In this document: positions 1 to 64,000 of the stretch, piece by piece
How positions within the stretch are numbered: position 1 is the first letter of the stretch
Layout: each line of letters begins with the position of its first letter
Origin: Microbacterium ginsengiterrae
GTDB taxonomy: Bacteria; Actinomycetota; Actinomycetes; Actinomycetales; Microbacteriaceae
NCBI RefSeq assembly: GCF_014205075.1
Contig: NZ_JACHMU010000001.1
Coordinates: 868,001 to 932,000, forward strand
Direction: 5' to 3'
DNA length: 64,000 bases
The notes under the pieces: generated by a model
Databases searched by the model: none
Told to the model about the DNA's origin: nothing
Seen by the model: the letters and a program-made list of their open reading frames with translations, nothing else
Position numbers and translations under genes: made by a program

Positions 1-1010
1 TTGCGAGCGAGATCGGCGCCCTGCAGGCGCGTCTTCGCGTATTCCAGCGCATTCAGATAAGCGGTGGATGCTGTCGCCATCGCTTTCGTGCCGACGAGCA
101 TGCGCGCATACTCCACAACCTCGAACATCTGCGCGATGCCGTTGTGCACATCACCGACCAGCCAACCGACGGCAGGCTGGTCGGCACCGAACGTCAGTTC
201 GCACGTCACCGACGCCTTCAGCCCCATCTTGTTCTCGATCTTGGTCACCACCGCACCGTTGCGCGGGCCGAGTTCGCCGGTCTCGAGGTCCACGTGATAC
301 TTCGGCACCACGAAGAGGCTCAGCCCCTTCGTTCCGGGCCCTCCAGCGCCGGGCACGCCCACCGGACGCGCCAGCACGAAATGCACGATGTTCTCGGCAG
401 CATCGTGCTCGGCGCTCGTGATGAAGCGCTTCACCCCTTCGATATGCCATGTCCCGTCCGGCTGCGGTAGCGCCTTGGTCCGCGCGGACCCGACAGCCGA
501 TCCCGCGTCGGGCTCGGTGAGCACCATGGTCGCGCCCCAGGCCCGCTCCGCCATCAGCTCGGCCATGCGACGCTGATCCTTGTTGCCCTGCCCATAGAGG
601 ATCTGGGCCTGGGGCCATCCCGCGGCATACAGGAAGATCGCCGGATTGGAACCGAGCGGGAACTCCGCCATCGCCCAGCGAAGGCTGGGCGGCACGGCGA
701 GCCCGCCCAGCTCCGGCGCGACGTCCATGCGCCACCATTCAGCGTCGACGTAGCTCTCATAGGACTGCTTGAACGCCGCAGGCAGCGCAACCGATGACGT
801 CGCAGGATCGAGCTCGATCACGCCGAGCTCGGTATCGCTGAACGAGGCCGCAAGTTTCGTTTCGGCCAGCTCTGCCGCAGCGAGGAGCATCTCCTCGGCC
901 GTCTCCTGATCGAGATCGCTCCAGGCACCGACTCCCAGGACTGCTCCGCGTCCGAAGACTTCGAACAGGTTGAATCGGATGTCTCGGACGTTGCTCCGGT
1001 AATGACTCAT
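1..1010 (-). CDS. Acyl-CoA dehydrogenase, long form, 3' end outside window
   Basis: FAD-dependent dehydrogenation of an acyl-CoA thioester is the family role. The visible product is about 336 residues and runs off the left edge without a stop, so the C-terminal domain is missing from view. It begins [10 protein letters not shown] and has the extra N-terminal segment typical of the roughly 600-residue subfamily, then the substrate and flavin region with TEPDAGS and the beta-domain stretch [10 protein letters not shown]. The start overlaps the stop of the upstream hydrolase by an ATGA junction, so both are read from one transcript. The other frames over this stretch are shadows. The family is clear; the substrate is unknown. 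Confidence 0.85.
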
Positions 1011-1981
1011 GGTTCTCCAATGGTGATGTTCGGGGCCGGCCGAGGAGCTACTCCCGGGTTGCGCTCCGGCAATTGACGACGGATGATCTCGATGAGTGAA
1101 AGCGGATGATCCAGCAGAACGTGGTGGCCGCAGTCATCCACAGTCAGAACCTCGAGGCCTCCCAGTTGACTCGCCAGTGCCGCCGCTTCGTCATCGTCGA
1201 GCAACCCCCGGTCGCCGCGGACGATCACGACAGGGCAGCCGCGCAACGGCACGGCATCCTCGAAGACGACGCCGTCGTGCGTGAAGACGCGGGGGTCGAA
1301 CTTCCAGCTCCAGCCCCCGCCGACCGCGACGATCGACTGCTGTGCGACGTGATCGATCACGAACGGCGAGCGCGGCGCGGAGCGGGGCATCAACCGGAAC
1401 CTCGCGAGCGTCGATTCCCGATCGGGATGCACTCGACGCTGGATGTCGCGCGGCGTGCGCCATCCATCACCGATCGCCCGTCTCGGGAACTCCGAGTCCA
1501 CGATGAGCGCTCTGGACAGCTCGTCCGCATGGTCCCGCACTGCGGCATAGGTGACGAGGCCTCCCATGGAGTGGCCGACGACAAGGGCACGCCCGCGGAC
1601 ATGTTCGCTGCGCAACACTGCAAGCAGTTCCAGTTTCCAGGTGTCGATGCGGTACTCGTCGCGCCAGCCGCTGTCACCATGCCCGGAGAGATCCAGCGCG
1701 ATGACCCGGCAGTCGACCAGGAGCGGGCCGATGTGATCCCACCAGGCAGCGTGGGCAGCGCCGCCGTGCACGAGAACGACGGGAGAGCCGTCGCGTGGAC
1801 CCCACATCCGCAGCGCGGTCTCGACTCCAGCGATTCGTACGACCGCTCGCTCTGGCGGGGTCGCGAGCGCGTCGAGGTACCAGCGCGGCGCTGTCGTCAG
1901 GGGCTCGGCCTTCCCGGCTTCTGTCGTCACGGTCGCTGTCCGGTCATCGTCCGTCTCGTGATCATCGATATCCCGCGCCAT
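1007..1981 (-). CDS. Alpha/beta hydrolase
   Basis: A 324-residue alpha/beta-hydrolase-fold enzyme. The oxyanion region reads [11 protein letters not shown] (about 70-80), the nucleophile elbow is GHSMG with Ser138, and the catalytic His lies in [10 protein letters not shown] near the C-terminus. The open frame extends far upstream, but the ATG at 1981 is chosen because it overlaps the DUF3237 stop as TGATG, while the longer frame would run through that gene. Its stop overlaps the acyl-CoA dehydrogenase start. Within this cluster it may hydrolyse an ester, a lactone or a ring-cleavage product; this is inference. Confidence 0.8.
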
Positions 1982-2397
1982 CAGTGGAGCATCGCCAATG
2001 AATAGGATCCGTGGGTCTGCTCGACGGAGCCCACACCGACCACCATCCGCGAACACAGCCACCTGTATTGTGGCGCATCCGTCTCGAAGACGAAGGCAGC
2101 ACGGACGGGACCGGACCCGACCCCGTCGGGCCAATCCGCTCGTCCGCTGTACGTGATCTGCAGAGGAGCACCGTCGTCTGTACGCATGCTGATTCGAACA
2201 TCGATGAACACGGTGCCATCGGGTCCCTGGAGCAACCAGTCGGCCGCAGACGTACCGTTCTGAGTGGCGCGGAGCAGAGGTCCGTCGATCGTCGCTCCGA
2301 CGATCGGGCCCACCAGACGATGCCCCCTGCTTGCGTCGCCGCGGAACTCCACACGGGATAGCGGTGCACGGAAGGTACCGAACGGCTCGATTCGCAA
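1981..2397 (-). CDS. DUF3237 domain protein
   Basis: A 138-residue protein matching the DUF3237 family by its beta-rich pattern and the ending RMVVGVGSVEQTHGSYSLAML. The function of the family is not established. The start is taken as TTG at 2397, preceded by AAGGAGA about 7 bases upstream on the minus strand; no ATG fits. It is the first gene of a three-gene minus-strand operon (DUF3237, alpha/beta hydrolase, acyl-CoA dehydrogenase) and lies divergent to the cyclase gene. Confidence 0.65.
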   Translation of the reverse strand: MRIEPFGTFRAPLSRVEFRGDASRGHRLVGPIVGATIDGPLLRATQNGTSAADWLLQGPDGTVFIDVRISMRTDDGAPLQITYSGRADWPDGVGSGPVRAAFVFETDAPQYRWLCSRMVVGVGSVEQTHGSYSLAMLH

Positions 2398-2436
2398 CGC
2401 AATGTCTCCTTCGACTCCGCACTGATGCTATATACA

Positions 2437-2446
2437 CAAGCGCTTG
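2437..2446. promoter_or_regulatory. Palindromic operator CAAGCGCTTG in divergent promoter
   Basis: A perfect 10-bp palindrome sits in the 70-bp gap between the DUF3237 operon and the cyclase gene, flanked by AT-rich promoter-like DNA on both sides (TATATA at 2430-2435, TATAGT at 2453-2458). Related repeats lie at 5399-5454 beside the TetR gene. It resembles the CAAG-N2-CTTG core bound by KstR2-type TetR regulators. Binding is inferred. Confidence 0.55.
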
Positions 2447-2467
2447 GTAGGTATAGTATCCGAGCAT

Positions 2468-3403
2468 ATGAGATGGAGCAACACCCAACCCCCGCGTTAC
2501 CGGGACCTTCCGATGGCGGACGGCACCGACATGCGGCATGCCTGGGACGTCTTCGGAAGGGCGGATCAGCTGGGCACACTGAACCTCCTGACACCCGAGC
2601 GACGCCAAGCGGCGACACGAAGCGTCCGCACGGGCGTCACATTCGGCCTCACGCTTCCTCTCGACGCCCTCACCACGCCGCCGTTCGGCCGCGTCGCACT
2701 GCAGCACGAGACGTACGCGGCGAACGACTTCAGCTGGGGAGACTCCGTCACGGCACTCGACACGCAGTCGTCTTCGCAGTGGGACGGACTCCTGCATGTC
2801 TCTCACAAGAGCCTCGGCTTCTACGGAGGGCGCAACGAGGGGACGCTCGCGACAACACCGCTCGGCATCGATGCGTGGGCGCGCACCGGGATCATCGGCC
2901 GCGGCATCCTCGTCGACGTCGCCCATCACTGGGGCACGACGGATGCGCTCGTCGGACGCGCACTGACTGCGGAACAACTGCATGAGATGCTTCACGCGCA
3001 GGGCACCGAGGTGCATCCGGGAGACATCCTCTGCCTGCGCTTCGGATGGATGGATGCGTACCGCGCGCTGGCGGATTCACGTCATGAGCAGTACATGGCT
3101 CGTCCGAGTTGCGATGGCGTGAGCGCGGTCGAGGGCACCGCTGAGGCACTCTGGAACATGCAAGTGGCCGCGCTGGTGGCTGACAACCCGACGGTCGAGT
3201 CACAGCCGGGAAGCCGGTCAGCCGGCTTCCTGCATCACCGATTGCTGACCATGCTGGGAATGCCGCTCGGAGAGCTGTTCGACCTGGATGCGCTCGCCGA
3301 ACACTGTCGTGCGCACGGTACGTGGGATTTTCTCTTCACCTCCGTGCCCTGGAACCTGACGGGCGGCGTGGCATCGCCGGCGAACGCCGTCGCGGTGGTG
3401 TGA
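2468..3403 (+). CDS. Cyclase-family metal-dependent hydrolase
   Basis: A 311-residue member of the cyclase family (kynurenine-formamidase-like metal hydrolases that cleave amides, lactones or cyclic ketones). The usual HxGTHxDxPxH metal motif appears as the divergent WDGLLHVSH around residues 106-114. The ATG at 2468 is chosen; it has no ribosome-binding site, but TATAGT at 2453-2458 could act as a -10 for a leaderless or nearly leaderless transcript. A later ATG at 2513 is possible. It is followed closely by a SnoaL-like gene and an SDR. Family fair to good, reaction unknown. Confidence 0.75.
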   Translation: MRWSNTQPPRYRDLPMADGTDMRHAWDVFGRADQLGTLNLLTPERRQAATRSVRTGVTFGLTLPLDALTTPPFGRVALQHETYAANDFSWGDSVTALDTQSSSQWDGLLHVSHKSLGFYGGRNEGTLATTPLGIDAWARTGIIGRGILVDVAHHWGTTDALVGRALTAEQLHEMLHAQGTEVHPGDILCLRFGWMDAYRALADSRHEQYMARPSCDGVSAVEGTAEALWNMQVAALVADNPTVESQPGSRSAGFLHHRLLTMLGMPLGELFDLDALAEHCRAHGTWDFLFTSVPWNLTGGVASPANAVAVV

Positions 3404-3435
3404 GCGGCGTGACCGAAGAAGGGAAACAAGAAACG

Positions 3436-3876
3436 ATGCACGACGAGATGCGGGACCGCTGGGAGCTGCACGACCTCGCTCTGGCTTACGCCGAGGCCAT
3501 CGATGCGAAGGATGCCGACGCAGTGGTGCGACTGTTCACCGATGATGCGCAGTTCCATGCGTATGACCGAGCGAACGGGAAGGCCAGCGGCTCCGACGAG
3601 ATCCACACTCTGGTCGGCACGCTCCTCAGCGCGTTCTCCGCGACGATGCACCACGTGTCCGGCCCGCGCGTGGAATTCCTCGGCCCGCATAACGCGCGAG
3701 GGACCGTCTCGCTGACCGCGTGGCATGAATTCATCGAGGAGCGCCCGGACGGCATCCTCTGGGGACGCTATCTCGATGACTACGTCCGCGTCGACGGCCG
3801 CTGGCGCATCGCACGCCGGACGCTGACGGTCCACGGACACCAGGACTTCTCATTCCCGTGGATCGCTCCGGCGTGA
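3436..3876 (+). CDS. SnoaL/NTF2-like small enzyme or binding protein
   Basis: A 146-residue SnoaL/NTF2-fold protein. The pattern DLALAYAEAIDAKDADAVV followed by LFTDDAQFHAY and the closing DDYVRVDGRWRIARR is typical of the polyketide-cyclase and ketosteroid-isomerase-like group. The start at 3436 gives the usual length; a GTG at 3409 would add nine residues. It shares the plus-strand operon with the cyclase-family hydrolase and the SDR at 3917. An isomerase or dehydratase step in the same catabolic route is plausible but not shown. Confidence 0.7.
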   Translation: MHDEMRDRWELHDLALAYAEAIDAKDADAVVRLFTDDAQFHAYDRANGKASGSDEIHTLVGTLLSAFSATMHHVSGPRVEFLGPHNARGTVSLTAWHEFIEERPDGILWGRYLDDYVRVDGRWRIARRTLTVHGHQDFSFPWIAPA

Positions 3877-3916
3877 GCCGCAGACCATCGCACACCATTC
3901 ACGAAAGGCAGGCACC

Positions 3917-4687
3917 ATGTCCGCAACTGCAACCGCGCGCCCGGTCGCGCTCATCTCCGGAGGCACCGGCGGCGTCGGCGATGCCGTGTCGACTCGCCTC
4001 GCCGCGGCCGGCTACGACATCGCGTTCACCTACAATTCCAACGCCGAGAAGGCCAGAGCGCTTGCCGAGCGACTTTCCTCTTCCGGAAGTCGAGTCCACG
4101 CCGACGCCGTCGACCTCTCTGACGCAGGTGCGGTCGACGCGTTCGTCGCCTCGGTCATCGAGACCTTCGAGCGCATCGACGTCGTCATCCACGCAAGCGG
4201 GCCATATGTGGAGCAGCGCTACGTCAGCACGTTCACCTCGGAGCAGTTCCGCCGGCACGTCGACCACGAACTCGTGGCGCTGTTCGAACTCGCCCGCACC
4301 ACCCTCCCGCATCTGAGGGCCAGCGCCGGCTCACTCACCGCCGTCACCTCGGTCGGCGTGCGCCGCTTTCCTGCGAAGGACGCACTCTCGTCCGTCCCGA
4401 AAGGCGGCATGGAAGCGCTGATCCGCGCGATTGCGCTGGAAGAAGGACGCTTCGGTGTCCGCGCCAACGCGGTGGCCCCCGGCGTCCTCGGCGACGGGAT
4501 GATGGGCATGCTCGCGAGCACCGGCGATGTTCCCGAGTTCCAGCGCACCTATCTCGAAGACACGATTCCGCTGCGCCGTCTCGGACTAGCGGATGACGTC
4601 GCTCAGGCTGTGTGCTTCCTGTCGTCGCCAGCGGCGTCGTACATCACCGGCCAAAGCCTGGACATCGACGGCGGCTACAGCCTCTGA
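3917..4687 (+). CDS. SDR-family oxidoreductase lacking the catalytic tyrosine
   Basis: A 256-residue short-chain dehydrogenase/reductase. The cofactor motif GGTGGVGD is near residues 15-22 and the C-terminal ITGQSLDIDGGYS is standard. The active-site YxxxK is degenerate: the stretch is SSVPKGG, keeping the Lys but with Ser where Tyr is expected, although a TSVGV serine remains. It may work by altered chemistry, accept an enoyl substrate, or be non-catalytic. A clear AAAGG precedes the ATG. Last gene of the plus-strand group, converging on the TetR gene with a 12-base gap. Confidence 0.8.
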   Translation: MSATATARPVALISGGTGGVGDAVSTRLAAAGYDIAFTYNSNAEKARALAERLSSSGSRVHADAVDLSDAGAVDAFVASVIETFERIDVVIHASGPYVEQRYVSTFTSEQFRRHVDHELVALFELARTTLPHLRASAGSLTAVTSVGVRRFPAKDALSSVPKGGMEALIRAIALEEGRFGVRANAVAPGVLGDGMMGMLASTGDVPEFQRTYLEDTIPLRRLGLADDVAQAVCFLSSPAASYITGQSLDIDGGYSL

Positions 4688-4699
4688 CACGCACCTCAG

Positions 4700-5326
4700 T
4701 CACCGACGCGCGTTGACGCCACCCATGAAGAGAGCTGCGATCTCCTCCGCGAGCTGCTCTGCACTGAGGCGACCCGCTGGATCGAACCAGCGGGTCGTAC
4801 CGCTCACGGACGCCATAATCGTCCGGTAGACCACCTTCGCATCGAGCGCCGAGTCAAAAGCCCCTTCGCGCTGCCCCCGCTCGAGGACCTCGAGCCAGAT
4901 GTTCTGGCACTCCTGCAACGCCTGCTCCATGAACGGGAACGAACGCGCCAGGTACGCCCAGTCACTGAGCATGATGCTCAGCGCATAGCGGCACTCGTCC
5001 AGAAGCGTGACCGAGTGCTCGATGAGTCCGCGAGCTGCCCGGGTCGCATCGGGTTCTGTCGCCGCGACATTCCGATAGCCGGCGAGCAGTTTCTCCCAGT
5101 ATTCGCGCAGCAGTTCCTCCACCATCGATTCCTTCGATGTGAAGTGATGGTAGAGGCTTCCCGATTGGATGCCCGCTGCATCCGCCACATCGCGGATCGT
5201 CGTCACATGAAATCCGTTCTCGGCGAAAAGCCTTCCCGCGATCTGGACCAGCTCATCGCGGCGGCCGGATCCGGTTGCGCCGTTCCCCGAGGAACCGGCG
5301 CCCCTTCGCGTCTGCGTCTTCGGCAT
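4700..5326 (-). CDS. TetR/AcrR-family transcriptional regulator
   Basis: A 208-residue TetR repressor. The N-terminal helix-turn-helix is around residues 35-65 (TTIRDVADAAGIQSGSLYHH). The C-terminal half resembles the KstR2/FadR-type ligand-binding domain that senses acyl-CoA thioesters. The second ATG (5326) is chosen over that at 5347 because AAGGGGAG lies just upstream of it. It is divergent from the flavin monooxygenase gene, and inverted repeats in the gap are probable operators, so it likely controls the whole 1-8.2 kb cluster. Confidence 0.85.
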   Translation of the reverse strand: MPKTQTRRGAGSSGNGATGSGRRDELVQIAGRLFAENGFHVTTIRDVADAAGIQSGSLYHHFTSKESMVEELLREYWEKLLAGYRNVAATEPDATRAARGLIEHSVTLLDECRYALSIMLSDWAYLARSFPFMEQALQECQNIWLEVLERGQREGAFDSALDAKVVYRTIMASVSGTTRWFDPAGRLSAEQLAEEIAALFMGGVNARR

Positions 5327-5398
5327 TGCTCCCCTTCTCGCACTCATTGAGTCTCAGTGCTGATTCCGTGCCCATCAATCTAACCGATGCGCGACGAT

Positions 5399-5454
5399 CA
5401 AACGCTTGCTTGGAGTGAGACTTCGCCTTATTGTGGACCAAGCAACTGTTTGGT
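5399..5454. promoter_or_regulatory. Paired inverted repeats in tetR/monooxygenase promoter
   Basis: Two related sites lie in the divergent gap: CAAACGCTTG at 5399-5408, one base from the palindrome at 2437, and the 18-base imperfect inverted repeat ACCAAGCAACTGTTTGGT at 5437-5454 (arms match at seven of nine positions). They are candidate TetR operators controlling both directions. Confidence 0.5.
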
Positions 5455-5472
5455 TGGGAGCAAAGGAACGCA

Positions 5473-7260
5473 ATGACGTCGACCGTGAAGCTTGAACGCG
5501 ACATCGAAGCCGCGCATCTGTTCGATGACTGGCTCGAGAAGGCGCGTGTCGCGCTGGAGACCCCGGACGTCGAGCGTTTCACCGCGCTCTTTGCGGACGA
5601 CGGGTACTGGATGGACTACCTCGCGTTCACCTGGCGCTATCGGACTTTCCAGGGACACGAAGAGATCCGCGGCGCCGCCGAGCGGACCCTGGCTTCCCAT
5701 GCGGTCCGATCGATCACCGTCTCCGCCGAGCGGGCTCGCCCACGACTCGCGCGACGGTCAGGGACGAACGTCCTCGAGGGCTTCTTCGACTTTGAGACCG
5801 TCGACGGCGCCGGCACCGCCTATGTGCGCCTTCGGTTGCACGACGACGGGACCGACCCGACGGTCTGGGTGCTACTCACCACTCTGCAGTCTGTACGCGG
5901 CTACACCGAGCGCACGGGGATCAACCGCCCCCGTGGTCGCGAAGAAGACGACGGCACAATGAATTGGCTGGATCGCCGCAACGCGGAGCAGGCTTTCGAG
6001 AACCGCGACCCCGAGGTCATCATCGTCGGCGGCGGGCACAGCGCACTGACGCTGGGAGCACGGCTGCGCCAGATGGGAGTGGACGCGCTCATCCTCGAGA
6101 AGAACCACCGTATCGGCGACAACTGGCGCAATCGCTATCACGCGCTGACACTCCACAACGAGGTGGCTACGAACACCCTCCCCTACATGCCGTACCCGAC
6201 GACGTGGCCGTCGTTCCTGCCGAAGGACAAGCTCGCACAGTGGCTCGAGTCATACGCCGAGGCGATGGAGCTGAATGTGTGGACCGACTCGGAAGTCATC
6301 GGCGCGCACCGCGATGAGCAGACGAGTCGATGGACCGTGCGGATCCGGCGTGGCGACGGCAGCATCACAGAGCGGACGGCACCGCAAGTGGTCCTGTCAA
6401 CCGGCGGCCATAGCGGTGTTCCGAAGCTGCCACAGATCCCGGGCCTTGAGGACTTCGCCGGGAGGGCCTTCCACTCCAGCGCCTACCACTCGGCGACCGA
6501 GCACGTCGGGGAGAACGTCGTCGTCATCGGCGCCGGAAGCAGCGCACACGACATCGCGAAGGATCTCTACGAGAACGGCGCGGGTTCGGTCACGATGATC
6601 CAGCGCAATCCGAGCGCGGTGATCAGCCTCGACCCGTGCGGCACCATGGTGTACTCAGCCTATTCGGACGACCTCGATCCGGCCGATGTCGACTTCGTTC
6701 AGGCTGCCACCCCATATCCGATCCTCAAGTCCACCTACCAGTGGTTGACGAAGAAGACGTGCGATCTGGACCGCGATCTCATCGAAGGCCTCGAAGCGGC
6801 GGGCTTCCGCACTGACTTCGAGCCCGATCACACCGGCTTCCACATGAAGTACCTACGCAAGGGCGGCGGTTACTACATCAACGCCGGATGCTCGGAACTC
6901 ATCATCGACGGCAAGATCGGTATCCGCCAAGCTGCCGATCTTGACCGCATCGAAGCAGGCGGCCTCCGCATGCGCGACGGCTCCCTCCTTCCCGCAGACA
7001 CGCTCGTGCTCGCGTCCGGATATGAGAACCAGCAGGAGGGTGTGCGCCAACTGTTCGGCGACGAAGTCGCCGAACGCGTCGGTTCGATCTGGGGATTCGA
7101 CGAGAACTACATCATGCGTAACATGTGGGTGCGCACGGCACAGGACGGCTTCTGGGTGATGGGCGGCTCTCTGATGGAGGCGCGTCTGTACTCGACATAC
7201 CTCGCAGTCCAGATCCGGGCGGATCTGCTCGGGATCCTTCCGAGCGAGGGCCTCGCCTGA
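5473..7260 (+). CDS. NTF2-like domain fused to FAD/NADP flavin monooxygenase
   Basis: A 595-residue fusion. Residues about 1-150 form an NTF2/SnoaL-like domain; the rest is a class B flavoprotein monooxygenase with an FAD site GGGHSA (186-191) and an NADP site GAGSSA (353-358). Between them FAGRAFHSSAY (328-338) matches the Baeyer-Villiger fingerprint FxGxxxHxxxW except that the last aromatic is Tyr. It probably inserts oxygen into a ketone or hydroxylates the substrate. The ATG at 5473 follows AAAGGA; a TTG at 5431 is not favoured because it would place the operator inside the gene. Followed by an SDR. Confidence 0.85.
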   Translation: MTSTVKLERDIEAAHLFDDWLEKARVALETPDVERFTALFADDGYWMDYLAFTWRYRTFQGHEEIRGAAERTLASHAVRSITVSAERARPRLARRSGTNVLEGFFDFETVDGAGTAYVRLRLHDDGTDPTVWVLLTTLQSVRGYTERTGINRPRGREEDDGTMNWLDRRNAEQAFENRDPEVIIVGGGHSALTLGARLRQMGVDALILEKNHRIGDNWRNRYHALTLHNEVATNTLPYMPYPTTWPSFLPKDKLAQWLESYAEAMELNVWTDSEVIGAHRDEQTSRWTVRIRRGDGSITERTAPQVVLSTGGHSGVPKLPQIPGLEDFAGRAFHSSAYHSATEHVGENVVVIGAGSSAHDIAKDLYENGAGSVTMIQRNPSAVISLDPCGTMVYSAYSDDLDPADVDFVQAATPYPILKSTYQWLTKKTCDLDRDLIEGLEAAGFRTDFEPDHTGFHMKYLRKGGGYYINAGCSELIIDGKIGIRQAADLDRIEAGGLRMRDGSLLPADTLVLASGYENQQEGVRQLFGDEVAERVGSIWGFDENYIMRNMWVRTAQDGFWVMGGSLMEARLYSTYLAVQIRADLLGILPSEGLA

Positions 7261-7292
7261 CCTTGTAAACCGCTTCAACTTGGAGGTAGCAC

Positions 7293-8213
7293 GTGCAGGA
7301 CATCTCATTGCAGGGGCAGGTCGCGATCGTCACCGGAGCCGGTGGGGGCCTCGGCCGCAGCTATGCGCTCGCGCTCGCTGACGCCGGGGCGGCCGTGCTC
7401 GTGAACGACACAGGCGGCGCACTCGACGGTCAGGGCGGGGAGCGGGGAGCAGCACAGTCCGTGGTCGACGAGATCGTCTCCCGCGGCGGGCGCGCGGTTG
7501 CCAACACCGATTCGGTGGCAAGCCCGGACGGCGGTGAGTCCATCGTCTCGCAGGCGATCGCTGAGCTCGGCGGCGTCGACATCGTCGTCAACAATGCCGG
7601 CATCCTGCGTGATCGGAGCATGGGGAAGATCGACTGGGACGACTTCCAGAGCGTGCACGATGTACACCTGCGAGGCTCGGCGCACGTCAGCCAGCCGGCG
7701 TTCCGGCACATGCGTGAGCAGCGTCACGGGCGCTTCATCTTCATCGGCTCCAGCGCGGGCACCTTCGGCAACTTCGGTCAGGCCGCGTACGGCTCCGCGA
7801 AGGGCGGCATAATGAGCCTCTCCGGCATCGTCGCGATCGAGGGCGAGCGCCACGGCATCCTCAGCAATGTCGTATGCCCGATAGCCCGCACACGCATGAC
7901 GGACAGCATGCTCGACGATGCGCTCGATCTGGACCCCGACCATGTCTCACCGCTGATCGTCTATCTCGCCAGTCGTGGGAATGCGGAGACGCACCAGGTC
8001 TTCTCTGCTGGAGGCGGACGGTTCTCCCGCGTGTTCGTTGGCCTGACGGACGGCTGGTTCACCGACTCTGCACGCACCACCGCGAACGACATCGCCGAGC
8101 ACATGGGCGACATCCTCAGCACCGAGCAGTTCTCGGTTCCCGCGAACGCTGCAGACGAGATCACCGCGCTGGCCAAGCGGCTCGAGAACCACACCGCCAC
8201 CGGCGGCCGCTGA
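7293..8213 (+). CDS. SDR-family 3-hydroxyacyl-CoA dehydrogenase-like protein
   Basis: A 306-residue SDR with an intact TGAGGGLGRSY cofactor motif, NNAG, and the active-site Tyr-Lys pair in YGSAKGG. The insertion NDTGGALDGQGG after the second strand and the C-terminal extension resemble the dehydrogenase unit of peroxisomal-type multifunctional enzyme 2, pointing to a (3R)-hydroxyacyl-CoA or similar substrate. The GTG start at 7293 follows GGAGG by seven bases. It is co-transcribed with the monooxygenase and completes the cluster. Confidence 0.85.
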   Translation: MQDISLQGQVAIVTGAGGGLGRSYALALADAGAAVLVNDTGGALDGQGGERGAAQSVVDEIVSRGGRAVANTDSVASPDGGESIVSQAIAELGGVDIVVNNAGILRDRSMGKIDWDDFQSVHDVHLRGSAHVSQPAFRHMREQRHGRFIFIGSSAGTFGNFGQAAYGSAKGGIMSLSGIVAIEGERHGILSNVVCPIARTRMTDSMLDDALDLDPDHVSPLIVYLASRGNAETHQVFSAGGGRFSRVFVGLTDGWFTDSARTTANDIAEHMGDILSTEQFSVPANAADEITALAKRLENHTATGGR

Positions 8214-8223
8214 CACCGGACGA

Positions 8224-8272
8224 AGATCTCCACGGTCGCGTCCGCTCTGCGTGGGCGCAATCGTGGAGATCT
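8224..8272. terminator. Inverted repeat between convergent genes
   Basis: AGATCTCCACG at 8224-8234 pairs exactly with CGTGGAGATCT at 8262-8272 across a 27-base loop, between the 3' ends of the SDR and prpC. It probably acts as a bidirectional transcript end; there is no U-rich tail on the plus strand. Confidence 0.45.
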
Positions 8273-8331
8273 CCTGCTTTACGGATGCGTTCAGCGCATG
8301 CCGACGAGCGCCACCTTCTCGCGGGGAGACA

Positions 8332-9516
8332 TCAGCCCGCCGCCTCCTCCGGACGCTCCTGCACCTCGACCGCGGCGGTGTCGGGGACGTACTCCTCGAT
8401 GTGCCGCTCGTCGGGTCCGTTGTACGCCGAGAGCGGGCGGATCAGTGCGTTCGATGCCTGCTGCTCGAGGATGTGCGCAGTCCATCCCGTGATCCGTGCG
8501 GCGATGAACAACGGCGTGAAGGTGAGTGTGTCGTACCCGATGAGGTTGTACGCCGGGCCGGACGGATAGTCGAGGTTCGGATAGATCCCCTTGCGCGAGA
8601 CGAACTCGTTCTCGAGCGTCTCGTACAGCTCGGCGACATCCGGCCGGTCGTAGTGCGCGACGAGTGTGTCGAGCGCGGCCTTCATTGTCGGCACGCGCGA
8701 GTCGCCGCGCTTGTAGACGCGGTGGCCGAATCCCATGATCTTGCGCTTCTCGGCGAGCGCGGCATCCAGCCAGTCGGAGACGGCGGAGGCCGACCCGATC
8801 TCGTCGAAGATGTGCATGACGGCCTCGTTCGCCCCGCCGTGCAGCGGGCCCTTCAGCGCGCCGATCGCTCCGACGACGGCCGAGTAGAGGTCGCTCAGCG
8901 TCGAGGTGATGACGCGCGCCGTGAAGGTCGAGGCGTTGAAGGAGTGCTCGGCGTAGAGGATCATCGATCGGTTGAAGGCATCGACGACCACGGGTGCGGC
9001 CTCCTCACCGAAGGTCAGCCAGAGGAAGTTCGCGGCGTAGTCGAGATCGTCACGGGACTCGACGATCTCCTCACCACGGCGGCGACGCTGACCGTACGAC
9101 ACGATCGCCGGCAGCACGGCGAACAGCTTCAGACTGCGTTCGAGGTTCTCCTCCGGCGTGCCGACGGCGTCGAGCACGTTGCCGATGCCGGCCGTCTCGA
9201 CAGCCCCGATCACGCTGACGGCCGTGCGCACCTCGTCCATGGGGTGGGAGTCCAGCGGCAGGCGGTCGATCGCCTCCTTCACCTCGGGTGGCATCGCTCG
9301 GTGAGCGCGCTCCGTCGCCCGGAACTCGTCGAGCTGGGCGTCGGTGGGCAGCTCGCCGTGCCACAGGAGGTACGCGACGGCCTCGAACGGCTGCGTCGCG
9401 GCGAGCTCCTGCACGGGGTACCCGCGGTAGAGCAGGCTGTTCGTCTCCGGGTTGACCTTGCTGATCGCCGTCTCGTCGGCGACGACGCCGGCCAGGCCCT
9501 TCTTGATGTCGGTCAT
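8332..9516 (-). CDS. prpC: 2-methylcitrate synthase
   Basis: A 394-residue citrate-synthase-fold enzyme condensing propionyl-CoA with oxaloacetate. GPLHGGANEAV and IMGFGHRVYK carry the catalytic His residues, and the length suits the short methylcitrate synthase type. Assignment as PrpC rather than plain citrate synthase rests on its place behind prpD and prpB. The ATG at 9516 is preferred over a GTG two codons upstream because GAAGGAG lies five bases before it. Two bases separate it from the prpB stop. Confidence 0.93.
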   Translation of the reverse strand: MTDIKKGLAGVVADETAISKVNPETNSLLYRGYPVQELAATQPFEAVAYLLWHGELPTDAQLDEFRATERAHRAMPPEVKEAIDRLPLDSHPMDEVRTAVSVIGAVETAGIGNVLDAVGTPEENLERSLKLFAVLPAIVSYGQRRRRGEEIVESRDDLDYAANFLWLTFGEEAAPVVVDAFNRSMILYAEHSFNASTFTARVITSTLSDLYSAVVGAIGALKGPLHGGANEAVMHIFDEIGSASAVSDWLDAALAEKRKIMGFGHRVYKRGDSRVPTMKAALDTLVAHYDRPDVAELYETLENEFVSRKGIYPNLDYPSGPAYNLIGYDTLTFTPLFIAARITGWTAHILEQQASNALIRPLSAYNGPDERHIEEYVPDTAAVEVQERPEEAAG

Positions 9517-9518
9517 GC

Positions 9519-10421
9519 TCACTCCTTCGTGATGGTGAAGTTGAAGACCCCGGAGTCGAAGTGGTTGTACGACTCGTAGTCGATCAGGTCGTAGAGATCG
9601 GCGCGGTGCTGCATCTCGCCGAGCTTCCCCGTCAGGTGCCCTTCCTCGACCAGGGTATCGAGCGCACGACCGGTGGCACCCATCGCGATCCGGAGCATCG
9701 ACACCGGCCAGATGACGATGTTGACGCCGACGCTTCGCAACTGCTCGACCGAGAACAGGTCGCTCTTGCCGAACTCCGTCATGTTCGACAGGATCGGCAC
9801 GTCGACGGCCTCGCGGATCGCCGCGAACTCCTCCAGCGACCGCATCGCCTCGGGGAAGATCGCGTCGGCGCCGGCATCCACCAGAGCCTTCGCGCGGTGC
9901 TTCGCGGCCTCGAGCCCGTCCACGGCGGCGATGTCGGTGCGCGCCATGATGAGGAAGTTCTCGTCACGTCGTGCATCGACGGCCGCCCGGATGCGCTTGA
10001 TCGCGGTGTGCTCGTCGACGACCGCCTTGCCGTCGAGATGACCGCAGCGCTTCGGATTGACCTGGTCCTCGATGTGGGCGCCGGCGAGTCCGGCATCCTC
10101 GAGGGTCTGGATGGTGCGCGCGACGTTCATCGGCTCACCGAACCCGGTGTCGGCGTCGATGATGGCCGGCAGCTCGGTCATGCGTGCGATCTGCTGACCA
10201 CGACCGGCGACCTCGGTGAGCGTCGTCAGCCCGATGTCGGGCAGCCCGAGGTCGGCGGAGAGCACGGCACCCGAGATGTAGACGCCATCGAACCCCTTCT
10301 GCTCGATGAGGCGGGCGCTCAGCGGGTTGAACGCACCGGGGAAGCGCAGCAGCTCCCCACTGGCCAGTCGCTCACGGAACAGGCGACGCTTCTCGGCGGG
10401 CGCGGTGTGCGAGTACAGCAT
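9519..10421 (-). CDS. prpB: 2-methylisocitrate lyase
   Basis: A 300-residue member of the isocitrate lyase/PEP mutase family that cleaves 2-methylisocitrate to pyruvate and succinate. The catalytic-loop motif KRCGHL is present, as is the metal-binding DADTGFGEP. The frame stays open far upstream over prpD; the ATG at 10421 is used because it overlaps the prpD stop as TGATG and matches the normal length. Middle step of the methylcitrate operon. Confidence 0.95.
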   Translation of the reverse strand: MLYSHTAPAEKRRLFRERLASGELLRFPGAFNPLSARLIEQKGFDGVYISGAVLSADLGLPDIGLTTLTEVAGRGQQIARMTELPAIIDADTGFGEPMNVARTIQTLEDAGLAGAHIEDQVNPKRCGHLDGKAVVDEHTAIKRIRAAVDARRDENFLIMARTDIAAVDGLEAAKHRAKALVDAGADAIFPEAMRSLEEFAAIREAVDVPILSNMTEFGKSDLFSVEQLRSVGVNIVIWPVSMLRIAMGATGRALDTLVEEGHLTGKLGEMQHRADLYDLIDYESYNHFDSGVFNFTITKE

Positions 10422-11938
10422 CAGAACAGTCCCGTCGTGGTGGGGGCGGATGCCACGACGCCGGGCCGCGCGATGATCGACAGCTCGGCGACCTCCGCCG
10501 CCGTCAGCTCGGGCAGCCGCTGCACGAGGGAGAGGAAGCGCTCGATCTCGGCCTGCTCGAGCACGGGCTCCGCGAGCAGACGGAACTTCGCGATGTAGTT
10601 CTCGCGCGCGAACGGCCGGGCTCCGAGCGGGTGAGCATCGGCGACCGCGATCTCGTCGACGAGCGTCGTGCCGTCGGTGAAGGTGATCTCGGCCCGCCCG
10701 CCGAACGCCTTCTCGCTGATGTCCTCGGAGTGGTAGCGGCGCGTCCACTCGGGGTCCTCGAGCGTCGTCACGCGGTTCCACAGTGCGACCGTGTCGGGGC
10801 GGGCGGCACGCGACGGCGCATACGAGTCGACGTGGTGCCAGGTGCCGTCCTGCAGGGCGACGGTGAAGATGTACGGGATCGAGTGATCGAGGGTCTCGCG
10901 CGACGCGGTCGGGTCGTACTTCTGCGGGTCGTTCGCACCCGAGCCGATGACGTAGTGCGTGTGGTGCGAGGTGTGCAGCACGACGGACTCGATCTTCGAG
11001 GTGTCGATCCCGGAGTTGTGCAGCTTGCGCGCAAGGTCGATCCACGCCTGCGCCTGGTACTCGGCCGAGTGCTCCTTCGTGTAGGAGTCGAGGATGGCGC
11101 GCTTGGACTCGCCGGCGGCGGGGAGCGGCACCTCGTACGCGGCATCCTTGCCGTCCAGCATCCAGGCGATAACGCCGTCCTCGCCTTCGTAGATCGGAGA
11201 AGGGCTGGTCTGGCCGCGCATCGCACGATCGACCGCTTCGACGGCCATCTTCCCGGCGAAGGCTGGTGCGTGCGCCTTCCAGGTCGAGATCTCGCCCTTG
11301 CGACTCTGACGCGTCGCGGTGGTGGTGTGCAGCGCCTGACCGACCGCCTGGTAGATGGTCTCGGCGTCGAGGCCGAGCAGGGTGCCGATACCGGCGGCGG
11401 CCGAGGGTCCGAGGTGGGCGACGTGATCGATCTTGTGCTTGTGGAGGCAGATCGCCTTGACGAGGTCGACCTGGATCTCGTACCCGGTGGCAAGTCCGCG
11501 CACGAGAGCGCGGCCGTCGCTGCCGACGTGCTGGGCGACGGCGAGGATCGGCGGGATGTTGTCGCCGGGGTGCGAGTACTCCGCCGCGAGGAAGGTGTCG
11601 TGGTAGTCCAGCTCGCGTACCGCCACACCGTTGGCCCACGCCGCCCACTCCGGGCTCGTGCGGGTCTCGAGGGGTGCGCCGAACACCGTCGCGCCGGCAC
11701 CGCCACGGGAGACGGGGTGGCTGAAGGCCTGATCGCGTGCGGCGACGATCGGCGCACGCGTGAGGGATGCCGCCGCCACCGACGCGTTGTCGATGATGCG
11801 GTTGATGATCATGTCGACGACGTCCTGATCGACCTCGACCTCGTCGGTGGCGACCTCGGCGATCTTCCAGGCGAGCTGCTCCTCGCGGAGCAGCTCCTCT
11901 TCGCTCTTGTAGACGCGGACGTGATGGGTGACGGTCAT
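10421..11938 (-). CDS. prpD: 2-methylcitrate dehydratase
   Basis: A 505-residue MmgE/PrpD-family dehydratase converting 2-methylcitrate to 2-methyl-cis-aconitate. The family regions include [16 protein letters not shown] and [14 protein letters not shown]. Its start overlaps the stop of the GntR regulator by four bases, and its own stop overlaps prpB. The operon order is regulator, prpD, prpB, prpC, a common actinobacterial arrangement for propionyl-CoA disposal. Confidence 0.95.
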
Positions 11939-12609
11939 GAGGATCCTTCGTTGTCGGACGGGAGGGAGTCGAGGATGCTGGAGAGCGCGTTGCGCAGGTG
12001 CACGTGGGTGGCGTGCGCGGCCAGATCTCCGTCGCGCTCGGCGAGGGCCTCGGCGATCAGCCGGTGCTCGGCGACGGAGGCGGCCAACCGCGCCCGGTTG
12101 TCGCGGGACATCCGGCGAACCCGCACGAGATGCGTGCGGACCGTGCGCAGTGCGGAGGAGATGTAGTCGTTGTCGACGGCGGCGTCGACGGCCTGATCGA
12201 ACCGGGCGATCAGTGCGTAGTAATCGTCCCGCCCCGTCGCGGCATCGAGGGATGCACCGGCGGTGGCGAACTCCGCCGCAAGCCCGGCGAACAGGTCTGC
12301 GTCGCCCCGCACGGCGGCGAGGCGCGCGGCGGACTCCTCCAGCGCACGGCGGATCTCGAACAGCGAGCGGATGTCGTCGGCGTCGATGCCGGTGACGACG
12401 GTGACGCGCGGCGACTGCTGAGCGACGAGCCCCTCGGCGCTCAGCTGCTGCAGGGCCTCGCGCAACGGAGTGCGGCTGACACCGAGCCGGGCGGCCTGCT
12501 CGACCTCTGCGAGGACGGTGCCCGGTGCGAGGGCTCCGGACTGGATCTCCTCGAGGAGCGTCGCGTACGCGCGGTCACTCGCCCTGGTGCGCTCAACAGT
12601 CGTGCTCAC
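11935..12609 (-). CDS. GntR-family (FCD) regulator of the methylcitrate operon
   Basis: A 224-residue GntR regulator. The winged helix lies around residues 10-75 ([20 protein letters not shown]), followed by an all-helical FCD effector domain. The GTG at 12609 is chosen, giving a usual start VSTTVERT; longer versions would run through the operator DNA. It is the first gene of the prp operon and is followed with overlap by prpD, so it probably regulates itself and the methylcitrate genes. GTATAC-centred palindromes lie immediately upstream. Confidence 0.88.
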
Positions 12610-12616
12610 ACCGCCA

Positions 12617-12676
12617 GTGTATACACAAGCCAGCGAGAACGCGACCGATGCCGACCGAGTTTGCCTGAGCGTATAC
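12617..12676. promoter_or_regulatory. GTATAC-centred operators upstream of the prp operon
   Basis: The perfect palindrome GTGTATACAC at 12617-12626 and a second GTATAC at 12671-12676 (minus strand TTTTGTATACGC) lie 8-67 bases upstream of the GntR start. FCD-type GntR proteins often bind TTGTATACAA-like sites, so these are likely autoregulatory operators. Binding not shown. Confidence 0.6.
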
Positions 12677-12699
12677 AAAACCCGGGCCGGACGCCGCGC

Positions 12700-13065
12700 T
12701 CACCCCGCGTCGGTCACGCCCTCATAAAGACCGATCATGTTGCCGTCCGGGTCGGCGATGACGGCCCACCAGCTCGTCTCGCTGATGGGCTGCTTGTCCA
12801 TGGCCACGGTCGCGCCATGCTGGACGGCGGCGGCGACGGTGTCGTCGATCGAATCGACCTCGACGTAGGACCGCGGCTGAGTGAACCCGTCGCCGCGAGG
12901 AGCGAGCCCCCCTCCGCTGATCCGATTCGGGGCCTGCCACATGGGGTAGCCCTCGAAGCCCGGCACCTCGGCGATCTGCCAGCCGAACAGGGTCGAGTAG
13001 AACGCCGTCGCCCTGCCCATGTCACTGACCGGGATGTCGATGTGCGTGATGTCACCGTGTGCCAT
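12700..13065 (-). CDS. VOC/glyoxalase-fold protein
   Basis: A 121-residue vicinal-oxygen-chelate protein of the small single-domain type, with the repeated pattern HIDIPVSDMGRATAFYSTLF then FGWQI and the C-terminal WWAVIADPDGNMIGLYEG. Such proteins include glyoxalases, dioxygenases and resistance proteins, so the activity is undefined. The ATG at 13065 is preceded by GAGAGGAG six bases away; a longer frame upstream is Ala/Arg rich and unlikely to be coding. Stands alone between the prp operon and a DMT transporter. Confidence 0.8.
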   Translation of the reverse strand: MAHGDITHIDIPVSDMGRATAFYSTLFGWQIAEVPGFEGYPMWQAPNRISGGGLAPRGDGFTQPRSYVEVDSIDDTVAAAVQHGATVAMDKQPISETSWWAVIADPDGNMIGLYEGVTDAG

Positions 13066-13141
13066 GCCGAACTCCTCTCGAGCCCCCGCCGGCGCCGCCG
13101 GAACGCCGACAGGAGCAGTCTGATCCCGTCGGCGCGGCATA

Positions 13142-14134
13142 TCAAGGGGTCTCCGCAGCGCCCTCCGCCTCGACGGCGAGGGAGGGATCGCCCGCCCGCG
13201 AGGCCACCGGCTCGCCGAGCTTCACCACGACGACGCCGGAGAGCACGAGCGCTGCACCGAGACCCTGCACCGCGTTCGGCAGCTGGCCGAGCAGGAGCCA
13301 CCCGAACAGGAGCGCCGCCACGACCTCGGCGAGCGCGATGAACGAGGCCAGACGCGAGCCGAGCAGCCTGGTCGACGCGATGCCGAGCACGTAGGCCAGC
13401 GCCGTGGCGATGAGGCCGATGGCGAGCACCGGCACGAACCACGGCACGACACCGAAGCGATAAACGACGTCATCGGTGTTCCATGCGATCGGGACGACGC
13501 CGACGAGCCCGGCGGCGGTGAGGCCGACCGCGCCGATGAGGAGTCCGGCACCGGCCAGCGCGATCGGCGGCATGCCGGTGTCATCCTTGCCGGACAGGAG
13601 GAAGTACGCCGCAGCGCCGATCATCGCACCGAACGCCCACAGGATCCCACCGAGGTCCACGCTGCGTCCGGAGAGGACGTCGAGCATGAGCACCAGTCCG
13701 ACGAATGCGATCGCAGCACCGACCACGCTGCGCCCGGTGGGCCTCTCGCCACGACGCACCCACAGCCACAGGACGACCGCGATCGGGGCCGTGTACTCGA
13801 TGAGGAGGGCGAGCCCGACATCCATGACGGCGACCGCCTGGAAATAGAACAGCTGCGTCGCCGTCACGGCGAGCAGGCCGTAGGCGATGATCGTGCCGAC
13901 GTTGCGGCGCAGCAGATGCCAGCGACCGCGCAGCGCGACGATCGTGGGGACGAGAAGGACGAGCGCCGCCACCCAGATGCGGACGGTGACCGCCGCACCC
14001 GGCGTCCAGCCCGCATCGATGAGCCCTCGCGCCCACGCGCCGGACATCCCGAAGGCGAGCGCCGCACCGATCGCGAGAGGGAGCCCGAGACGCAGCCCCG
14101 ATCGCACCGCGCTGTCATTCGTCAAAGTCGCCAT
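13142..14134 (-). CDS. EamA/DMT-family membrane transporter
   Basis: About 330 residues with roughly ten hydrophobic segments in two EamA repeats, the pattern of drug/metabolite exporters of the inner membrane. Segments include LPLAIGAALAFGMSGAW near the start and LSGVVVVKLGEP at the end. The start is uncertain: ATG 14134 (MATLTND) is used; ATG 14146 (MSSIMATL) is four codons upstream. Divergent from the CGNR gene with a 39-base gap. Substrate unknown. Confidence 0.8.
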   Translation of the reverse strand: MATLTNDSAVRSGLRLGLPLAIGAALAFGMSGAWARGLIDAGWTPGAAVTVRIWVAALVLLVPTIVALRGRWHLLRRNVGTIIAYGLLAVTATQLFYFQAVAVMDVGLALLIEYTAPIAVVLWLWVRRGERPTGRSVVGAAIAFVGLVLMLDVLSGRSVDLGGILWAFGAMIGAAAYFLLSGKDDTGMPPIALAGAGLLIGAVGLTAAGLVGVVPIAWNTDDVVYRFGVVPWFVPVLAIGLIATALAYVLGIASTRLLGSRLASFIALAEVVAALLFGWLLLGQLPNAVQGLGAALVLSGVVVVKLGEPVASRAGDPSLAVEAEGAAETP

Positions 14135-14139
14135 GATCG

Positions 14140-14167
14140 ATGACATTAGCGACGCGGGAGGTAAGGT
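14140..14167 (+). promoter_or_regulatory. Promoter of the CGNR gene, leaderless
   Basis: A -35 ATGACA (14140-14145), a 16-base spacer and a -10 TAAGGT (14162-14167) end six bases before the ATG at 14174, the spacing expected when transcription starts at the initiation codon. The -35 overlaps the start region of the divergent transporter gene. Confidence 0.55.
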
Positions 14168-14173
14168 GTCAAC

Positions 14174-14704
14174 ATGCTGTTCACAGATGACACGGTCGAG
14201 GCTCTCCGCGCCGCCGTCCACCTGATCAACACCGCGGAGGGCCCGGACGCCCTGGAGACCCCCGACGACCTCGAGGCGTTCCTCGACACCTTCCCCTACA
14301 CCGGTCGCATCGACCGCGACGCGGAGGAGCTGCGGACACTGCGTGCCCTGCGGCCGCAACTGCGAGCGATGCTGCTCGCCCCCAGAGACGACATGGTCGA
14401 GGAGGTCAACCGCGCCCTGCGCGAGGTGACCCTCGACGCGCGTCTCGTGCGGCACGACGACGCGGACTGGCATCTGCACGCCGTCTCCGACGACCGGCCG
14501 CTCGCCGAACGCATCCTCGCCGAGACGGCGATGGCCGCCATCGACGTCATCCGCGCAGACGAGGGCAGCCGTCTGGCCGTCTGCGCCGACGACGACTGCG
14601 ACGGGGTCGTGCTTGATCTGTCGCGCAACCGGTCGCGGCGGTACTGTTCGACGGCGTGCACGAATCGGAACGCCGTGGCCGCGTACCGCGCTCGGCGGCG
14701 CTGA
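14174..14704 (+). CDS. CGNR zinc-finger / ABATE domain putative regulator
   Basis: A 176-residue protein with an N-terminal ABATE (stress-induced regulator) region and a C-terminal treble-clef zinc finger: CADDDC, about 18 residues, then CSTAC followed by TNRNAVAAYRARR, the CGNR pattern. It probably binds DNA and may regulate the divergent DMT exporter. Promoter spacing suggests a leaderless mRNA. It is followed by a long gap of palindromic repeats. Confidence 0.82.
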   Translation: MLFTDDTVEALRAAVHLINTAEGPDALETPDDLEAFLDTFPYTGRIDRDAEELRTLRALRPQLRAMLLAPRDDMVEEVNRALREVTLDARLVRHDDADWHLHAVSDDRPLAERILAETAMAAIDVIRADEGSRLAVCADDDCDGVVLDLSRNRSRRYCSTACTNRNAVAAYRARRR

Positions 14705-14710
14705 GGATCC

Positions 14711-15030
14711 GGCTTCGACTGCGTCGCTGCGCGACTCCGCTCAGCCCGTTTCGTCTCGCTCCGCTCGCTCAACGCCCCGCGTGAGGTTCGCTCGCTCAAC
14801 GACCCGTGTGGGGCCCGCTCGCTCAACGCCCCGCGTGAGGAGAGGCCGGCTTCGACTGCGTCGCTGCGCGACTCCGCTCAGCCCGTTTCGTCTCGCTCCG
14901 CTCGCTCAACGCCCCGCATGAGGTTGGCTCCCTCGAGGACCCGCGCTCCGGTGGCGGGTCGTTGAGCGGAGGCGGCATCGCCGCCGGAGACGAAACGGAC
15001 TGAGCGAGCGGAGCGAGTCGAAGTCCCGAC
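14711..15030. repeat. Intergenic palindromic repeat cluster, locus 1
   Basis: The 333-base gap after the CGNR gene holds two direct copies of a roughly 75-base unit starting at 14711 and 14848 (core GCTCAGCCCGTTTCGTCT) and one inverted copy at about 14964-15030, with shorter CGCTCAACGCC fragments between. Direct and inverted copies could fold into a long hairpin. The same unit occurs at 20.1 and 25.2 kb. No gene is evident here. Confidence 0.8.
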
Positions 15031-15037
15031 GCGGTCG

Positions 15038-15643
15038 TCAGCCCGCCCGGTAGCCGGTGTGGTCCGGGTTCGGCGCGAGCTTCCACCCGTCGCCGTCGGC
15101 AACGACGAGGTTCTTCATGCCGCCGGCCTCGGCGATGATCCCGTAGTCCTGGCCGGCGTCGGCGGCGTAGCAGAACAGGGTGACGAACGGCTCGTCGCCG
15201 ACGTTCACGCTGCGGTGGATCCAGTGGCCCGGCACGTCGACCGCCTTTCCGGGGGTGAGCTCGATCGCCGAGCTCTGACCGTCGACGGTCTCCAGCAGCA
15301 TGACGCCGCGGCCGCTGAGGCAGTAGTACAGCTCAGCACGGTCGGCGACGGCGTGCAGGTGCCCTCGGGTGACGGCGAACTCCTCGCCGTACCGACCCGG
15401 CAGAAGCGTGCTCGTGCCGACGATGAGAGCGCCGGGGCCCTCCTGGTAGCGGTGGTCGTCGACGCTGTAGATGAGTTCGTCCGCACCGCGCTCGGCCACG
15501 GCATCCTGCCAGGCCTGCTCATCGCGGTACACACCACTCATGTCGCCGAGGAACTTCTCGTAGCGCCGCGAGCGTCCCTCGATCGGTCCCTGCGGGGAGA
15601 TCTCCAGCAGGGTGGGGACGTCAACGATGGATGCGGTGGTCAC
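15038..15643 (-). CDS. Cupin-type phosphosugar isomerase (glucose-6-phosphate isomerase family)
   Basis: A 201-residue cupin of the archaeal-type phosphoglucose isomerase family. The metal-ligand pattern is visible: GHLH, then Glu in AELYYC, and a distal His in VPGHWIHRSVN. It interconverts aldose and ketose phosphates, but family members in sugar operons vary in substrate. The start is GTG at 15643 preceded by TAGGAG six bases away. It is divergent from the FGGY kinase and shares with it a duplicated operator, which suggests action in the same pathway. Confidence 0.82.
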   Translation of the reverse strand: MTTASIVDVPTLLEISPQGPIEGRSRRYEKFLGDMSGVYRDEQAWQDAVAERGADELIYSVDDHRYQEGPGALIVGTSTLLPGRYGEEFAVTRGHLHAVADRAELYYCLSGRGVMLLETVDGQSSAIELTPGKAVDVPGHWIHRSVNVGDEPFVTLFCYAADAGQDYGIIAEAGGMKNLVVADGDGWKLAPNPDHTGYRAG

Positions 15644-15656
15644 GACATACTCCTAC

Positions 15657-15693
15657 GACTTGTAACTACAGGACTTGTAATTACAGGTATACT
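15657..15693. promoter_or_regulatory. Tandem operator and -10 in isomerase/kinase promoter
   Basis: Two abutting 15-base repeats, GACTTGTAACTACAG (15657-15671) and GACTTGTAATTACAG (15672-15686), differ at one base; the second contains the perfect palindrome TGTAATTACA. A -10 TATACT follows at 15688-15693 for the plus-strand kinase operon, so a bound protein would cover the promoter. Related sites occur at 24279 and 32415. Confidence 0.65.
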
Positions 15694-15741
15694 CCAAAAC
15701 AGCACGATCCGGAACCGCAACCACCGAAGCAGGCACGAACT

Positions 15742-17232
15742 GTGATCATCGCCCACGACCTCGGCACGACCGGGAACAAGGCCTCTCTGCACCACGACGA
15801 CGGTCGCCTCGTCGCATCGACGACCGTCGGATACCCGGCGCACTTCGCCGCCGGCGGGGTCGCCGAACAGGACCCCCAGGACTGGTGGGATGCCGTCGTC
15901 TCGGCCACCCGCGAACTCCTCACCCGCACCGGGACGGAGCCATCCGCCGTCGGCGGGCTCGTCGTCAGCGGCCAGATGATGGGCGCGGTCCTGCTCGACG
16001 GTGAGGGCGCCCCGGTGCGTCCGGCCATCATCTGGGCGGACACCCGCGCCGCGGCGCAGCAGCGCGAGCTGGAGCAGGCACTCGGCGCCGCCCACGCCTA
16101 TGAGGTGCTCGGCCATCGGCTCAACCCCACGTACTCGGTCGAGAAGGTCATGTGGGTGCGCGACAACGAGCCGGAGGTGTGGGCGCGCGTGCGGCGTTTC
16201 TGCGTCGCCAAGGACTACATCGTCCTCGGTCTCACCGGCCGTCTCGCAACCGACCGCTCGGACGCCTCCGGCACCAACGCCTACGATCAGCGCACCGGCG
16301 ACTGGTCGGAAGAGGTGCTGCAGGCCGCCCGCCTCGACCGCGACCTGTTCCCCGAGATCCTCGACTCGACGGCGATCGCCGGCACGCTGACGGATGCCTC
16401 AGCATCCGCCCTCGGCCTCGATGCCGGCGTCCGCGTGGTGATGGGCGGCGGCGACGGCCCGATGGCCGCGGTCGGATCCGGCATCGTCGCGCCGGAGGAC
16501 GGCGCCTACGTCTGCCTCGGCACATCGTCGTGGATCTCGTTCGCGTCGGACACCCCCCTGCTCGACGCCGGCCTGCGCACCTTCACGTTCGACAACGTCG
16601 TCCCCGGCTCGTTCGTGCCGACCGCGACGATGCAGGCCGGCGGCGCGTCGATCCAGTGGATCAGTGAAGCGCTCTCCGCCGACCCCGCCCGTCCGGAGAC
16701 CGCTCGCCTGACGGGCGAGGCCGGCGGCGACATCGACACCGAAGACCTCTACTTCCTGCCCTACCTCCTCGGCGAGCGCTCCCCCATCTGGGATCCGGAC
16801 GCCCGCGGCGCCTTCGTCGGGATCGGACGGCACCACACCAGGCAGCACCTCGTGCGCGCGGTACTTGAGAGCATCGGATACAACCTGCTCACCAGCATCC
16901 ACGCCTTCCGCGAGTCGGGCGCGACGATCGACCGCATCGACGCCGTCGGCGGCGGGGCGCAGAGCGACGTCCTGCTGCAGATCCTCGCCGACGTCTGGGG
17001 CGTGCCGGTGCGCCGCCGCACCATCGTGGAGGAGGCGAACAGTCTCGGCGCCGCCGTGACCGGAGCCGTCGGACTGGGACTCGCCGACTTCTCCGCCGCA
17101 CGGGCACTGAGCGAGGTCACCGCCGAATTCGCTCCGGATGCCGGCCGCCACGACGTGTACGCGGCCCGCCACTCGCGGTTCACCGCGGCGTACGACGCGC
17201 TCGCGCCGTGGTTCGCGGGAGGGGTGCGCTGA
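15742..17232 (+). CDS. FGGY-family carbohydrate kinase, xylulokinase-like
   Basis: A 496-residue FGGY kinase that phosphorylates a sugar or polyol with ATP. N-terminal AHDLGTTGNKASL, the ATP-site GGGDGPMAAVGSG and the C-terminal VGGGAQSDVLLQILADVWG are typical of xylulokinase-type enzymes. The GTG at 15742 is chosen since it gives the canonical start VIIAHDLG; an upstream in-frame start would lie within the operator DNA. Its stop overlaps the next gene (TGATG). Substrate not assignable: the companion genes are not those of plain xylose use. Confidence 0.87.
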   Translation: MIIAHDLGTTGNKASLHHDDGRLVASTTVGYPAHFAAGGVAEQDPQDWWDAVVSATRELLTRTGTEPSAVGGLVVSGQMMGAVLLDGEGAPVRPAIIWADTRAAAQQRELEQALGAAHAYEVLGHRLNPTYSVEKVMWVRDNEPEVWARVRRFCVAKDYIVLGLTGRLATDRSDASGTNAYDQRTGDWSEEVLQAARLDRDLFPEILDSTAIAGTLTDASASALGLDAGVRVVMGGGDGPMAAVGSGIVAPEDGAYVCLGTSSWISFASDTPLLDAGLRTFTFDNVVPGSFVPTATMQAGGASIQWISEALSADPARPETARLTGEAGGDIDTEDLYFLPYLLGERSPIWDPDARGAFVGIGRHHTRQHLVRAVLESIGYNLLTSIHAFRESGATIDRIDAVGGGAQSDVLLQILADVWGVPVRRRTIVEEANSLGAAVTGAVGLGLADFSAARALSEVTAEFAPDAGRHDVYAARHSRFTAAYDALAPWFAGGVR

Positions 17233-18182
17233 TGGGCGTCATCCTCGCCACCAGCCGCTCCTTCTCGGACGGCGACATCGACCTCGTCTCGCGCGCCGAG
17301 GCGGCAGGCCACCGGATCGTCCGCGGCCCCGCCCACCATGAACTCGCCGACCTGGCCCCACTGCTCGCCACGGCAGACGCCTGGATCGCCGGCACCGGCC
17401 CGGTGACCGTAGCGCACATGGATGCCGCACCCGGACTGCGCGTGATCGCCCGCTACGGCGTCGGCACCGAGGCGGTGGACCTCGCCGCGGCCGCGGAGCG
17501 CGGCATCCCCGTGACGAACACGCCGGGCGCCAACGCGGATGCCGTCGCCGACCACGCCGTCGGCCTCATGCTCGCCGCCCTGCGGTCGATTTCCGATGGC
17601 GACCGCCGCGTACGCCAGGGCGACTGGAGCGTCCGTCGCGGCCGTGAGTTGGGCGCCGCCACGGTCGGCATCGTCGGATTCGGCCGGATCGGCCAGGGCG
17701 TCGCTCGGCGCCTCGGCGGCTTCGGCTCTCGTATCCTCGCCGCCGACCCCTTCCTCCCCGCCGACCGCATCCGGCATGCCGGAGCAGAGCCCGCCGACCT
17801 CGACGAACTCTTCCGCTCCGCTGACCTCATCACGCTGCACGCCCCGGGAGGTCAGCGCCTGCTCGACGGATCACGGCTGGACGGCATCCGCCCCGGCGCG
17901 ATCGTCGTGAACACGGCACGCCCCGACCTCGTCGACGAGACCGCACTCGCCGTCGCGCTCCGCGACGGGCGTCTCGCCGGCTATGCCGCGGACACGCTCG
18001 ACGGCGACACTGCAGCCTCCGCGAGCCCGCTGCTCGCCGAGGACCTCGCCGACCGTGTGATCGTCACCCCGCACCTCGGTGCGCAGACCACGCAGGCCGT
18101 CGACAACATGGGATCCATGTCGCTCGACGATGTGATCGCCGTCCTCGCCGGCCGCGCCCCCGCCTATCCCGTCACCCGCTGA
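17232..18182 (+). CDS. D-isomer-specific 2-hydroxyacid dehydrogenase
   Basis: A 316-residue NAD(P)-dependent dehydrogenase of the phosphoglycerate-dehydrogenase type. The cofactor loop is GFGRIGQG. The catalytic Arg is in VNTARPDL and His in VTPHLGAQT, but the position where the family has Glu (29 residues after the Arg) reads Asp in DTLDGD, a conservative change. Starts on the kinase stop codon, so the two are translationally coupled. It probably oxidises or reduces a hydroxy acid made in this sugar pathway. Confidence 0.85.
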   Translation: MGVILATSRSFSDGDIDLVSRAEAAGHRIVRGPAHHELADLAPLLATADAWIAGTGPVTVAHMDAAPGLRVIARYGVGTEAVDLAAAAERGIPVTNTPGANADAVADHAVGLMLAALRSISDGDRRVRQGDWSVRRGRELGAATVGIVGFGRIGQGVARRLGGFGSRILAADPFLPADRIRHAGAEPADLDELFRSADLITLHAPGGQRLLDGSRLDGIRPGAIVVNTARPDLVDETALAVALRDGRLAGYAADTLDGDTAASASPLLAEDLADRVIVTPHLGAQTTQAVDNMGSMSLDDVIAVLAGRAPAYPVTR

Positions 18183-18191
18183 AAGGCCGAC

Positions 18192-19139
18192 ATGACCACC
18201 GAATCGATCGACTCCACCCCCGACGCCGACTACATGGGCTTCGTCGGAGTCACCACCGGCTCGTCCTCGATCATGACCGTGTTCCCGCTGTGGGCGGACA
18301 TCCTCGGCCTGCCGACGCGCACCCTCATCGGCCACGATCTGCCGATGGACGCCACCCCTGAGCAGTACCGCGCACTCGTCGAGCAGATCCGTGACGACCC
18401 GCACCACCGCGGCGCCCTCGTCACGACGCACAAGATGAACGTCTACGCCGCGGCATCCGACCTGTTCGACGAGCTGGACCCGTTCGCGGTGTCGTGCTCG
18501 GAGATCTCCAGCATCGCCGCGAGCGGCGCCCGCCTGTCGGGGCGCGCGAAGGATCCGATCACCGTGGACCTCGCCCTGCGCGACTTCCTGCCCTCCGACC
18601 ACTTCGCCTCGACGGGCGCAGAGGTCGTCATCCTCGGCGCCGGCGGCTCCGGCACCGCACTGAGCTGGGCCCTCGCCGAACGCGAGGACGCACCGGCCAA
18701 GATCACCGTCACCGCTCGCGACGACGAGAAGCTCGACCACCTGCGCGAGGTGCACCGCCAGCACGGCACCCGCGACGGGCTCATCGAGTACGTCCGCACA
18801 GACTCGCCCGCCGAGGCCGCCGCGATCGTCGCCGCCGCCGCGCCGGGTTCCCTCATCGTCAACGCCACCGGCCTCGGCAAGGATCGCCCTGGTTCCCCAC
18901 TCCCGGACGACGTCGTGTTCCCCGAGGGCGCGTACGTGTGGGAGTTCAACTACCGCGGCTCGCTGGAGTTCCTGCACCAGGCGCGCGCGGCAGAGGCCGA
19001 TCGTGCCCTGCACGTGGTCGACGGATGGCGCTACTTCATCCACGGCTGGTCGCAGGTCGTCGCCGACGTGTTCGACCTCACGCTCACGCCGGAGATCGTC
19101 GAGCAGCTCGCCGACGCCGCGGAGGCCGCGCGGCGATGA
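18192..19139 (+). CDS. Shikimate dehydrogenase-like NAD(P) oxidoreductase
   Basis: A 315-residue protein with the two-domain shikimate dehydrogenase layout. The N-terminal domain keeps a catalytic-type Lys in GALVTTHKMNV and an Asp in RAKDPITV, and the Rossmann domain has LGAGGSGTAL. The C-terminal end (VVDGWRYFIHGWSQ) differs from AroE. Its place in a sugar-catabolic operon, with no aro genes near, argues against a role in aromatic biosynthesis; a cyclic polyol, sugar acid or ketose may be the substrate. GAAAGG precedes the ATG. Confidence 0.78.
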   Translation: MTTESIDSTPDADYMGFVGVTTGSSSIMTVFPLWADILGLPTRTLIGHDLPMDATPEQYRALVEQIRDDPHHRGALVTTHKMNVYAAASDLFDELDPFAVSCSEISSIAASGARLSGRAKDPITVDLALRDFLPSDHFASTGAEVVILGAGGSGTALSWALAEREDAPAKITVTARDDEKLDHLREVHRQHGTRDGLIEYVRTDSPAEAAAIVAAAAPGSLIVNATGLGKDRPGSPLPDDVVFPEGAYVWEFNYRGSLEFLHQARAAEADRALHVVDGWRYFIHGWSQVVADVFDLTLTPEIVEQLADAAEAARR

Positions 19140-20101
19140 CCGGCGTCGTCCGCACCGTCCTCGGCGACATCGACCCCGCACTGCTGGGGTCGACGAACTA
19201 CCACGAGCACCTGTTCCAGGTCAGCCCGCTGCTGCCAGGGGACGAGCTCCACGATGAGGACGCCTCCCGTGCGGAAGCGGCGCTGCTCGGCGCCAGCGGG
19301 TTCGCCGCGATGGTCGATGCGACGCCCCTCGGGCTGGGACGCGACCCGGAGGGCCTCGCACGCATCAGCGCACAGACCGGACTGCGCATCGTCGCCACCA
19401 CAGGGCGACATCGCGAAGCGCACTACGGATCCGACCACCCGCTGCGGGCCTGGACGGCCGAACAGCTCGCCGACAGGTTCGTCGCGGACCTGACGACGGG
19501 AACCGCGGCGGACGAGGCGGTCCTCGCGGATGCGGATGCCCGCGTCGCCCGCACGCCGTCCGGCGCCCCGGTGCGGGCGGGTCTGCTCAAGGGCGGCATC
19601 GACTACTGGCGCATCAGCCCGTTCGAGCGGACGACCCTCGACGCCCTCGGCGCCGCCCACCGCGCGACGGGAGCCCCGATCATGGTGCACCTGGAGTTCT
19701 GCACCGCCGCCCACGAGGTGCTCGACCTGCTCGGCGCGGAGGGCGTGGCATCCGACCGGGTCGTGCTCGCCCACGCGGACCGCGATCCCGACCCCGGCCT
19801 CCACTCCTCCCTCGCCGAGCGCGGCGCGTACCTCGGGTACGACGGCTTCGCCCGCCCCCGCACGCGCAGCGACGCCGAGCTGCTGGCCCTGACCGCCGCC
19901 GTGGTCGAGCAGGGCGGTGGTGACCGCATCCTGCTCGGCGGCGACGTCGCCCGCGCCACCCGCTACATCTCCTACGGCGGGATGCCGGGGCTCGCCTACC
20001 TCGGAGAGCGCTACGTCCCTCGGCTGCGGTCCGCCATCGGCGCGGACGCCGTCGATCGGATGCTGGTCGCCAACCCCGCGCGACTGCTCGCACTCGGCTG
20101 A
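19136..20101 (+). CDS. Phosphotriesterase-family metal-dependent hydrolase, probable lactonase
   Basis: A 321-residue TIM-barrel metallohydrolase. The ligands expected of the family are visible: H23 and H25 in NYHEH, a Lys in LLKGGIDY (possible carboxylated bridge), His in IMVHLEF and VLAHADRD, and Asp in LLGGDVAR. Relatives in sugar operons hydrolyse sugar lactones, which fits the dehydrogenases upstream. The start overlaps the previous stop by four bases. Last gene of the operon before a tandem repeat region. Confidence 0.82.
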   Translation: MTGVVRTVLGDIDPALLGSTNYHEHLFQVSPLLPGDELHDEDASRAEAALLGASGFAAMVDATPLGLGRDPEGLARISAQTGLRIVATTGRHREAHYGSDHPLRAWTAEQLADRFVADLTTGTAADEAVLADADARVARTPSGAPVRAGLLKGGIDYWRISPFERTTLDALGAAHRATGAPIMVHLEFCTAAHEVLDLLGAEGVASDRVVLAHADRDPDPGLHSSLAERGAYLGYDGFARPRTRSDAELLALTAAVVEQGGGDRILLGGDVARATRYISYGGMPGLAYLGERYVPRLRSAIGADAVDRMLVANPARLLALG

Positions 20102-20110
20102 ACCGGGGCG

Positions 20111-20389
20111 GCTTCGACTCGTCGCCGACGGCTCCTCGCTCAGCCCGTTTCGTCTCGCTCCGCTCGCTCAACGCCCCGCACTACAGTGGCGGCGGCGCCA
20201 ACTCCTCGCGGCTTCGACTCCTCGTCGACGGCTCCTCGCTCAGCCCGTTTCGTCTCGCTCCGCTCGCTCAACGCCCCGCACTACAGTGGCGGCGGCGCCA
20301 ACTCCTCGCGGCTTCGACTCGTCGCCGGCGGCTCCTCGCTCAGCCCGTTTCGTCTCGCTCCGCTCGCTCAACGTCCCGCACTACAGTGG
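20111..20389. repeat. Exact 100-bp-period tandem repeat, locus 2
   Basis: Units begin with GCTTCGACTC at 20111, 20211 and 20311, an exact 100-base period; the third is cut at about 20389. Each contains GCTCAGCCCGTTTCGTCTCG and the tail CACTACAGTGGCGGCGG. Differences between copies are only a few bases, implying recent amplification. Lies in the 439-base gap between convergent operons. Confidence 0.85.
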
Positions 20390-20395
20390 TGCGGG

Positions 20396-20466
20396 TCGTT
20401 GAGCGGAGGCGCGAAGCGCCGCAGACGAAACGGGCTGAGCGCAGTCGCGGAGCGACGGAGTCGAAG
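20396..20466. repeat. Inverted copy of the intergenic repeat
   Basis: This stretch (beginning GTCGTTGAGCGGAGG and containing AGACGAAACGGGCTGAGC) is the reverse complement of the repeat unit at 20311, so the last direct copy and this one can form a hairpin of about 70-base arms. Followed by a small rho-independent-type terminator. Confidence 0.75.
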
Positions 20467-20492
20467 CCTCCATCCACCCGCGGCCACACGAA

Positions 20493-20522
20493 ACGGCCCC
20501 CCACCCGAAGGTGAGGGGCCGT
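20493..20522 (-). terminator. Terminator of the RbsABC-type transport operon
   Basis: ACGGCCCCCCACC (20493-20505), loop CGAA, GGTGAGGGGCCGT (20510-20522). Read on the minus strand the stem is followed by TTTCGT and lies 19 bases after the binding-protein stop. Confidence 0.75.
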
Positions 20523-20540
20523 CGTGACGGAAGCGTCAGA

Positions 20541-21542
20541 TCACTCGTAGAGGACTGCGGCGATCTTCTCGTCATCCAGGTTGTTCGCGTCGTACCAGTA
20601 CGAACCGGTGTCGTAGAACTCGTCGACCGACTCGCCCATGGCGGCGTCGTACGCGGCCTGGACGACCTGCGCGCCGATGCCGATCGGGTCCTGCGTGATG
20701 GCGCCGGCCATGGTGCCGTCCTTGATGGCGTTGATCTGCGCCGCGCCGGAGTCGAAGCCGATGATGGTCAGCTTGCCCTTCTCGAGGCCGAGCTCGCCGA
20801 CCGCGTTCACGACGCCGATGGCCGAGCCCTCGTTGGTGCCGTAGATGCCCTTGAGGTCCGGGTGGGCGGCGATCATGGCCTTCGCGATGTCAGCCGACTT
20901 CAGGTGGTCGCCGTCGCCGTACTGGATGTCGACGATCTCGATGTCCGGGTAGTCGGACTCGATCTTCTCGACGAAGCCGTCGCGACGCTCGACACCGGTC
21001 GAGTTGATCTGCGAGTGGCCGACGATGGCGACTTCGCCCTCGCCGCCGATGAGCTCTGCCATGTGCTCAGCCGCCAGCGCACCGGCGACCTTGCTGTCGG
21101 TGGCCGCGAGGCTCAGCCCGACATCGCCGTTGCAGGGAGCGTCGAAGTACACCACGGGGATGTCCTTGGAAGCGGCCTGGTCGAGCGGTGCGACGCACGC
21201 CTCGGGGTCGAGGGCGGCGTACGCGATGGCGTCGGGGTTCTTGTCGATCGCGGCGGTCAGCATCTCGAGCTGCTGAGCGATCTCGGTCTCGGCCGCGGGG
21301 CCTTCGAACGTGATCTTGACGCCGAGCTCCTCGGCGCGCTCCTCAGCACCCTTCTTGACGGCCTGCCAGAACTGGTGCTGGAAGCCCTTCGAGACGAGCG
21401 CGATGTACATCTCACCGTCGCCGCTGCCCTCAGCGCTGCCACCCTCTTCGATGACGTCGCCGTTGCCACCGGCACAGCCGGCCATGACGAGAGCGGATGC
21501 GGCCACCAGTGCCGCGAATGCGGTCTTCTTGCCGAATTTCAT
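20541..21542 (-). CDS. Sugar ABC transporter substrate-binding lipoprotein (RbsB-type)
   Basis: A 333-residue periplasmic-binding-protein-1 type receptor. It has a Lys-rich N-terminus, a hydrophobic signal and a lipobox VMAGC with the lipidated Cys at 23. The mature part begins after a Gly/Glu-rich linker and keeps the sugar-binding fold (YIALVSKGFQHQFWQAVKKG). Last gene of the ATPase-permease-receptor operon on the minus strand. The receptor family suggests a free monosaccharide or polyol; the operator upstream of the operon ties it to the kinase operon. Confidence 0.9.
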   Translation of the reverse strand: MKFGKKTAFAALVAASALVMAGCAGGNGDVIEEGGSAEGSGDGEMYIALVSKGFQHQFWQAVKKGAEERAEELGVKITFEGPAAETEIAQQLEMLTAAIDKNPDAIAYAALDPEACVAPLDQAASKDIPVVYFDAPCNGDVGLSLAATDSKVAGALAAEHMAELIGGEGEVAIVGHSQINSTGVERRDGFVEKIESDYPDIEIVDIQYGDGDHLKSADIAKAMIAAHPDLKGIYGTNEGSAIGVVNAVGELGLEKGKLTIIGFDSGAAQINAIKDGTMAGAITQDPIGIGAQVVQAAYDAAMGESVDEFYDTGSYWYDANNLDDEKIAAVLYE

Positions 21543-21606
21543 TGAAACTCCATTGTTCTGTGTGGGTGCCGGCCGGAGCCGGCGGGTGCGGGTAGGGAAG
21601 GAAACG

Positions 21607-22638
21607 TCAGGTGCGCTGGCGGTTGCGCAGCGAGTCGAGGAACACGGCGAGCAGGACGACGACGCCGACGACGACGTTCTGCCACTCCGTCTGGATCGAC
21701 AGGATGCGCAGGCCGTTGACGAGCACGCTCATGATGAGCGCACCGATCACGGTGCCGAGGATCGAGCCGCGACCGCCCAGCAGGGAGGTGCCGCCGATGA
21801 TGACGGCCGCGATGGCCTGCAGCTCGTAGCCCGTTCCGATCTGCGGCTGCGCCGAGTCGAGTCGGGAGGCGATGATGACACCGGCGATACCGGTGAAGGC
21901 GCCGGCGAACATGTAGATGAAGATCGTCCAGCGGCGGGTGTCGACACCGGAGAGGCGTGCGGCCTCCTCGTTCGATCCGATCGCGAAGGTGTAGCGGCCC
22001 AGCAGGGTCTTGGACAGCACGATCGCCGCGATGATCGCGAGCACGGCCGTGATGAGGACGGCGTTCGGGATGCCGGGGATGATGACGCCGAGGGCGATCT
22101 TCTTGAAGTCGGGGGCCGACGTGGAGAAGTAGATCGGCGCGACACCGGAGATGACCAGGGCCAGACCGCCCGCGATCATCATCATCGCCAGGGTGGCGAT
22201 GAAGGGAGGCAGCCGCAGGAACGTCACGTTGAGGCCGTTGACGAGACCCATGAGGACACCGGTCGCGATGCCGCCCAGGATACCGACCCACACGGGAAGC
22301 CCCATGTTGGTGATGAAGACACCCGTCATGACGGCGCACAGCGCCATACCGGTTCCCAGCGACAGGTCGATGCCGCCGGTGATGATCACGAAGGTGGTAC
22401 CGAGCGCGAGGATGCCGATGACCGCCGTCGACAGCAGCACCGTGGCGATGTTGCTGAACGTGAAGAAGTTCGGGCTCGCGATCGCGAAGAAGATCACGAG
22501 GATCACGAGTGTGCCGAAGGCCAGCGACTGCTGGAGCTGACGCTTCAGGAAACCGGCGAAGTCACGCTTGTCGGTGTCCTCGTTGACGGCCTGCTGGATG
22601 ACGGTGGTCGTCTCTCCGGACTGCTGTGGGGTGCTCAT
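21607..22638 (-). CDS. Sugar ABC transporter permease (RbsC-type)
   Basis: A 343-residue integral membrane protein with about ten hydrophobic segments of the branched RbsC/AraH permease family; GGIDLSLGTGMALCAV and AVIIGGTSLLGGRGS are diagnostic. It has a hydrophilic N-terminal extension of about 35 residues. Its start overlaps the ATPase stop (TGATG). A small hairpin with stem GCCGGC (21568-21583) lies between it and the receptor gene and may tune relative expression. Confidence 0.9.
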   Translation of the reverse strand: MSTPQQSGETTTVIQQAVNEDTDKRDFAGFLKRQLQQSLAFGTLVILVIFFAIASPNFFTFSNIATVLLSTAVIGILALGTTFVIITGGIDLSLGTGMALCAVMTGVFITNMGLPVWVGILGGIATGVLMGLVNGLNVTFLRLPPFIATLAMMMIAGGLALVISGVAPIYFSTSAPDFKKIALGVIIPGIPNAVLITAVLAIIAAIVLSKTLLGRYTFAIGSNEEAARLSGVDTRRWTIFIYMFAGAFTGIAGVIIASRLDSAQPQIGTGYELQAIAAVIIGGTSLLGGRGSILGTVIGALIMSVLVNGLRILSIQTEWQNVVVGVVVLLAVFLDSLRNRQRT

Positions 22639-24140
22639 CAGTCTTCCTCCCCGTGGGCTGCGAGTTGCATGATCTTCTCCTGGCTGGCTTCCTCGTTGCG
22701 GAGGGTCCCCATGATCCGACCGTTCGCGAAGACCGCGATGCGGCCGGCGACGCGGAGGATCTCGGGGAGCTCCGACGAGATGACGATGATGGACTTCCCG
22801 GCGTCAGCGAGCTGCTGCATGAGCCGGTAGATCTCTTCCTTCGCGCCGACGTCGATCCCTCGGGTCGGCTCGTCGAAGATGAGGATGTCGCAGTCGCGCA
22901 TCAGCCACCGGGCGATGACGACCTTCTGCTGATTCCCTCCGGAGAGCAGCTTCACGATCTGGTTCACCGACGGCGTCTTCACGCGCAGCTGCTGCACGTA
23001 CTGCTTGGTCTGGTTCTTGGCCTTGCCATCGACCATCCAGCCGAGCGCGCCGGCGTAGTTGCTCAGGGAGGCGAGGACGGTGTTGAAGGTGACGTCCTGC
23101 TCGAGCATGAGTCCGAGCTGCTTGCGGTCCTCGGAGAGGTATCCGACCCCGCGGCGGACCGCATCCTTGGGCTGGTTGATCTTCGCGTCGCGGCCGTTGA
23201 TGAGGATCGTGCCGGCGCTGCGCGGGTCGGCCCCGATGAGCGCGCGAGCCGTCTCGGTGCGCCCGGCACCCATGAGGCCGGCGAACCCGAGGATCTCACC
23301 GCGGTGCAGCTGGAACGTGACGTCCTTGAGCAGCGTCTTGGTGGACAGACCCGACACGTCGAGCACGACGGGCTGATCCTGGTGATCGCGGGGCGCGGGG
23401 CGCGTTCCCTCGTCGATCACGCGGCCGACCATCATCTCGATGATCTTCGGGATGCTGATCTCGCTCTTCTCGAGTGATCCGATGTATTGCCCGTCACGGA
23501 GCACGCTCACGCGATCGGCGAGACGGCGCAGTTCGTCCATGCGGTGGGAGATGTAGACGATCCCGGTGCCGTCGGCCTTCAGCTGCTCGATGAGCGTGAA
23601 GAGGGTCTCGACCTCGCTGTCCGTGAGCGCCGAGGTCGGCTCGTCCATGATGAGCACCTTGGCGTTGAACGACAGCGCCTTGGCGATCTCGACCATCTGC
23701 TGCTCGGCGACCGTCAGCTCGCCGACCTTCTGGCGAGGGTCGAGGCGGATCTTCAGACGTGCGAGCAGTTCGGAGGTCTGCCCGTTGAGGTTGCGCTCCG
23801 AGAGCAGACCGCCGGAGGTGGGCTCGCGGCCGATGAAGATGTTCTGCGCGACCGTGAGGTCGGGCATGAGGTTGAGCTCCTGGTGGATGATCGTGATCCC
23901 CAGCTGCTGCGCCTGCAGCGGGCTGGTCAGTTCGACCTCCTGCCCCTCGAAGACGATCGTGCCCTCGTCGCGCGTGTAGATCCCGGAGAGGATCTTCATG
24001 AGCGTCGACTTGCCGGCACCGTTCTCGCCGACGAGGACGAGCACCTCGCCCGCGCGCACCTCGAGGTGCACATCCTTGAGGGCCTGCACTCCGGGGAACC
24101 CCTTGGAGATGCCTTCCACTCTGAGGACTGGATCGCTCAC
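22638..24140 (-). CDS. Sugar ABC transporter ATP-binding protein (RbsA-type, two ABC domains)
   Basis: A 500-residue duplicated ATPase. Domain 1 has Walker A GENGAGKST and Walker B LIMDEPTSAL; domain 2 has the degenerate A-loop GLMGAGRTE, the signature LSGGNQQK and LIFDEPTRG. This asymmetry is normal in RbsA. The start is GTG at 24140 (VSDPVLRVEGISKG); in-frame upstream ATGs would place promoter DNA inside the gene. First gene of the importer operon and divergent from the epimerase-like gene. Confidence 0.92.
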   Translation of the reverse strand: MSDPVLRVEGISKGFPGVQALKDVHLEVRAGEVLVLVGENGAGKSTLMKILSGIYTRDEGTIVFEGQEVELTSPLQAQQLGITIIHQELNLMPDLTVAQNIFIGREPTSGGLLSERNLNGQTSELLARLKIRLDPRQKVGELTVAEQQMVEIAKALSFNAKVLIMDEPTSALTDSEVETLFTLIEQLKADGTGIVYISHRMDELRRLADRVSVLRDGQYIGSLEKSEISIPKIIEMMVGRVIDEGTRPAPRDHQDQPVVLDVSGLSTKTLLKDVTFQLHRGEILGFAGLMGAGRTETARALIGADPRSAGTILINGRDAKINQPKDAVRRGVGYLSEDRKQLGLMLEQDVTFNTVLASLSNYAGALGWMVDGKAKNQTKQYVQQLRVKTPSVNQIVKLLSGGNQQKVVIARWLMRDCDILIFDEPTRGIDVGAKEEIYRLMQQLADAGKSIIVISSELPEILRVAGRIAVFANGRIMGTLRNEEASQEKIMQLAAHGEED

Positions 24141-24238
24141 GTGCTCACCTGCTTCCTTGAAGGTCAATACTCGATTCCTCATGGAATCCATTTCAAACAT
24201 CGGGTCAATTCTGCCGCTCGCGTGCTTCCGTCGCAAGT

Positions 24239-24290
24239 TGTACCTAAATGTACCTAATAGATGTCCCCACATGGTAGACCTGTAATAACA
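24239..24290. promoter_or_regulatory. Candidate operators in transporter/epimerase promoter
   Basis: In the 194-base divergent gap, CCTGTAATAACA at 24279-24290 matches the shared operator of this sugar system in all but one core base. Nearby, TGTACCTAA occurs twice at 24239-24247 and 24249-24257, a 10-base period that puts both copies on one face of the helix, possibly the site of a second regulator. Confidence 0.5.
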
Positions 24291-24334
24291 ACTTTGTCAC
24301 AGATGCGCGCAGACGCGCATGGGAAAGGATCGAC

Positions 24335-25207
24335 ATGCTCATCGGCGCGCACGGATTGGTCTTCACCGGAACCTTCGACGAGGCGGGCCTTCGCCGCGCC
24401 ATCGAGGGCACGAGATCGGCGGGGTTCGACCTCATCGAGATTCCCCTCATGGATGCCGAGGGCTTCGACTCCGCGGCCGCCGGCCGGCTGCTCCGCGACA
24501 ACGATCTCGCCGTGACGGCCTCGCTCGGGCTGACCTCCGAGACGGACCTCACGAGCGAGGACCCCGCCGTCGTCGCCGCCGGCGTCGCGACGCTCGAGCG
24601 CTGCATCGATCACGTCGCGACGATGGGCGGTGACGTGCTGTGCGGGGTCATCTACTCCGCGATGGGCAAGTACATGGCGCCGGCGAGCGACAAGGGCATC
24701 GCCCACAGTCAGGCCGCGATCTCCGGTCTGGCTGCGAAGGCCGCCGAGCGCGGCATCCGCCTCTCGCTCGAGGTCGTCAACCGCTACGAATCCAACGCGT
24801 TCAACACCGGACGCGGGGCGCTGCGATTCCTCGACGGCGTCGAGGGCGACGTCAGCGTGCACCTGGACACCTATCACATGAACATCGAGGAGTCCGACTT
24901 CTTCCAGCCGGTGCACGACGTCGCCGCGGCGGGCAAGCTCGGCTACGTGCACATCGGCGACAGCCACCGCGGCTACCTCGGCACCGGAACCGTGGACTTC
25001 GCGACCTTCTTCCGCGCACTGCACGATGTCGCCTACGACGGACCGGTCGTCTTCGAGTCCTTCTCTTCCGCCGTGGTCAGCGCAGAGCTGAGCAACACCC
25101 TCGGCATCTGGCGCAACCTCTGGCAGGACTCGGATGATCTCGCCGCGCACGCCAACCGGTACATCCGCGACGCGCTGCACGCGGTGGACACCATCGACCT
25201 GCACTGA
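24335..25207 (+). CDS. Sugar 3-epimerase-like / xylose-isomerase-fold TIM-barrel protein
   Basis: A 290-residue member of the tagatose/psicose 3-epimerase-like group. The four metal ligands can be placed: Glu in LEVVNRYE, Asp in HLDTYHMNIEE, His in IGDSHRGYLG and Glu in VVFESFSS. It isomerises or epimerises a free or phosphorylated ketose. AAAGGA precedes the ATG. It is alone on its strand, divergent from the importer, and followed by the repeat cluster at 25.2 kb. A role just after uptake is likely. Confidence 0.85.
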   Translation: MLIGAHGLVFTGTFDEAGLRRAIEGTRSAGFDLIEIPLMDAEGFDSAAAGRLLRDNDLAVTASLGLTSETDLTSEDPAVVAAGVATLERCIDHVATMGGDVLCGVIYSAMGKYMAPASDKGIAHSQAAISGLAAKAAERGIRLSLEVVNRYESNAFNTGRGALRFLDGVEGDVSVHLDTYHMNIEESDFFQPVHDVAAAGKLGYVHIGDSHRGYLGTGTVDFATFFRALHDVAYDGPVVFESFSSAVVSAELSNTLGIWRNLWQDSDDLAAHANRYIRDALHAVDTIDLH

Positions 25208-25229
25208 CGGCGGGGGTGCGGCGGGAGCC

Positions 25230-25560
25230 AGGCTTCGACTCCGTCGCTGCGCGACTCCGCTCAGCCCGTTTCGTCTGCGGCGGCTGCACCGCCTTCGCTC
25301 AACGACCCGCGGCACGCCGCCACCCACGGGACGTTGAGCGAGCGAAGCGAGACGAAACGGGCTGAGCGACCGCAAGGAGCCGAGGCCGGCTCAGCGCCGG
25401 GGTCCAGACTTCGACTCCGTCGCTGCGCGACTCCGCTCAGCCCGTTTCGTCTGCGGCGGCTGCGCCGCCTTCGCTCAACGACCCGCGGGACGTTGAGCGG
25501 ACGCCGAAGGCGGGAGACGAAACGGGCTGAGCGACCGCAGGGAGCCGAAGCCGGCTCAGC
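25230..25560. repeat. Intergenic palindromic repeat cluster, locus 3
   Basis: Alternating copies fill the gap: a direct unit from 25230 (GGCTTCGACTCCGTCGC), an inverted copy at about 25331-25400, a second direct copy from about 25408, and a second inverted copy to 25560. Each direct/inverted pair could fold as a hairpin with 60-70-base arms. The core GCTCAGCCCGTTTCGTCT is identical to loci 1 and 2. It separates the epimerase from the convergent fucU. Confidence 0.8.
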
Positions 25561-25563
25561 GCG

Positions 25564-25983
25564 TCACGCGGACGGATGCCCGACGACGCCCTTGCGCAGC
25601 AGCGCGTTGCCGTACTTGCGCGTCTCACCGGTGCGCACCATCAGGTAGGCGGGGCGCGCGGCCTCGTAGTACGCGAAACGCTCCACGAACCGTGTCGTCT
25701 CGACGGTCGTACCCGCGGCATCCATCAGCTCGTGCTGGACGTCGAGGATCTCGCCGTCGGCGCTCTCCATGAGATCGAGACCCGGCGCATCGTCGAGGGG
25801 GATGACGGTGCGGATGGCGGCCAGCACCTCCGGCGTCGTCGTCCCCGGCAGATCGATCGTGCGCTCCCCGAGCCCCCATGCGGGGAAGTGCGCGTCGGCG
25901 ATCACCACGGAGTCCGAGTGGCCCATGCGGTCCAGGTGCAGCAGCAGCTCACCGGTCAGCAGCGGGTGGATTCCTTCGAGCAT
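25564..25983 (-). CDS. fucU: L-fucose mutarotase
   Basis: A 139-residue RbsD/FucU-family protein that interconverts the alpha and beta anomers of L-fucose. It begins MLEGIHPLLTGELL, has the family residues HSDSVVIADAHFPAW (His/Asp pair) and ends in the ARPAYLMVRTGETRKYGN block typical of FucU rather than RbsD. Third gene of the minus-strand fucose operon after the dehydratase and the aldo/keto reductase; supplies the anomer used by the dehydrogenase. Confidence 0.9.
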   Translation of the reverse strand: MLEGIHPLLTGELLLHLDRMGHSDSVVIADAHFPAWGLGERTIDLPGTTTPEVLAAIRTVIPLDDAPGLDLMESADGEILDVQHELMDAAGTTVETTRFVERFAYYEAARPAYLMVRTGETRKYGNALLRKGVVGHPSA

Positions 25984-26012
25984 CGTCCCTCCTCAGGGTC
26001 GCTGTTCGGCGT

Positions 26013-26975
26013 TCATGCGGGAATGAGCCCCTCATGGGCGAGTTCCGCCCAGAAGTCCGCGGGGATCTCGGTGGCGGCCAGCGCGGCATTCTGACGCACC
26101 TGCTCGGGGCGGGAACTGCCGACGACGACCGAGCGAGTGACCGTCTCGCGCAGGGGGAACTGGATCGCGGCCGCCGGCAGCAGCACGTCATGGGCCCGGC
26201 AGACGGCGACGATCCGCTGGAGACGATCCCAGATGTCGTCCGGGATGCCGCCGTACTCGTAGCGACCGTCCCTCGTGGGCTCCGCCTTCGCGAGCAGCCC
26301 TGAGTTGAAGACGGATGCCGCGACGACACCCGTTCCGCGGTCATGACAGGCAGGAAGCACCTCGGCCGCCGCCGGCTGCTCGAGCAGCGTGTAGCGACCG
26401 GCGATCATGATCGTGTCGAGGTCGGCCTCGCGTACCGAGCGCACCAGCGCGTCGCTGGTCATGGCCCCGACACCGATCGCACCCACGGCCCCCTCGGCGC
26501 GCAGCCGTTCGAGTGCGGGGAACGCCGACGCGACAGCGAGGTCGAGGTCGTGACGCTCCGGGTCGTGGAGGTAGAGGAGATCGATCCGTTCGATTCCGAG
26601 ACGCTCCTGCGATTCCTCGAGCGACGCGCGGATGCCGGCCTCCGAGAAGTCCCACACGCGCTGCACGTCGTCCGGCACGAAGAAGTCGTTGTCCGTGTCG
26701 AGCCCGCCGGCGAAGTCCGGGTTCGGACGCAGCAGACGGCCGGCCTTCGTCGAGAGGAAGAACTCGTCACGCGGCTTCGTGCGCAGGAACGCCCCGAGGC
26801 GGCGCTCGGAGAGGCCGAGACCGTAGTGCGGCGCGGTGTCGTAGTAGCGGATGCCGCTCTCCCACGCGGCATCCAGCACCGCCCACGCCTCGTCGTCGGT
26901 GAGCGCGCGGAAGAGGTTGCCGACGTTCGCTGCCCCGTAGCCGAGCGCGGGGATCACCTGATCACTCGGCGACAT
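26013..26975 (-). CDS. Aldo/keto reductase, probable L-fucose dehydrogenase
   Basis: A 320-residue AKR. The catalytic tetrad is visible as Asp and Tyr in [11 protein letters not shown], Lys in FLSTKAGR and His in LLYLHDPE. It resembles the D-threo-aldose 1-dehydrogenase group that oxidises L-fucose to the lactone. The position between fuconate dehydratase, whose end it overlaps by 14 bases, and fucU supports this. No other sugar-1-dehydrogenase is present in the fucose block. Confidence 0.85.
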
Positions 26976-28257
26976 GCGCGCCCGTCCAGGTGTACTTCCG
27001 AATGCTCTCCGCCTTCATCTCCATGCCCGCCCCCGGCGCGGTGGGCGCCATGTAGGACCCGCCGCGGATGTCGGTCGGGGTGACGAAGTGCTCGTGGAGG
27101 TGGTCGACGAACTCGATCAGGCGCCCCTCGCGTGTGCCGGTGACGGCGACGTAGTCGAACATCGACAGGTGCTGGACGGCCTCGCACAGACCGACCCCGC
27201 CGGCGTGCGGGCAGACCGGAACGCCGAACTTGGCGGCCAGGAGCAGGTTGGCGATGTTCTCGTTCACGCCGGCGACACGGACCGCATCGATCTGCATGAC
27301 CTCGATGGCCTCGGCCTGCAGCAGCTGCTTGAAGATCATCCGGTTCTGCGCGTGCTCACCGGTGGCAACACGGATCGGGGCGATGCCCCGCGCGATCTCG
27401 GCGTGGCCGAGGATGTCGTCGGGGCTGGTGGGCTCCTCCACCCACGCCGGGTTGAACTCCGCCAGCGCGTTCACCCACTCGATCGCCTCGGACACCTCCC
27501 ACCGCTGGTTCGCGTCGATCGCGATGGGGAAGTCGGGGCCGACGACCTCACGCGCCTTGCGGAAGCGGCGGATGTCGTCGTCGAGGTCGGCGCCGACCTT
27601 CAGCTTGATCTGGGTGAAACCGTCGGCGAGCGCCTCGCGCGCCAGGCGCTCGAGCTTCTCGTCGGAGTATCCGAGCCATCCGGGGCTGGTCGTGTACCCG
27701 GGGTAGCCGGAGGCGAGGAGCTCGGCCTCACGCTCCTCGCGCCCTTCGACGCCGGCGCGGAGGATCTCCAGCGCCTCGTCGCGGGTGAGGGCGTTGGTCA
27801 GGTAGCGGAAGTCGACGAGGTCGACGATCTCCTCGGGGGTCATCCGCGCGAGCAGCTGCCACAGCGGAAGGCCCGCACGCTTGGCCTTGATGTCCCACAG
27901 CGCGTTGATGACGGCGCCGATGGCCATGTGCATGACGCCCTTCTCGGGGCCCAGCCACCGCAGCTGCGAGTCGCCGATGATGTCGCGGAACGTCCCGCCC
28001 ATGTCGTCGAGCAGCGGCTCGATCTCCCGACCGACGAGGTGTCCGGCCAGCGCGTCGATCGCCGCCACCTGCACGTCGTTGCCGCGACCGATCGTGAACA
28101 CGAAGGAGTGGCCGTCGATGCCGTCGCCCGCATCCGTGCGGATGACCGCGTACGCTGCGGAGTAGTCCGGGTCGGGGTTCATCGCGTCCGAGCCGTCCAG
28201 GCTCAGCGATGTGGGGAAGCGGATGTCGGTGGTGTCGACTGCGACGATACGGCTCAA
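26962..28257 (-). CDS. L-fuconate dehydratase (enolase superfamily)
   Basis: A 431-residue enolase-superfamily protein of the mandelate-racemase group. Acid/base and metal residues are seen as the Lys pair in IKLKVGA, Asp in DANQRWE, Glu in VEEPTSP, and the Asp/His pair in MQIDAVR and GEHAQN. Length and the N-terminal [20 protein letters not shown] match fuconate dehydratases (ENOSF1-like). It makes 2-keto-3-deoxy-L-fuconate. TTG at 28257 is the start, with AGGAGAGG upstream. First gene of its operon, under the operator-containing promoter at 28.3 kb. Confidence 0.92.
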
Positions 28258-28298
28258 GGCGTTCCTCTCCTGGGTGCGGGATTTCTCGCACGGATCTC

Positions 28299-28332
28299 TT
28301 GGAGTGTAAACATCGGATGTCTATACTGTCAA
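28299..28332. promoter_or_regulatory. Overlapping divergent promoters sharing one operator
   Basis: Plus strand: -35 TTGGAG (28299-28304), 17-base spacer, -10 TATACT (28322-28327) for the hydrolase gene. Minus strand: -35 TTGACA (28332-28327), 18-base spacer, -10 TACACT (28308-28303) for the dehydratase operon. The inverted repeat ACATCGGATGT (28310-28320) lies in both spacers, so one bound repressor would block both directions. Confidence 0.75.
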
Positions 28333-28378
28333 TCAGTCCCGCCGCCGGCTGGCGGCTCCCCGATGAGGTAGGAGAACC

Positions 28379-29239
28379 ATGAAGTTCGCGCGGCTTGGCG
28401 CCCCAGGATCCGAGATCCCCGTTGTGATCGACGGCGACCGCCACCTCGATCTGCGACCGCTGACATCCGATGTCAACGGCGACTTCCTGTCCGGAGATTT
28501 CCGCGCACGCGTGACTGCGGCACTGGCGGCCGATGAACTCCGCGAGATCGCCGACGCGGCCGACCTCCGCATCGGATCGCCGATCGCGCGGCCGAGCGCG
28601 GTGATCTGCGTGGGGATGAACTACGCCGCCCACGCCGCGGAGTCCGGCGCTGAGCCGCCGAAGATCCCGATCATCTTCCTCAAGACGCCCAACACGGTCG
28701 TCGGCCCGCACGACGACGTCACGATCCCCCGAGGCAGCGAGAAGACCGACTGGGAGGTGGAGCTCGGCATCGTCATCGGCGCGCGCACCGCGTACCTGGA
28801 CTCCCCGGAGGAGGCCGACGCGCACATCGCCGGTTACGTCCTCGCCAACGACGTCTCCGAGCGCACCTTCCAGATCGAGGTCTCCGGCGGGCAGTGGTCG
28901 AAGGGCAAGATCGCCGCGGGCTTCAACCCGACCGGCCCGTGGCTGGTCACGCCGGACGAGGTCGACGTCGACAACCTGGGACTGCGCAGCTGGGTCAACG
29001 GCGAACCGCGCCAGGATTCGAACACCTCGGACATGATCTTCGACGTGCGGACCATCGTCCACCACCTCTCGCAGTACGTGACCCTGGAGCCGGGCGACCT
29101 CATCCTCACCGGCACCCCGCAGGGCGTCGCCCTCTCCGGCAACTTCCCCTACCTGAAGGACGGCGACGTCGTCGAGGTGGAGATCGACGGTCTCGGCCGC
29201 CAGAGCCAGCGGTTCACCGCGTGGGAGGCGTCCCGATGA
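28379..29239 (+). CDS. FAH-family hydrolase, probable 2,4-diketo-3-deoxy-L-fuconate hydrolase
   Basis: A 286-residue fumarylacetoacetate-hydrolase-fold enzyme with metal ligands in KTDWEVELGIVIG and DVSERTFQIE and the closing LEPGDLILTGTPQGV. In the non-phosphorylative fucose pathway this family cleaves 2,4-diketo-3-deoxy-L-fuconate to pyruvate and L-lactate. AGGAG stands five bases before the ATG. The ATGA overlap with the SDR below couples the last two pathway steps. A perfect copy of the operator lies inside its first 100 bases. Confidence 0.9.
   Translation: MKFARLGAPGSEIPVVIDGDRHLDLRPLTSDVNGDFLSGDFRARVTAALAADELREIADAADLRIGSPIARPSAVICVGMNYAAHAAESGAEPPKIPIIFLKTPNTVVGPHDDVTIPRGSEKTDWEVELGIVIGARTAYLDSPEEADAHIAGYVLANDVSERTFQIEVSGGQWSKGKIAAGFNPTGPWLVTPDEVDVDNLGLRSWVNGEPRQDSNTSDMIFDVRTIVHHLSQYVTLEPGDLILTGTPQGVALSGNFPYLKDGDVVEVEIDGLGRQSQRFTAWEASR
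28461..28475. promoter_or_regulatory. Intragenic operator TGACATCCGATGTCA
   Basis: A perfect 7+1+7 palindrome 82 bases inside the hydrolase gene and about 150 bases from the promoter operator. It carries the same ACATCSGATGT core as 28310 and 30961, so it may be an auxiliary site for looping or roadblock repression. Confidence 0.5.
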
Positions 29240-29988
29240 GCCGGCCGCTGGACGGCCTCGTCGCCATCGTCACCGGCGGCGCGTCCGGGATCGGCGCGGC
29301 GATCGCCGACCGACTGCACGCGGACGGTGCGACGATCGCCGTCCTCGACCGCGACCCCTCGGCGGCCGATGAGCGCTTCGCCGCCTTCACCGCTGACGTG
29401 TCCGACCGCGCGAGCGTCGACGCCGCAGTCGCGCAGGTCGCCGCACAGCTCGGTCGCATCGACATCGTCGTGAACAACGCGGGGATCGGTGCCGTCGGCG
29501 ACATCAGCGCCAACGACGACGACGAGTGGGCACGCGTGCTGTCGGTGAACGTCACCGGCATCGCCCGCGTCACGTCCGCTGCACTGCCGTGGCTGCGCCA
29601 GTCGCCGTCCGCGGCAGTGTGCAACACGGCATCCATCGCGTCGACGGCCGGTCTCCCGCAGCGTGCGCTGTACAGCGCGTCCAAGGGCGCCGTCTCCGCC
29701 CTCACCCGCGCGATGGCCGCGGACCACCTCCGGGAGGGCATCCGCGTCAACGCCGTGAACCCCGGCACCGCCGACACCCCGTGGGTGGGCCGCCTGCTCA
29801 ACCAGGCCGATGACCCTGCCGCCGAGCGCGCAGCACTGGAGGCGCGCCAGCCGCACGGCAGGCTCGTGTCGCCCGAGGAGGTCGCCGCCGCCGTGGCGTA
29901 CCTCGTCTCGCCCGCTGCGGGTTCGACGACGGGCACGTCCATCGAGGTCGACGGAGGAATGGCGCAGCTGCGCCTGCGCTCCGAGTAG
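29236..29988 (+). CDS. SDR, probable 2-keto-3-deoxy-L-fuconate dehydrogenase
   Basis: A 250-residue classical SDR with TGGASGIGAA, NNAGIGAVG, the catalytic YSASKGA and VNPGTADTPWV. In fucose clusters this enzyme oxidises C4 of 2-keto-3-deoxy-L-fuconate to the diketo acid consumed by the neighbouring hydrolase. Start overlaps the upstream stop by four bases. Ends before a strong bidirectional hairpin. Confidence 0.9.
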   Translation: MSRPLDGLVAIVTGGASGIGAAIADRLHADGATIAVLDRDPSAADERFAAFTADVSDRASVDAAVAQVAAQLGRIDIVVNNAGIGAVGDISANDDDEWARVLSVNVTGIARVTSAALPWLRQSPSAAVCNTASIASTAGLPQRALYSASKGAVSALTRAMAADHLREGIRVNAVNPGTADTPWVGRLLNQADDPAAERAALEARQPHGRLVSPEEVAAAVAYLVSPAAGSTTGTSIEVDGGMAQLRLRSE

Positions 29989-30000
29989 TCGATTCCGTCC

Positions 30001-30043
30001 GCGAGGTGTCGCGTCCCGCCGCACGGCGGGCGCGGCACCTCGC
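30001..30043. terminator. Bidirectional terminator hairpin
   Basis: GCGAGGTGTCGCGTCCCGCC and GGCGGGCGCGGCACCTCGC pair around a GCAC loop between the convergent dehydrogenase and lactonase genes, which both end within 15 bases. No long T-run; stem strength suggests termination in both directions. Confidence 0.7.
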
Positions 30044-30054
30044 GTCGTCTCGGC

Positions 30055-30942
30055 TCACGCCAGGCCGTAGAACCGTTCGGCGTTGGCCCGCATCACGGCA
30101 TCCACGTCGATCCCGCGCGCGGCCGCCCACGTCGCGACGGCGTCCGTCCACCCGCCGATGGCGTCGGCGTCGACGCCTGCGCCGCCTCCTTCCGAAGAAC
30201 CGGATGCCGCCACCGCTGAGACCGGCCAGTCGCTTCCCAACATCAGGCGCTCCGACCCGAACGCCGTGAGCGCCTCGTCGAGGAACGGGGCGACCTGCGC
30301 GGGGCTCCAGTCCCCGCCAGCCTCGGCGGGAAGGCCGGAGAGTTTGCAGAACACCCTGCCGTGCGCGGCGAGGGCGCGCAGCGCGGCCACCCACTCCGCC
30401 GTGGGGGCTTCGGGCGCGCCCGCAGTCCCGACCGCGGGCTTGCCGAGGTGGTCGAGCACGATCCGCAGATCGGGCACGGCGGCGGCGAGCGCCGCGACGT
30501 CGTGCAACTGGTCGACCGTTCGCACGCAGGCGTCGAAGGTGAGATCGCGCGCGGCGAGCGCTCGTGCGCCGTCGAGGAACGCGTCGGTGCGGGCGAGCCC
30601 TGCGGGTTCGTCCTGCAGCAGGTGCCGGACGCCGACCACGAGGGGGATCTGCCGCACGGCATCCAGATCCCGCTCCGTCGCCTCGCCGGCGTCGAGCGGC
30701 ACGCCGGCGACGATGCCCCGCACGCCGGTGGCTTCCGCGATCGATGCGACCCACTGGGCCTCCAGGAGGAACTGCTCCGGTGCGGCGCCCGCCTGCACGA
30801 AGATCGCGGAGTGCTCATCGTCCGCTCGGCGAGCCTGCGCCACCTCGGCCTCCGCGAACCGCGCCTGCAGCGGCCCCTCCAGCCAGTCGTACGTCAGACG
30901 AGCGGGATCCCAGAGGTGCAGATGAGAGTCGAGAATGCGCAT
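30055..30942 (-). CDS. Amidohydrolase-family protein, probable L-fuconolactonase
   Basis: A 295-residue amidohydrolase-2 (TIM-barrel) enzyme. It begins MRILDSHLHLWDP with the HxH metal motif and continues with IVLDHLGKP and LGSDWPVS. The group includes fuconolactonases that open the lactone made by fucose dehydrogenase. ATG 30942 is chosen; a 10-residue longer version lacks family similarity. Divergent from the FadR-type regulator, with the fucose operator between them. Confidence 0.88.
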   Translation of the reverse strand: MRILDSHLHLWDPARLTYDWLEGPLQARFAEAEVAQARRADDEHSAIFVQAGAAPEQFLLEAQWVASIAEATGVRGIVAGVPLDAGEATERDLDAVRQIPLVVGVRHLLQDEPAGLARTDAFLDGARALAARDLTFDACVRTVDQLHDVAALAAAVPDLRIVLDHLGKPAVGTAGAPEAPTAEWVAALRALAAHGRVFCKLSGLPAEAGGDWSPAQVAPFLDEALTAFGSERLMLGSDWPVSAVAASGSSEGGGAGVDADAIGGWTDAVATWAAARGIDVDAVMRANAERFYGLA

Positions 30943-30960
30943 TCGCCCATCCTGCCGCAG

Positions 30961-30971
30961 ACATCCGATCA
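30961..30971. promoter_or_regulatory. Operator ACATCCGATCA upstream of the fucose regulator
   Basis: Nine of eleven bases match the 28461 site. It sits 18 bases upstream of the regulator start and the same distance from the lactonase start, where it could control both. TAGGAT at 30977-30982 is a possible -10 for a leaderless regulator mRNA. Confidence 0.55.
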
Positions 30972-30989
30972 ATCGCTAGGATGGCGGAC

Positions 30990-31667
30990 ATGGCTGTCAC
31001 CGATGAAGCGATCGAGAAGATCAAGGCGATGATCGTGTCCGGCGAGCTCTCGCCGGGAGACCGCCTTCCGCCGGAGAAGGAGCTCGCCGAGCGGCTCGGC
31101 CTCTCGCGCAACTCGATGCGTGAAGCGGTCAAGGCCCTCGAGGTGATCCGTGTGCTCGACGTGCGCCGCGGTGACGGCACCTACGTCACCAGCCTCGAAC
31201 CGCACCTGTTGCTCGAAGCGGTCTCCTTCGTCGCGGACATGCACGACGACGATTCCCTCCTCGAGATCTTCGCGGTGCGGCGGATGCTGGAGTCCCAGGC
31301 CACCGGGCTCGCGGCCACGCTCGGCACCGACGAGGCCGTCTCGGGGCTGCGGGACGAGATCGAGGCCGTCCGCGCCGACGTCTCCATCGATGAGCTCGTC
31401 GACCACGACATCCGCTTCCACCGCGAGATCGTCCGCATGGCGGGCAACAGCTATCTCGCGAGCCTGATCGAGAGTCTCAGCGGTCAGACCGTCCGCGCGC
31501 GCGTCTGGCGCGGCCTCACCGAAGCAGGCGCTGTCGAACGCACCCTCTCGGAGCACCGCGCCATCGCGGACGCGATCGCGCAGCGGGATCCCGGCCTTGC
31601 CACCTCGCTCGCCACGGCGCACATCGCCGGGGTGGAGCGGTGGTTGCGCCAGGCCGCGGCATCCTGA
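30990..31667 (+). CDS. FadR-type GntR regulator of the L-fucose genes
   Basis: A 225-residue GntR regulator with an N-terminal winged helix (LPPEKELAERLGLSRNSMRE) and a helical FCD domain carrying likely metal/ligand residues in DHDIRFHREIVRMAGN. The ATG at 30990 is used; an ATG at 30981 adds three residues. The ACATCSGATGT site in front of it and at the dehydratase/hydrolase promoter indicates it controls the whole fucose block, with a pathway intermediate as likely inducer. Confidence 0.86.
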   Translation: MAVTDEAIEKIKAMIVSGELSPGDRLPPEKELAERLGLSRNSMREAVKALEVIRVLDVRRGDGTYVTSLEPHLLLEAVSFVADMHDDDSLLEIFAVRRMLESQATGLAATLGTDEAVSGLRDEIEAVRADVSIDELVDHDIRFHREIVRMAGNSYLASLIESLSGQTVRARVWRGLTEAGAVERTLSEHRAIADAIAQRDPGLATSLATAHIAGVERWLRQAAAS

Positions 31668-31676
31668 GGCGCCTGA

Positions 31677-31699
31677 CTCCGGACGCCGAAGCGCCGGAG
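31677..31699. terminator. Short hairpin between convergent genes
   Basis: CTCCGG-A-CGC pairs with GCG-CCGGAG around a CGAA tetraloop in the 43-base gap between the regulator and the aldolase-like gene. Likely a shared transcript end. Confidence 0.5.
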
Positions 31700-31710
31700 C
31701 CGCCGGACGG

Positions 31711-32379
31711 CTAGGCGCCGATGCGCCCCATCGCGGCGTCGAACTCCGCGGCCGAGGAGTCGCTCACCTCGTGGAAGAGCAGCTCGTCGAGCACGTCGGG
31801 CGCCGCGGTGAAGTACGGGACACCCGCCAGTCGCAGCGAGACGATGTCGTCGGCAGAGCGCAGGCTCGCGGCGAGCACGTTCGTCTCGCTGCCGGCGCAC
31901 ACCGCCTGCATCTTCGGGATGAGGGCGTCGCCGTCGACCCCGGCATCCCGGAGCCGCCCGAGATACGGTGCGATGTACCGCGCGCCGATGCCCGCCGCGG
32001 CGAGAGCCTGACCCACCGAGTACACGGCGGTCACGAGGACGGGGACGCCGTCGGCGGCGAGGACGGATGCCGCGGCGAAGCCATGAGCGGTGGCCGGCAC
32101 CTTGACCGCCACCCGGTTTCCGAGGTTGCGGATCCCGTCGGCGTTGCGCAGCAGCTCGTCGCGATCGGCACCCCAGGTCTGGAAGAAGATCTCCTCGGCG
32201 CCCTCGTCCGACCACCGAGCGTAGAGGTCGGGGATCTCGGCGGCGGCGCGACCGCCGCGCTCGAGGATCGTCGGGTTGGTCGTGACGCCGCGGACGACGC
32301 CGGCGGCGAGCAGCCGGGACACCCGTTCGAGGTCGGCGCTGTCGACGTACAGGCGCGGTGCGATGGCGGCAGCAGGCAT
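31711..32379 (-). CDS. Transaldolase-family / fructose-6-phosphate-aldolase-like protein
   Basis: A 222-residue small transaldolase of the FSA type. It begins LYVDSADLERVSRLLAAG with GVTTNPTIL, and the Schiff-base Lys is in VAVKVPAT. It forms or cleaves a C-C bond in a phosphosugar. GAGGAG precedes the ATG. Divergent from the PfkB kinase with a shared operator, so it probably cleaves the product of that kinase or of the FGGY kinase. Confidence 0.85.
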   Translation of the reverse strand: MPAAAIAPRLYVDSADLERVSRLLAAGVVRGVTTNPTILERGGRAAAEIPDLYARWSDEGAEEIFFQTWGADRDELLRNADGIRNLGNRVAVKVPATAHGFAAASVLAADGVPVLVTAVYSVGQALAAAGIGARYIAPYLGRLRDAGVDGDALIPKMQAVCAGSETNVLAASLRSADDIVSLRLAGVPYFTAAPDVLDELLFHEVSDSSAAEFDAAMGRIGA

Positions 32380-32414
32380 GGAAGAGCTCCTCGAGCTGGG
32401 GCGGGTGATCGCAA

Positions 32415-32454
32415 CCTGTCGTTACAGGTGCGGATTCGGCTAATGTAATGACAG
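32415..32454. promoter_or_regulatory. Two shared-regulon operators in aldolase/PfkB promoter
   Basis: CCTGTCGTTACAGG (32415-32428) has perfect five-base arms, and ATGTAATGACAG (32443-32454) is a second copy 28 bases away. Both match the TGTAATTACA core found at 15.66 kb and 24.28 kb. TAATGT at 32441-32446 may be part of the PfkB promoter. Confidence 0.6.
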
Positions 32455-32487
32455 CCATCGACGAAGTCAAAGAAGATCAGGAGCGTC

Positions 32488-33435
32488 ATGCCCCCCTCCC
32501 CCACCGCAGGACGCACTGGCGTCGTCATCGTCGGCAGTGTCACGGCGGATGTGACCACGTTCTCGCAGCGTCTTCCGGCCAGGGGCGAGACGATCCTCGG
32601 CGACCAGTTCACCCTCTTCCTCGGCGGCAAGGGCGCCAATCAGGCCGTCGCCGCAGGACGCGCAGGAGCGAAGACGAGCTTCGTCGGCTGCGTGGGCGAT
32701 GACCTCTTCCGCGACCTCGTCGTCGACGGCCTCACCGACGCCGGGGTCGACCTCACCCACCTGCGCACGGTCCCCGGCCCGACGGGCATCGCGCACATCC
32801 GCGTCGACGCCTCGGCGCAGAACGACATCGTCATGGTGCCGCTGGCGAACGCCGCCCTCAGCACGGAGCAGATCGACGCGGCGTTGGATGTTCTCGCCCC
32901 CACCACCTCCGTGCTGCTCACCCAGCTCGAGACCCCGTCTGCCCTGACGGCGCACATCACCGCACGCGGCCAGGAGCACGGGATGACCGTCATCCTCGAC
33001 CCCGCACCCGCCGCGCCGCTCCCCGACGAGGTCTGGCAGAACATCGACATCGTCACGCCCAACGAGACCGAGGCGTCGATCCTCAGCGGGATCGAGGTGA
33101 CGGATGCCGTGACCGCCGAACAGGCCGGCCGGTGGTTCCTCGACCGTGGCGCACGCGCGGCGGTCATCACCCTCGCCGCGCAGGGCTCCTGCGTCGTGAC
33201 GGCGGACGGCGCGATCGTCGTGCCGCCGCTGCCGGTGGATGCCGTCGACACCACCGCCGCGGGTGACGCGTACGCCGGCTACCTCGGTGTCGCGCTCGCG
33301 AACGGCGCCTCCCTCACCGACGCGGTGCGCCTGGCGACCGCCGCCGGCGCCCTCACCGTCACCAAGCACGGCGCATCGCCGAGCCTCCCCGTCCGCAGCG
33401 ACGTCGACGCCTTCCTGGCGTCACGCGCATCCTGA
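32488..33435 (+). CDS. PfkB-family sugar kinase, ribokinase-like
   Basis: A 315-residue PfkB kinase with the N-terminal GGKGANQAVAAGRAGA and the catalytic C-terminal DTTAAGDAYAGYLG (general-base Asp). It phosphorylates the hydroxymethyl group of a pentose or related sugar. AGGAG lies five bases before the ATG. Followed 12 bases later by rbsD and then by the UTRA regulator, forming one operon. Confidence 0.87.
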   Translation: MPPSPTAGRTGVVIVGSVTADVTTFSQRLPARGETILGDQFTLFLGGKGANQAVAAGRAGAKTSFVGCVGDDLFRDLVVDGLTDAGVDLTHLRTVPGPTGIAHIRVDASAQNDIVMVPLANAALSTEQIDAALDVLAPTTSVLLTQLETPSALTAHITARGQEHGMTVILDPAPAAPLPDEVWQNIDIVTPNETEASILSGIEVTDAVTAEQAGRWFLDRGARAAVITLAAQGSCVVTADGAIVVPPLPVDAVDTTAAGDAYAGYLGVALANGASLTDAVRLATAAGALTVTKHGASPSLPVRSDVDAFLASRAS

Positions 33436-33447
33436 TCAGGAGCCCCC

Positions 33448-33846
33448 ATGCGAAAGACCACCACGACGATCAACCCCGCACTCTCCCGTGTCATCAGCGA
33501 GACCGGACACACGGACCTCATCGTCGTGACCGACGCCGGGCTGCCGATCCCCCCGGGATCCGAGCGGATCGACCTCGCCTACCGTCCAGGTGCCCCGGCG
33601 TTCTTCGACGTGCTCGACACGGTCCTCGCCGAGATGGTCGTCGAGGGCGCGACGGTGTCGGCGGAGGTCGCCGACCACAGCCCGGAGGTCCTGCAGCAGC
33701 TCCGCGACCGGCTGCCCGGGATCGAGATCGAGCTGATCCCGCACGTGGAGTTCAAGAAGCGCACGCACGCGGCACGCGCCTTCGTGCGCTCCGGGGAATT
33801 CACCCCCTACGCGAACGTCATCCTGCACGCGGGGGTGGCGTACTAG
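33448..33846 (+). CDS. rbsD: RbsD-family sugar pyranase/mutarotase
   Basis: A 132-residue RbsD protein interconverting pyranose and furanose forms of a sugar. MRKTTTTINPALSRVISETGHTD contains the catalytic His, and HVEFKKRTHAARAFVRSG and PYANVILHAGVAY are the family's closing motifs. Distinct from the FucU paralogue at 25.6 kb. Its stop abuts the next ATG, so the regulator is translated from the same mRNA. Confidence 0.88.
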   Translation: MRKTTTTINPALSRVISETGHTDLIVVTDAGLPIPPGSERIDLAYRPGAPAFFDVLDTVLAEMVVEGATVSAEVADHSPEVLQQLRDRLPGIEIELIPHVEFKKRTHAARAFVRSGEFTPYANVILHAGVAY

Positions 33847-34671
33847 ATGTCCGCACGTTCGGCGGCGCAGGACGCGATCGACCGGCACTCCGCAGCGCCC
33901 ATGTACGACCAGCTGCGCCACCTCATCATCGACGGCATCGAGCGCGACGGGCTCGAGCCGGGAGACCCGCTGCCCAGCGAGCATCGTCTGTGCGAGCAGT
34001 ACGGCATCTCCCGCACCGTGGTGCGACAGGCTCTCGCACAACTCGAGCACGAGGGTCTCGTCGAGCGGGTCAAGGGCAAGGGCACATTCGTCTCCCGCCC
34101 CCGCACGAGCGAGTCGCTCGTGCACACCTTGATCGGTCTCTACGACGACGTGGAGCGCCGCGGCGGCCATGTGCACAGCGACATCCTCCGCCACGAGCGC
34201 GTCGAGGCGGACGCGGACGTCGCGACCGCGCTCGAGGTGCCGGTCGGGTCTCCTGTGGTCGCGCTGGAACGTCTGCGGCACGTGGACGGCGAGCCGTGGT
34301 CGCTGTCGACGACGTGGATGCCCGAGCCCGTCGGGGCCGTCACCCTGGGGGTCGACCTGTCCGAGGCATCCCTCTACCGACTGCTCGCGGAGAACGGGAT
34401 CAGGGCGACGGACGGCGTGCGCTCGGCGGAGGCGACCGTCGCGACGCACGATCAGGCCCAGCACCTCGGCGTCAGCGCCGGCTCCGCCCTGCTGCGGCTG
34501 CGGAGCATCAGCCGCGACGCCGCCGGCACCCCCATCGAGTACTTCATCGCACTGCACCGCGGCGACCGTTCCCGGTTCGAGTTCCAGCTCCGCGAAGAGC
34601 AGTCGCAGGCCTCGTTGCTGCACGTCGACGTCGGTGGTGCGACCTCTCGGGCGGGTACAGTCTCTCTCTGA
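33847..34671 (+). CDS. GntR-family regulator with UTRA domain
   Basis: A 274-residue HutC-type regulator: winged helix at about 25-85 (YGISRTVVRQALAQLEHEGL, KGKGTFVS) followed by a UTRA effector domain that usually binds a phosphosugar or similar metabolite. It begins directly after the rbsD stop, in the operon whose promoter carries the TGTAATTACA-type operators, so it is the best candidate for the protein binding all three shared sites. Confidence 0.87.
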   Translation: MSARSAAQDAIDRHSAAPMYDQLRHLIIDGIERDGLEPGDPLPSEHRLCEQYGISRTVVRQALAQLEHEGLVERVKGKGTFVSRPRTSESLVHTLIGLYDDVERRGGHVHSDILRHERVEADADVATALEVPVGSPVVALERLRHVDGEPWSLSTTWMPEPVGAVTLGVDLSEASLYRLLAENGIRATDGVRSAEATVATHDQAQHLGVSAGSALLRLRSISRDAAGTPIEYFIALHRGDRSRFEFQLREEQSQASLLHVDVGGATSRAGTVSL

Positions 34672-34700
34672 GGCGACACTGCGCTTCGGAGAGGACGACG

Positions 34701-34955
34701 ATGATCGACAACGCCGCTTCTGACCGGGCATCCGACGACGATCCGGTCACGCCGGAGACGGGCTCGACCCCGCCGATCGCCGATTTCACCGATCGGCCGG
34801 CCCCGGCCCCTGGGCCACTCACCAAGCCGGCCCCGGTGATCCGCCCCGCCAAGCGCCGACCTCGCTGGATCGTGCCGGTCATCGTCGTGGCACTGCTCGC
34901 GGCCGCCGTGGGCGCCGTCATCATCTGGCAGGCGGCGCAGTCGGGCCTCGGCTGA
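34701..34955 (+). CDS. Small single-pass membrane protein
   Basis: An 84-residue protein with an acidic, Pro-rich N-terminal half, then basic KRRPRW and one hydrophobic segment IVPVIVVALLAAAVGAVIIW near the C-terminus. GAGAGG lies seven bases before the ATG. No known family recognised. It follows the UTRA regulator by 29 bases and could be co-transcribed, but no functional link is evident. Confidence 0.6.
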   Translation: MIDNAASDRASDDDPVTPETGSTPPIADFTDRPAPAPGPLTKPAPVIRPAKRRPRWIVPVIVVALLAAAVGAVIIWQAAQSGLG

Positions 34956-35050
34956 CCCGCCGCCGCCCCATCGATCAGCGCACCACCCGGCATCCGCTCG
35001 TCTCACCCGCCCCGCCCGCCCGGCGTCCGGCATCCTTGCCGTCCACCCCG

Positions 35051-35136
35051 GGGCATAACTCCGGAGATTTTTCGCAGATCCGCGGAATCCCGGCGGCACC
35101 AGGCCCGATCAGACACGTTCCTCCGGAGTTGTGCCC
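35051..35136. repeat. Long-spaced inverted repeat in a 201-base gap
   Basis: GGGCATAACTCCGGAG (35051-35066) is inverted at CTCCGGAGTTGTGCCC (35121-35136), 15 of 16 bases pairing with a 54-base interior containing TTTTTCGC. It may form a structured transcript end for the upstream gene or be a short mobile-type repeat. No ORF with support here. Confidence 0.55.
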
Positions 35137-35156
35137 GCGCGGACTACGCTTCAGGC

Positions 35157-35663
35157 ATGACCACTCTGATCCTCACCGTCGCCGGATCCGATCGCCCCGG
35201 CCTCGTCGCCGCCGTCGCTGACATCGTCGATGCGCACGGGGGCAACTGGGAGAGCAGTCAGCTCGCCGAACTCGCCGGTGTGTTCGCGGGTGTCATCCAG
35301 GTCTCGGTCGCGTCCGAGCGGGAGGCGGACCTGCAGGCCGCCCTTCGAGATCTCGACGGGCTGCTGACGGTGTCGGTGCACACCGGCGCTGATGCCGCAT
35401 CCGCGCCTGAGCGCCCGATCACGCTGCAGGTCCTCGGCAACGACCGCCCGGGCATCGTCCGCGAGGTGTCAGCCGTGCTGCGCGCTCACGAGCTCAGCAT
35501 TCAGGACATGATCACGCAGACGCGGGATGCTGCGATGGCCGGCGGCCGCCTGTTCGAGGCCACAGTCGCGGCTACTGTCCCCGCCGCCGTCGACCTCGGC
35601 GCCCTGCGTGCCGACCTGGAGCGGCTCACGGCCGAGCTCCAGGTCGACATCACTCTCGAGTGA
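35157..35663 (+). CDS. Two-ACT-domain protein
   Basis: A 168-residue protein made of two ACT domains: TTLILTVAGSDRPGLVAAVAD at the start and a second repeat ITLQVLGNDRPGIVREVS after residue 88. This matches the GcvR-like group of amino-acid-sensing regulators, although its regulatory partner is unknown. TACGCT at 35145-35150 ends six bases before the ATG and no ribosome-binding site is seen, so the mRNA may be leaderless. Ends four bases from a convergent aldo/keto reductase. Confidence 0.82.
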   Translation: MTTLILTVAGSDRPGLVAAVADIVDAHGGNWESSQLAELAGVFAGVIQVSVASEREADLQAALRDLDGLLTVSVHTGADAASAPERPITLQVLGNDRPGIVREVSAVLRAHELSIQDMITQTRDAAMAGGRLFEATVAATVPAAVDLGALRADLERLTAELQVDITLE

Positions 35664-35667
35664 GGAC

Positions 35668-36681
35668 TCAGACGAGACGGGACTTCGGCGACACCGAGTA
35701 GGTGTCCTCGGCGTCGCGGTTGACCGTGTCGCCGAGTGCCTCGTCGATCGCGGCGAGCGTGTCCGCGTCGAGGGTCACACCGGAGGCCTTGACCGTGTCT
35801 GCGAGCTGCTCAGGGCGGGAGGCTCCCACCAGCGCCGCTGCGACGTTCTTGTTCTGCAGCACCCAGGCGATCGCGAGCTGCGGCATGGAGAGCCCGGCCT
35901 GCTCGGCGATGGGCTTGAGGCGCTGGACCGCGGTGAGGATGTCGTCCTGCAGCAGCCGCTTGATGAAGTCGGCGCCGCTGTGCGGATCGGTCGCGCGCGA
36001 CCCCTCCGGCACGGGCTGACCCGGCAGGTACTTGCCGCTGAGGACGCCCTGCGCCATCGGCGACCAGACGATCTGCGAGATGCCGAGCTCTTCGGATGCC
36101 GGAACGACCTTGCCCTCGATGACGCGGTGCAGCATCGAGTACTGCGGCTGGTTCGAGATGAGCTGCACGCCGACCTCCTTGGCCAGGGCGTGGCCCTCGC
36201 GCAGCTGCTCCGCCGTCCACTCGCTCACACCGATGTAGAGGGCCTTGCCGGCACGGACGACGTCCGCGAATGCCTGGAAGGTCTCCTCCAGCGGCGTCTC
36301 GTAGTCGAAGCGGTGCGCCTGGTACAGGTCGACGTAGTCGGTGCCGAGACGTGCGAGCGAACCATTGATGGACTCGAGGATGTGCTTGCGCGACAGTCCG
36401 GTGTCGTTCGGTCCCTTGGGGCCGGTGGGGAAGTAGACCTTGGTGAAGATCTCGAGGCTCTCGCGGCGCTGTCCAGCGAGCGCCTTGCCGAGGATCACCT
36501 CGGCGGCGGTGTTGGCGTAGGTGTCCGCCGTGTCGAACGTGGTGATGCCGGCGTCGAGGGCAGCGTGCACCGTCTTGACGGCAGCGTCGTCGGCGACTTG
36601 GGAAGCGTGGGTGACCCAGTTGCCGTAGGTGATCTCCGACACCTTGAGGCCGCTGTTTCCGAGATAGCGATAGTTGACCAT
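35668..36681 (-). CDS. Aldo/keto reductase
   Basis: A 337-residue AKR of the potassium-channel-beta/YccK-like group: MVNYRYLGNSGLKVSEI, catalytic Asp/Tyr in TFDTADTYANT, Lys in IFTKVYF and His in YQAHRFDYE. NADPH-dependent reduction of aldehydes or ketones is the usual role. It is not next to the fucose operon and differs from the AKR at 26 kb, so it is likely a housekeeping or detoxification enzyme. Monocistronic. Confidence 0.85.
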   Translation of the reverse strand: MVNYRYLGNSGLKVSEITYGNWVTHASQVADDAAVKTVHAALDAGITTFDTADTYANTAAEVILGKALAGQRRESLEIFTKVYFPTGPKGPNDTGLSRKHILESINGSLARLGTDYVDLYQAHRFDYETPLEETFQAFADVVRAGKALYIGVSEWTAEQLREGHALAKEVGVQLISNQPQYSMLHRVIEGKVVPASEELGISQIVWSPMAQGVLSGKYLPGQPVPEGSRATDPHSGADFIKRLLQDDILTAVQRLKPIAEQAGLSMPQLAIAWVLQNKNVAAALVGASRPEQLADTVKASGVTLDADTLAAIDEALGDTVNRDAEDTYSVSPKSRLV

Positions 36682-36733
36682 GCACCTACGCTAGGGCCTT
36701 CATGCGGTGGCAGGGCCGAAGCGCGGAAACTGG

Positions 36734-37420
36734 TCAGCGCCCCGGCGCCGGGCGGTGGATTCTCAGCCAATGCTCGGTCTGTGCGACGTGACTGGCCGCC
36801 GCCGCGGACGCCGCGACGGGGTCGCGTGATTCCAGGCCGCGGAGGATCGCCCGGTGCCCGGCGTCAGAGAGGACCTTGATCTGCGCCGCGTCCTCCGTGG
36901 TGAAGATCTTGTATGCGCGCGAGCGCGCTCGCAGCACTTCCAGGAGCGTCGCCAGCGCATCGTTTCCGGCGACCTCGGCGATCGCCGCATGGAACTCGTG
37001 GTCGAGCTCGGACAGCTCTTCGTCATCGGTGACGGCTTCGAGCCGGTCGAGGAGCTCGTCGAGTCGGGCGATGGCGTCGTCGTCGATGCGGGCAGCGGCG
37101 AGGGTGGCCGCATGGGCCTCCAGTGCCCGGCGCAGTTCGTAGAGCTCGAGGATCGAGTCCAGCGGCAACAGACCGACCGTGAGACCGAGGCCCCGGATGA
37201 GGTCGGCCGCATGAAGCTCGGAGACGTAACTGCCCGACCCGTGCCTCGTGTCGATCACCCCGAGGGCGGAGAGCGTGCGGATCGCCTCGCGCAGCGGTCC
37301 GCGCGAGACGGAGAGCCGTTCGCACAGCTCGCCCTCGCTGGGCAGTCGATCACCCGGTTTGAGATCGCCGTCGGCGATCAGTGCCCGCAGTCCGTGCAGT
37401 GCCGTCTCCATCGCGCCCAT
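36734..37420 (-). CDS. FadR-type GntR transcriptional regulator
   Basis: A 228-residue GntR/FCD regulator. The winged helix LPSEGELCERLSVSRGPLRE is near residues 27-46, and the FCD domain contains LDHEFHAAIAEVAGN with likely metal-binding His residues. It is divergent from the aminotransferase-transporter operon, and two 15-base inverted repeats in the 134-base gap fit the FadR-family core TNGTNNNACNA. It probably represses that operon and itself. Confidence 0.85.
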   Translation of the reverse strand: MGAMETALHGLRALIADGDLKPGDRLPSEGELCERLSVSRGPLREAIRTLSALGVIDTRHGSGSYVSELHAADLIRGLGLTVGLLPLDSILELYELRRALEAHAATLAAARIDDDAIARLDELLDRLEAVTDDEELSELDHEFHAAIAEVAGNDALATLLEVLRARSRAYKIFTTEDAAQIKVLSDAGHRAILRGLESRDPVAASAAAASHVAQTEHWLRIHRPAPGR

Positions 37421-37443
37421 CGACCTATTGTCTCCTCATCGCG

Positions 37444-37521
37444 AGTTGTATTACGACTTTGCTAAATAATCGCCCACAGATCGCATTCGCGGAAGGGCTG
37501 TGGCAAAGTTGTGCAACAACT
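37444..37521. promoter_or_regulatory. Pair of FadR-type operators
   Basis: AGTTGTGCAACAACT (37507-37521) is a perfect 6+3+6 inverted repeat. AGTTGTATTACGACT (37444-37458) is the same site with one arm mismatch. Centres are 63 bases apart, six helical turns, one near each divergent gene. Both contain TTGTNNNACNA. Confidence 0.65.
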
Positions 37522-37554
37522 CCCCGATTCATCCAGCGATCTCCCCGAGGCGTC

Positions 37555-38772
37555 ATGCAGCAGTCACCCCCCACCTCCGCGCCGGTCCGACTCGCATCGG
37601 GCATGCGCGCTCGGGACGCCTGGCCGCTGGATCCTGACATCATCCACCTCAACCACGGGTCGTTCGGCGCCGTCCCCACCGAGGTGGTCGAACACCAGAA
37701 CGCGCTGCGCGCGATGGCCGATCGCAGCCCGGTCGGATGGTTCCCCCGCATCGCCGAGCACGTCGCGGAGGCCAGGACCGCCGTCGCACCGTTCGTCGGC
37801 GCGCGCCCGGAGGACAGCGCCTTCGTCCCGAACGCCTCCGCCGCCGCGACCGTCGTGTACAACAGCCTTCGTCTGGAGGCCGAGGACGAGATCCTCGTCA
37901 CCGATCACGGCTACGGCGCGATCACGATGGGGGCCGCGCGCCTCGCTCGCCGGTTCGGTGCCCACGTCCGCGCCGTCGGCATCCCCCTGTTCGCCGACCG
38001 TGACGAGGTCGTCGACATCTTCCGGCGAGCGATCGGCGACCGCACCCGCCTGATCGTCATCGACCAGATCACCTCCCCGACCGCCCGTGTGCTCCCGACG
38101 GCCGACATCACCGCGCTCGCCCACGAGCACGGCATCCGCGTCCTCGTCGACGGCGCGCACGCCCCGGGTCTCGTCGCCGACGCCGCGGCCGTCGCCGGTG
38201 GCGACTGGTGGTTCGGGAACATGCACAAGTGGCCTTGTGCACCGCGCGGTTCCGCACTCCTGGTCACCGCAGCGGAGGACCGTCAGGACCTGTGGCCGCT
38301 CATCGACTCCTGGGGCGCCCCAGAGCCGTTCCCCGAGCGCTTCGACACCCAGGGCACGATCGACGCGACGACCTATCTGTCGACCCCTGCGGCCATCGAC
38401 TTCATCGAGCGCGAGTACACCTGGGCGCGCACGCGGGACACGATGCGCGAACTCGCCGACCTCGGCGCACGCATGATCGCCGACGCCGTCCAGCCGTACG
38501 TGGCCGACGACGCGCTGGCCACGCTCCCCATGCCGGTCGATGCGATGCGTCTCATCCGCCTGCCGGACGGCCTCGGCAAGACCCGCGAGGAGGCGGATGC
38601 CCTCCGCATGACGCTCTTCGACACGGTCGGCGTCGAGACGGCCTTCACGAGCTTCGAGGGGCGCGGCTATTACCGCCTCTCGGTGCACCTGTACACCGAG
38701 ATCAGCGACTTCGAGGCCTTCATCGAACGCTGCATCCCGCCGATCCTCCGCGCCGCAGCCGCGGCATCCTGA
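37555..38772 (+). CDS. Class V aminotransferase, isopenicillin-N-epimerase-like
   Basis: A 405-residue PLP enzyme. The PLP Lys lies in WWFGNMHKWPCAPRGSA, and HLNHGSFGAVPTEV near residue 32 is typical of the isopenicillin N epimerase/cysteine-desulfurase-like branch. GAGG precedes ATG 37555; the longer open frame upstream would run through the operators. It heads an operon with an ABC importer (65-base gap), so it probably acts on the imported compound, perhaps an amino-group-bearing or amino-acid-derived ligand. Reaction unknown. Confidence 0.8.
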   Translation: MQQSPPTSAPVRLASGMRARDAWPLDPDIIHLNHGSFGAVPTEVVEHQNALRAMADRSPVGWFPRIAEHVAEARTAVAPFVGARPEDSAFVPNASAAATVVYNSLRLEAEDEILVTDHGYGAITMGAARLARRFGAHVRAVGIPLFADRDEVVDIFRRAIGDRTRLIVIDQITSPTARVLPTADITALAHEHGIRVLVDGAHAPGLVADAAAVAGGDWWFGNMHKWPCAPRGSALLVTAAEDRQDLWPLIDSWGAPEPFPERFDTQGTIDATTYLSTPAAIDFIEREYTWARTRDTMRELADLGARMIADAVQPYVADDALATLPMPVDAMRLIRLPDGLGKTREEADALRMTLFDTVGVETAFTSFEGRGYYRLSVHLYTEISDFEAFIERCIPPILRAAAAAS

Positions 38773-38837
38773 CTCGAACCCGATACCGAGAAACCCGCGA
38801 AATCCCGCGAATCACAACAGTAAGAAAGAGGTACGTC

Positions 38838-40148
38838 ATGAAGCGCACACGTCTGACGACAGCCGTCGGCATGGGCACAGTCGCCCTGCTGGCACTGACT
38901 GCATGCTCCGGCGGCTCCGGAGACTCCGCCGAGGGCGGCGACGTCGAACTGCAGATGGTGGAGAGCCTGACCAACCCGGCGCGCACCGAGCTGCTCCGCG
39001 GTCTGCTCGACGACTTCGAGGCCGAGAACCCCGGCGTCACCGTCAAGCTCGTCTCCCCGCCGACCGAGCAGGCCGACCAGACCATCCAGCAGATGCTCCA
39101 GTCCGGCAAGGGCGTCGACGTCCTCGAGGTCCGCGACCTCACCGTCGGCCCGTTCTCCAACAACGGCTGGCTCTACGACATGACCGACGACCTGAGCGAC
39201 TGGGACGGCTGGGACGCTCTGACCGAGAACGCGCGCTCTGCCGCGGACACGGACGGGCAGACGTTCTACCTGCCGTACGGCTTCTACGGTCTGTCGCTGT
39301 TCTACCGGACCGACCTCGTCGCCGAGGCCGGCTTCGACGGCCCGCCGACCAGCTGGAAGGAACTGCTGGAGCAGGCCGAGGCCATCCAGGACCCGTCCAA
39401 CAACATCTACGGCTACGCCTTCCGCGGTGGCACGAACGGCAACACCAACGTCGTCGCCGCCATCGAGGCCTACACGGTCGATGACCTCGACATCGACAAC
39501 GCCTTCCTCCTCGAGGACGGCTCGACGATCTTCTCCGCCCCTGAGGCGCAGGAGGCGGCGGACGACTACTTCGAGCTGTTCGCGAAGGGCTCCCCGCCCT
39601 CGGCCGTGTCGTGGGGCTACCCCGAGATGGTCGCCGGTTTCACCAACGGCTCGACGGCGTTCCTCCTGCAGGACCCCGAGGTCATCGCCACCGTTCAGGA
39701 CTCCAACCTCGCCGAGGACCAGTGGGACACCGCGCCGCTGCTGACCGGACCGACCGGCAAAGCCGCCCAGCCCCTCGCCGTCGCCGGTTGGGGTGTCGCT
39801 GAGGCCAGCGAGCACAAGGAAGAGGCCGTGAAGCTCATCGAGTTCCTCTCGTCGGCGGAGCCGGCGACGGAGTTCGCGCAGTCCAACAGCCTCGTGCCGA
39901 TCATCGCCGCGGCTGCGGATGACGAGTTCTACTCGACCGGCCCGTGGACGAGCTACGTCACGATGACCGAGAACCCCGACACCTACGTCAACGTGCAGCA
40001 GCCGCGTGGCGTGAGCTGGTGGACCGAGTGGGCGCAGAAGGCCGACCAGGACGTGCAGAACGTCCTGCTGGGCAACATGACGACCACCGAGCTCCTCGAG
40101 TCGTGGGACGCGTACTGGGTCGACAAGTACGCCACCGAAGAGGACTGA
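38838..40148 (+). CDS. CUT1-type ABC transporter substrate-binding lipoprotein
   Basis: A 436-residue extracellular-binding-protein-1 receptor. Signal MKRTRLTTAVGMG leads to a lipobox LTAC with lipidated Cys23 and a Gly/Ser-rich linker. VLEVRDLTVGPFSNNGWLYDM and YGFYGLSLFYRTDLV are typical of the MalE-like fold for oligosaccharides or related solutes. AAAGAGG precedes the ATG. Operon with two permeases and the class V aminotransferase; no ATPase gene here. Confidence 0.9.
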   Translation: MKRTRLTTAVGMGTVALLALTACSGGSGDSAEGGDVELQMVESLTNPARTELLRGLLDDFEAENPGVTVKLVSPPTEQADQTIQQMLQSGKGVDVLEVRDLTVGPFSNNGWLYDMTDDLSDWDGWDALTENARSAADTDGQTFYLPYGFYGLSLFYRTDLVAEAGFDGPPTSWKELLEQAEAIQDPSNNIYGYAFRGGTNGNTNVVAAIEAYTVDDLDIDNAFLLEDGSTIFSAPEAQEAADDYFELFAKGSPPSAVSWGYPEMVAGFTNGSTAFLLQDPEVIATVQDSNLAEDQWDTAPLLTGPTGKAAQPLAVAGWGVAEASEHKEEAVKLIEFLSSAEPATEFAQSNSLVPIIAAAADDEFYSTGPWTSYVTMTENPDTYVNVQQPRGVSWWTEWAQKADQDVQNVLLGNMTTTELLESWDAYWVDKYATEED

Positions 40149-41101
40149 TGATGTCACTTCTGACGCGTTCGGGGCGCTCCACCGGTGAATCCGGTGGGGC
40201 CGCCCCGGCGCGGCCGGGCAAGCGGGTGTTCGGCCGCCGACAGGCCTGGACGATCCTCGCGTTCCTCGCTCCGGCCATCCTGTTCGTCTGCTGGTTCACG
40301 TACTACCCCATGCTGCAGGGCGTGCGCATGGCGTTCCACGACTGGAATCTGTGGGACCTCACCTCGACGCCCTTCGTCGGCTTCGACAACTTCGTCCGCG
40401 TCTTCTCCGACCCTGTCTTCCCGGTCGTCGCGTGGAACTCCGTGCTGTGGGTCGTCGGTTCCCTCGTCCCGCAGTTCGTGATCGGCTTCCTCATCGCCCT
40501 GGCCCTGCGGACGCGTTTCCGCTTCCGCGGCGTGTACCAGGCGCTCGTGTTCTTCCCGTGGGCCGTTTCCGGCTTCCTCATCGGGATGCTGTTCCGCTGG
40601 ATGTTCAATGCCGAGTTCGGCGTCATCAACGACCTGCTCATGAAGGCGGGACTGATCGATGCGCCGCTGCCGTGGCTCGCCGATCCGAAGCTCGCGATGT
40701 TCGCGGTGATCGTCGCAAACGTCTGGTACGGCGTCACGTTCTTCGCGATCATGATCCTCGCCGCTCTCCAGTCGGTACCGGAGGAGATGCTCGAGGCCGC
40801 GAGCCTCGACGGCGCCGGCAGGGTGCGGCAGCTCTTCTCCGTGATCATCCCCTACATCCGGATGACCCTCCTGCTGACCGTGCTGCTGCGCGTGATCTGG
40901 ATCTTCAACTTCCCCGACATCATCTGGGCGATGACGGCCGGCGGCCCTGCCAGCCAGACCCATATCATCACCACCTGGATGATCAACTTCACCCAGCAGG
41001 GGAACTACGGCATCGCCAGCGCCATCGGTCTGATCGTCGTGGCGTTCCTGTTCGTGTTCTGCGCGTTCTACCTGCTGGCGATGAGGAAGGCCACGCGATG
41101 A
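40148..41101 (+). CDS. ABC transporter permease (MalF-type)
   Basis: A 317-residue inner-membrane permease with six predicted segments after a basic, Gly-rich N-terminal tail. The ATPase-contact loop EEMLEAASLDGAGRVRQLFS is the EAA motif. ATG 40148 overlaps the receptor stop as TGATG; an ATG one codon later is equally possible. Pairs with the next gene. Confidence 0.9.
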   Translation: MMSLLTRSGRSTGESGGAAPARPGKRVFGRRQAWTILAFLAPAILFVCWFTYYPMLQGVRMAFHDWNLWDLTSTPFVGFDNFVRVFSDPVFPVVAWNSVLWVVGSLVPQFVIGFLIALALRTRFRFRGVYQALVFFPWAVSGFLIGMLFRWMFNAEFGVINDLLMKAGLIDAPLPWLADPKLAMFAVIVANVWYGVTFFAIMILAALQSVPEEMLEAASLDGAGRVRQLFSVIIPYIRMTLLLTVLLRVIWIFNFPDIIWAMTAGGPASQTHIITTWMINFTQQGNYGIASAIGLIVVAFLFVFCAFYLLAMRKATR

Positions 41102-41997
41102 CCGCCACCGCTCAGATGATCGTGCCCGCCGAGGTCCGTCAGCCGCCTCGGCCCCGCCGTGCGGGGAAGAAGCGCGTCTCGGCCCTCTCGGTCGTGCGCG
41201 TGGTCGGTCTCGCCCTCTGGCTGCTGATCACGCTGTTCCCGCTGTACTGGATCGCGCTGACGTCGTTCAAGGCGCCGTCGACGGTGAACGTCTACCCGAT
41301 CGAGTACTGGCCGAGCCAGCCGTCGACCCAGAACTACGTGAACCTGTTCGAGATGAACGATTTCGGGGTGTTCCTCGCGAACTCCGCGATCGTCTCGCTC
41401 GCGGCGGGCGTGACCGGGACGTTCATCGCGCTGCTCAGCGCGTTCGTGATCTCCCGGTTCGAGTTCCGGAGCAAGGGCGCCGTGCTCATCGCATTCCTGC
41501 TCACGCAGATGATCCCCGCGTTCATCGCCCTCGGGCCGCTGTACTCGATGATGTCGGACCTCGGACTGGTGGACAACAAGTTCGGCCTGATCCTCGTGTA
41601 CATCGCGGTGTGCATCCCGTTCTCGACGGTCATGCTCCGCGGATTCTTCGAGAACGTCCCCGTCGCTCTCGAGGAGGCGGCGATGATCGACGGATGCTCT
41701 CGGCTCGGCGCGCTGTTCCGGGTCCTGGTCCCCGTCATGACCCCTGGCATCATCGCCGCGTTCATCTTCAACTTCGTGAACTGCTGGAACGAGCTGTTCC
41801 TGTCGGTCGTGCTCATGCACTCCGCGGAGAACCGCACGGTGCCTGCGGCGCTGAACGGGTTCATCTCGACGTTCAACGTCGACTGGGGCTCGATGTCGGC
41901 CGCAGCGGTCATCACGATCCTGCCCACGATGGTGATGTTCGCCCTCGCCAGCAAGTGGATCGTCCAGGGCCTGACGGCCGGAGCCGTCAAGGAGTAG
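41098..41997 (+). CDS. ABC transporter permease (MalG-type)
   Basis: A 299-residue permease with six hydrophobic segments; the EAA loop is ALEEAAMIDGCSRLGALF. Start overlaps the MalF-type stop by four bases. Together they form the channel for the receptor at 38838. The ATP-binding subunit must be supplied from elsewhere (MsiK-like shared ATPase is usual in actinobacteria). A strong hairpin follows. Confidence 0.9.
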   Translation: MTATAQMIVPAEVRQPPRPRRAGKKRVSALSVVRVVGLALWLLITLFPLYWIALTSFKAPSTVNVYPIEYWPSQPSTQNYVNLFEMNDFGVFLANSAIVSLAAGVTGTFIALLSAFVISRFEFRSKGAVLIAFLLTQMIPAFIALGPLYSMMSDLGLVDNKFGLILVYIAVCIPFSTVMLRGFFENVPVALEEAAMIDGCSRLGALFRVLVPVMTPGIIAAFIFNFVNCWNELFLSVVLMHSAENRTVPAALNGFISTFNVDWGSMSAAAVITILPTMVMFALASKWIVQGLTAGAVKE

Positions 41998-42006
41998 AGA
42001 CCTCAG

Positions 42007-42054
42007 GACGACACGTCGGCCCGTTCCACCTCGGTGGTGCGGGCCGACGTCGTC
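42007..42054. terminator. Bidirectional terminator hairpin
   Basis: GACGACACGTCGGCCCG (42007-42023) pairs with CGGGCCGACGTCGTC (42040-42054), with one unpaired dinucleotide, in the 70-base gap between the convergent permease and DUF4407 genes. Likely ends both transcripts. Confidence 0.7.
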
Positions 42055-42067
42055 TGGGGCACGGTCG

Positions 42068-43609
42068 TCAGGTCGAGGAGGGCGCCGCGGGACTCGTCAC
42101 GATCCGTGCACGGTCGTTGAACCCCTCTGCGGTGACACGATCGAGGGCGACCTGCTTGCGGATGGCCGCCGTCCGCTCGTAGAGCGTCGGTTCGCCGAAG
42201 CTCGTGAGCACCTTGACCAGCACGGGCAGCAGCTCGATCATGAAGAACAGGGCGGCGATGAGCCAGTGCGCCCACAGGATGATCGGCTCCTTCTCCGCCA
42301 GGCGGTTGAGCCCGCTCATCTGGCTGAGCAGTCCGACCGCACCGGCGTTGCCGCCGGCCACCTCGTCCGCGCGCGCGTTGTACGCGGCGAGCGCCTGGTC
42401 GTAGGTGCTCCTGGCTGCCGGGAGCTCCGCCTTGGCCTGTTCGCGGTTCTGCGCCTCGGAGGCGGCCGTGGTCTCGCGCGCGGAGGAACCGGCGGCGTCG
42501 AGGTCGTCGTTCGCGTCGCGCAGCTGGGCGGCGAGGGCGTCATAGGTCTGCTGCGCCTCGGCCAGCTGCGCCTCGGCGGCGTCGGAGCTCGCGCCCTCGC
42601 CGTTCACCCCGGTGCATCCGGGGACCGTGCCCGCCCCCTCGCCGGTGAGCTCGCACTGGTAGAGCGCACGCGCCTGATCGATGACGCCCTGCTGCTCGGC
42701 CATCTTCGCGGTGAGGTCGTCGACGGTCGCCTGGGCGGCGGCCTCGCTCGCCGATGCGCTGTCGGTTCCGGCGACGACACCGGTCGCGGCCTGGTTCTCG
42801 AGGGTCGCGACTCGCTCGGTGGCGGCATCCAGCGCCTGCTTCTCCGGGCCGGACTCCAGCGCCTCCTGGTCGGACTGCGCCTGGACGATGTTCGTCGCGG
42901 CGACCTCTCGGGAGATGTCGTTGTGGAAGATCTGCAGCACGAGCGGCTCGGCGACGACGAACCCGATGATCATGGCCATGATGACGCGGGGGATGGCCAG
43001 GCCGATCAGCTTCCCGATGCTGCGTGTCGATGTCATGGTCGACGTGAGGAATCGATCGAGGTTGAAGATGATCAGTGCCCACACGATCGCCAGCGGGACC
43101 GCGAGCCAGATGACGGCCCGCACGCCGGTCGTGAGCGCGAAGAGCATCGAGATCGCCGAGACGAGTGCGGTGCCCGCGAGCACGAAGAACATCTGCACGA
43201 ACCGGGAGGTCTCCCCGGGAACGCGGTCGAGGATGTCGCCCTCCGCGCCGCCGAGGATCGCGAGGGTGCGCAGCCGGGACCCGCGGGGGCGGGGTGTGCG
43301 CTCGCGCCGAGTGCGCGCCGGTCGCGGCTGCGGCTCGGGCTCGGGTTCGGGCGCTGCCACCGGATCCGGGCGACGCGGCGCCTGGCCGATGAACGGCTCG
43401 TCGTCACCGGGGGCGGAGGTGACGGGATCGACGTCGAGGACGCGCGTCTCGGCGTCTCTCTCGTCGTCGGTCGAGGTCTCAGAGGACGGCGTCGAGCCGG
43501 TGGGTTCGTACTCGCGAAGGAAGTCGAGCTCGTCGGTGTCGGCATCCGCGTCGAGGATGATCTGACCCTGGGAGTCGAGACGACCGGGTCGGTGAGCGGA
43601 GTAGGGCAT
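42068..43609 (-). CDS. DUF4407 membrane protein
   Basis: A 513-residue protein of the DUF4407 family. A 125-residue acidic, Pro/Arg-rich cytoplasmic tail is followed by TM segments near 135-200 and 215-235, a long Ala/Gln-rich coiled coil (about 240-430) and a last TM near 445-470 (ILWAHWLIAALFFMIELLPV). The coiled coil contains a Cys pair in YQCELTGEG and GTVPGCTGV that may form a disulfide. Function of the family unknown. Monocistronic. Confidence 0.8.
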   Translation of the reverse strand: MPYSAHRPGRLDSQGQIILDADADTDELDFLREYEPTGSTPSSETSTDDERDAETRVLDVDPVTSAPGDDEPFIGQAPRRPDPVAAPEPEPEPQPRPARTRRERTPRPRGSRLRTLAILGGAEGDILDRVPGETSRFVQMFFVLAGTALVSAISMLFALTTGVRAVIWLAVPLAIVWALIIFNLDRFLTSTMTSTRSIGKLIGLAIPRVIMAMIIGFVVAEPLVLQIFHNDISREVAATNIVQAQSDQEALESGPEKQALDAATERVATLENQAATGVVAGTDSASASEAAAQATVDDLTAKMAEQQGVIDQARALYQCELTGEGAGTVPGCTGVNGEGASSDAAEAQLAEAQQTYDALAAQLRDANDDLDAAGSSARETTAASEAQNREQAKAELPAARSTYDQALAAYNARADEVAGGNAGAVGLLSQMSGLNRLAEKEPIILWAHWLIAALFFMIELLPVLVKVLTSFGEPTLYERTAAIRKQVALDRVTAEGFNDRARIVTSPAAPSST

Positions 43610-43697
43610 CAGACAAATCTAGGAAATGCCGCCTGTGCGCTCGGTGGAAGGGGCCTGCGAGAGGCTCTCAGGTTGTGGTGCTCTCCGGCGCGACAGG

Positions 43698-44942
43698 TCA
43701 GACGACGGCGGCTGCCGCGGCCTCGTCCTCGGAGGTCGCGACCAGCTGACCGCACGCGCCGTCGATCTCCTTGCCGCGGGTGTCGCGGAGGGTCGTCGGC
43801 ACGCCGGCGTCGTTGAGGCGACGGACGAACTCGTTCGTGACCTCCTTCGTCGACGCCGTCCACACCGACTCGGGAGTCGGGTTCAGCGGAATCGGGTTCA
43901 CGTGCACCCAGCCGCGCCCGCGGGCGTTGAGCTTCTCCGCGAGGAGGTCGGCGCGCCAGGCGTGGTCGTTCATGTCCTTGATGAGCGCGTACTCGATCGA
44001 GACGCGGCGGCCGGTCTTCTCGTAGTACTCGTAGGCGGCGTCGAGCGCCTCGTCGACCTTCCAGCGGGAGTTGACGGGGATGAGCTCGTCGCGCAGGTGG
44101 TCGTCCGGCGCGTGCAGCGACAGAGCGAAGGTGACGGGGATGTTCTCGTCGGCGAGCTTGCGGATCGCCGGAACGAGCCCGACGGTCGAGACGGTGATGC
44201 CGCGGGCACTCATACCCAGGCCATCGGGCTGCGGGGCGACCATCGTCCGCACGGCATCCATGACCCGCTTGTAGTTCGCGAGCGGTTCACCCATGCCCAT
44301 GAAGACGATGTTCGACACCCGCTCCATGCTGTGGTCGTCCGCCTTCTTCCCGCCGAGCCCGCCCTCGGCGATGAGGCGGTTCGCGCGGACGATCTGCTCG
44401 ATGATCTCCGCCGTCGACATGTTGCGCGTGAGGCCGGCCTGACCGGTGGCGCAGAACGGGCAGTTCATGCCGCAGCCGGCCTGGCTCGACACGCACAGCG
44501 TTATGCGGCCGGGGTAGCGCATGAGCACGGACTCGACGAGGGCGCCGTCGTGCAGACGCCAGAGGAACTTGATCGTGTCCCCGCGGTCGGTCTCCAGGCG
44601 CCGCACCTCGGTGAGCAGCGGGGGGAGCATCCCGGTGACGAGCTCCTCACGCTGTGCGGCCGGCAGGTCGGTCATCTGCGAGGGGTCGGAGGTGTAGTGG
44701 GTGAAGTAGTGGGTCGCCAGCTGCTTGGCGCGGAATCCGGGGAGTCCGAGTTCCTTGACCTTCTCGATGCGCTCTGCGGGGGTGAGGTCGGCGAGGTGCA
44801 CGGGCGGCTTGCCGCGCTTCGGGCTCGCGAACTGCAGGAGCGGACGCCCCTCGGCGTCCTTCTTCTGGGTCCACCCCTCCGTCCTCGGGCGCACCTGGGG
44901 TGCGGCGGGACCCGTCGAGCGGATGCGGGAGTTCTCGGTCAT
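43698..44942 (-). CDS. rlmN: 23S rRNA (adenine2503-C2)-methyltransferase
   Basis: A 414-residue radical-SAM methyltransferase methylating A2503 of 23S rRNA (and often A37 of tRNAs). The 4Fe-4S cluster motif is [19 protein letters not shown] is the SAM-binding GEP region, and the C-terminal methyl-carrying Cys is in DGACGQL. The N-terminal region is longer than in E. coli, as is common in actinobacteria. ATG 44942 is used; the frame upstream is Arg-rich and unlikely to be coding. Housekeeping gene among the sugar genes. Confidence 0.95.
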
Positions 44943-44988
44943 GTCTCCCAGGGTACGCGGTGGCGGGTGGGAAGCGGCTGGAGCGGGG

Positions 44989-47328
44989 TCAGCCGCGATC
45001 GTCCTGCCATCGCCTGCGAAGGGTGACGGCCTCCCCCGCCGGGACGACGATCTCGGTCGCGGGCACCGGAGCATGCCCGGAGCTCTCCGCACGCCCGGCC
45101 CGGATCGCCACACGCCCGTCCGGTCGCAGCCAGTCCGCCTCGGCAAGGCGCCGAAGGCGCACGGTCCACCCCTCCTCATCCCACTCGAGCCGGTCGATCA
45201 CGATGCCACCCCTGGCCCTCAGGCCGGTGATGCCTCCGCGTCGCCATGACTCGGGGAGGGCGGGGAACAGCGTCAGCGACTCCTCCGTCGAGGCGAGGAG
45301 CATCGATGCGACGAGGCCGGGCAGGCCGCCACTCGCATCGAGATTGAAGATGCGCCCCGCGTCGTGCCTGCTCGTCAGCGCCGGGGTCCAGTGGTCGATC
45401 GCCAACCATTCGACGCAGGTCAGTGCCGACTCGGCGTCGCCGAGAGCGGCGGCGGCCATTCCGAGCTGCACGAGACCGAAGGCCATCTCCATCCGACCGG
45501 GCGGCGGCGTCGGGTCGACGGCACGCCACTCGACCTTGGTGCGGACGGACCGGAGAGCGGCGGCGCGGAGTGCCTGCGCACGCTCATCCGTCCCCTCGAA
45601 TGCGGGGTCGGTCTCGTACCAGAGCGGGTACAGCTGCGAGGCGTGGCGGTGGGCGTGGTTCTCCTCCGCGTCGCCGATCCATTCGGCCAGGGTGCCGTCC
45701 GCCGCGATCCGATAGTCCGGCATGGCCTCGGCGAGCGAGGCCCACCGCGCATCGAGGGAGAGGTCGCCGCGCGCACGACTGAGCACGCGGGTTGCGCGCG
45801 CGGCATCCCGGAAGAGGGCGATGTCGATCGTGCTGTCCACGGCCAGCGGATGCGCGGCACCTCCCGGGGTGTTCTCCGGGGAGTACGAGGGGACGATGTG
45901 GCGGCGCGCACCCCGGACCACGGTCGCGGTCTCCGCGAAGCGGAGGACACCGCCGGCGAGTTCCCACAACCGATCGTCCACGACCGAACGATCACCCGTC
46001 GTCGAGACGAGATCCGCCGCGATCCGCAGCACCCACGCGCCGCATCCCGTCCAGAACAGATGAGGGAACTGCGCGTTGAAGTGGTCGGCCTTGCCGTGCG
46101 TCGACATGCGCGACGGGAGGAGCATGCCGCCTGCGCCGAAGACGCGCGCGGCGTTCTCGCGGTAGTCGTCGAGGAACGGCAGCATCAGCTCGAGCAACGA
46201 CGAGGCCAGTCCGGGGGTGCCGGTCGGGATCATCCCTGCCATCGCACCGTTCTGCACGTTCCCGTTGAGGGTGTAGTCCGCCGACCACGCGGGCTTCCAC
46301 GTCCCCTGCCAGACGCCCTGGAGAGTCGGCGGGAGCTCCCCCGTCGAAGCGATGATGTTCGCCCGTCCCGACGCGTAGGCGATCTCCACGGCCCGCCGGC
46401 GGGATGCCGCGTGGCCCTCGCGCGCCGCCGCCCACACCTCCTCGATGGTCTCCGCTCCGGCGCCGTCGAGGTCGAGGAGCGACGCGTCGACGAGATCCTG
46501 GTGCGAGCGCGTGCGGACATCCAGGATGTCCTGCCAGTCCGCGGCAGGGGCGACGACCGGTGACCGTCCTGCCACCGACAGGTCGAAGCGCAGCACCACT
46601 CGCCCGCCCGACGGGACGTCGACGGCGGCGTCGAGCGCGCCGGCACCGGCCGCACGCCACTCGGTTCCCGATGCGCGCACCTGAGCCAGCGCCTCCCCGC
46701 CCGCATCGTGCACGTCGAGCACTCCGGGGTCTCCCGGCGTGACCGCGGCAGCGACGGAGCCCGCGTAGTCGGGAGCGAAGGACGCCGCAGGTCCGTCGTC
46801 GGCATCCTCGAGATCCAGTCGCAGGGCGACGTCCGCGCCGCGCGCCGACTCGAGCGCGAGCCAGATCGTGTCGCCTCCGCGCGGTGCGACGAGGCGGATG
46901 CCGTGGCACCCACCGGACAGGTCGGTCCATGACACCTCGACGAGGCCGCGGCGCAGATCGATCGTCCGCGATGCCTCTGCGACGCCTCCCGGTGACTCCA
47001 CGGTCAGTCGGCCGCTCATGCCGAGCGGGTCGGTCCAGATCAGGCCTTGGTAGCCCTCCTCCGCAGCAGCGGCGCTCAGGATGTCCGTCGCGCCGTCACC
47101 ATCACCGGCGAACAGGCGTTCGCGCATGTCGGGGAGCACGGCTGTGAGGTCCGGGGCGGCCGGGCGAGCATTGGCGGGGAGGAAGAACCGCTCATGCGCG
47201 AACGACACGACGAGGCGGTCAGGCGCGCCGTGGGCGATGGCCCCGACGCGACCGCTGCCGACGATCAGTCCGTCCTCCCATGTCGGAGCAGACGTCCGCG
47301 TGAGGAAGCGGAGATCACTCATCGACAT
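44989..47328 (-). CDS. GH95-like glycoside hydrolase, probable alpha-L-fucosidase
   Basis: A 779-residue cytoplasmic enzyme without signal peptide. Four residues at the positions expected for GH95 catalysis can be placed: N355 and N357 (DYTLNGNVQ), E485 ([10 protein letters not shown]) and D664 ([18 protein letters not shown]). Sequence around them is divergent from classical 1,2-alpha-L-fucosidases, so the sugar could be L-fucose or L-galactose. ATG 47328 or 47322 may be the start; neither has a strong ribosome-binding site. It follows the LacI gene by 58 bases and probably shares its transcript. Released fucose would feed the pathway at 25-31 kb. Confidence 0.78.
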
Positions 47329-47386
47329 GCGGCGTGCCCGGCGTCGGTGCCGATGGCCTCTCTGCGCATGCGCCGCATCCTCTCCG

Positions 47387-48388
47387 TCAGAGCGACTCGC
47401 GTCGCACCAGTGTCGTCGGGAGGATCTGCACCCGCTCCACCTCACGCCCGGCAATCGTCGCGATGAGGATCTCCGCCGCCGTCCTGCCCATGTCCTCGAG
47501 CGGTTGGCGCACGGTCGTCAGCGGCGGGTCGGATGTCGTCGCCGGCAGCACGTCGTCGAAGCCCACGAGCGAGACGTCGAGCGGCACCCGCCTGCCCGCG
47601 GCCTGCAGAACGCGCAATGCTCCCGACGCCATGAGGTCACTGGATGCGAAGACGCCGTCGAGATCGGGATCGCGCTGCAGCAGGCGCGCCATGGCCGCCA
47701 TCCCGCTGTCAACGGTGAAGTCCCCGTGGACCATGGGGCCCGGTGCGATCCCGGAGCGCGTGAGCTCCTCCGTCCACCCGCGAGTGCGCTCGTTGGCCTG
47801 CTCCATGTCCGGCGGACCGGTGATGATCCCGATCCGGCGCCGCCCGGCCTCGACGAGTGCCCGCGCGGCGAGGATCCCGCCGGTGTGGTTGTCCGCGTCG
47901 ATGACGATCGGGTCCGGCCCCACATCCCCGTGCGGGCGGCCGATCCACGCGACGGGAACAGGAGAGTCGGCGAGCGAGTCCACCAGGTGCGTGATCTCGT
48001 GCTGCAGGATGACGATCACGCCGTCGACGGCGCCGGAACGGAGGAACTTCGGGATCCGCCCGAGATCCTCGTCGTCGGCCGGGAGCAGGACGGGCTGGAC
48101 GTCCCCTGCCGCGAGCCCCTTCGCCGCACCCTTGAGCGCCGAGGCGAAGAATGTGCCGTTGAGACTGCCGATCTCGTTGAAGGCGAGGACGAGACCGATC
48201 GCTCCCGCGCGTCCACCGCGGAGCATCCGCGCGGCGAAGTTCGTCTCGTAGCCGAGGTTGCGCGCCTCGCGCTCGACGGCGGAGGTCATCACGGGATCCA
48301 CGTTCGTGGCTCCCGCCAGCACGCGGGCGGCTGTGGCACGAGAGACGCCGGCTGCTTTGGCGACGTCGATGATCGTTGGTCGAGCCAT
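47387..48388 (-). CDS. LacI-family regulator of the oligosaccharide importer
   Basis: A 333-residue LacI protein. The helix-turn-helix is TIIDVAKAAGVSRATAARVL, followed by a sugar-binding periplasmic-fold domain. AGGAGAGGGAG precedes the ATG. It is divergent from the CUT1 importer. Palindromes centred on GATCGATC upstream of itself, of the importer and of the GH36 gene make those its probable targets; GH95 lies downstream in its own operon. Confidence 0.9.
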   Translation of the reverse strand: MARPTIIDVAKAAGVSRATAARVLAGATNVDPVMTSAVEREARNLGYETNFAARMLRGGRAGAIGLVLAFNEIGSLNGTFFASALKGAAKGLAAGDVQPVLLPADDEDLGRIPKFLRSGAVDGVIVILQHEITHLVDSLADSPVPVAWIGRPHGDVGPDPIVIDADNHTGGILAARALVEAGRRRIGIITGPPDMEQANERTRGWTEELTRSGIAPGPMVHGDFTVDSGMAAMARLLQRDPDLDGVFASSDLMASGALRVLQAAGRRVPLDVSLVGFDDVLPATTSDPPLTTVRQPLEDMGRTAAEILIATIAGREVERVQILPTTLVRRESL

Positions 48389-48411
48389 TACTCCCTCTCC
48401 TGAGGTCAGTC

Positions 48412-48593
48412 GTGAGGGATCGATCTCTCACGATCACGATCATTGCACATCGTTCGCAATCGACAAGAACGAAAAGCCCATGAGACTCCGCGCACGGCCC
48501 ACCTCTCGCCGGGTATGACGACGCGCTGCAGGCCGGGGGTTGCCTGTTGCAGGCGGTCGGGTTATCGTGTGGATTCCGAGAGAACGATCTCTC
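48412..48593. promoter_or_regulatory. Two LacI-type operators in lacI/importer promoter
   Basis: GTGAGGGATCGATCTCTCAC (48412-48431) is a 20-base inverted repeat with 18 symmetrical positions, 24 bases upstream of the lacI start. GAGAGAACGATCTCTC (48578-48593) matches at 14 of 16 symmetrical positions, 54 bases before the binding-protein start. Consensus near GAGAGATCGATCTCTC. The same core recurs at 54127. Confidence 0.7.
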
Positions 48594-48646
48594 ACCGAGA
48601 GCATCCCGCTCTCTGCAATCGCATTCCCCGAAGAAGAGGAGCTGAT

Positions 48647-49924
48647 GTGAACCGTCGCAAGATGGCCCTACCCGTGGCGCTGGTCGGCACGCTTGTCCTG
48701 GCGATATCCGGGTGCTCGTCCGGCGATTCCGGCGGAGGCTCCGGCGATCCGAACGCCGAGTTCGAGTTCTGGTCCTTCACGGGGATCGGGCAGAAGGACT
48801 CCGTGGATCGTTACCTCGAGAAGAACCCTGACGCGAAGGTGAAGCTCTCGGAAGTCGGCAGCACGACGGAGACCGCCACCGCCCTGACCGCCGCCCTCGC
48901 CGGTGGCCGCGTCCCTGATCTCGTCATGATCCAGACCGACGACCTCCCGAAGTTCGTCGAGAACCCGGGCAACTTCGTCGACCTCCGCACGCTCGGCGGA
49001 GACGACATCGCCGACGGATATCTCGACTGGGCGATCGGCGAGGCCACGGCCGAGGACGGCTCCATCATCGGCATCCCCACCGATGTCGGCGGGCTGAGCT
49101 TCGCCTACCGCGCCGATCTGTTCGAGGCGGCCGGGCTCCCCACCGACCCGGCCGAGGTGGCCGAGATGTGGTCGACGTGGGACGACTTCATCGAGATGGG
49201 CAAGAAGTACACCGAGGCCACCGGTGAGCCCTTCGTCGACAACGTCGAGACGACCGTGTTCTTCTCGACCGTGAACCAGGTCAGCCAGAAGTACTACTCG
49301 CCCGACGGCGAACTGATCTACGACACGAACCCCGAGGTCGAGGAAGCGTTCGACATCGCGGTGCGCGCGTACGACGCCGGCATCAGCGCAGGAATCGCCG
49401 CCTGGTCGTCCGGTTCCGCACCTGGGCGCGCGAACGGCGCCTTCGCGGTCACCACGGCCCCGTCCTGGATGCTGTCCGGCATCGAGAACGACGCACCGGA
49501 CACCGCAGGCGACTGGCGCATCGCGTCGATCCCTGGTGTCGGCGGCAACTGGGGCGGCAGCGTCATCGCCATCCCTGCTCGCGCGAAGAACCCCGAGGCG
49601 GCCTGGCAGTACATCGACACCATGCTCTCCCCCGAGGGCCAGGTCGAGCACTTCGCCACGACCGGAACGTTCCCCGCAGCCAAGGCTGCGCTCGAGAGCG
49701 ACGAGGTCCGCGAGTACACCAACCCGTTCTACGGGGACTCGCCCGTCGGCGCGATCATCAGTGACTCGGTGCTGGAGTTCAACTCCTTCCTCAACGGCCC
49801 GGACACCGGAGCGATCGGCGCGGCAATGCTCAACGTGCTCGTCGACATGGAGGCGGGGAACGTCTCCTCCTCCGACGCGTGGTCGAAGGCGCTGGACAGC
49901 GCCAAGGTCGCCATCAACGGCTGA
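48647..49924 (+). CDS. CUT1-type ABC transporter substrate-binding lipoprotein
   Basis: A 425-residue extracellular-binding-protein-1 receptor. The GTG start at 48647 follows GAGGAG by five bases; the signal ends in a lipobox SGCS with Cys23. Motifs such as ALTAALAGGRVPDLVMIQTDD and the late GGSVIAIPARAKNPEAAWQYI fit an oligosaccharide receptor. First gene of an operon with two permeases, controlled by the divergent LacI. The nearby GH36 suggests an alpha-galactoside ligand, while GH95 in the lacI operon suggests a fucosylated one; unresolved. Confidence 0.9.
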   Translation: MNRRKMALPVALVGTLVLAISGCSSGDSGGGSGDPNAEFEFWSFTGIGQKDSVDRYLEKNPDAKVKLSEVGSTTETATALTAALAGGRVPDLVMIQTDDLPKFVENPGNFVDLRTLGGDDIADGYLDWAIGEATAEDGSIIGIPTDVGGLSFAYRADLFEAAGLPTDPAEVAEMWSTWDDFIEMGKKYTEATGEPFVDNVETTVFFSTVNQVSQKYYSPDGELIYDTNPEVEEAFDIAVRAYDAGISAGIAAWSSGSAPGRANGAFAVTTAPSWMLSGIENDAPDTAGDWRIASIPGVGGNWGGSVIAIPARAKNPEAAWQYIDTMLSPEGQVEHFATTGTFPAAKAALESDEVREYTNPFYGDSPVGAIISDSVLEFNSFLNGPDTGAIGAAMLNVLVDMEAGNVSSSDAWSKALDSAKVAING

Positions 49925-49937
49925 GCCGATCCCATTC

Positions 49938-49967
49938 GCGGTGGCCCGGCGAGAGCCGGGCCACCGC
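49938..49967 (+). terminator. Intra-operon stem-loop after receptor gene
   Basis: GCGGTGGCCCGGC, loop GAGA, GCCGGGCCACCGC: a perfect 13-base stem between the receptor and the first permease gene. Without a T-run it probably acts as a partial terminator or mRNA-stability element that lets the receptor be made in excess. Confidence 0.6.
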
Positions 49968-49988
49968 CCCTGACCGAGGTAGAGGAAG

Positions 49989-50951
49989 ATGACCGCCACC
50001 GCGACCGCCATCCCCGTCCAGAAAGTGTCCCGCCGCGATCGACCCCCGATCCGCCGGATACGCCAGTCCCTCCCCGAGCGCGCCGCACCGTACCTCTACA
50101 TCGCGCCGTTCTTCGTGATCTTCGCGATCTTCGGACTGTTCCCCCTCCTGTTCACGTTCTACGTCGCCCTGTTCGACTGGAACCCGATCGGCGAGCAGAC
50201 CTTCGTCGGGCTGGCCAACTTCGAGCGCCTCTTCCAGGACCAGAGGTTCTGGAACGCCTTCGTGAACACGTTCGGCATCTTCCTCATCTCCACGATCCCC
50301 CAGCTCCTGCTCGCGCTGGGCCTCGCGCACCTGCTGAACCACGCCGCGCTGAAGATGGCGAACTTCTTCCGCATGGCGCTGCTGATCCCGTACATCACCT
50401 CGGTCGCCGCCACGGCGCTGGTGTTCGCGCAGATCTTCGACAAGAACTTCGGACTCATCAACTGGGTGCTCGACCTGTTCGGCGCCCCCACCGTCAACTT
50501 CCTGTCGTCGCAGGTCGGGTCGTGGATCGTCATCTCGTCGATGGTGATGTGGCGCTGGTTCGGCTACAACACCCTGCTGTACCTCGCCGGGCTCCAGGCG
50601 ATGCCTCGGGAGATGTACGAAGCGGCATCGGTCGACGGCGCCTCCAGCTGGCAGCAGTTCATCCACCTCACCATCCCGTCGCTGCGTCCGATCATCATCT
50701 TCACCGTGATCATGTCGACCATCGGCGGTCTGCAGATCTTCACCGAGCCGCTCCTGGTGGCACCGGAGTCCGGTCTCACCTGCGGTGGCGGACGGCAATG
50801 CCAGACCCTGGCGCTCTTCCTCTACGAACAGGGCTTCGGCCAATTCGAGTTCGGATACGGCTCGGCGATCGGCGTGGCGCTGTTCGTCATCGTCGTGGTC
50901 GTCTCGCTGATCAACTTCTTCCTCACCACCCGCACACGGAAGGCGCGCTGA
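49989..50951 (+). CDS. ABC transporter permease (MalF-type)
   Basis: A 320-residue membrane protein with six main segments and the EAA loop MPREMYEAASVDGASSWQQF. A Cys pair in the last external loop (LTCGGGRQCQ) may form a disulfide. GAGGTAGAGGAAG lies before the ATG. Second gene of the LacI-regulated importer operon. Confidence 0.9.
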   Translation: MTATATAIPVQKVSRRDRPPIRRIRQSLPERAAPYLYIAPFFVIFAIFGLFPLLFTFYVALFDWNPIGEQTFVGLANFERLFQDQRFWNAFVNTFGIFLISTIPQLLLALGLAHLLNHAALKMANFFRMALLIPYITSVAATALVFAQIFDKNFGLINWVLDLFGAPTVNFLSSQVGSWIVISSMVMWRWFGYNTLLYLAGLQAMPREMYEAASVDGASSWQQFIHLTIPSLRPIIIFTVIMSTIGGLQIFTEPLLVAPESGLTCGGGRQCQTLALFLYEQGFGQFEFGYGSAIGVALFVIVVVVSLINFFLTTRTRKAR

Positions 50952-51862
50952 TGTCAGACGTCGTCGATCAGGCAGTCCCGCAAGCACCCCTGACCTCGCC
51001 ATCGGAGCGGCCGCCGCGCCCCCGGCGCCGAAGTGCCGGCAGAGTGGGCCGCGTCCGCTGGCCGGTGTACGCGATGCTCATCGTCGCGGTGGTGGCGAGC
51101 GTCTTCCCGCTCTACTACATGTTCGTCATCGCCTCCGTCGGGGCGTCGGCGGCGACCTCCCGCCCGCCGCGTCTCTACCCCGGCTTCAACTTCTTCGAGC
51201 TCGCGGCGAAGGTGTTCGACACCGTTCCGTTCTTCCAATCGCTGCTCAACAGCGTGATCGTCTCGTTGACGATCGCCGTCATCGCGGCGATCCTGTGCGC
51301 TCTGGCGGGATACGCGTTCGCGAAGCTCGAGTTCCCCGGTCGCAACACGCTGTTCCTCATCGTGCTGCTCACCATGACGGTCCCCGCACAGCTGAGCGTC
51401 ATCCCGCAGTACCTGATCATCTCGTGGCTCGACTGGGTCGACACGCTGCAGGCGATCATCGTGCCAGGGCTCGCGAGCGCGTTCGGGATCTTCTGGATGC
51501 GTCAGCACATGTCGACGACGCTGAGCGATGAGCTCATGCATGCGGCGCGCATCGACGGATGCAACAGTTGGCAGGTGTTCTGGCGGATCGGGTTCCCCGT
51601 CGTGCGTCCCGCGGCGTTCGTGCTCGGTCTCATCACGTTCACCAGCGTGTGGAACGACTTCATGTGGCCGTTCATCGTCCTGAAGTCGCCCGAACTGTTC
51701 ACCGTGCAGATCGCACTGAAGCAGCTGCAGGCGAACCGGAGCATCGACCTCGCGCTGACCATGGGCGGCTCGTTCCTGGCGACACTTCCGCTGCTGATCG
51801 TGTTCTTCTTCGTCGGCCGGAGGATGGTCGCCGGGATCATGGACGGCGCGTTCAAGGGCTGA
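50951..51862 (+). CDS. ABC transporter permease (MalG-type)
   Basis: A 303-residue permease with a Pro/Arg-rich N-terminal tail and six segments; the EAA loop is SDELMHAARIDGCNSWQVF. Starts on the MalF-type stop (TGATG). No ATPase follows, so a shared ATPase is presumed. Ends before a terminator shared with GH36. Confidence 0.9.
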   Translation: MSDVVDQAVPQAPLTSPSERPPRPRRRSAGRVGRVRWPVYAMLIVAVVASVFPLYYMFVIASVGASAATSRPPRLYPGFNFFELAAKVFDTVPFFQSLLNSVIVSLTIAVIAAILCALAGYAFAKLEFPGRNTLFLIVLLTMTVPAQLSVIPQYLIISWLDWVDTLQAIIVPGLASAFGIFWMRQHMSTTLSDELMHAARIDGCNSWQVFWRIGFPVVRPAAFVLGLITFTSVWNDFMWPFIVLKSPELFTVQIALKQLQANRSIDLALTMGGSFLATLPLLIVFFFVGRRMVAGIMDGAFKG

Positions 51863-51884
51863 GCAGCCCCGACGACTCACACCC

Positions 51885-51925
51885 CGATCGTCCGCCTCAC
51901 CCCGCAGCGGTGAGGCGGACGATCG
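51885..51925. terminator. Perfect 17-bp hairpin overlapping the GH36 3' end
   Basis: CGATCGTCCGCCTCACC (51885-51901) pairs fully with GGTGAGGCGGACGATCG (51909-51925) around a seven-base loop. It ends the importer transcript, while the last nine GH36 codons and its stop (51897) lie inside the same hairpin on the other strand. Confidence 0.8.
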
Positions 51926-54086
51926 CTGCGCGCTCCGGATGGAACGTCGGGAACTCCAGCCCGACGAGCCGCAGCACGGCGCCCGAGAAGGCCACCCCCG
52001 CGTCGTCATCCGCGTCGATTCCCGGGGCGTCGCGGATCCAGTCCGGGACCTGCCACGGCGGGCCGAGGGACTCCGGAGCACTCACGGTGACGCGATAGTC
52101 GCGCTTGTCGTCGAGGCCGGAGAATCGAACGCGGGCGCGGGTGTCGGCTGCCACCGGCGGGGTCACGATCGTGTACAGGGCGGCTGCGCCGTCTGCCGCC
52201 ACGATTCCCCGCATGGCGGGGCCCGAGGGGTCGAGCTCTCCTCCACCCACCGGGCGCCCGTCCTGGATGAGCCGGCGGAAGCGGCGATGGACGGAGACCC
52301 ACCACGCGAGCTGCTCCCGTTCGTCGGCGGCGAGGCTGCGGATGTCCCACTCGATGCCGAAGTGCCCGAGGAATGCGACAGCGCAGCGGTACGGCAGCGA
52401 ATGCGTGCGTCCGGTGACGCTGGAGACCGCGGACGCCACGTGGGAGCCGAGCATCTCCGGCGGGACGAGGAGCCCTGTCCATCGGAGGATGTGGAACCGG
52501 TCGATCGGGTCGTGACTGTCCGACGGGTGGATCCGATCGGTGCGCTCGAGGATGCCGAGGTCGACGCGCCCGCCGCCGGAGGCGCAGCTCTCGATCTCGA
52601 GGTCGGGGTGACGCCGACGCAGCTCGTCGAGCATGCGGTACACGGCCGTGGTCTGCTCGTGGACGGCGGGGCGCCCCGTGCCGGGATGGCCCGCGTCGAT
52701 GAGATCGCGGTTGTGATCCCACTTCAGGTAGGAGATCCCGACATCCCGGATGAGATCGTCGAGGGTCGCGAGGATGTGCGCGTAGGCCTCGGGGTTCGTC
52801 AGATCCAGCACCTGCTGGAATCGGAAGAGGGCGGGCAGCTCCGGCCGTGCACGCAGGATCCAGTCCGGATGCGCACGGGCGAGATCGGAGTCCTCGTTGA
52901 TCATCTCCGGCTCGACCCAGAGGCCGAACTCCATACCGAGACCCCTGACGTGTTCGGCCAGCGGCCGCAGGCCGCCCGGCCAGGCGGCGGGGTCGGGAGT
53001 CCAGTCGCCGAGACCGGCACGGTCGTCGCGTCGGCCGCGGAACCATCCGTCATCGAGGACGAAGCGCTCCACCCCCAACTGCGATGCTTCCGTGGCCAGC
53101 GCGGAGATCGTCGCCTCGTCGTGGTCGAAGTAGACCGCCTCCCACACGTTCAGGGTGACAGGTCGCGGGCGGCGCGACGATCGCGACCGCGCACGGAGGA
53201 AGTCGTGGAAGCGATGGGATGCCGCGTCGAGCCCGACCCCATAGCTGCCGAACACCCATGGGGTGACGTACTCCTCACCGCTGCGCAGCCGCACCTCTCC
53301 GGGGAGGAGCAGTTCCCCGCCGCGAAAGGCCAGCGCCGAATCGGTGCGCTCGAGCGCGTGTTCGTGGTTGCCACTGAACCCGACGTGGCCAACCCACACC
53401 TCCCCGTCGTCGGACCCGAATCCCGGGGTACCGGCGGCGACCAGCATGGTGGCGTCGAGACCTGTGCGCCCCCGTCGCGATTCGCGCACGTGGAGACCGT
53501 GGACGATCGGATGCCGCTGGGGGATCCGCTCATGCGCCCAGCGCCCCGTGAAGTCCAGCGCCTCGTTCGCACGGACGGGAATCGGCAGCGACACGAGAAC
53601 CGAGCCGACCTCCAGCGGCGCAGGAGACGACGACGCGTTACGGATCCTGGTGCGCGTCCTCAGAAGACCCGACGACTGGAGATCGATCTCCAGTTCCAGC
53701 TCGATCTCGGTGAACGCATCGTGTGCGAAGAACGTGACGGCCCCCGTATGTGTGCGAAGCTCACCGGCCGCCATCTCCGCCCCGTCGAGCGCGACCGCAC
53801 GGATGGAGAAGCGTGGCGACCACGCCGCGCCGTCGCGCTGGACCTCGACGCCTGGTCGGCCGAACCAGCCCGCCGAGTGCTCGGGCAGCACGGAAGCACG
53901 GTAAGGGAGATCGGAAACGTCCTCCAGACCTGGTCTTTCCTCGGCGGCAGCGAACGCACGAAGCGTCTCGTCCTCCACAGGGAGCCGCACACCCCAGTGC
54001 AGGATGACGGGAAGTGAATCATCGTCCTGCACGATGATGACGGAGACGTCTTCCGAGACGAGATGGACGATCCTGGCTTCGTTCAT
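51897..54086 (-). CDS. GH36 alpha-galactosidase
   Basis: A 729-residue cytoplasmic clan-D glycosidase. An N-terminal beta-sandwich (to about 300) is followed by the TIM barrel: VLDDGWF (344-349), WVEPEMINEDSDL, the nucleophile D457 in YLKWDHNRD, CASGGGRVDLG and the acid/base Asp in HPSDSHDP (523-526). It hydrolyses alpha-1,6-galactosides such as melibiose or raffinose. No signal peptide. The GAGATCGATCTC palindrome 40 bases upstream links it to the LacI at 47.4 kb; a second palindrome lies inside the gene at 53676. Confidence 0.92.
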   Translation of the reverse strand: MNEARIVHLVSEDVSVIIVQDDDSLPVILHWGVRLPVEDETLRAFAAAEERPGLEDVSDLPYRASVLPEHSAGWFGRPGVEVQRDGAAWSPRFSIRAVALDGAEMAAGELRTHTGAVTFFAHDAFTEIELELEIDLQSSGLLRTRTRIRNASSSPAPLEVGSVLVSLPIPVRANEALDFTGRWAHERIPQRHPIVHGLHVRESRRGRTGLDATMLVAAGTPGFGSDDGEVWVGHVGFSGNHEHALERTDSALAFRGGELLLPGEVRLRSGEEYVTPWVFGSYGVGLDAASHRFHDFLRARSRSSRRPRPVTLNVWEAVYFDHDEATISALATEASQLGVERFVLDDGWFRGRRDDRAGLGDWTPDPAAWPGGLRPLAEHVRGLGMEFGLWVEPEMINEDSDLARAHPDWILRARPELPALFRFQQVLDLTNPEAYAHILATLDDLIRDVGISYLKWDHNRDLIDAGHPGTGRPAVHEQTTAVYRMLDELRRRHPDLEIESCASGGGRVDLGILERTDRIHPSDSHDPIDRFHILRWTGLLVPPEMLGSHVASAVSSVTGRTHSLPYRCAVAFLGHFGIEWDIRSLAADEREQLAWWVSVHRRFRRLIQDGRPVGGGELDPSGPAMRGIVAADGAAALYTIVTPPVAADTRARVRFSGLDDKRDYRVTVSAPESLGPPWQVPDWIRDAPGIDADDDAGVAFSGAVLRLVGLEFPTFHPERAAIVRLTAAG

Positions 54087-54126
54087 ACGCCCATTCTGGA
54101 GAAGGCGCCGCGCGAAAGATAGTCCA

Positions 54127-54138
54127 GAGATCGATCTC
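54127..54138. promoter_or_regulatory. GAGATCGATCTC operator upstream of GH36
   Basis: A perfect 12-base palindrome 40 bases before the GH36 ATG in the 72-base gap behind the second lacI-type gene. It matches the core of the two sites at 48.4-48.6 kb, suggesting common control by the LacI protein at 47.4 kb. Confidence 0.6.
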
Positions 54139-54158
54139 GCCCAGTCCCCGAGATATCG

Positions 54159-55190
54159 TTACCCGGCGGGCTCGAAGCGTGCTCGTGTCGAACCGCGGGC
54201 CACCAACTCGGTCGGCAGACGGATCACCTCGTCCGACATGTCCACCCCGGCGGCAGCCGATGCGAGCGTCCGGACTGCGGCGGCGGCCATCGCTCGGATC
54301 GGCTGCCGGATCGTCGTCAGCGACGGGTGCAGCCACCGCGCCCCTCGCACGTCGTCGAAGCCGATCACGAGCACGTCGCGCGGGATCGTCAGACCCGCCT
54401 CCGCGATGGCACGGTACGCGCCGGCCGCCATCTCGTCGGAGCACGCGAACAGACCGATGGGGCCTCGCCCCGGCAGCTCCGCCAGCGCCTTCGCGCATGC
54501 TCGCCACGCGCTCATCGCGCCCCAGTCCGCATCCGTGGCCACCCGGGGCGCCCCCGGCACCCGGTCCTCGAGCGCGGAGAGGAATCCTGCGACACGGGCC
54601 CTGCCGTACCGATAAGGGGGAGACCCGCCGATCACGATGAACCGTCGGACTCCGCGGTCGATGAGGTGCTCGGCCGCTGCCGCTCCGCCTGCGCGATCGG
54701 TGGTGCGCACACTGGGGAGAGGGATCGGCGATGCCACCGGCGGCTCGAGCAGCACCACGGGGATCCCGGCGTCGGTGAGGAGCGTGAGCTGCTCCGCCGA
54801 TGGCACGAGAAGCCCGGCGACCACACCCGCGGTCCCGCGGGAACGGATGCGGTCCGGCCAGTCGTCGTCGGGCGAACCGCGCTCCGTGGTGAGGACGAGG
54901 TCATACCGCAGGTCGGCGGCGGCCGTGCGCGCACCCGCAGTCACCTCGTCCGTGTACGGATCGTGGAAATGGCCGAGCACGAGGTCGAACATCCGCGACG
55001 TCCCCCCGCGCGGCCGCCCCCGCGACTCCCCCGCCCACGAGTACCCGAGCGCACGCGCCGCCTCCCGCACCCGCTCCCGCGTGACGGCGGACATGTCGCC
55101 GCGACCGCGCAGGGCGCGCGAGGCCGTCGAGACGCTGACTCCGGCCTCATCGGCGACGCGCGCGAGCGTGATCCTCGCGGCTGTCGGCAT
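54159..55190 (-). CDS. LacI-family regulator of the arabinoglycan cluster
   Basis: A 343-residue LacI protein with the helix-turn-helix TLARVADEAGVSVSTASRALRG and a sugar-binding domain (DLVLGHFHDPYTDEV, ACSDEMAAGAYRAI). The ATG at 55190 has only a weak upstream purine run. It is divergent from the Gfo/Idh-ThuA operon; the palindrome TTTGCGCAAA ten bases upstream is its likely operator. GH36 follows downstream but has its own operator. Confidence 0.88.
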   Translation of the reverse strand: MPTAARITLARVADEAGVSVSTASRALRGRGDMSAVTRERVREAARALGYSWAGESRGRPRGGTSRMFDLVLGHFHDPYTDEVTAGARTAAADLRYDLVLTTERGSPDDDWPDRIRSRGTAGVVAGLLVPSAEQLTLLTDAGIPVVLLEPPVASPIPLPSVRTTDRAGGAAAAEHLIDRGVRRFIVIGGSPPYRYGRARVAGFLSALEDRVPGAPRVATDADWGAMSAWRACAKALAELPGRGPIGLFACSDEMAAGAYRAIAEAGLTIPRDVLVIGFDDVRGARWLHPSLTTIRQPIRAMAAAAVRTLASAAAGVDMSDEVIRLPTELVARGSTRARFEPAG

Positions 55191-55199
55191 GCCTCTATT

Positions 55200-55209
55200 T
55201 TTGCGCAAA
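55200..55209. promoter_or_regulatory. TTTGCGCAAA operator
   Basis: A perfect 10-base palindrome with the CpG-centred form common for LacI-family sites, between the lacI-type gene and the divergent Gfo/Idh gene. I saw no second copy in the window. Confidence 0.55.
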
Positions 55210-55287
55210 CTGCGAGACTTCTGCACTGGGCGGTGGCAGTGTTTCTCGCGATCACCCCCCACCTGTCAACGATGAGAGAGCGGATCA

Positions 55288-56472
55288 ATGACGACGACGC
55301 TGCGTGTGGCCATCATCGGCACGGGCTTCATGGGGCGCATGCACGCCCACGCCTGGCGCACGGCCCCCAGATTCTTCGAGCTCGACCCGTCACCCGAGGT
55401 CGTCGTCCTCGCCGGAAGCGATGCCTCACGTGCCGCATCAGCGGCCACCGAGTTCGGCATCCCCTCGTCATCGGATGACTGGCGCGCGGTCATCGCCAGG
55501 GACGACATCGATGTCATCGACATCTGCACGCCAGGGCACACCCACACGGAGATCGCCCTCGCGGCCCTCGCGGCGGGCAAGCACGTCCTGTGCGAGAAGC
55601 CGCTCGCCAACAGCGCAGAGGACGCGGACCGGATGGCCGCCGCGGCCGAAGGCGCCGCCGCGGACGGCACCGTGGCGATGTGCGGGTTCAGCTACCGCCG
55701 GACGCCGGCACTGTCGCTGGCCAGGCGCCTCATCGAGGACGGTCGCATCGGCCGCATCCGGCACGTGCGCGCGCAGTACCTGCAGGATTGGCTGAGCGAC
55801 GAGGATGCTCCGTACACCTGGCGCCTGGACCGGGAGCTGGCCGGCTCCGGCGCGCTGGGCGACATCGGCGCGCACAGCATCGACACGGCCCAGTGGCTCG
55901 CCGGCAGCCTCATCACCGGCGTCTCGGCGACGACGCGGACCTTCGTGGAGACGCGCCCGCGCATGGACGAGCGCGTGGGCCTCGGAGGCCGGGGCGACAC
56001 CGCAGCGCCACGCGAGCGCGTCACCGTCGATGACGCCGCCGCGTTCACCGCCGCCTTCGCGGACGGGGCCCTGGGTGTCTTCGAGGCGACGAGGATGGCC
56101 TCCGGTCACCGCAATGCCAACCGCATCGAGATCAACGGGGACCGCGGGTCCATCGCCTTCGACTTCTCGTTCATGAACGAGCTGCAGTTCCACGACGCCC
56201 TCGCCCCCTCCGGCGAACAGGGATTCCGTCGCATCGACGCCACCGAGCCGGAGCATCCGTACGCGGGAGCGTGGTGGCCGCCGGGTCACGGCCTCGGGTA
56301 CGAACACCTCTTCACGCACCAGGTCGTCGACTTCGTCCGCGCGATCGCCGGCGGCGGCGACGCGCACCCGAGCTTCGCCGAGGCGGCACAGGTGCAGCAC
56401 GTGTTGGAAGCGATCGAGCGCAGCGCCGCCGATGAGAGCAGATTCACCGCAGTGGAAGGAGCAGGCTCATGA
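55288..56472 (+). CDS. Gfo/Idh/MocA-family oxidoreductase
   Basis: A 394-residue NAD(P)-dependent sugar dehydrogenase. Rossmann motif VAIIGTGFMGRMHAHAW, catalytic Lys in CEKPLANS, and His/Asp in GDIGAHSIDTAQWL are intact. Such enzymes oxidise a sugar or glycoside hydroxyl, often at C3. First gene of an operon with ThuA-like, second Gfo/Idh and GH51 genes, each joined by overlap. Divergent from the LacI regulator. Confidence 0.87.
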   Translation: MTTTLRVAIIGTGFMGRMHAHAWRTAPRFFELDPSPEVVVLAGSDASRAASAATEFGIPSSSDDWRAVIARDDIDVIDICTPGHTHTEIALAALAAGKHVLCEKPLANSAEDADRMAAAAEGAAADGTVAMCGFSYRRTPALSLARRLIEDGRIGRIRHVRAQYLQDWLSDEDAPYTWRLDRELAGSGALGDIGAHSIDTAQWLAGSLITGVSATTRTFVETRPRMDERVGLGGRGDTAAPRERVTVDDAAAFTAAFADGALGVFEATRMASGHRNANRIEINGDRGSIAFDFSFMNELQFHDALAPSGEQGFRRIDATEPEHPYAGAWWPPGHGLGYEHLFTHQVVDFVRAIAGGGDAHPSFAEAAQVQHVLEAIERSAADESRFTAVEGAGS

Positions 56473-57176
56473 CCGCACGCAACGCACTGGTCGTGCGAGG
56501 GGGGTGGGAAGGTCACCGCCCCGTCGAGGCGACGGAGATGTTCATCCCGTTCCTCGAGCAGGAGGGATTCCGGGTTCGCGTCGAGGAGTCCAACGAGATC
56601 TACGCGGACGAGTCCGTCATGGCGGACATCGACCTCATCGTGCAATCGGTGACCATGTCGCAGATCTCCGCCGAGGCGTTCGCCGGGCTGCGCCGCGCGG
56701 TCGAGCGCGGCACGGGCCTGGCCGGGTGGCACGGCGGGATCGCCGACTCCTACCGGAACAACTCCGACTACCTCCAGCTCATCGGAGGACAATTCGCCAC
56801 GCATCCGTCGAAGCATCCCGATCAGTGCACGGGAGACGAATCCGACAACTACCTCTGCTACACCGTCGACCTCACCGATCTCGGTCGCGAGCACGAGATC
56901 ACCGCAGGGCTGGAGGACTTCACCCTCCGCACCGAGCAGTACTGGGTACTCACGGACGATCTCAACGATGTCCTGGCGACGACCACCCACCCTGTCCAGC
57001 CGTACCACCCGTGGCACCGACCGATCACCACGCCGGCGATCTGGACGCGCAACTGGGGCCAGGGCCGCATCTTCGTCGCCACGCCGGGGCACAGCCTCGT
57101 CGTCCTGCGCGATGCGAATGTCCGCACCATCATCGAGAGAGGAATGCTGTGGGCGAGCCGCACGGTATCGGAATAG
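56469..57176 (+). CDS. ThuA-like domain protein
   Basis: A 235-residue ThuA-family protein (class-I glutamine-amidotransferase-like fold). Conserved parts include RGGWEGHRPVEATEMF, GLAGWHGGIADSYRN, LIGGQFATHP and HPWHRPITTPAIWTRNWGQGR. ThuA proteins pair with Gfo/Idh dehydrogenases in trehalose and other disaccharide use, acting on keto-glycosides. Start overlaps the upstream stop by four bases. Confidence 0.83.
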   Translation: MTARNALVVRGGWEGHRPVEATEMFIPFLEQEGFRVRVEESNEIYADESVMADIDLIVQSVTMSQISAEAFAGLRRAVERGTGLAGWHGGIADSYRNNSDYLQLIGGQFATHPSKHPDQCTGDESDNYLCYTVDLTDLGREHEITAGLEDFTLRTEQYWVLTDDLNDVLATTTHPVQPYHPWHRPITTPAIWTRNWGQGRIFVATPGHSLVVLRDANVRTIIERGMLWASRTVSE

Positions 57177-58237
57177 TAGGACTCGGAGTCATCTCCGCGC
57201 AGTACCTGGAGACGCTGGGATCGCACCCGGGGATCAGGATCGCCGCTGCCGCGGATCTCGACGCATCGCGCGCGGCAGCCGTGGCGGAGAGATTCGAAGG
57301 ATGCCGTGCCCTCAGCGTCGCCGACCTCGCCGCGGATCCCGCCGTCGAGACGGTGCTGAATCTGACCATCCCCGCTGCGCACGCCGAGGTCGCGCACATC
57401 GCGCTCGATGCCGGCAAGAACGTGTTCGGCGAGAAGCCGCTCGCACCGAACGTGTCCGAGGCACGCGGCATCCTCGACGCGGCAGGCTCGTCCTGGGTGG
57501 GCTGCGCCCCTGACACGGTCCTCGGCACCGGCGTCCAGACCGCACGCGCGGCGGTCGACGACGGCGAGATCGGCCGCCCCGTCGCGGCCGTGGCGACCTG
57601 GATCTCCCCTGGCCACGAGGCCTGGCACCCGCACCCGGACTTCTACTACCGGGAGGGCGGCGGCCCTCTGCTGGACATGGGGCCGTACTACCTCACGACG
57701 CTGTTCCACCTGCTCGGCCCGGTCGCCCGCGTCTCCGGCGCGTCCTCCCGCCCGCGGAGCATGCGCCGCATCGGATCGGGCCCGCGCGCCGGCGAGGAAA
57801 TCCCGGTGGAGGTCGACACGCACGTCACGGGGACACTCGAGCACGTCGGGGGCGCGGTGTCCACCGTCACCTTCAGCTTCGACGGTGCCGCGACGGATGC
57901 CGCGCCGATCGAGGTCCACGGTGAGACGGGCACGCTGTCCCTCCCCGACCCGAACATGTTCGACGGGACGGTCCGCCTGCGTCGTCCGGGCGGCGGCGAG
58001 TGGACATCGCTGGAGGACCGCGCCGGCTACGCGCAGGCCGGCCGAGGCATCGGTCTGCTCGACTCGCTCGTGCCCGGCGGTCGCCGCACCGACGGCGCGA
58101 TCGCCCTGCACGTGCTCGAGATCATGACGTCGCTGCTGACCTCGGCCCGTGAGGGGCGGCGCATCGAACTCACGACCACGGCCGAGCGTCCTGCGCTCGT
58201 CCCCCTGACCCCTCAGCAGCAATGGAGCAGCCGATGA
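57149..58237 (+). CDS. Gfo/Idh/MocA-family oxidoreductase with altered catalytic motif
   Basis: A 362-residue member. Rossmann start GIGIVGLGVISAQYLETL and GEKPLAPN (catalytic Lys) are present, but the usual GxHxxD segment reads LDMGPYYLTTLF: Tyr replaces His and Thr replaces Asp. This subgroup may use other acid/base residues or act in the reducing direction. The GTG at 57149 lies 28 bases inside the ThuA gene, preceded by AGAGGA, so translation is tightly coupled. Confidence 0.83.
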   Translation: MGEPHGIGIVGLGVISAQYLETLGSHPGIRIAAAADLDASRAAAVAERFEGCRALSVADLAADPAVETVLNLTIPAAHAEVAHIALDAGKNVFGEKPLAPNVSEARGILDAAGSSWVGCAPDTVLGTGVQTARAAVDDGEIGRPVAAVATWISPGHEAWHPHPDFYYREGGGPLLDMGPYYLTTLFHLLGPVARVSGASSRPRSMRRIGSGPRAGEEIPVEVDTHVTGTLEHVGGAVSTVTFSFDGAATDAAPIEVHGETGTLSLPDPNMFDGTVRLRRPGGGEWTSLEDRAGYAQAGRGIGLLDSLVPGGRRTDGAIALHVLEIMTSLLTSAREGRRIELTTTAERPALVPLTPQQQWSSR

Positions 58238-59748
58238 CCTCCTCAGCCCGCGCGATCATCGACCTCGATGTGACCGGCCACACCATCAACCGCCACATCT
58301 ACGGACACTTCGCCGAGCACCTCGGACGATGCATCTACGACGGCTTCTGGGTCGGCGAGGACTCGCCGATCCCGAACGAGCGCGGCATCCGGCTCGACAT
58401 CGTCGAGGCGCTGCGCGCTCTCGACATTCCCAACCTCCGCTGGCCGGGCGGATGCTTCGCCGACACCTACCACTGGCGCGACGGCATCGGGCCGCGCGAG
58501 GACCGCCCGCAGATCGCGAACACGAACTGGGGCGATGTCGTGGAGAACAACCACTTCGGCACCCACGAGTTCATGGACCTGTGCGACATGCTCGGGGCGG
58601 ATGCGTACGTCAACGGCAATGTCGGCAGCGGCACCGTGCAGGAGATGTCCGAGTGGGTGGAGTACCTCACCCGCGGGGACGACAGCCCGATGGCACGACT
58701 GCGCCGTCAGAACGGGCGGGATGAACCGTGGCGCGTGCCGTTCTGGGGCATCGGCAACGAGGCGTGGGGATGCGGCGGCAACATGTCCGCCGAGTACTAC
58801 GCCGAGGAGGCCCGCCGCTATGCGACGTTCTGTCACAACCACGGCGACAACAGGCTCACGCGCATCGCGGCCGGCGCCCACGAGGACGATCTCGACTGGA
58901 CGCGCGTGCTCATGAAGACGCTCACGGAGTGCCACGGCTGCACGCTCTACGGGAACCTGCCCTATCAGGCGGTGTCGTTCCACTACTACACGCACTCCGG
59001 ATCGGGCATCAACACCGAGGACGCGCTGCCCTTCAGCGACGATCAGTACTACCGGACCATGGCCTACGCGGCCGACATGGATCGGGTCATCCGCGGTCAC
59101 ATCGCCGTGATGGACTCCTACGATCCCACCGGACGCGTCGGACTGGTGTGCGATGAGTGGGGCACGTGGTGGAACGTCGAGGAGGGCACCAACCCCGGCT
59201 TCCTGTTCCAGCAGAACACCGTCAGGGATGCGCTGGTCGCCGGCATCCATTTCGACATCTTCCACCGGTACGAGCGTCTGACGATGGCGAACATCGCTCA
59301 GACCGTCAACGTCCTGCAGGCGATGGTCCTCACCGACGGTGACCGCATGGTGCTGACGCCGACGTATCACGTGTTCGAGATGAACAAGGGGCATCAGGAT
59401 GCGCGGCGACTCGTGTCCCACCTCGTCGAGGCCCCGTCGACCACTGTCGAGGGCACGCCGCTCGACCTCGTCTCATTGTCGGCATCGACGAAGGACGACT
59501 CCGCGCTCATCTCGGTGTCGCACCTGTCGGCCGACGCCGACTGCACGGTGACGGTCGACCTGCGGGGCCGCAGGGCGGACGTCCGACGGGCGCGCGTGCT
59601 CACCGGCGGGAGCGCAGCCGACTTCAACGATGTCGACGCACCGGATCGCGTGTCGCCTCAGCCTCTCGAGGCGCGCGTGGAGGACGGCATCCTCACCGTC
59701 GTCGTCCCGCCGCACTCGTTCTCGACGATCGAGCTCGACCTGGTCTGA
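58234..59748 (+). CDS. GH51 alpha-L-arabinofuranosidase
   Basis: A 504-residue cytoplasmic GH51. N-terminal TINRHIYGHFAEHLGRCIYD and LRWPGGCFADTYHW are hallmark motifs; the acid/base is E176 (GIGNEAWGCGGN) and the nucleophile E308 (VCDEWGTWW). It releases terminal arabinofuranose from arabino-oligosaccharides. The second ATG (58234) is chosen because GGAG lies six bases upstream and it overlaps the previous stop by four bases. Last gene of the operon, running into a repeat-containing terminator. Confidence 0.94.
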   Translation: MTSSARAIIDLDVTGHTINRHIYGHFAEHLGRCIYDGFWVGEDSPIPNERGIRLDIVEALRALDIPNLRWPGGCFADTYHWRDGIGPREDRPQIANTNWGDVVENNHFGTHEFMDLCDMLGADAYVNGNVGSGTVQEMSEWVEYLTRGDDSPMARLRRQNGRDEPWRVPFWGIGNEAWGCGGNMSAEYYAEEARRYATFCHNHGDNRLTRIAAGAHEDDLDWTRVLMKTLTECHGCTLYGNLPYQAVSFHYYTHSGSGINTEDALPFSDDQYYRTMAYAADMDRVIRGHIAVMDSYDPTGRVGLVCDEWGTWWNVEEGTNPGFLFQQNTVRDALVAGIHFDIFHRYERLTMANIAQTVNVLQAMVLTDGDRMVLTPTYHVFEMNKGHQDARRLVSHLVEAPSTTVEGTPLDLVSLSASTKDDSALISVSHLSADADCTVTVDLRGRRADVRRARVLTGGSAADFNDVDAPDRVSPQPLEARVEDGILTVVVPPHSFSTIELDLV

Positions 59749-59813
59749 TGCGGGTGCTTCCCGATCACCTGATGCGGGTGCTTCCCGATCACCTGTTCCG
59801 GGTGATCGGGAAG
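59746..59813. repeat. 24-bp tandem duplication and hairpin at convergent 3' ends
   Basis: A 24-base unit is repeated exactly at 59746-59769 and 59770-59793, the first copy beginning with the GH51 stop TGA. CTTCCCGATCACC (59781-59793) then pairs with GGTGATCGGGAAG (59801-59813) around a seven-base loop. The GH127 stop and last codons (59789 onward) lie in the same hairpin. The duplication doubled one terminator arm. Confidence 0.8.
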
Positions 59814-61615
59814 TACACCGCGTACTGCTCGTCGGTGACCTCGTGGAGCGGGCGGAATCGGATGCTGCGCGGCTGACCGACGGTGCGGTATCGCGAGCGC
59901 CACTGCGACCAGTGCCGCTCGTCGTCCGCTCGCAGCAGGTCCTGCGCCGATGCGGTCTCGCCGCGCAGGGCGATCTCGTGGTCGACCAGCCCCGCCAGGA
60001 CCACCGGTCCTTCCAGGAAGGCGACGGTGTCCGGCTCGTCCGGGATCGGCACCGTCCGCAGTTCCCACGGGAGGGCGATGTCGATGCGTCGCTCTCCTCC
60101 GCCGTCGTGCGCCATGACGAGCGCGCCGCCTTCGATCTCGCTCGGAAGCGCGCCGGAGGTCATCGGCGCGGCGGAGCACCACTCCGGGATGCGGACGCGG
60201 ATGCGCCGCGGCGTCGCCGAGGAGACGGTCAGCCGGATCCGCAGAGCGGACGGCCGATGCAGGTCGCCAGCCGGTCCCGCGTTCGAATCCGGTCCGACGT
60301 AGGCGGCGTCGTCGATCGGGGTGACGCGCACGTCGACCTGCTCGTCGCCGATCATCAGTCGACCGCGGGCGGCGATGAACTGGGCGATCGTCACGGTGCC
60401 GTCATCGCCGGAGTAGAAGGAGAGCCCGGCGTGACGGGTGTGCGCCTGGACGAGTGTGCCGTGGCAGCACCAGAAGTCCTCGGTGGGGGTACCCCACTGC
60501 TTCCGCTCCCCCGCCGCCAGCGGCAGGAAGTACGCGACCATGCCGGTGCGCGGATCCTGCTGGGCGAGGATGCCGTTGTACAGGTTCCGCTCGATGTAGT
60601 CGGCGTAGGTGAGATCTCCGGTCCACCGGAGGAGGACGTCGGCGAGACGGATCATGTTGTACACCGCGCAGTGCTCCTGCGTCTTGTCGCCCCGACGTGC
60701 GGCGAAGGCGAACGGCGGCGTCCAGATCTCCCCCGAGGTCTGCCCTCCCGTGCAGAAGGTGCCGCGCCTGGTGACGGCCCAGTCCCAATACGCCTCGACG
60801 ATCCGGCGCCATCGGGTCTCGCCGGTGACCTCGTACGCGCGTGCCGCCCCGAGTGCCTCGGGGATGGTGGTGTTCGCGTGCATGTTCGTGAGCACGTCGC
60901 GTCCGTCGAGGAGCCCCTCGAACAGCGATCGCCGGTAATAGCGGTCCAGCAGCTCCTCGTACACCGGGTCACCGGTCGCCTCGAGGAGGTCCGCCCAGAC
61001 CTCCAGCATCCCGCCCGTCTCGACCTCGAGGATCCGCTGGAACGCCTCATCGTCGAAGCGGCGCACCCACCGCAGGAGTGCCTGCGACGCCTGCGTGGCC
61101 ATCACGAGGGCGCGCTCATCGCCGAGGTCGCGGTGGACGTCCACCAGCCCCATCAGCGTCTTGTGCATGTTGTACTGCGGCGCCCAGACGGCCAGGCCGT
61201 CCTCGAGACGGCGGAGGAAGGACGGTGGGATCGCCCACACCCACTCGCCGCCGTTCTCGCGCTGGCAGCGTTCGAGCCCGTCGAGCACGATGTCGAGCTT
61301 GGCCCGAAGGGCGGCATCGCCTGTCACCGCGATCTCGCGGGCGGCGGCGGACATCCAATGACCGAGGAAGTGCCCGCGCAGCTGCGCGCCGGGCGTCTCC
61401 CACCCCCAGTGCCTCTCGAGCCCTCGTGCAGCGGAGCTGTCCTTCGACGGCTGAAGGTGCCAGTCCTGGCTGCCGATGCCGGCCTCGAGGTAGTGGTTCT
61501 GAAGGAGGGCGTCCTCGCGCAGTGACATCAGATACTCGCGGTTGCGTCGCCGGCGGTCGTCGAACAGCCCTCGCTCGAGCTGTGCGGCGTCCAGCGGGAA
61601 GGGGGTGAGTGTCAT
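59789..61615 (-). CDS. GH127 beta-L-arabinofuranosidase (DUF1680)
   Basis: A 608-residue cytoplasmic GH127. The zinc-cysteine active site expected for the family is present: E314 and C316 (TQEHCAVYNM) and C383/C384 (DFWCCHGTL), with the candidate general acid E297 in GGQTSGEIW. It removes beta-L-arabinofuranose from arabino-oligosaccharides, complementing GH51. Start overlaps the upstream Gfo/Idh stop by four bases; last gene of a minus-strand operon. Confidence 0.92.
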   Translation of the reverse strand: MTLTPFPLDAAQLERGLFDDRRRRNREYLMSLREDALLQNHYLEAGIGSQDWHLQPSKDSSAARGLERHWGWETPGAQLRGHFLGHWMSAAAREIAVTGDAALRAKLDIVLDGLERCQRENGGEWVWAIPPSFLRRLEDGLAVWAPQYNMHKTLMGLVDVHRDLGDERALVMATQASQALLRWVRRFDDEAFQRILEVETGGMLEVWADLLEATGDPVYEELLDRYYRRSLFEGLLDGRDVLTNMHANTTIPEALGAARAYEVTGETRWRRIVEAYWDWAVTRRGTFCTGGQTSGEIWTPPFAFAARRGDKTQEHCAVYNMIRLADVLLRWTGDLTYADYIERNLYNGILAQQDPRTGMVAYFLPLAAGERKQWGTPTEDFWCCHGTLVQAHTRHAGLSFYSGDDGTVTIAQFIAARGRLMIGDEQVDVRVTPIDDAAYVGPDSNAGPAGDLHRPSALRIRLTVSSATPRRIRVRIPEWCSAAPMTSGALPSEIEGGALVMAHDGGGERRIDIALPWELRTVPIPDEPDTVAFLEGPVVLAGLVDHEIALRGETASAQDLLRADDERHWSQWRSRYRTVGQPRSIRFRPLHEVTDEQYAVYFPITRNR

Positions 61616-62736
61616 GCCTGCTCCTCGGTGAGCGATCGGGGGTCGGAGGCGGTGCGGTTCACCGTCGGCGTCCAGTCGGCGATGGTGCGGCGTTCCTCGT
61701 CGCCTTCGGCCGCGCTCAGTGCGGCGGCGAGCGCGGCAGCGAACACGTCATCGAGCAGAACCCGACGTCCGCTCTCCGCCGATGCGACGGCGGCCTCGAC
61801 CATCGCGAGGCTGCGGATGTTGCTGTCGATCTCGCCGGAGGGTCGCTGACCGCCCTCGAGCGCCACGACGAACTCGTCCAGAGCGGCATCCAGTCCTTCG
61901 AGCCCCGCGTCCAGAGCGAGGGCCACGGGCTCTCCCTCCCTGTCCTGGGTGCGCACACCCGCCTCACCGTCCCAGTCGGCCGAGCCGTGCGCGGCCGAAC
62001 CGCGCCATGATCCGTTCCAGGACGTGGTGAGCCCGTCGGCGCACCAACTGCCCGAGTACGAGAAGCGTGCGCCGCCCTCGAACTGGAACACGGCCTCGGC
62101 GGCGGCACCTCCGTCGTACCAGCTCCAGGACGGGTGGAACTCCTCGCAGTAGACCGACACCGGCTCGCGGTCCAACAGGAAGCGCGCCTGGTCGAAGCTG
62201 TGGATGGCCATGTCGACGAGGAGCGGATGCGGCATCCGATCACGGAACCCGCCGAACCGAGGGTTCTGGAAGAAGACGGTGCCGAGCTGCTCCGCACCGC
62301 CGGCATCCGCCAGGGCGCGACGGAACGCGCGGATGCCGCGGGAATGGCGACGCGACTGGCTCGTGGCGACGAGGACACCTGCGGCGCGGCTGAGTGCCGC
62401 CAGACGGATCGCCTCCGACACCGTGGGCGTGATCGGCTTCTCGCTGAGCACGGGAACCCCCGCCCGCACGGCGGCAGCGCTCACGGCGAAGTGCGCCTCG
62501 GGGATCGTGACGTTGAGGAGCATGTCCGCCGACGCGGCGTTCAGGGCGTCATCGACCGAGGTGAAGGTCGGCGCGTCCCACGACCGCTCATCCACGGCGG
62601 TGCGCGCGGCCCCGTCGGCCACATCGACGACGGCGGCGATCCGCAGATCGGCGCGCCGGTCGACGGCATCCAGCCAGGCCCGCCCCATCCCGCCGGCGCC
62701 GACGAGCAGGACATCGCGGACTCGGGTGCCGCTCAC
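61612..62736 (-). CDS. Gfo/Idh/MocA-family oxidoreductase
   Basis: A 374-residue member. [17 protein letters not shown] is the Rossmann motif, SEKPITPT carries the catalytic Lys and [15 protein letters not shown] keeps His and Asp. GTG 62736 is chosen because it overlaps the ThuA-like stop (GTGA). It forms, with the next gene upstream, a second dehydrogenase/ThuA pair. Confidence 0.86.
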
Positions 62737-63497
62737 AGCGGCGTCCCGTCCCATTCGCGCGGGGTGTGGAAGTCGCCCGTCTCGTGCATCGCGATCCGCG
62801 GAGAGGTGCGGGGGCGATCCTGATGCGCCCAGCGGACGGCGTTGGCGAGCACCAGCTGGATGCTCGGGTCGTGATAGACCGGGTAGTCCTGGTCCCCCGG
62901 CGAGAAGTAGAAGATCCGCCCGTGGCCGCGCGAGAAGGTCATCCCGGATCGGAAGACCTCGCCGCCGGTGAAGCCCGATACGAAGACGAGGTCGTCCGGT
63001 GTGGGGACGTCGAAGAACTCGCCGTACATCTCCTGCGCCGGCAGCACGATCGGCTGAGGGACGCCCTGGGCGATGGGGTGCGTCGGCGCCACCGTCCACA
63101 CGAGTTCACGGTCGTCCCCCTGCCGCCAGCGCAACGAGCACGTCGTGCCCATCAGGGCGATGAAGATCTTCGAGAAGTGCGCGGAGTGCAGGGCGATGAG
63201 TCCCATGCCCCCGAGAACGTGGCGGTGCACGCGGGCGACGACCTCGTCATCGACGTCGTCGTGACGCATGTGCCCCCACCACAGCAGCACATCCGTCCGC
63301 TGCAGTCGCTCCTCGGTCAGCCCGTGCTCGGCGTCGTCGAACGTCGCCGTCTCGACGACGTCCGCGTCGCCCAGGTGCTGCCGGAGCGCAGCGGCGATCG
63401 TGCCGTGCATGGTGTCGGGATAGATCCGCTGCGGGACCGCGTCGACCTTTTCGTGATGGTTCTCGCCCCACACGAGCACGCGCACCGGGTCCGTCAT
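62733..63497 (-). CDS. ThuA-like domain protein
   Basis: A 254-residue ThuA-like protein: [19 protein letters not shown] at the start, [30 protein letters not shown], then [18 protein letters not shown] near the C-terminus. This second ThuA differs clearly from the one at 56.5 kb and belongs to the TrmB-like trehalose-utilisation subgroup found with Gfo/Idh proteins. Both ends overlap neighbours by four bases. Confidence 0.85.
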
Positions 63498-64000
63498 CTC
63501 GTCTCCTCCGTCATCGTCGTGATCTCCAGCAACCGCGCGGCCGGCTCGTCCGGAAGCGTGAGCGTGATCAGCCCGTCGTCCGCCTCCCAGACGATATCGG
63601 CGGGCAGGCTCGTGGGGTAGAGGCAACGCACCGAGATCCGCGCCCCCGCATGCGCCGGCAGTGGGATGCGGACGGTCGTCGGTCCGCCGCGTCGCCACAC
63701 GGACACGTACGCACGCTCCCCCGCGTCCAATCCGAGAGCGACCGTGTCGTCACGCCACCCTGGAAGGCCGATGGGCCAGAACGGTGTCGCTCGGGGGAGA
63801 TCGCCGCGGATGCGCCCGTACAGGTCGATCGCCTCGCGCACGAGGCTGGTCTGCGCCGGCTCGAGCAGGTCGAGTCGACCGCCGAGGTGGATGCGCCCGA
63901 GCAGGCTGTTGACCATCGTGAACGCGATGCGCTCGTCGCTCCAGGTGCGGTCGGGGTACGCCCACACCGCGCCCTGCTCCGGGGTCACCGCGGTGGGGGC
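63494..64000 (-). CDS. GH36-like glycosidase, C-terminal fragment at window edge
   Basis: The last about 168 residues of a protein whose start lies beyond the window. [39 protein letters not shown] and [16 protein letters not shown] match the end of the barrel of clan-D (GH36-like) proteins, followed by a small beta-domain. Catalytic residues would lie outside. First visible gene of the minus-strand arabinoglycan operon, overlapping the ThuA-like gene by four bases. Confidence 0.65.

Follow-up and report, generated by a model that had tools for sequence, protein, structure and literature searches.

Sugar genes and predicted operator sites in the window

The window analysed here is a stretch of 64,000 nucleotides from Microbacterium ginsengiterrae, in which sugar genes are arranged around three divergent promoters. 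At promoter 1, a cupin-type isomerase of the GPI family (15038..15643, - strand; PF06560, 118.8 bits) faces an operon that begins with a xylulokinase-like FGGY sugar kinase (15742..17232, +; TIGR01312, 395.1 bits with a cut-off of 380.25; PF00370/PF02782) and continues on the same strand with a D-isomer-specific 2-hydroxyacid dehydrogenase (17232..18182; PF02826/PF00389), a shikimate-dehydrogenase-like dehydrogenase (18192..19139) and a phosphotriesterase-family hydrolase, probably a phospho-sugar lactonase (19136..20101; PF02126, 136.9 bits). The shikimate-dehydrogenase-like protein has a weak match, below the cut-off, to the NCBIfam shikimate dehydrogenase (E 9.1e-10), and a search of PDB sequences at E 0.001 gave no match for it; the nearest solved relative of the hydrolase is 3pnz, and its NF045706 score is 92.6 bits against a cut-off of 630.

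Promoter 2 separates a sugar ABC importer on the - strand from a ketose 3-epimerase (24335..25207, +; PF01261), which gave 362 bits to the PDB entries 5zfs (D-allulose-3-epimerase) and 8yeb (ketose 3-epimerase). The importer consists of an ATPase (22638..24140, with the start at about 24140 inferred from the HMM match; NCBIfam RbsA, 579.9 bits, cut-off 745), a permease (21607..22638; NCBIfam ribose and arabinose permease models, below their cut-offs) and a substrate-binding protein (20541..21542; PF13407, 197.5 bits). The allose and rhamnose models score above RbsB for the binding protein, and the ribose-specific RbsB model reached only 93.3 bits (cut-off 337). At promoter 3, an enzyme of the transaldolase/fructose-6-phosphate-aldolase family (31711..32379, -; PF00923, 120.9 bits) diverges from an operon on the + strand for a ribokinase-like PfkB kinase (RbsK, 32488..33435; TIGR02152, 293.3 bits, cut-off 299.65), RbsD, a D-ribose pyranase (33448..33846; NF008761, 152.7 bits, cut-off 93), and a GntR/HutC regulator (33847..34671).

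All three promoters carry palindromes close to CCTGTAATTACAGG (coordinates on the + strand). Promoter 1 has two tandem sites with a 15-bp pitch, 1a (CTTGTAACTACAGG, 15659..15672) and 1b (CTTGTAATTACAGG, 15674..15687), promoter 2 has one (CCTGTAATAACAAC, 24279..24292), and promoter 3 has site 3a (CCTGTCGTTACAGG, 32415..32428) and the weaker site 3b (AATGTAATGACAGC, 32442..32455), which has 4 mismatches and keeps the TGT-N4-ACA core. The initial annotation had reported these five sites with coordinates correct to within 1-2 bases, and we agree with its placement of the sites in divergent promoters and with the gene types that it named. At ≤3 mismatches the window contains 4 matches against 0.18 expected, and the largest count in 100 shuffled windows was 2. 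The tandem spacing at promoter 1 is 15 bp in four genomes with the first cupin gene and 22-23 bp with the other cupin gene. A simple sigma-70 scan of 15580-15780 found no promoter, and the -10 elements were read by eye from conservation.

Sites outside the window and conservation of the predicted operator

The host genome contains 17 places with ≤3 mismatches (29 for a reversed-pattern control) and 5 places with ≤2 mismatches (control 4). With the stricter core HTGTVRYNACAD, 15 matches were found on the forward strand of the genome (control 32), and seven of them are the sites of the five promoters described here. With regard to a random frequency of the motif in the genome, the plain mismatch count thus does not clearly exceed the control and is not decisive; position and conservation are.

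The two further convincing sites precede a KDPG-aldolase gene located 1.75 kb past the end of the window (chromosome 933.8 kb, site at 933751) and an aldo/keto-reductase gene (377.4 kb, site at 377421), giving a total of five promoters and 15 genes at five places on the chromosome. Three promoters and about 15 genes had been proposed initially; the three promoters stand, but the two outside the window had been missed, and only 13 of the genes lie within the window, so that 15 is reached only after adding the two outlying promoters. Left out of the regulon were two site-like stretches with GC-rich centres at chromosome positions 155686 and 161157 (CTGTCGTGACAG and TTGTCGCGACAG), the former of which, read by eye, is in the divergent promoter of a TRAP-transporter/dehydratase-like cluster. 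Of the 25 stretches compared, only that of the host genome gave a match to the alpha-galactosidase gene on the left side of the KDPG-aldolase site, and this gene is not counted among the 15.

An ortholog of the regulator (at least 58% identity; next best 39%) is present in 25 of 119 genomes of the same genus, which we call UTRA-positive after the C-terminal domain of the protein. In these 25 genomes the sites (≤3 mismatches) were kept at 82 of the 88 orthologous promoters examined, as would be expected of the single regulon that the initial annotation had suggested, whereas 200 permuted palindromes in the same stretches gave a mean of 0.385 promoters and a maximum of 4. The site was found in 22/22 genomes at promoter 1, 21/23 at promoter 2, 23/25 at promoter 3 and 16/18 at the KDPG-aldolase promoter where this gene stands apart; in two relatives (G086 and G043) the KDPG aldolase is a member of the FGGY operon. 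These counts leave out genomes whose fetched stretch stops short of the gene, the FGGY gene being mapped in 22 and the KDPG aldolase in 20 of the 25 genomes. In 12 of the 22 genomes with FGGY mapped, the place of the GPI-family isomerase is held by a distant cupin; in 12 genomes the promoter-1 stretch was placed upstream of the other cupin gene, at 600-800 bases from FGGY, a choice made after the sites had been seen there; the permuted palindromes used the same stretches. Of the 22 genomes with an epimerase match, only 7 have this gene behind a site (G033 being counted at 4 mismatches).

The TGT...ACA core is intact in all 102 sites picked at ≤3 mismatches, although this threshold would admit sites with a changed core. 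Among the six promoters without a site at this threshold, five keep a core-bearing site at 4-5 mismatches, and the RbsA promoter of G043 has none even at that level. Conservation is higher in the sites than in their 20-bp flanks (0.90 vs 0.53, 0.93 vs 0.58 and 0.91 vs 0.52, and, from 8 sequences only, 0.88 vs 0.63 at promoter 3). Control gene starts had a site in 0/23 (FAH), 0/23 (AKRf), 0/22 (C), 0/23 (G) and 1/24 (FadR) cases, and the lone FadR match (G041) comes from a wrong slice, since the contig end truncates this gene and its match starts with residue 140 at contig base 1.

The aldo/keto-reductase promoter has a core-bearing site in 19 of the 25 UTRA-positive genomes (16 at ≤3 mismatches and 3 at 4) and lacks it in the other six. 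Fourteen of these promoters were found by the site itself, and the remaining 11 UTRA-positive genomes, checked without this bias, gave a site in 5/11. No site was present before 30 orthologs from UTRA-negative genomes (best match 6 mismatches), these being the best 30 from 40 of the 94 such genomes searched; in five of these orthologs the 60 bases read include a possible start codon. Only a few bases lie between the end of the site and a conserved TAGGCT-like element, and the distance from the end of the site to the start codon is about 15 bp.

The UTRA regulator and its proposed mode of action

The protein encoded at 33847..34671 (+) has a GntR winged HTH (PF00392, 72.5 bits, cut-off 27) and a C-terminal UTRA domain (PF07702, 119.8 bits, cut-off 23.8), and its nearest solved relatives are DasR (119 bits) and YvoA/NagR (104 bits). 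It was put forward in the initial annotation as the likely regulator, and the distribution of the motif argues for this: genomes with its ortholog (n = 25) have a mean of 4.6 sites (2-7) at ≤2 mismatches and those without (n = 94) have 0.39, against 1.32 and 1.21 for the reversed-pattern control. Of the ortholog-negative genomes, 28 contain one or more such matches, and in 8 there are two or more. A whole-genome scan with CCTGTCATSACAGG found it in 17/119 genomes, all 17 UTRA-positive; among the 24 places listed, six are promoter 1 and two (G107 and G029) are neither promoter 1 nor the aldo/keto-reductase promoter. Orthologs of the shikimate-dehydrogenase-like protein with at least 60% identity occur in 25 genomes, 24 of which carry the regulator. 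G030, whose assembly is 77% complete, has the FGGY operon with a site, and the regulator ortholog was not found in it. At five scanned loci of UTRA proteins with 36-39% identity, a like site was near one (G056) and none near the other four. Further support comes from the position of the regulator gene in an operon behind two sites and from the HutC-like spacing: most sites of HutC-type GntR regulators are reported as GT-N4-AC (PMC4494728), and the TGT-N4-ACA core fits this pattern. Binding of the operators by the UTRA protein is thereby suggested from sequence.

A true regulon could also have its sites bound by another protein, such as the FadR-type GntR regulator (30990-31667) of the fucose block that is interleaved between promoters 2 and 3, where an MR/MLE-type dehydratase is also encoded (26962-28257, -). 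The gene for this FadR-type protein belongs to the cluster and occurs in 25/25 UTRA-positive genomes, and a 20.8-kb stretch of Leucobacter komagatae keeps it while having no match to the fucose-enzyme queries used. Against this, FadR-positive, UTRA-negative genomes (n = 28) have a mean of 0.32 sites, the background level, compared with 4.6, and G034, with FadR, the fucose block and an orphan ribokinase and KDPG aldolase, lacks a UTRA match, and the two of its stretches that were read contain no site. No CCTGTAATTACAGG-like site is kept in the fucose block, and FadR-type promoters share another palindrome, ACATCSGATGT, consistent with the different operator that had been ascribed to this block; the GT-to-AC gap is 3 or 2 nt in FadR-subfamily sites and 4 in most HutC ones (PMC4494728). 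We therefore consider binding by another regulator very improbable.

The comparison of sequences shows the sites, their conservation at orthologous promoters, their co-occurrence with the regulator and the separate operator of the fucose block. These genes very probably form an autoregulated HutC/UTRA repressor regulon, in which one regulator would bind the palindrome (consensus CCTGTAATTACAGG, invariant TGT-N4-ACA core) at five promoters. Its units would be the GPI-family isomerase and the FGGY-hydroxyacid dehydrogenase-shikimate-dehydrogenase-like-phosphotriesterase operon (promoter 1), the RbsABC importer and the ketose 3-epimerase (promoter 2), the transaldolase-family enzyme and RbsK-RbsD-regulator (promoter 3), and the outlying KDPG aldolase and aldo/keto reductase. 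The regulator would control itself because its gene sits in its own target operon. Repression would most likely work by covering of the promoter and be lifted once the UTRA domain is occupied by a metabolic intermediate of the imported sugar, probably a sugar phosphate. Activation, or both roles depending on the promoter, appears unlikely: the tandem arrangement seen at promoters 1 and 3 is compatible with either role and the promoter-1 spacing varies between groups, but the position of the aldo/keto-reductase site suits steric blocking, and DasR and YvoA/NagR, the closest relatives among solved structures, are designated repressors (PMC4333415).

Related systems and the possible pathway

The proposed regulon is of a kind already known for HutC/UTRA proteins. 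The N-acetylglucosamine repressors DasR (Streptomyces) and NagR/YvoA (Bacillus) have the same HTH and UTRA architecture, and NagR sites, like the present ones, precede both the operon containing the regulator gene and a separate importer gene (PMC4333415). NagR sites have G at -5 beside a conserved G-4, often with T in one half-site only (PMC4333415); unlike this dre-type G of DasR and NagR sites, the present sites have T at -5 in 204/204 half-sites, and the targets look like genes for ribose or ketose sugars rather than for amino sugars. The HutC-subfamily regulons reconstructed by comparative genomics in PMC4494728 share the GT-N4-AC palindrome and likewise have one or two sites between divergently transcribed genes; the main text of that paper does not contain the word Microbacterium, and its supplementary tables may list an equivalent regulon.

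The genes, which individually match only generic sugar-enzyme families, can now be tested together as a unit that has a defined operator and a candidate regulator, and two genes outside the window are added to it. Most telling is the KDPG aldolase, which is an operon member in two relatives and elsewhere stands apart yet under the same operator. Ribose (rbs) operons with RbsK, RbsD and an RbsABC-type importer are controlled by the LacI-type RbsR. The present regulon has these three components in common with them and differs in its GntR/HutC regulator and in further enzymes, among them the KDPG aldolase.

It is quite possible that independent sugar operons are placed under one switch and form no single pathway, for example ribose (RbsK, RbsD) apart from a rare ketose (epimerase), a reading that concerns metabolism and is compatible with the UTRA repressor regulon. 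RbsD scores above the cut-off of its ribose-specific model, and RbsK falls just short of its own; the host genome has one ribokinase match, with no second at E 1e-20, and no second RbsD-family gene besides the one in the fucose block; and the epimerase, with its D-allulose 3-epimerase matches, is not behind a site in 15/22 genomes. On the other hand, the GPI-family isomerase, FGGY kinase, shikimate-dehydrogenase-like enzyme, hydroxyacid dehydrogenase, phosphotriesterase-family protein and KDPG aldolase are all clustered in G024 and G070, with 37-61% identity; both genomes are without an ortholog of this regulator, and their six-enzyme set is diverged. To be set against the six-enzyme set, the hydroxyacid dehydrogenase and the phosphotriesterase-family protein were unmatched in the stretch read of G028, G065 and G104.

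A catabolic pathway is indicated by the six-enzyme set, less firmly than the regulon itself. We tentatively suggest that the regulon may control the oxidative breakdown of a pentose or ketose by a route not described before, starting with isomerisation by the cupin protein and phosphorylation by the FGGY kinase and/or RbsK. The shikimate-dehydrogenase-like enzyme would then oxidise the product to a phospho-lactone, to be opened by the phosphotriesterase-family lactonase; the hydroxyacid dehydrogenase would act next, and the KDPG-type aldolase would cleave its product. The profile and PDB matches are at the family level and give no substrate, and in a limited literature search no described pathway was recognised for the six-enzyme combination. 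Operator binding, repression, the effector and the joining of the genes into one catabolic route are our inference. In G024 and G070, alpha-L-rhamnosidase genes were seen in the same 20-kb stretches as the six-enzyme set, with an RpiR-type regulator in G024.

Operator sites and the predicted regulon

The initial annotation had placed one motif at three divergent sugar promoters, and this observation was confirmed: CCTGTAATTACAGG at up to three mismatches matched the window at 15659, 15674, 24279 and 32415 (four matches against 0.18 expected), and a fifth, weaker match at 32442 has the same TGT-N4-ACA core as the other sites. A scan of the whole genome (a single contig of 3,037,642 bases, of which the window is bases 868001-932000) gave 17 places at up to three mismatches and five at up to two, against 29 and four for the reversed pattern, and therefore weak matches alone carry little meaning. 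The stricter HTGTVRYNACAD gave 15 forward matches against 32 for the control, seven of the 15 being the regulon sites discussed here. Two further promoters carry a site: GTTGTAATTACAGG at chromosome 933751, 1.75 kb past the window end and 44 bp upstream of a KDPG-aldolase gene (PF01081, 156.9 bits), and CCTGTCATCACAGG at chromosome 377421, about 15 bp upstream of an aldo/keto-reductase gene start.

The regulon extends past what the window shows, and with these promoters added it is predicted to comprise 15 genes, grouped into putative transcripts from spacing and strand: the GPI-type cupin and, divergently, FGGY kinase, hydroxyacid dehydrogenase, SDH-like dehydrogenase and PTE-family hydrolase (promoter 1); three importer genes and the ketose 3-epimerase (promoter 2); the TAL/FSA-type aldolase and RbsK, RbsD and the regulator (promoter 3); and the outlying KDPG aldolase and aldo/keto reductase. 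Thirteen of the genes are in the window, and these last two lie outside it. The predicted system, a scattered, autoregulated HutC-type sugar regulon, is ordinary as a kind.

Two other elements were noted. TGTCGYGACA palindromes at chromosome 155686 and 161157 lie within or close to a cluster of TRAP-transporter and dehydratase-like genes, recognised by eye, and are perhaps sites of another GntR-type regulator. A 28-base element, CGTTTCGTCTCGCTCCGCTCGCTCAACG, occurs in six copies, one with a mismatch (14747, 14884, 20146, 20246 and 20346 on the forward strand and 25332 on the reverse; chance mean 0.00), which flank the FGGY module and the importer on both sides.

Conservation of the sites and their association with the UTRA regulator

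An ortholog of the regulator (gene 33847..34671, forward strand; identity 58% or more, against 39% for the next best match) was present in 25 of 119 genomes of the genus, this genome counted, and we read its surroundings in the 24 further genomes and mapped the genes. The site at up to three mismatches was kept at 82 of 88 orthologous promoters (cupin/FGGY, 22/22; importer, 21/23; TAL/RbsK, 23/25; separate KDPG aldolase, 16/18), whereas 200 permuted palindromes in the same stretches gave a mean of 0.385 and a maximum of 4, supporting the proposal of one regulon. Among the six promoters missing it, five retain a weaker site (four or five mismatches) and one has none. The commonest base averaged 0.88-0.93 inside the sites versus 0.52-0.63 in the flanks. 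No site was found at 91 control starts (FAH, AKRf, C and G) or within 100 bases upstream of 161 starts of seven other operon genes, including the regulator's own; the FadR control start had one in 24, which traces to G041, where the start was mis-sliced at the end of a contig. Beyond the genus, a 75% identical ortholog occurs in Leucobacter komagatae, where CCTGTCATTACAGG lies between the TAL and RbsK genes. Perfect copies of CCTGTCATSACAGG also occur in two genomes with no match to the regulon queries beside them (G107:C1:100448, stretch L197; G029:C3:586748, stretch L211); the former, at promoter distance from a start codon, may be a lineage-specific target.

Sites at up to two mismatches averaged 4.6 per genome (minimum 2) with the regulator versus 0.39 without it, where 28 of 94 genomes have at least one and eight at least two; the reversed pattern gave 1.32 versus 1.21. 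The fucose block's FadR-type regulator occurs in all 25 regulator-bearing genomes and in 28 others, and does not account for the motif because those 28 average 0.32. These comparisons support the UTRA protein, named by the initial annotation as the likely regulator, as the predicted binder. Genome G034 looks like a natural deletion: the fucose block, FadR and orthologs of the ribokinase (80%) and KDPG aldolase (87%) are kept, the ribokinase directly following the fucose block and FadR in a remnant-like cluster (L290, L248); the genome gave no hit for the UTRA regulator or for the SDH-like gene, and the stretches read contain no site. When 40 genomes lacking the regulator were searched, only two had KDPG-aldolase relatives (E 1e-40), and no site precedes the gene in either. 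The aldo/keto-reductase gene gives a second test because it occurs both with and without the regulator: its promoter has a core-bearing site in 19 of 25 regulator-bearing genomes (three of them at four mismatches) versus none of 30 regulator-lacking genomes examined, while a neighbouring TAGGCT-like element was seen in most promoters of both groups alike. One exception, G030 (assembly 77% complete), carries the FGGY operon with its site, and the regulator ortholog was not found there. In G056 (stretch L254), a 36% identical UTRA regulator lies at 9834-10568, and CTTGTAATGACAGG at 10672, about 100 bp upstream of its start, adjoins an importer ATPase gene; this related regulator may share the motif.

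The regulator protein has GntR and UTRA domains, with DasR and YvoA/NagR as its best solved relatives. All 102 sites picked have the TGT-N4-ACA core; according to an excerpt of PMC4494728, most HutC-type sites have GT-N4-AC spacing and FadR-type sites have 3 or 2 bases. Unlike the present sites, the NagR sites in an excerpt of PMC4333415 have a different base beside the conserved G, and therefore we take the regulator to be HutC-type and reject a dre-type one. Because that excerpt presents sugar phosphates as putative NagR effectors, a sugar phosphate would, by analogy, release the putative repressor from the predicted operators.

The six-enzyme set and candidate substrates

The part of the regulon worth attention at the bench is a set of six enzymes (cupin, SDH-like, FGGY, KDPG-type aldolase, hydroxyacid dehydrogenase and PTE), which we read as one route via a phosphorylated lactone to KDPG-type cleavage. 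In G086 and G043 the KDPG-aldolase gene is located within the FGGY operon. Two genomes with no regulator ortholog, G024 and G070, have diverged versions of all six within 20 kb (37-61% identity), both stretches with alpha-L-rhamnosidase genes and that of G024 with an RpiR-type regulator. Matches to the cupin, SDH-like, FGGY and KDPG-type genes occur in G028, G065 and G104, with no hydroxyacid dehydrogenase or PTE match in the stretch read; G005 and G116 have more distant SDH-like copies, whose neighbourhoods contain relatives of the cupin and FGGY genes only. Of the 22 genomes that bear the regulator and in which the operon was mapped, 10 have the first cupin, and in 12 its place is taken by a second one with 33-36% identity to it.

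As to the substrate, RbsD scored above its model's cut-off and RbsK just short of its own, the epimerase matches D-allulose 3-epimerase structures and lies behind a site in only seven of 22 genomes, and the importer binding protein fell below the cut-off of every specific model tried. The substrate may be D-ribose or a rare ketose, or there may be several related ones.

Candidate operator of the fucose block

The fucose block had been said to use a different operator, and its promoters indeed have in common an ACATCSGATGT-like sequence, which may be the operator recognised by the block's FadR-type regulator. It lies at 28310-28320 in the FAH/dehydratase divergent promoter and, as AGACATCCGA, upstream of 30990; 10-mers around it recur in 22 of 23 FAH promoters, and AGACATCCGA in 20 FadR promoters. 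By count in the window this palindrome is not significant (it occurs exactly at 28310 and 28463, and chance would give 1.12 matches at up to one mismatch); the case for it rests on conservation. A second RbsD/FucU-family gene (25582-25974) lies inside the fucose block and, by its position, is likely a fucose mutarotase.
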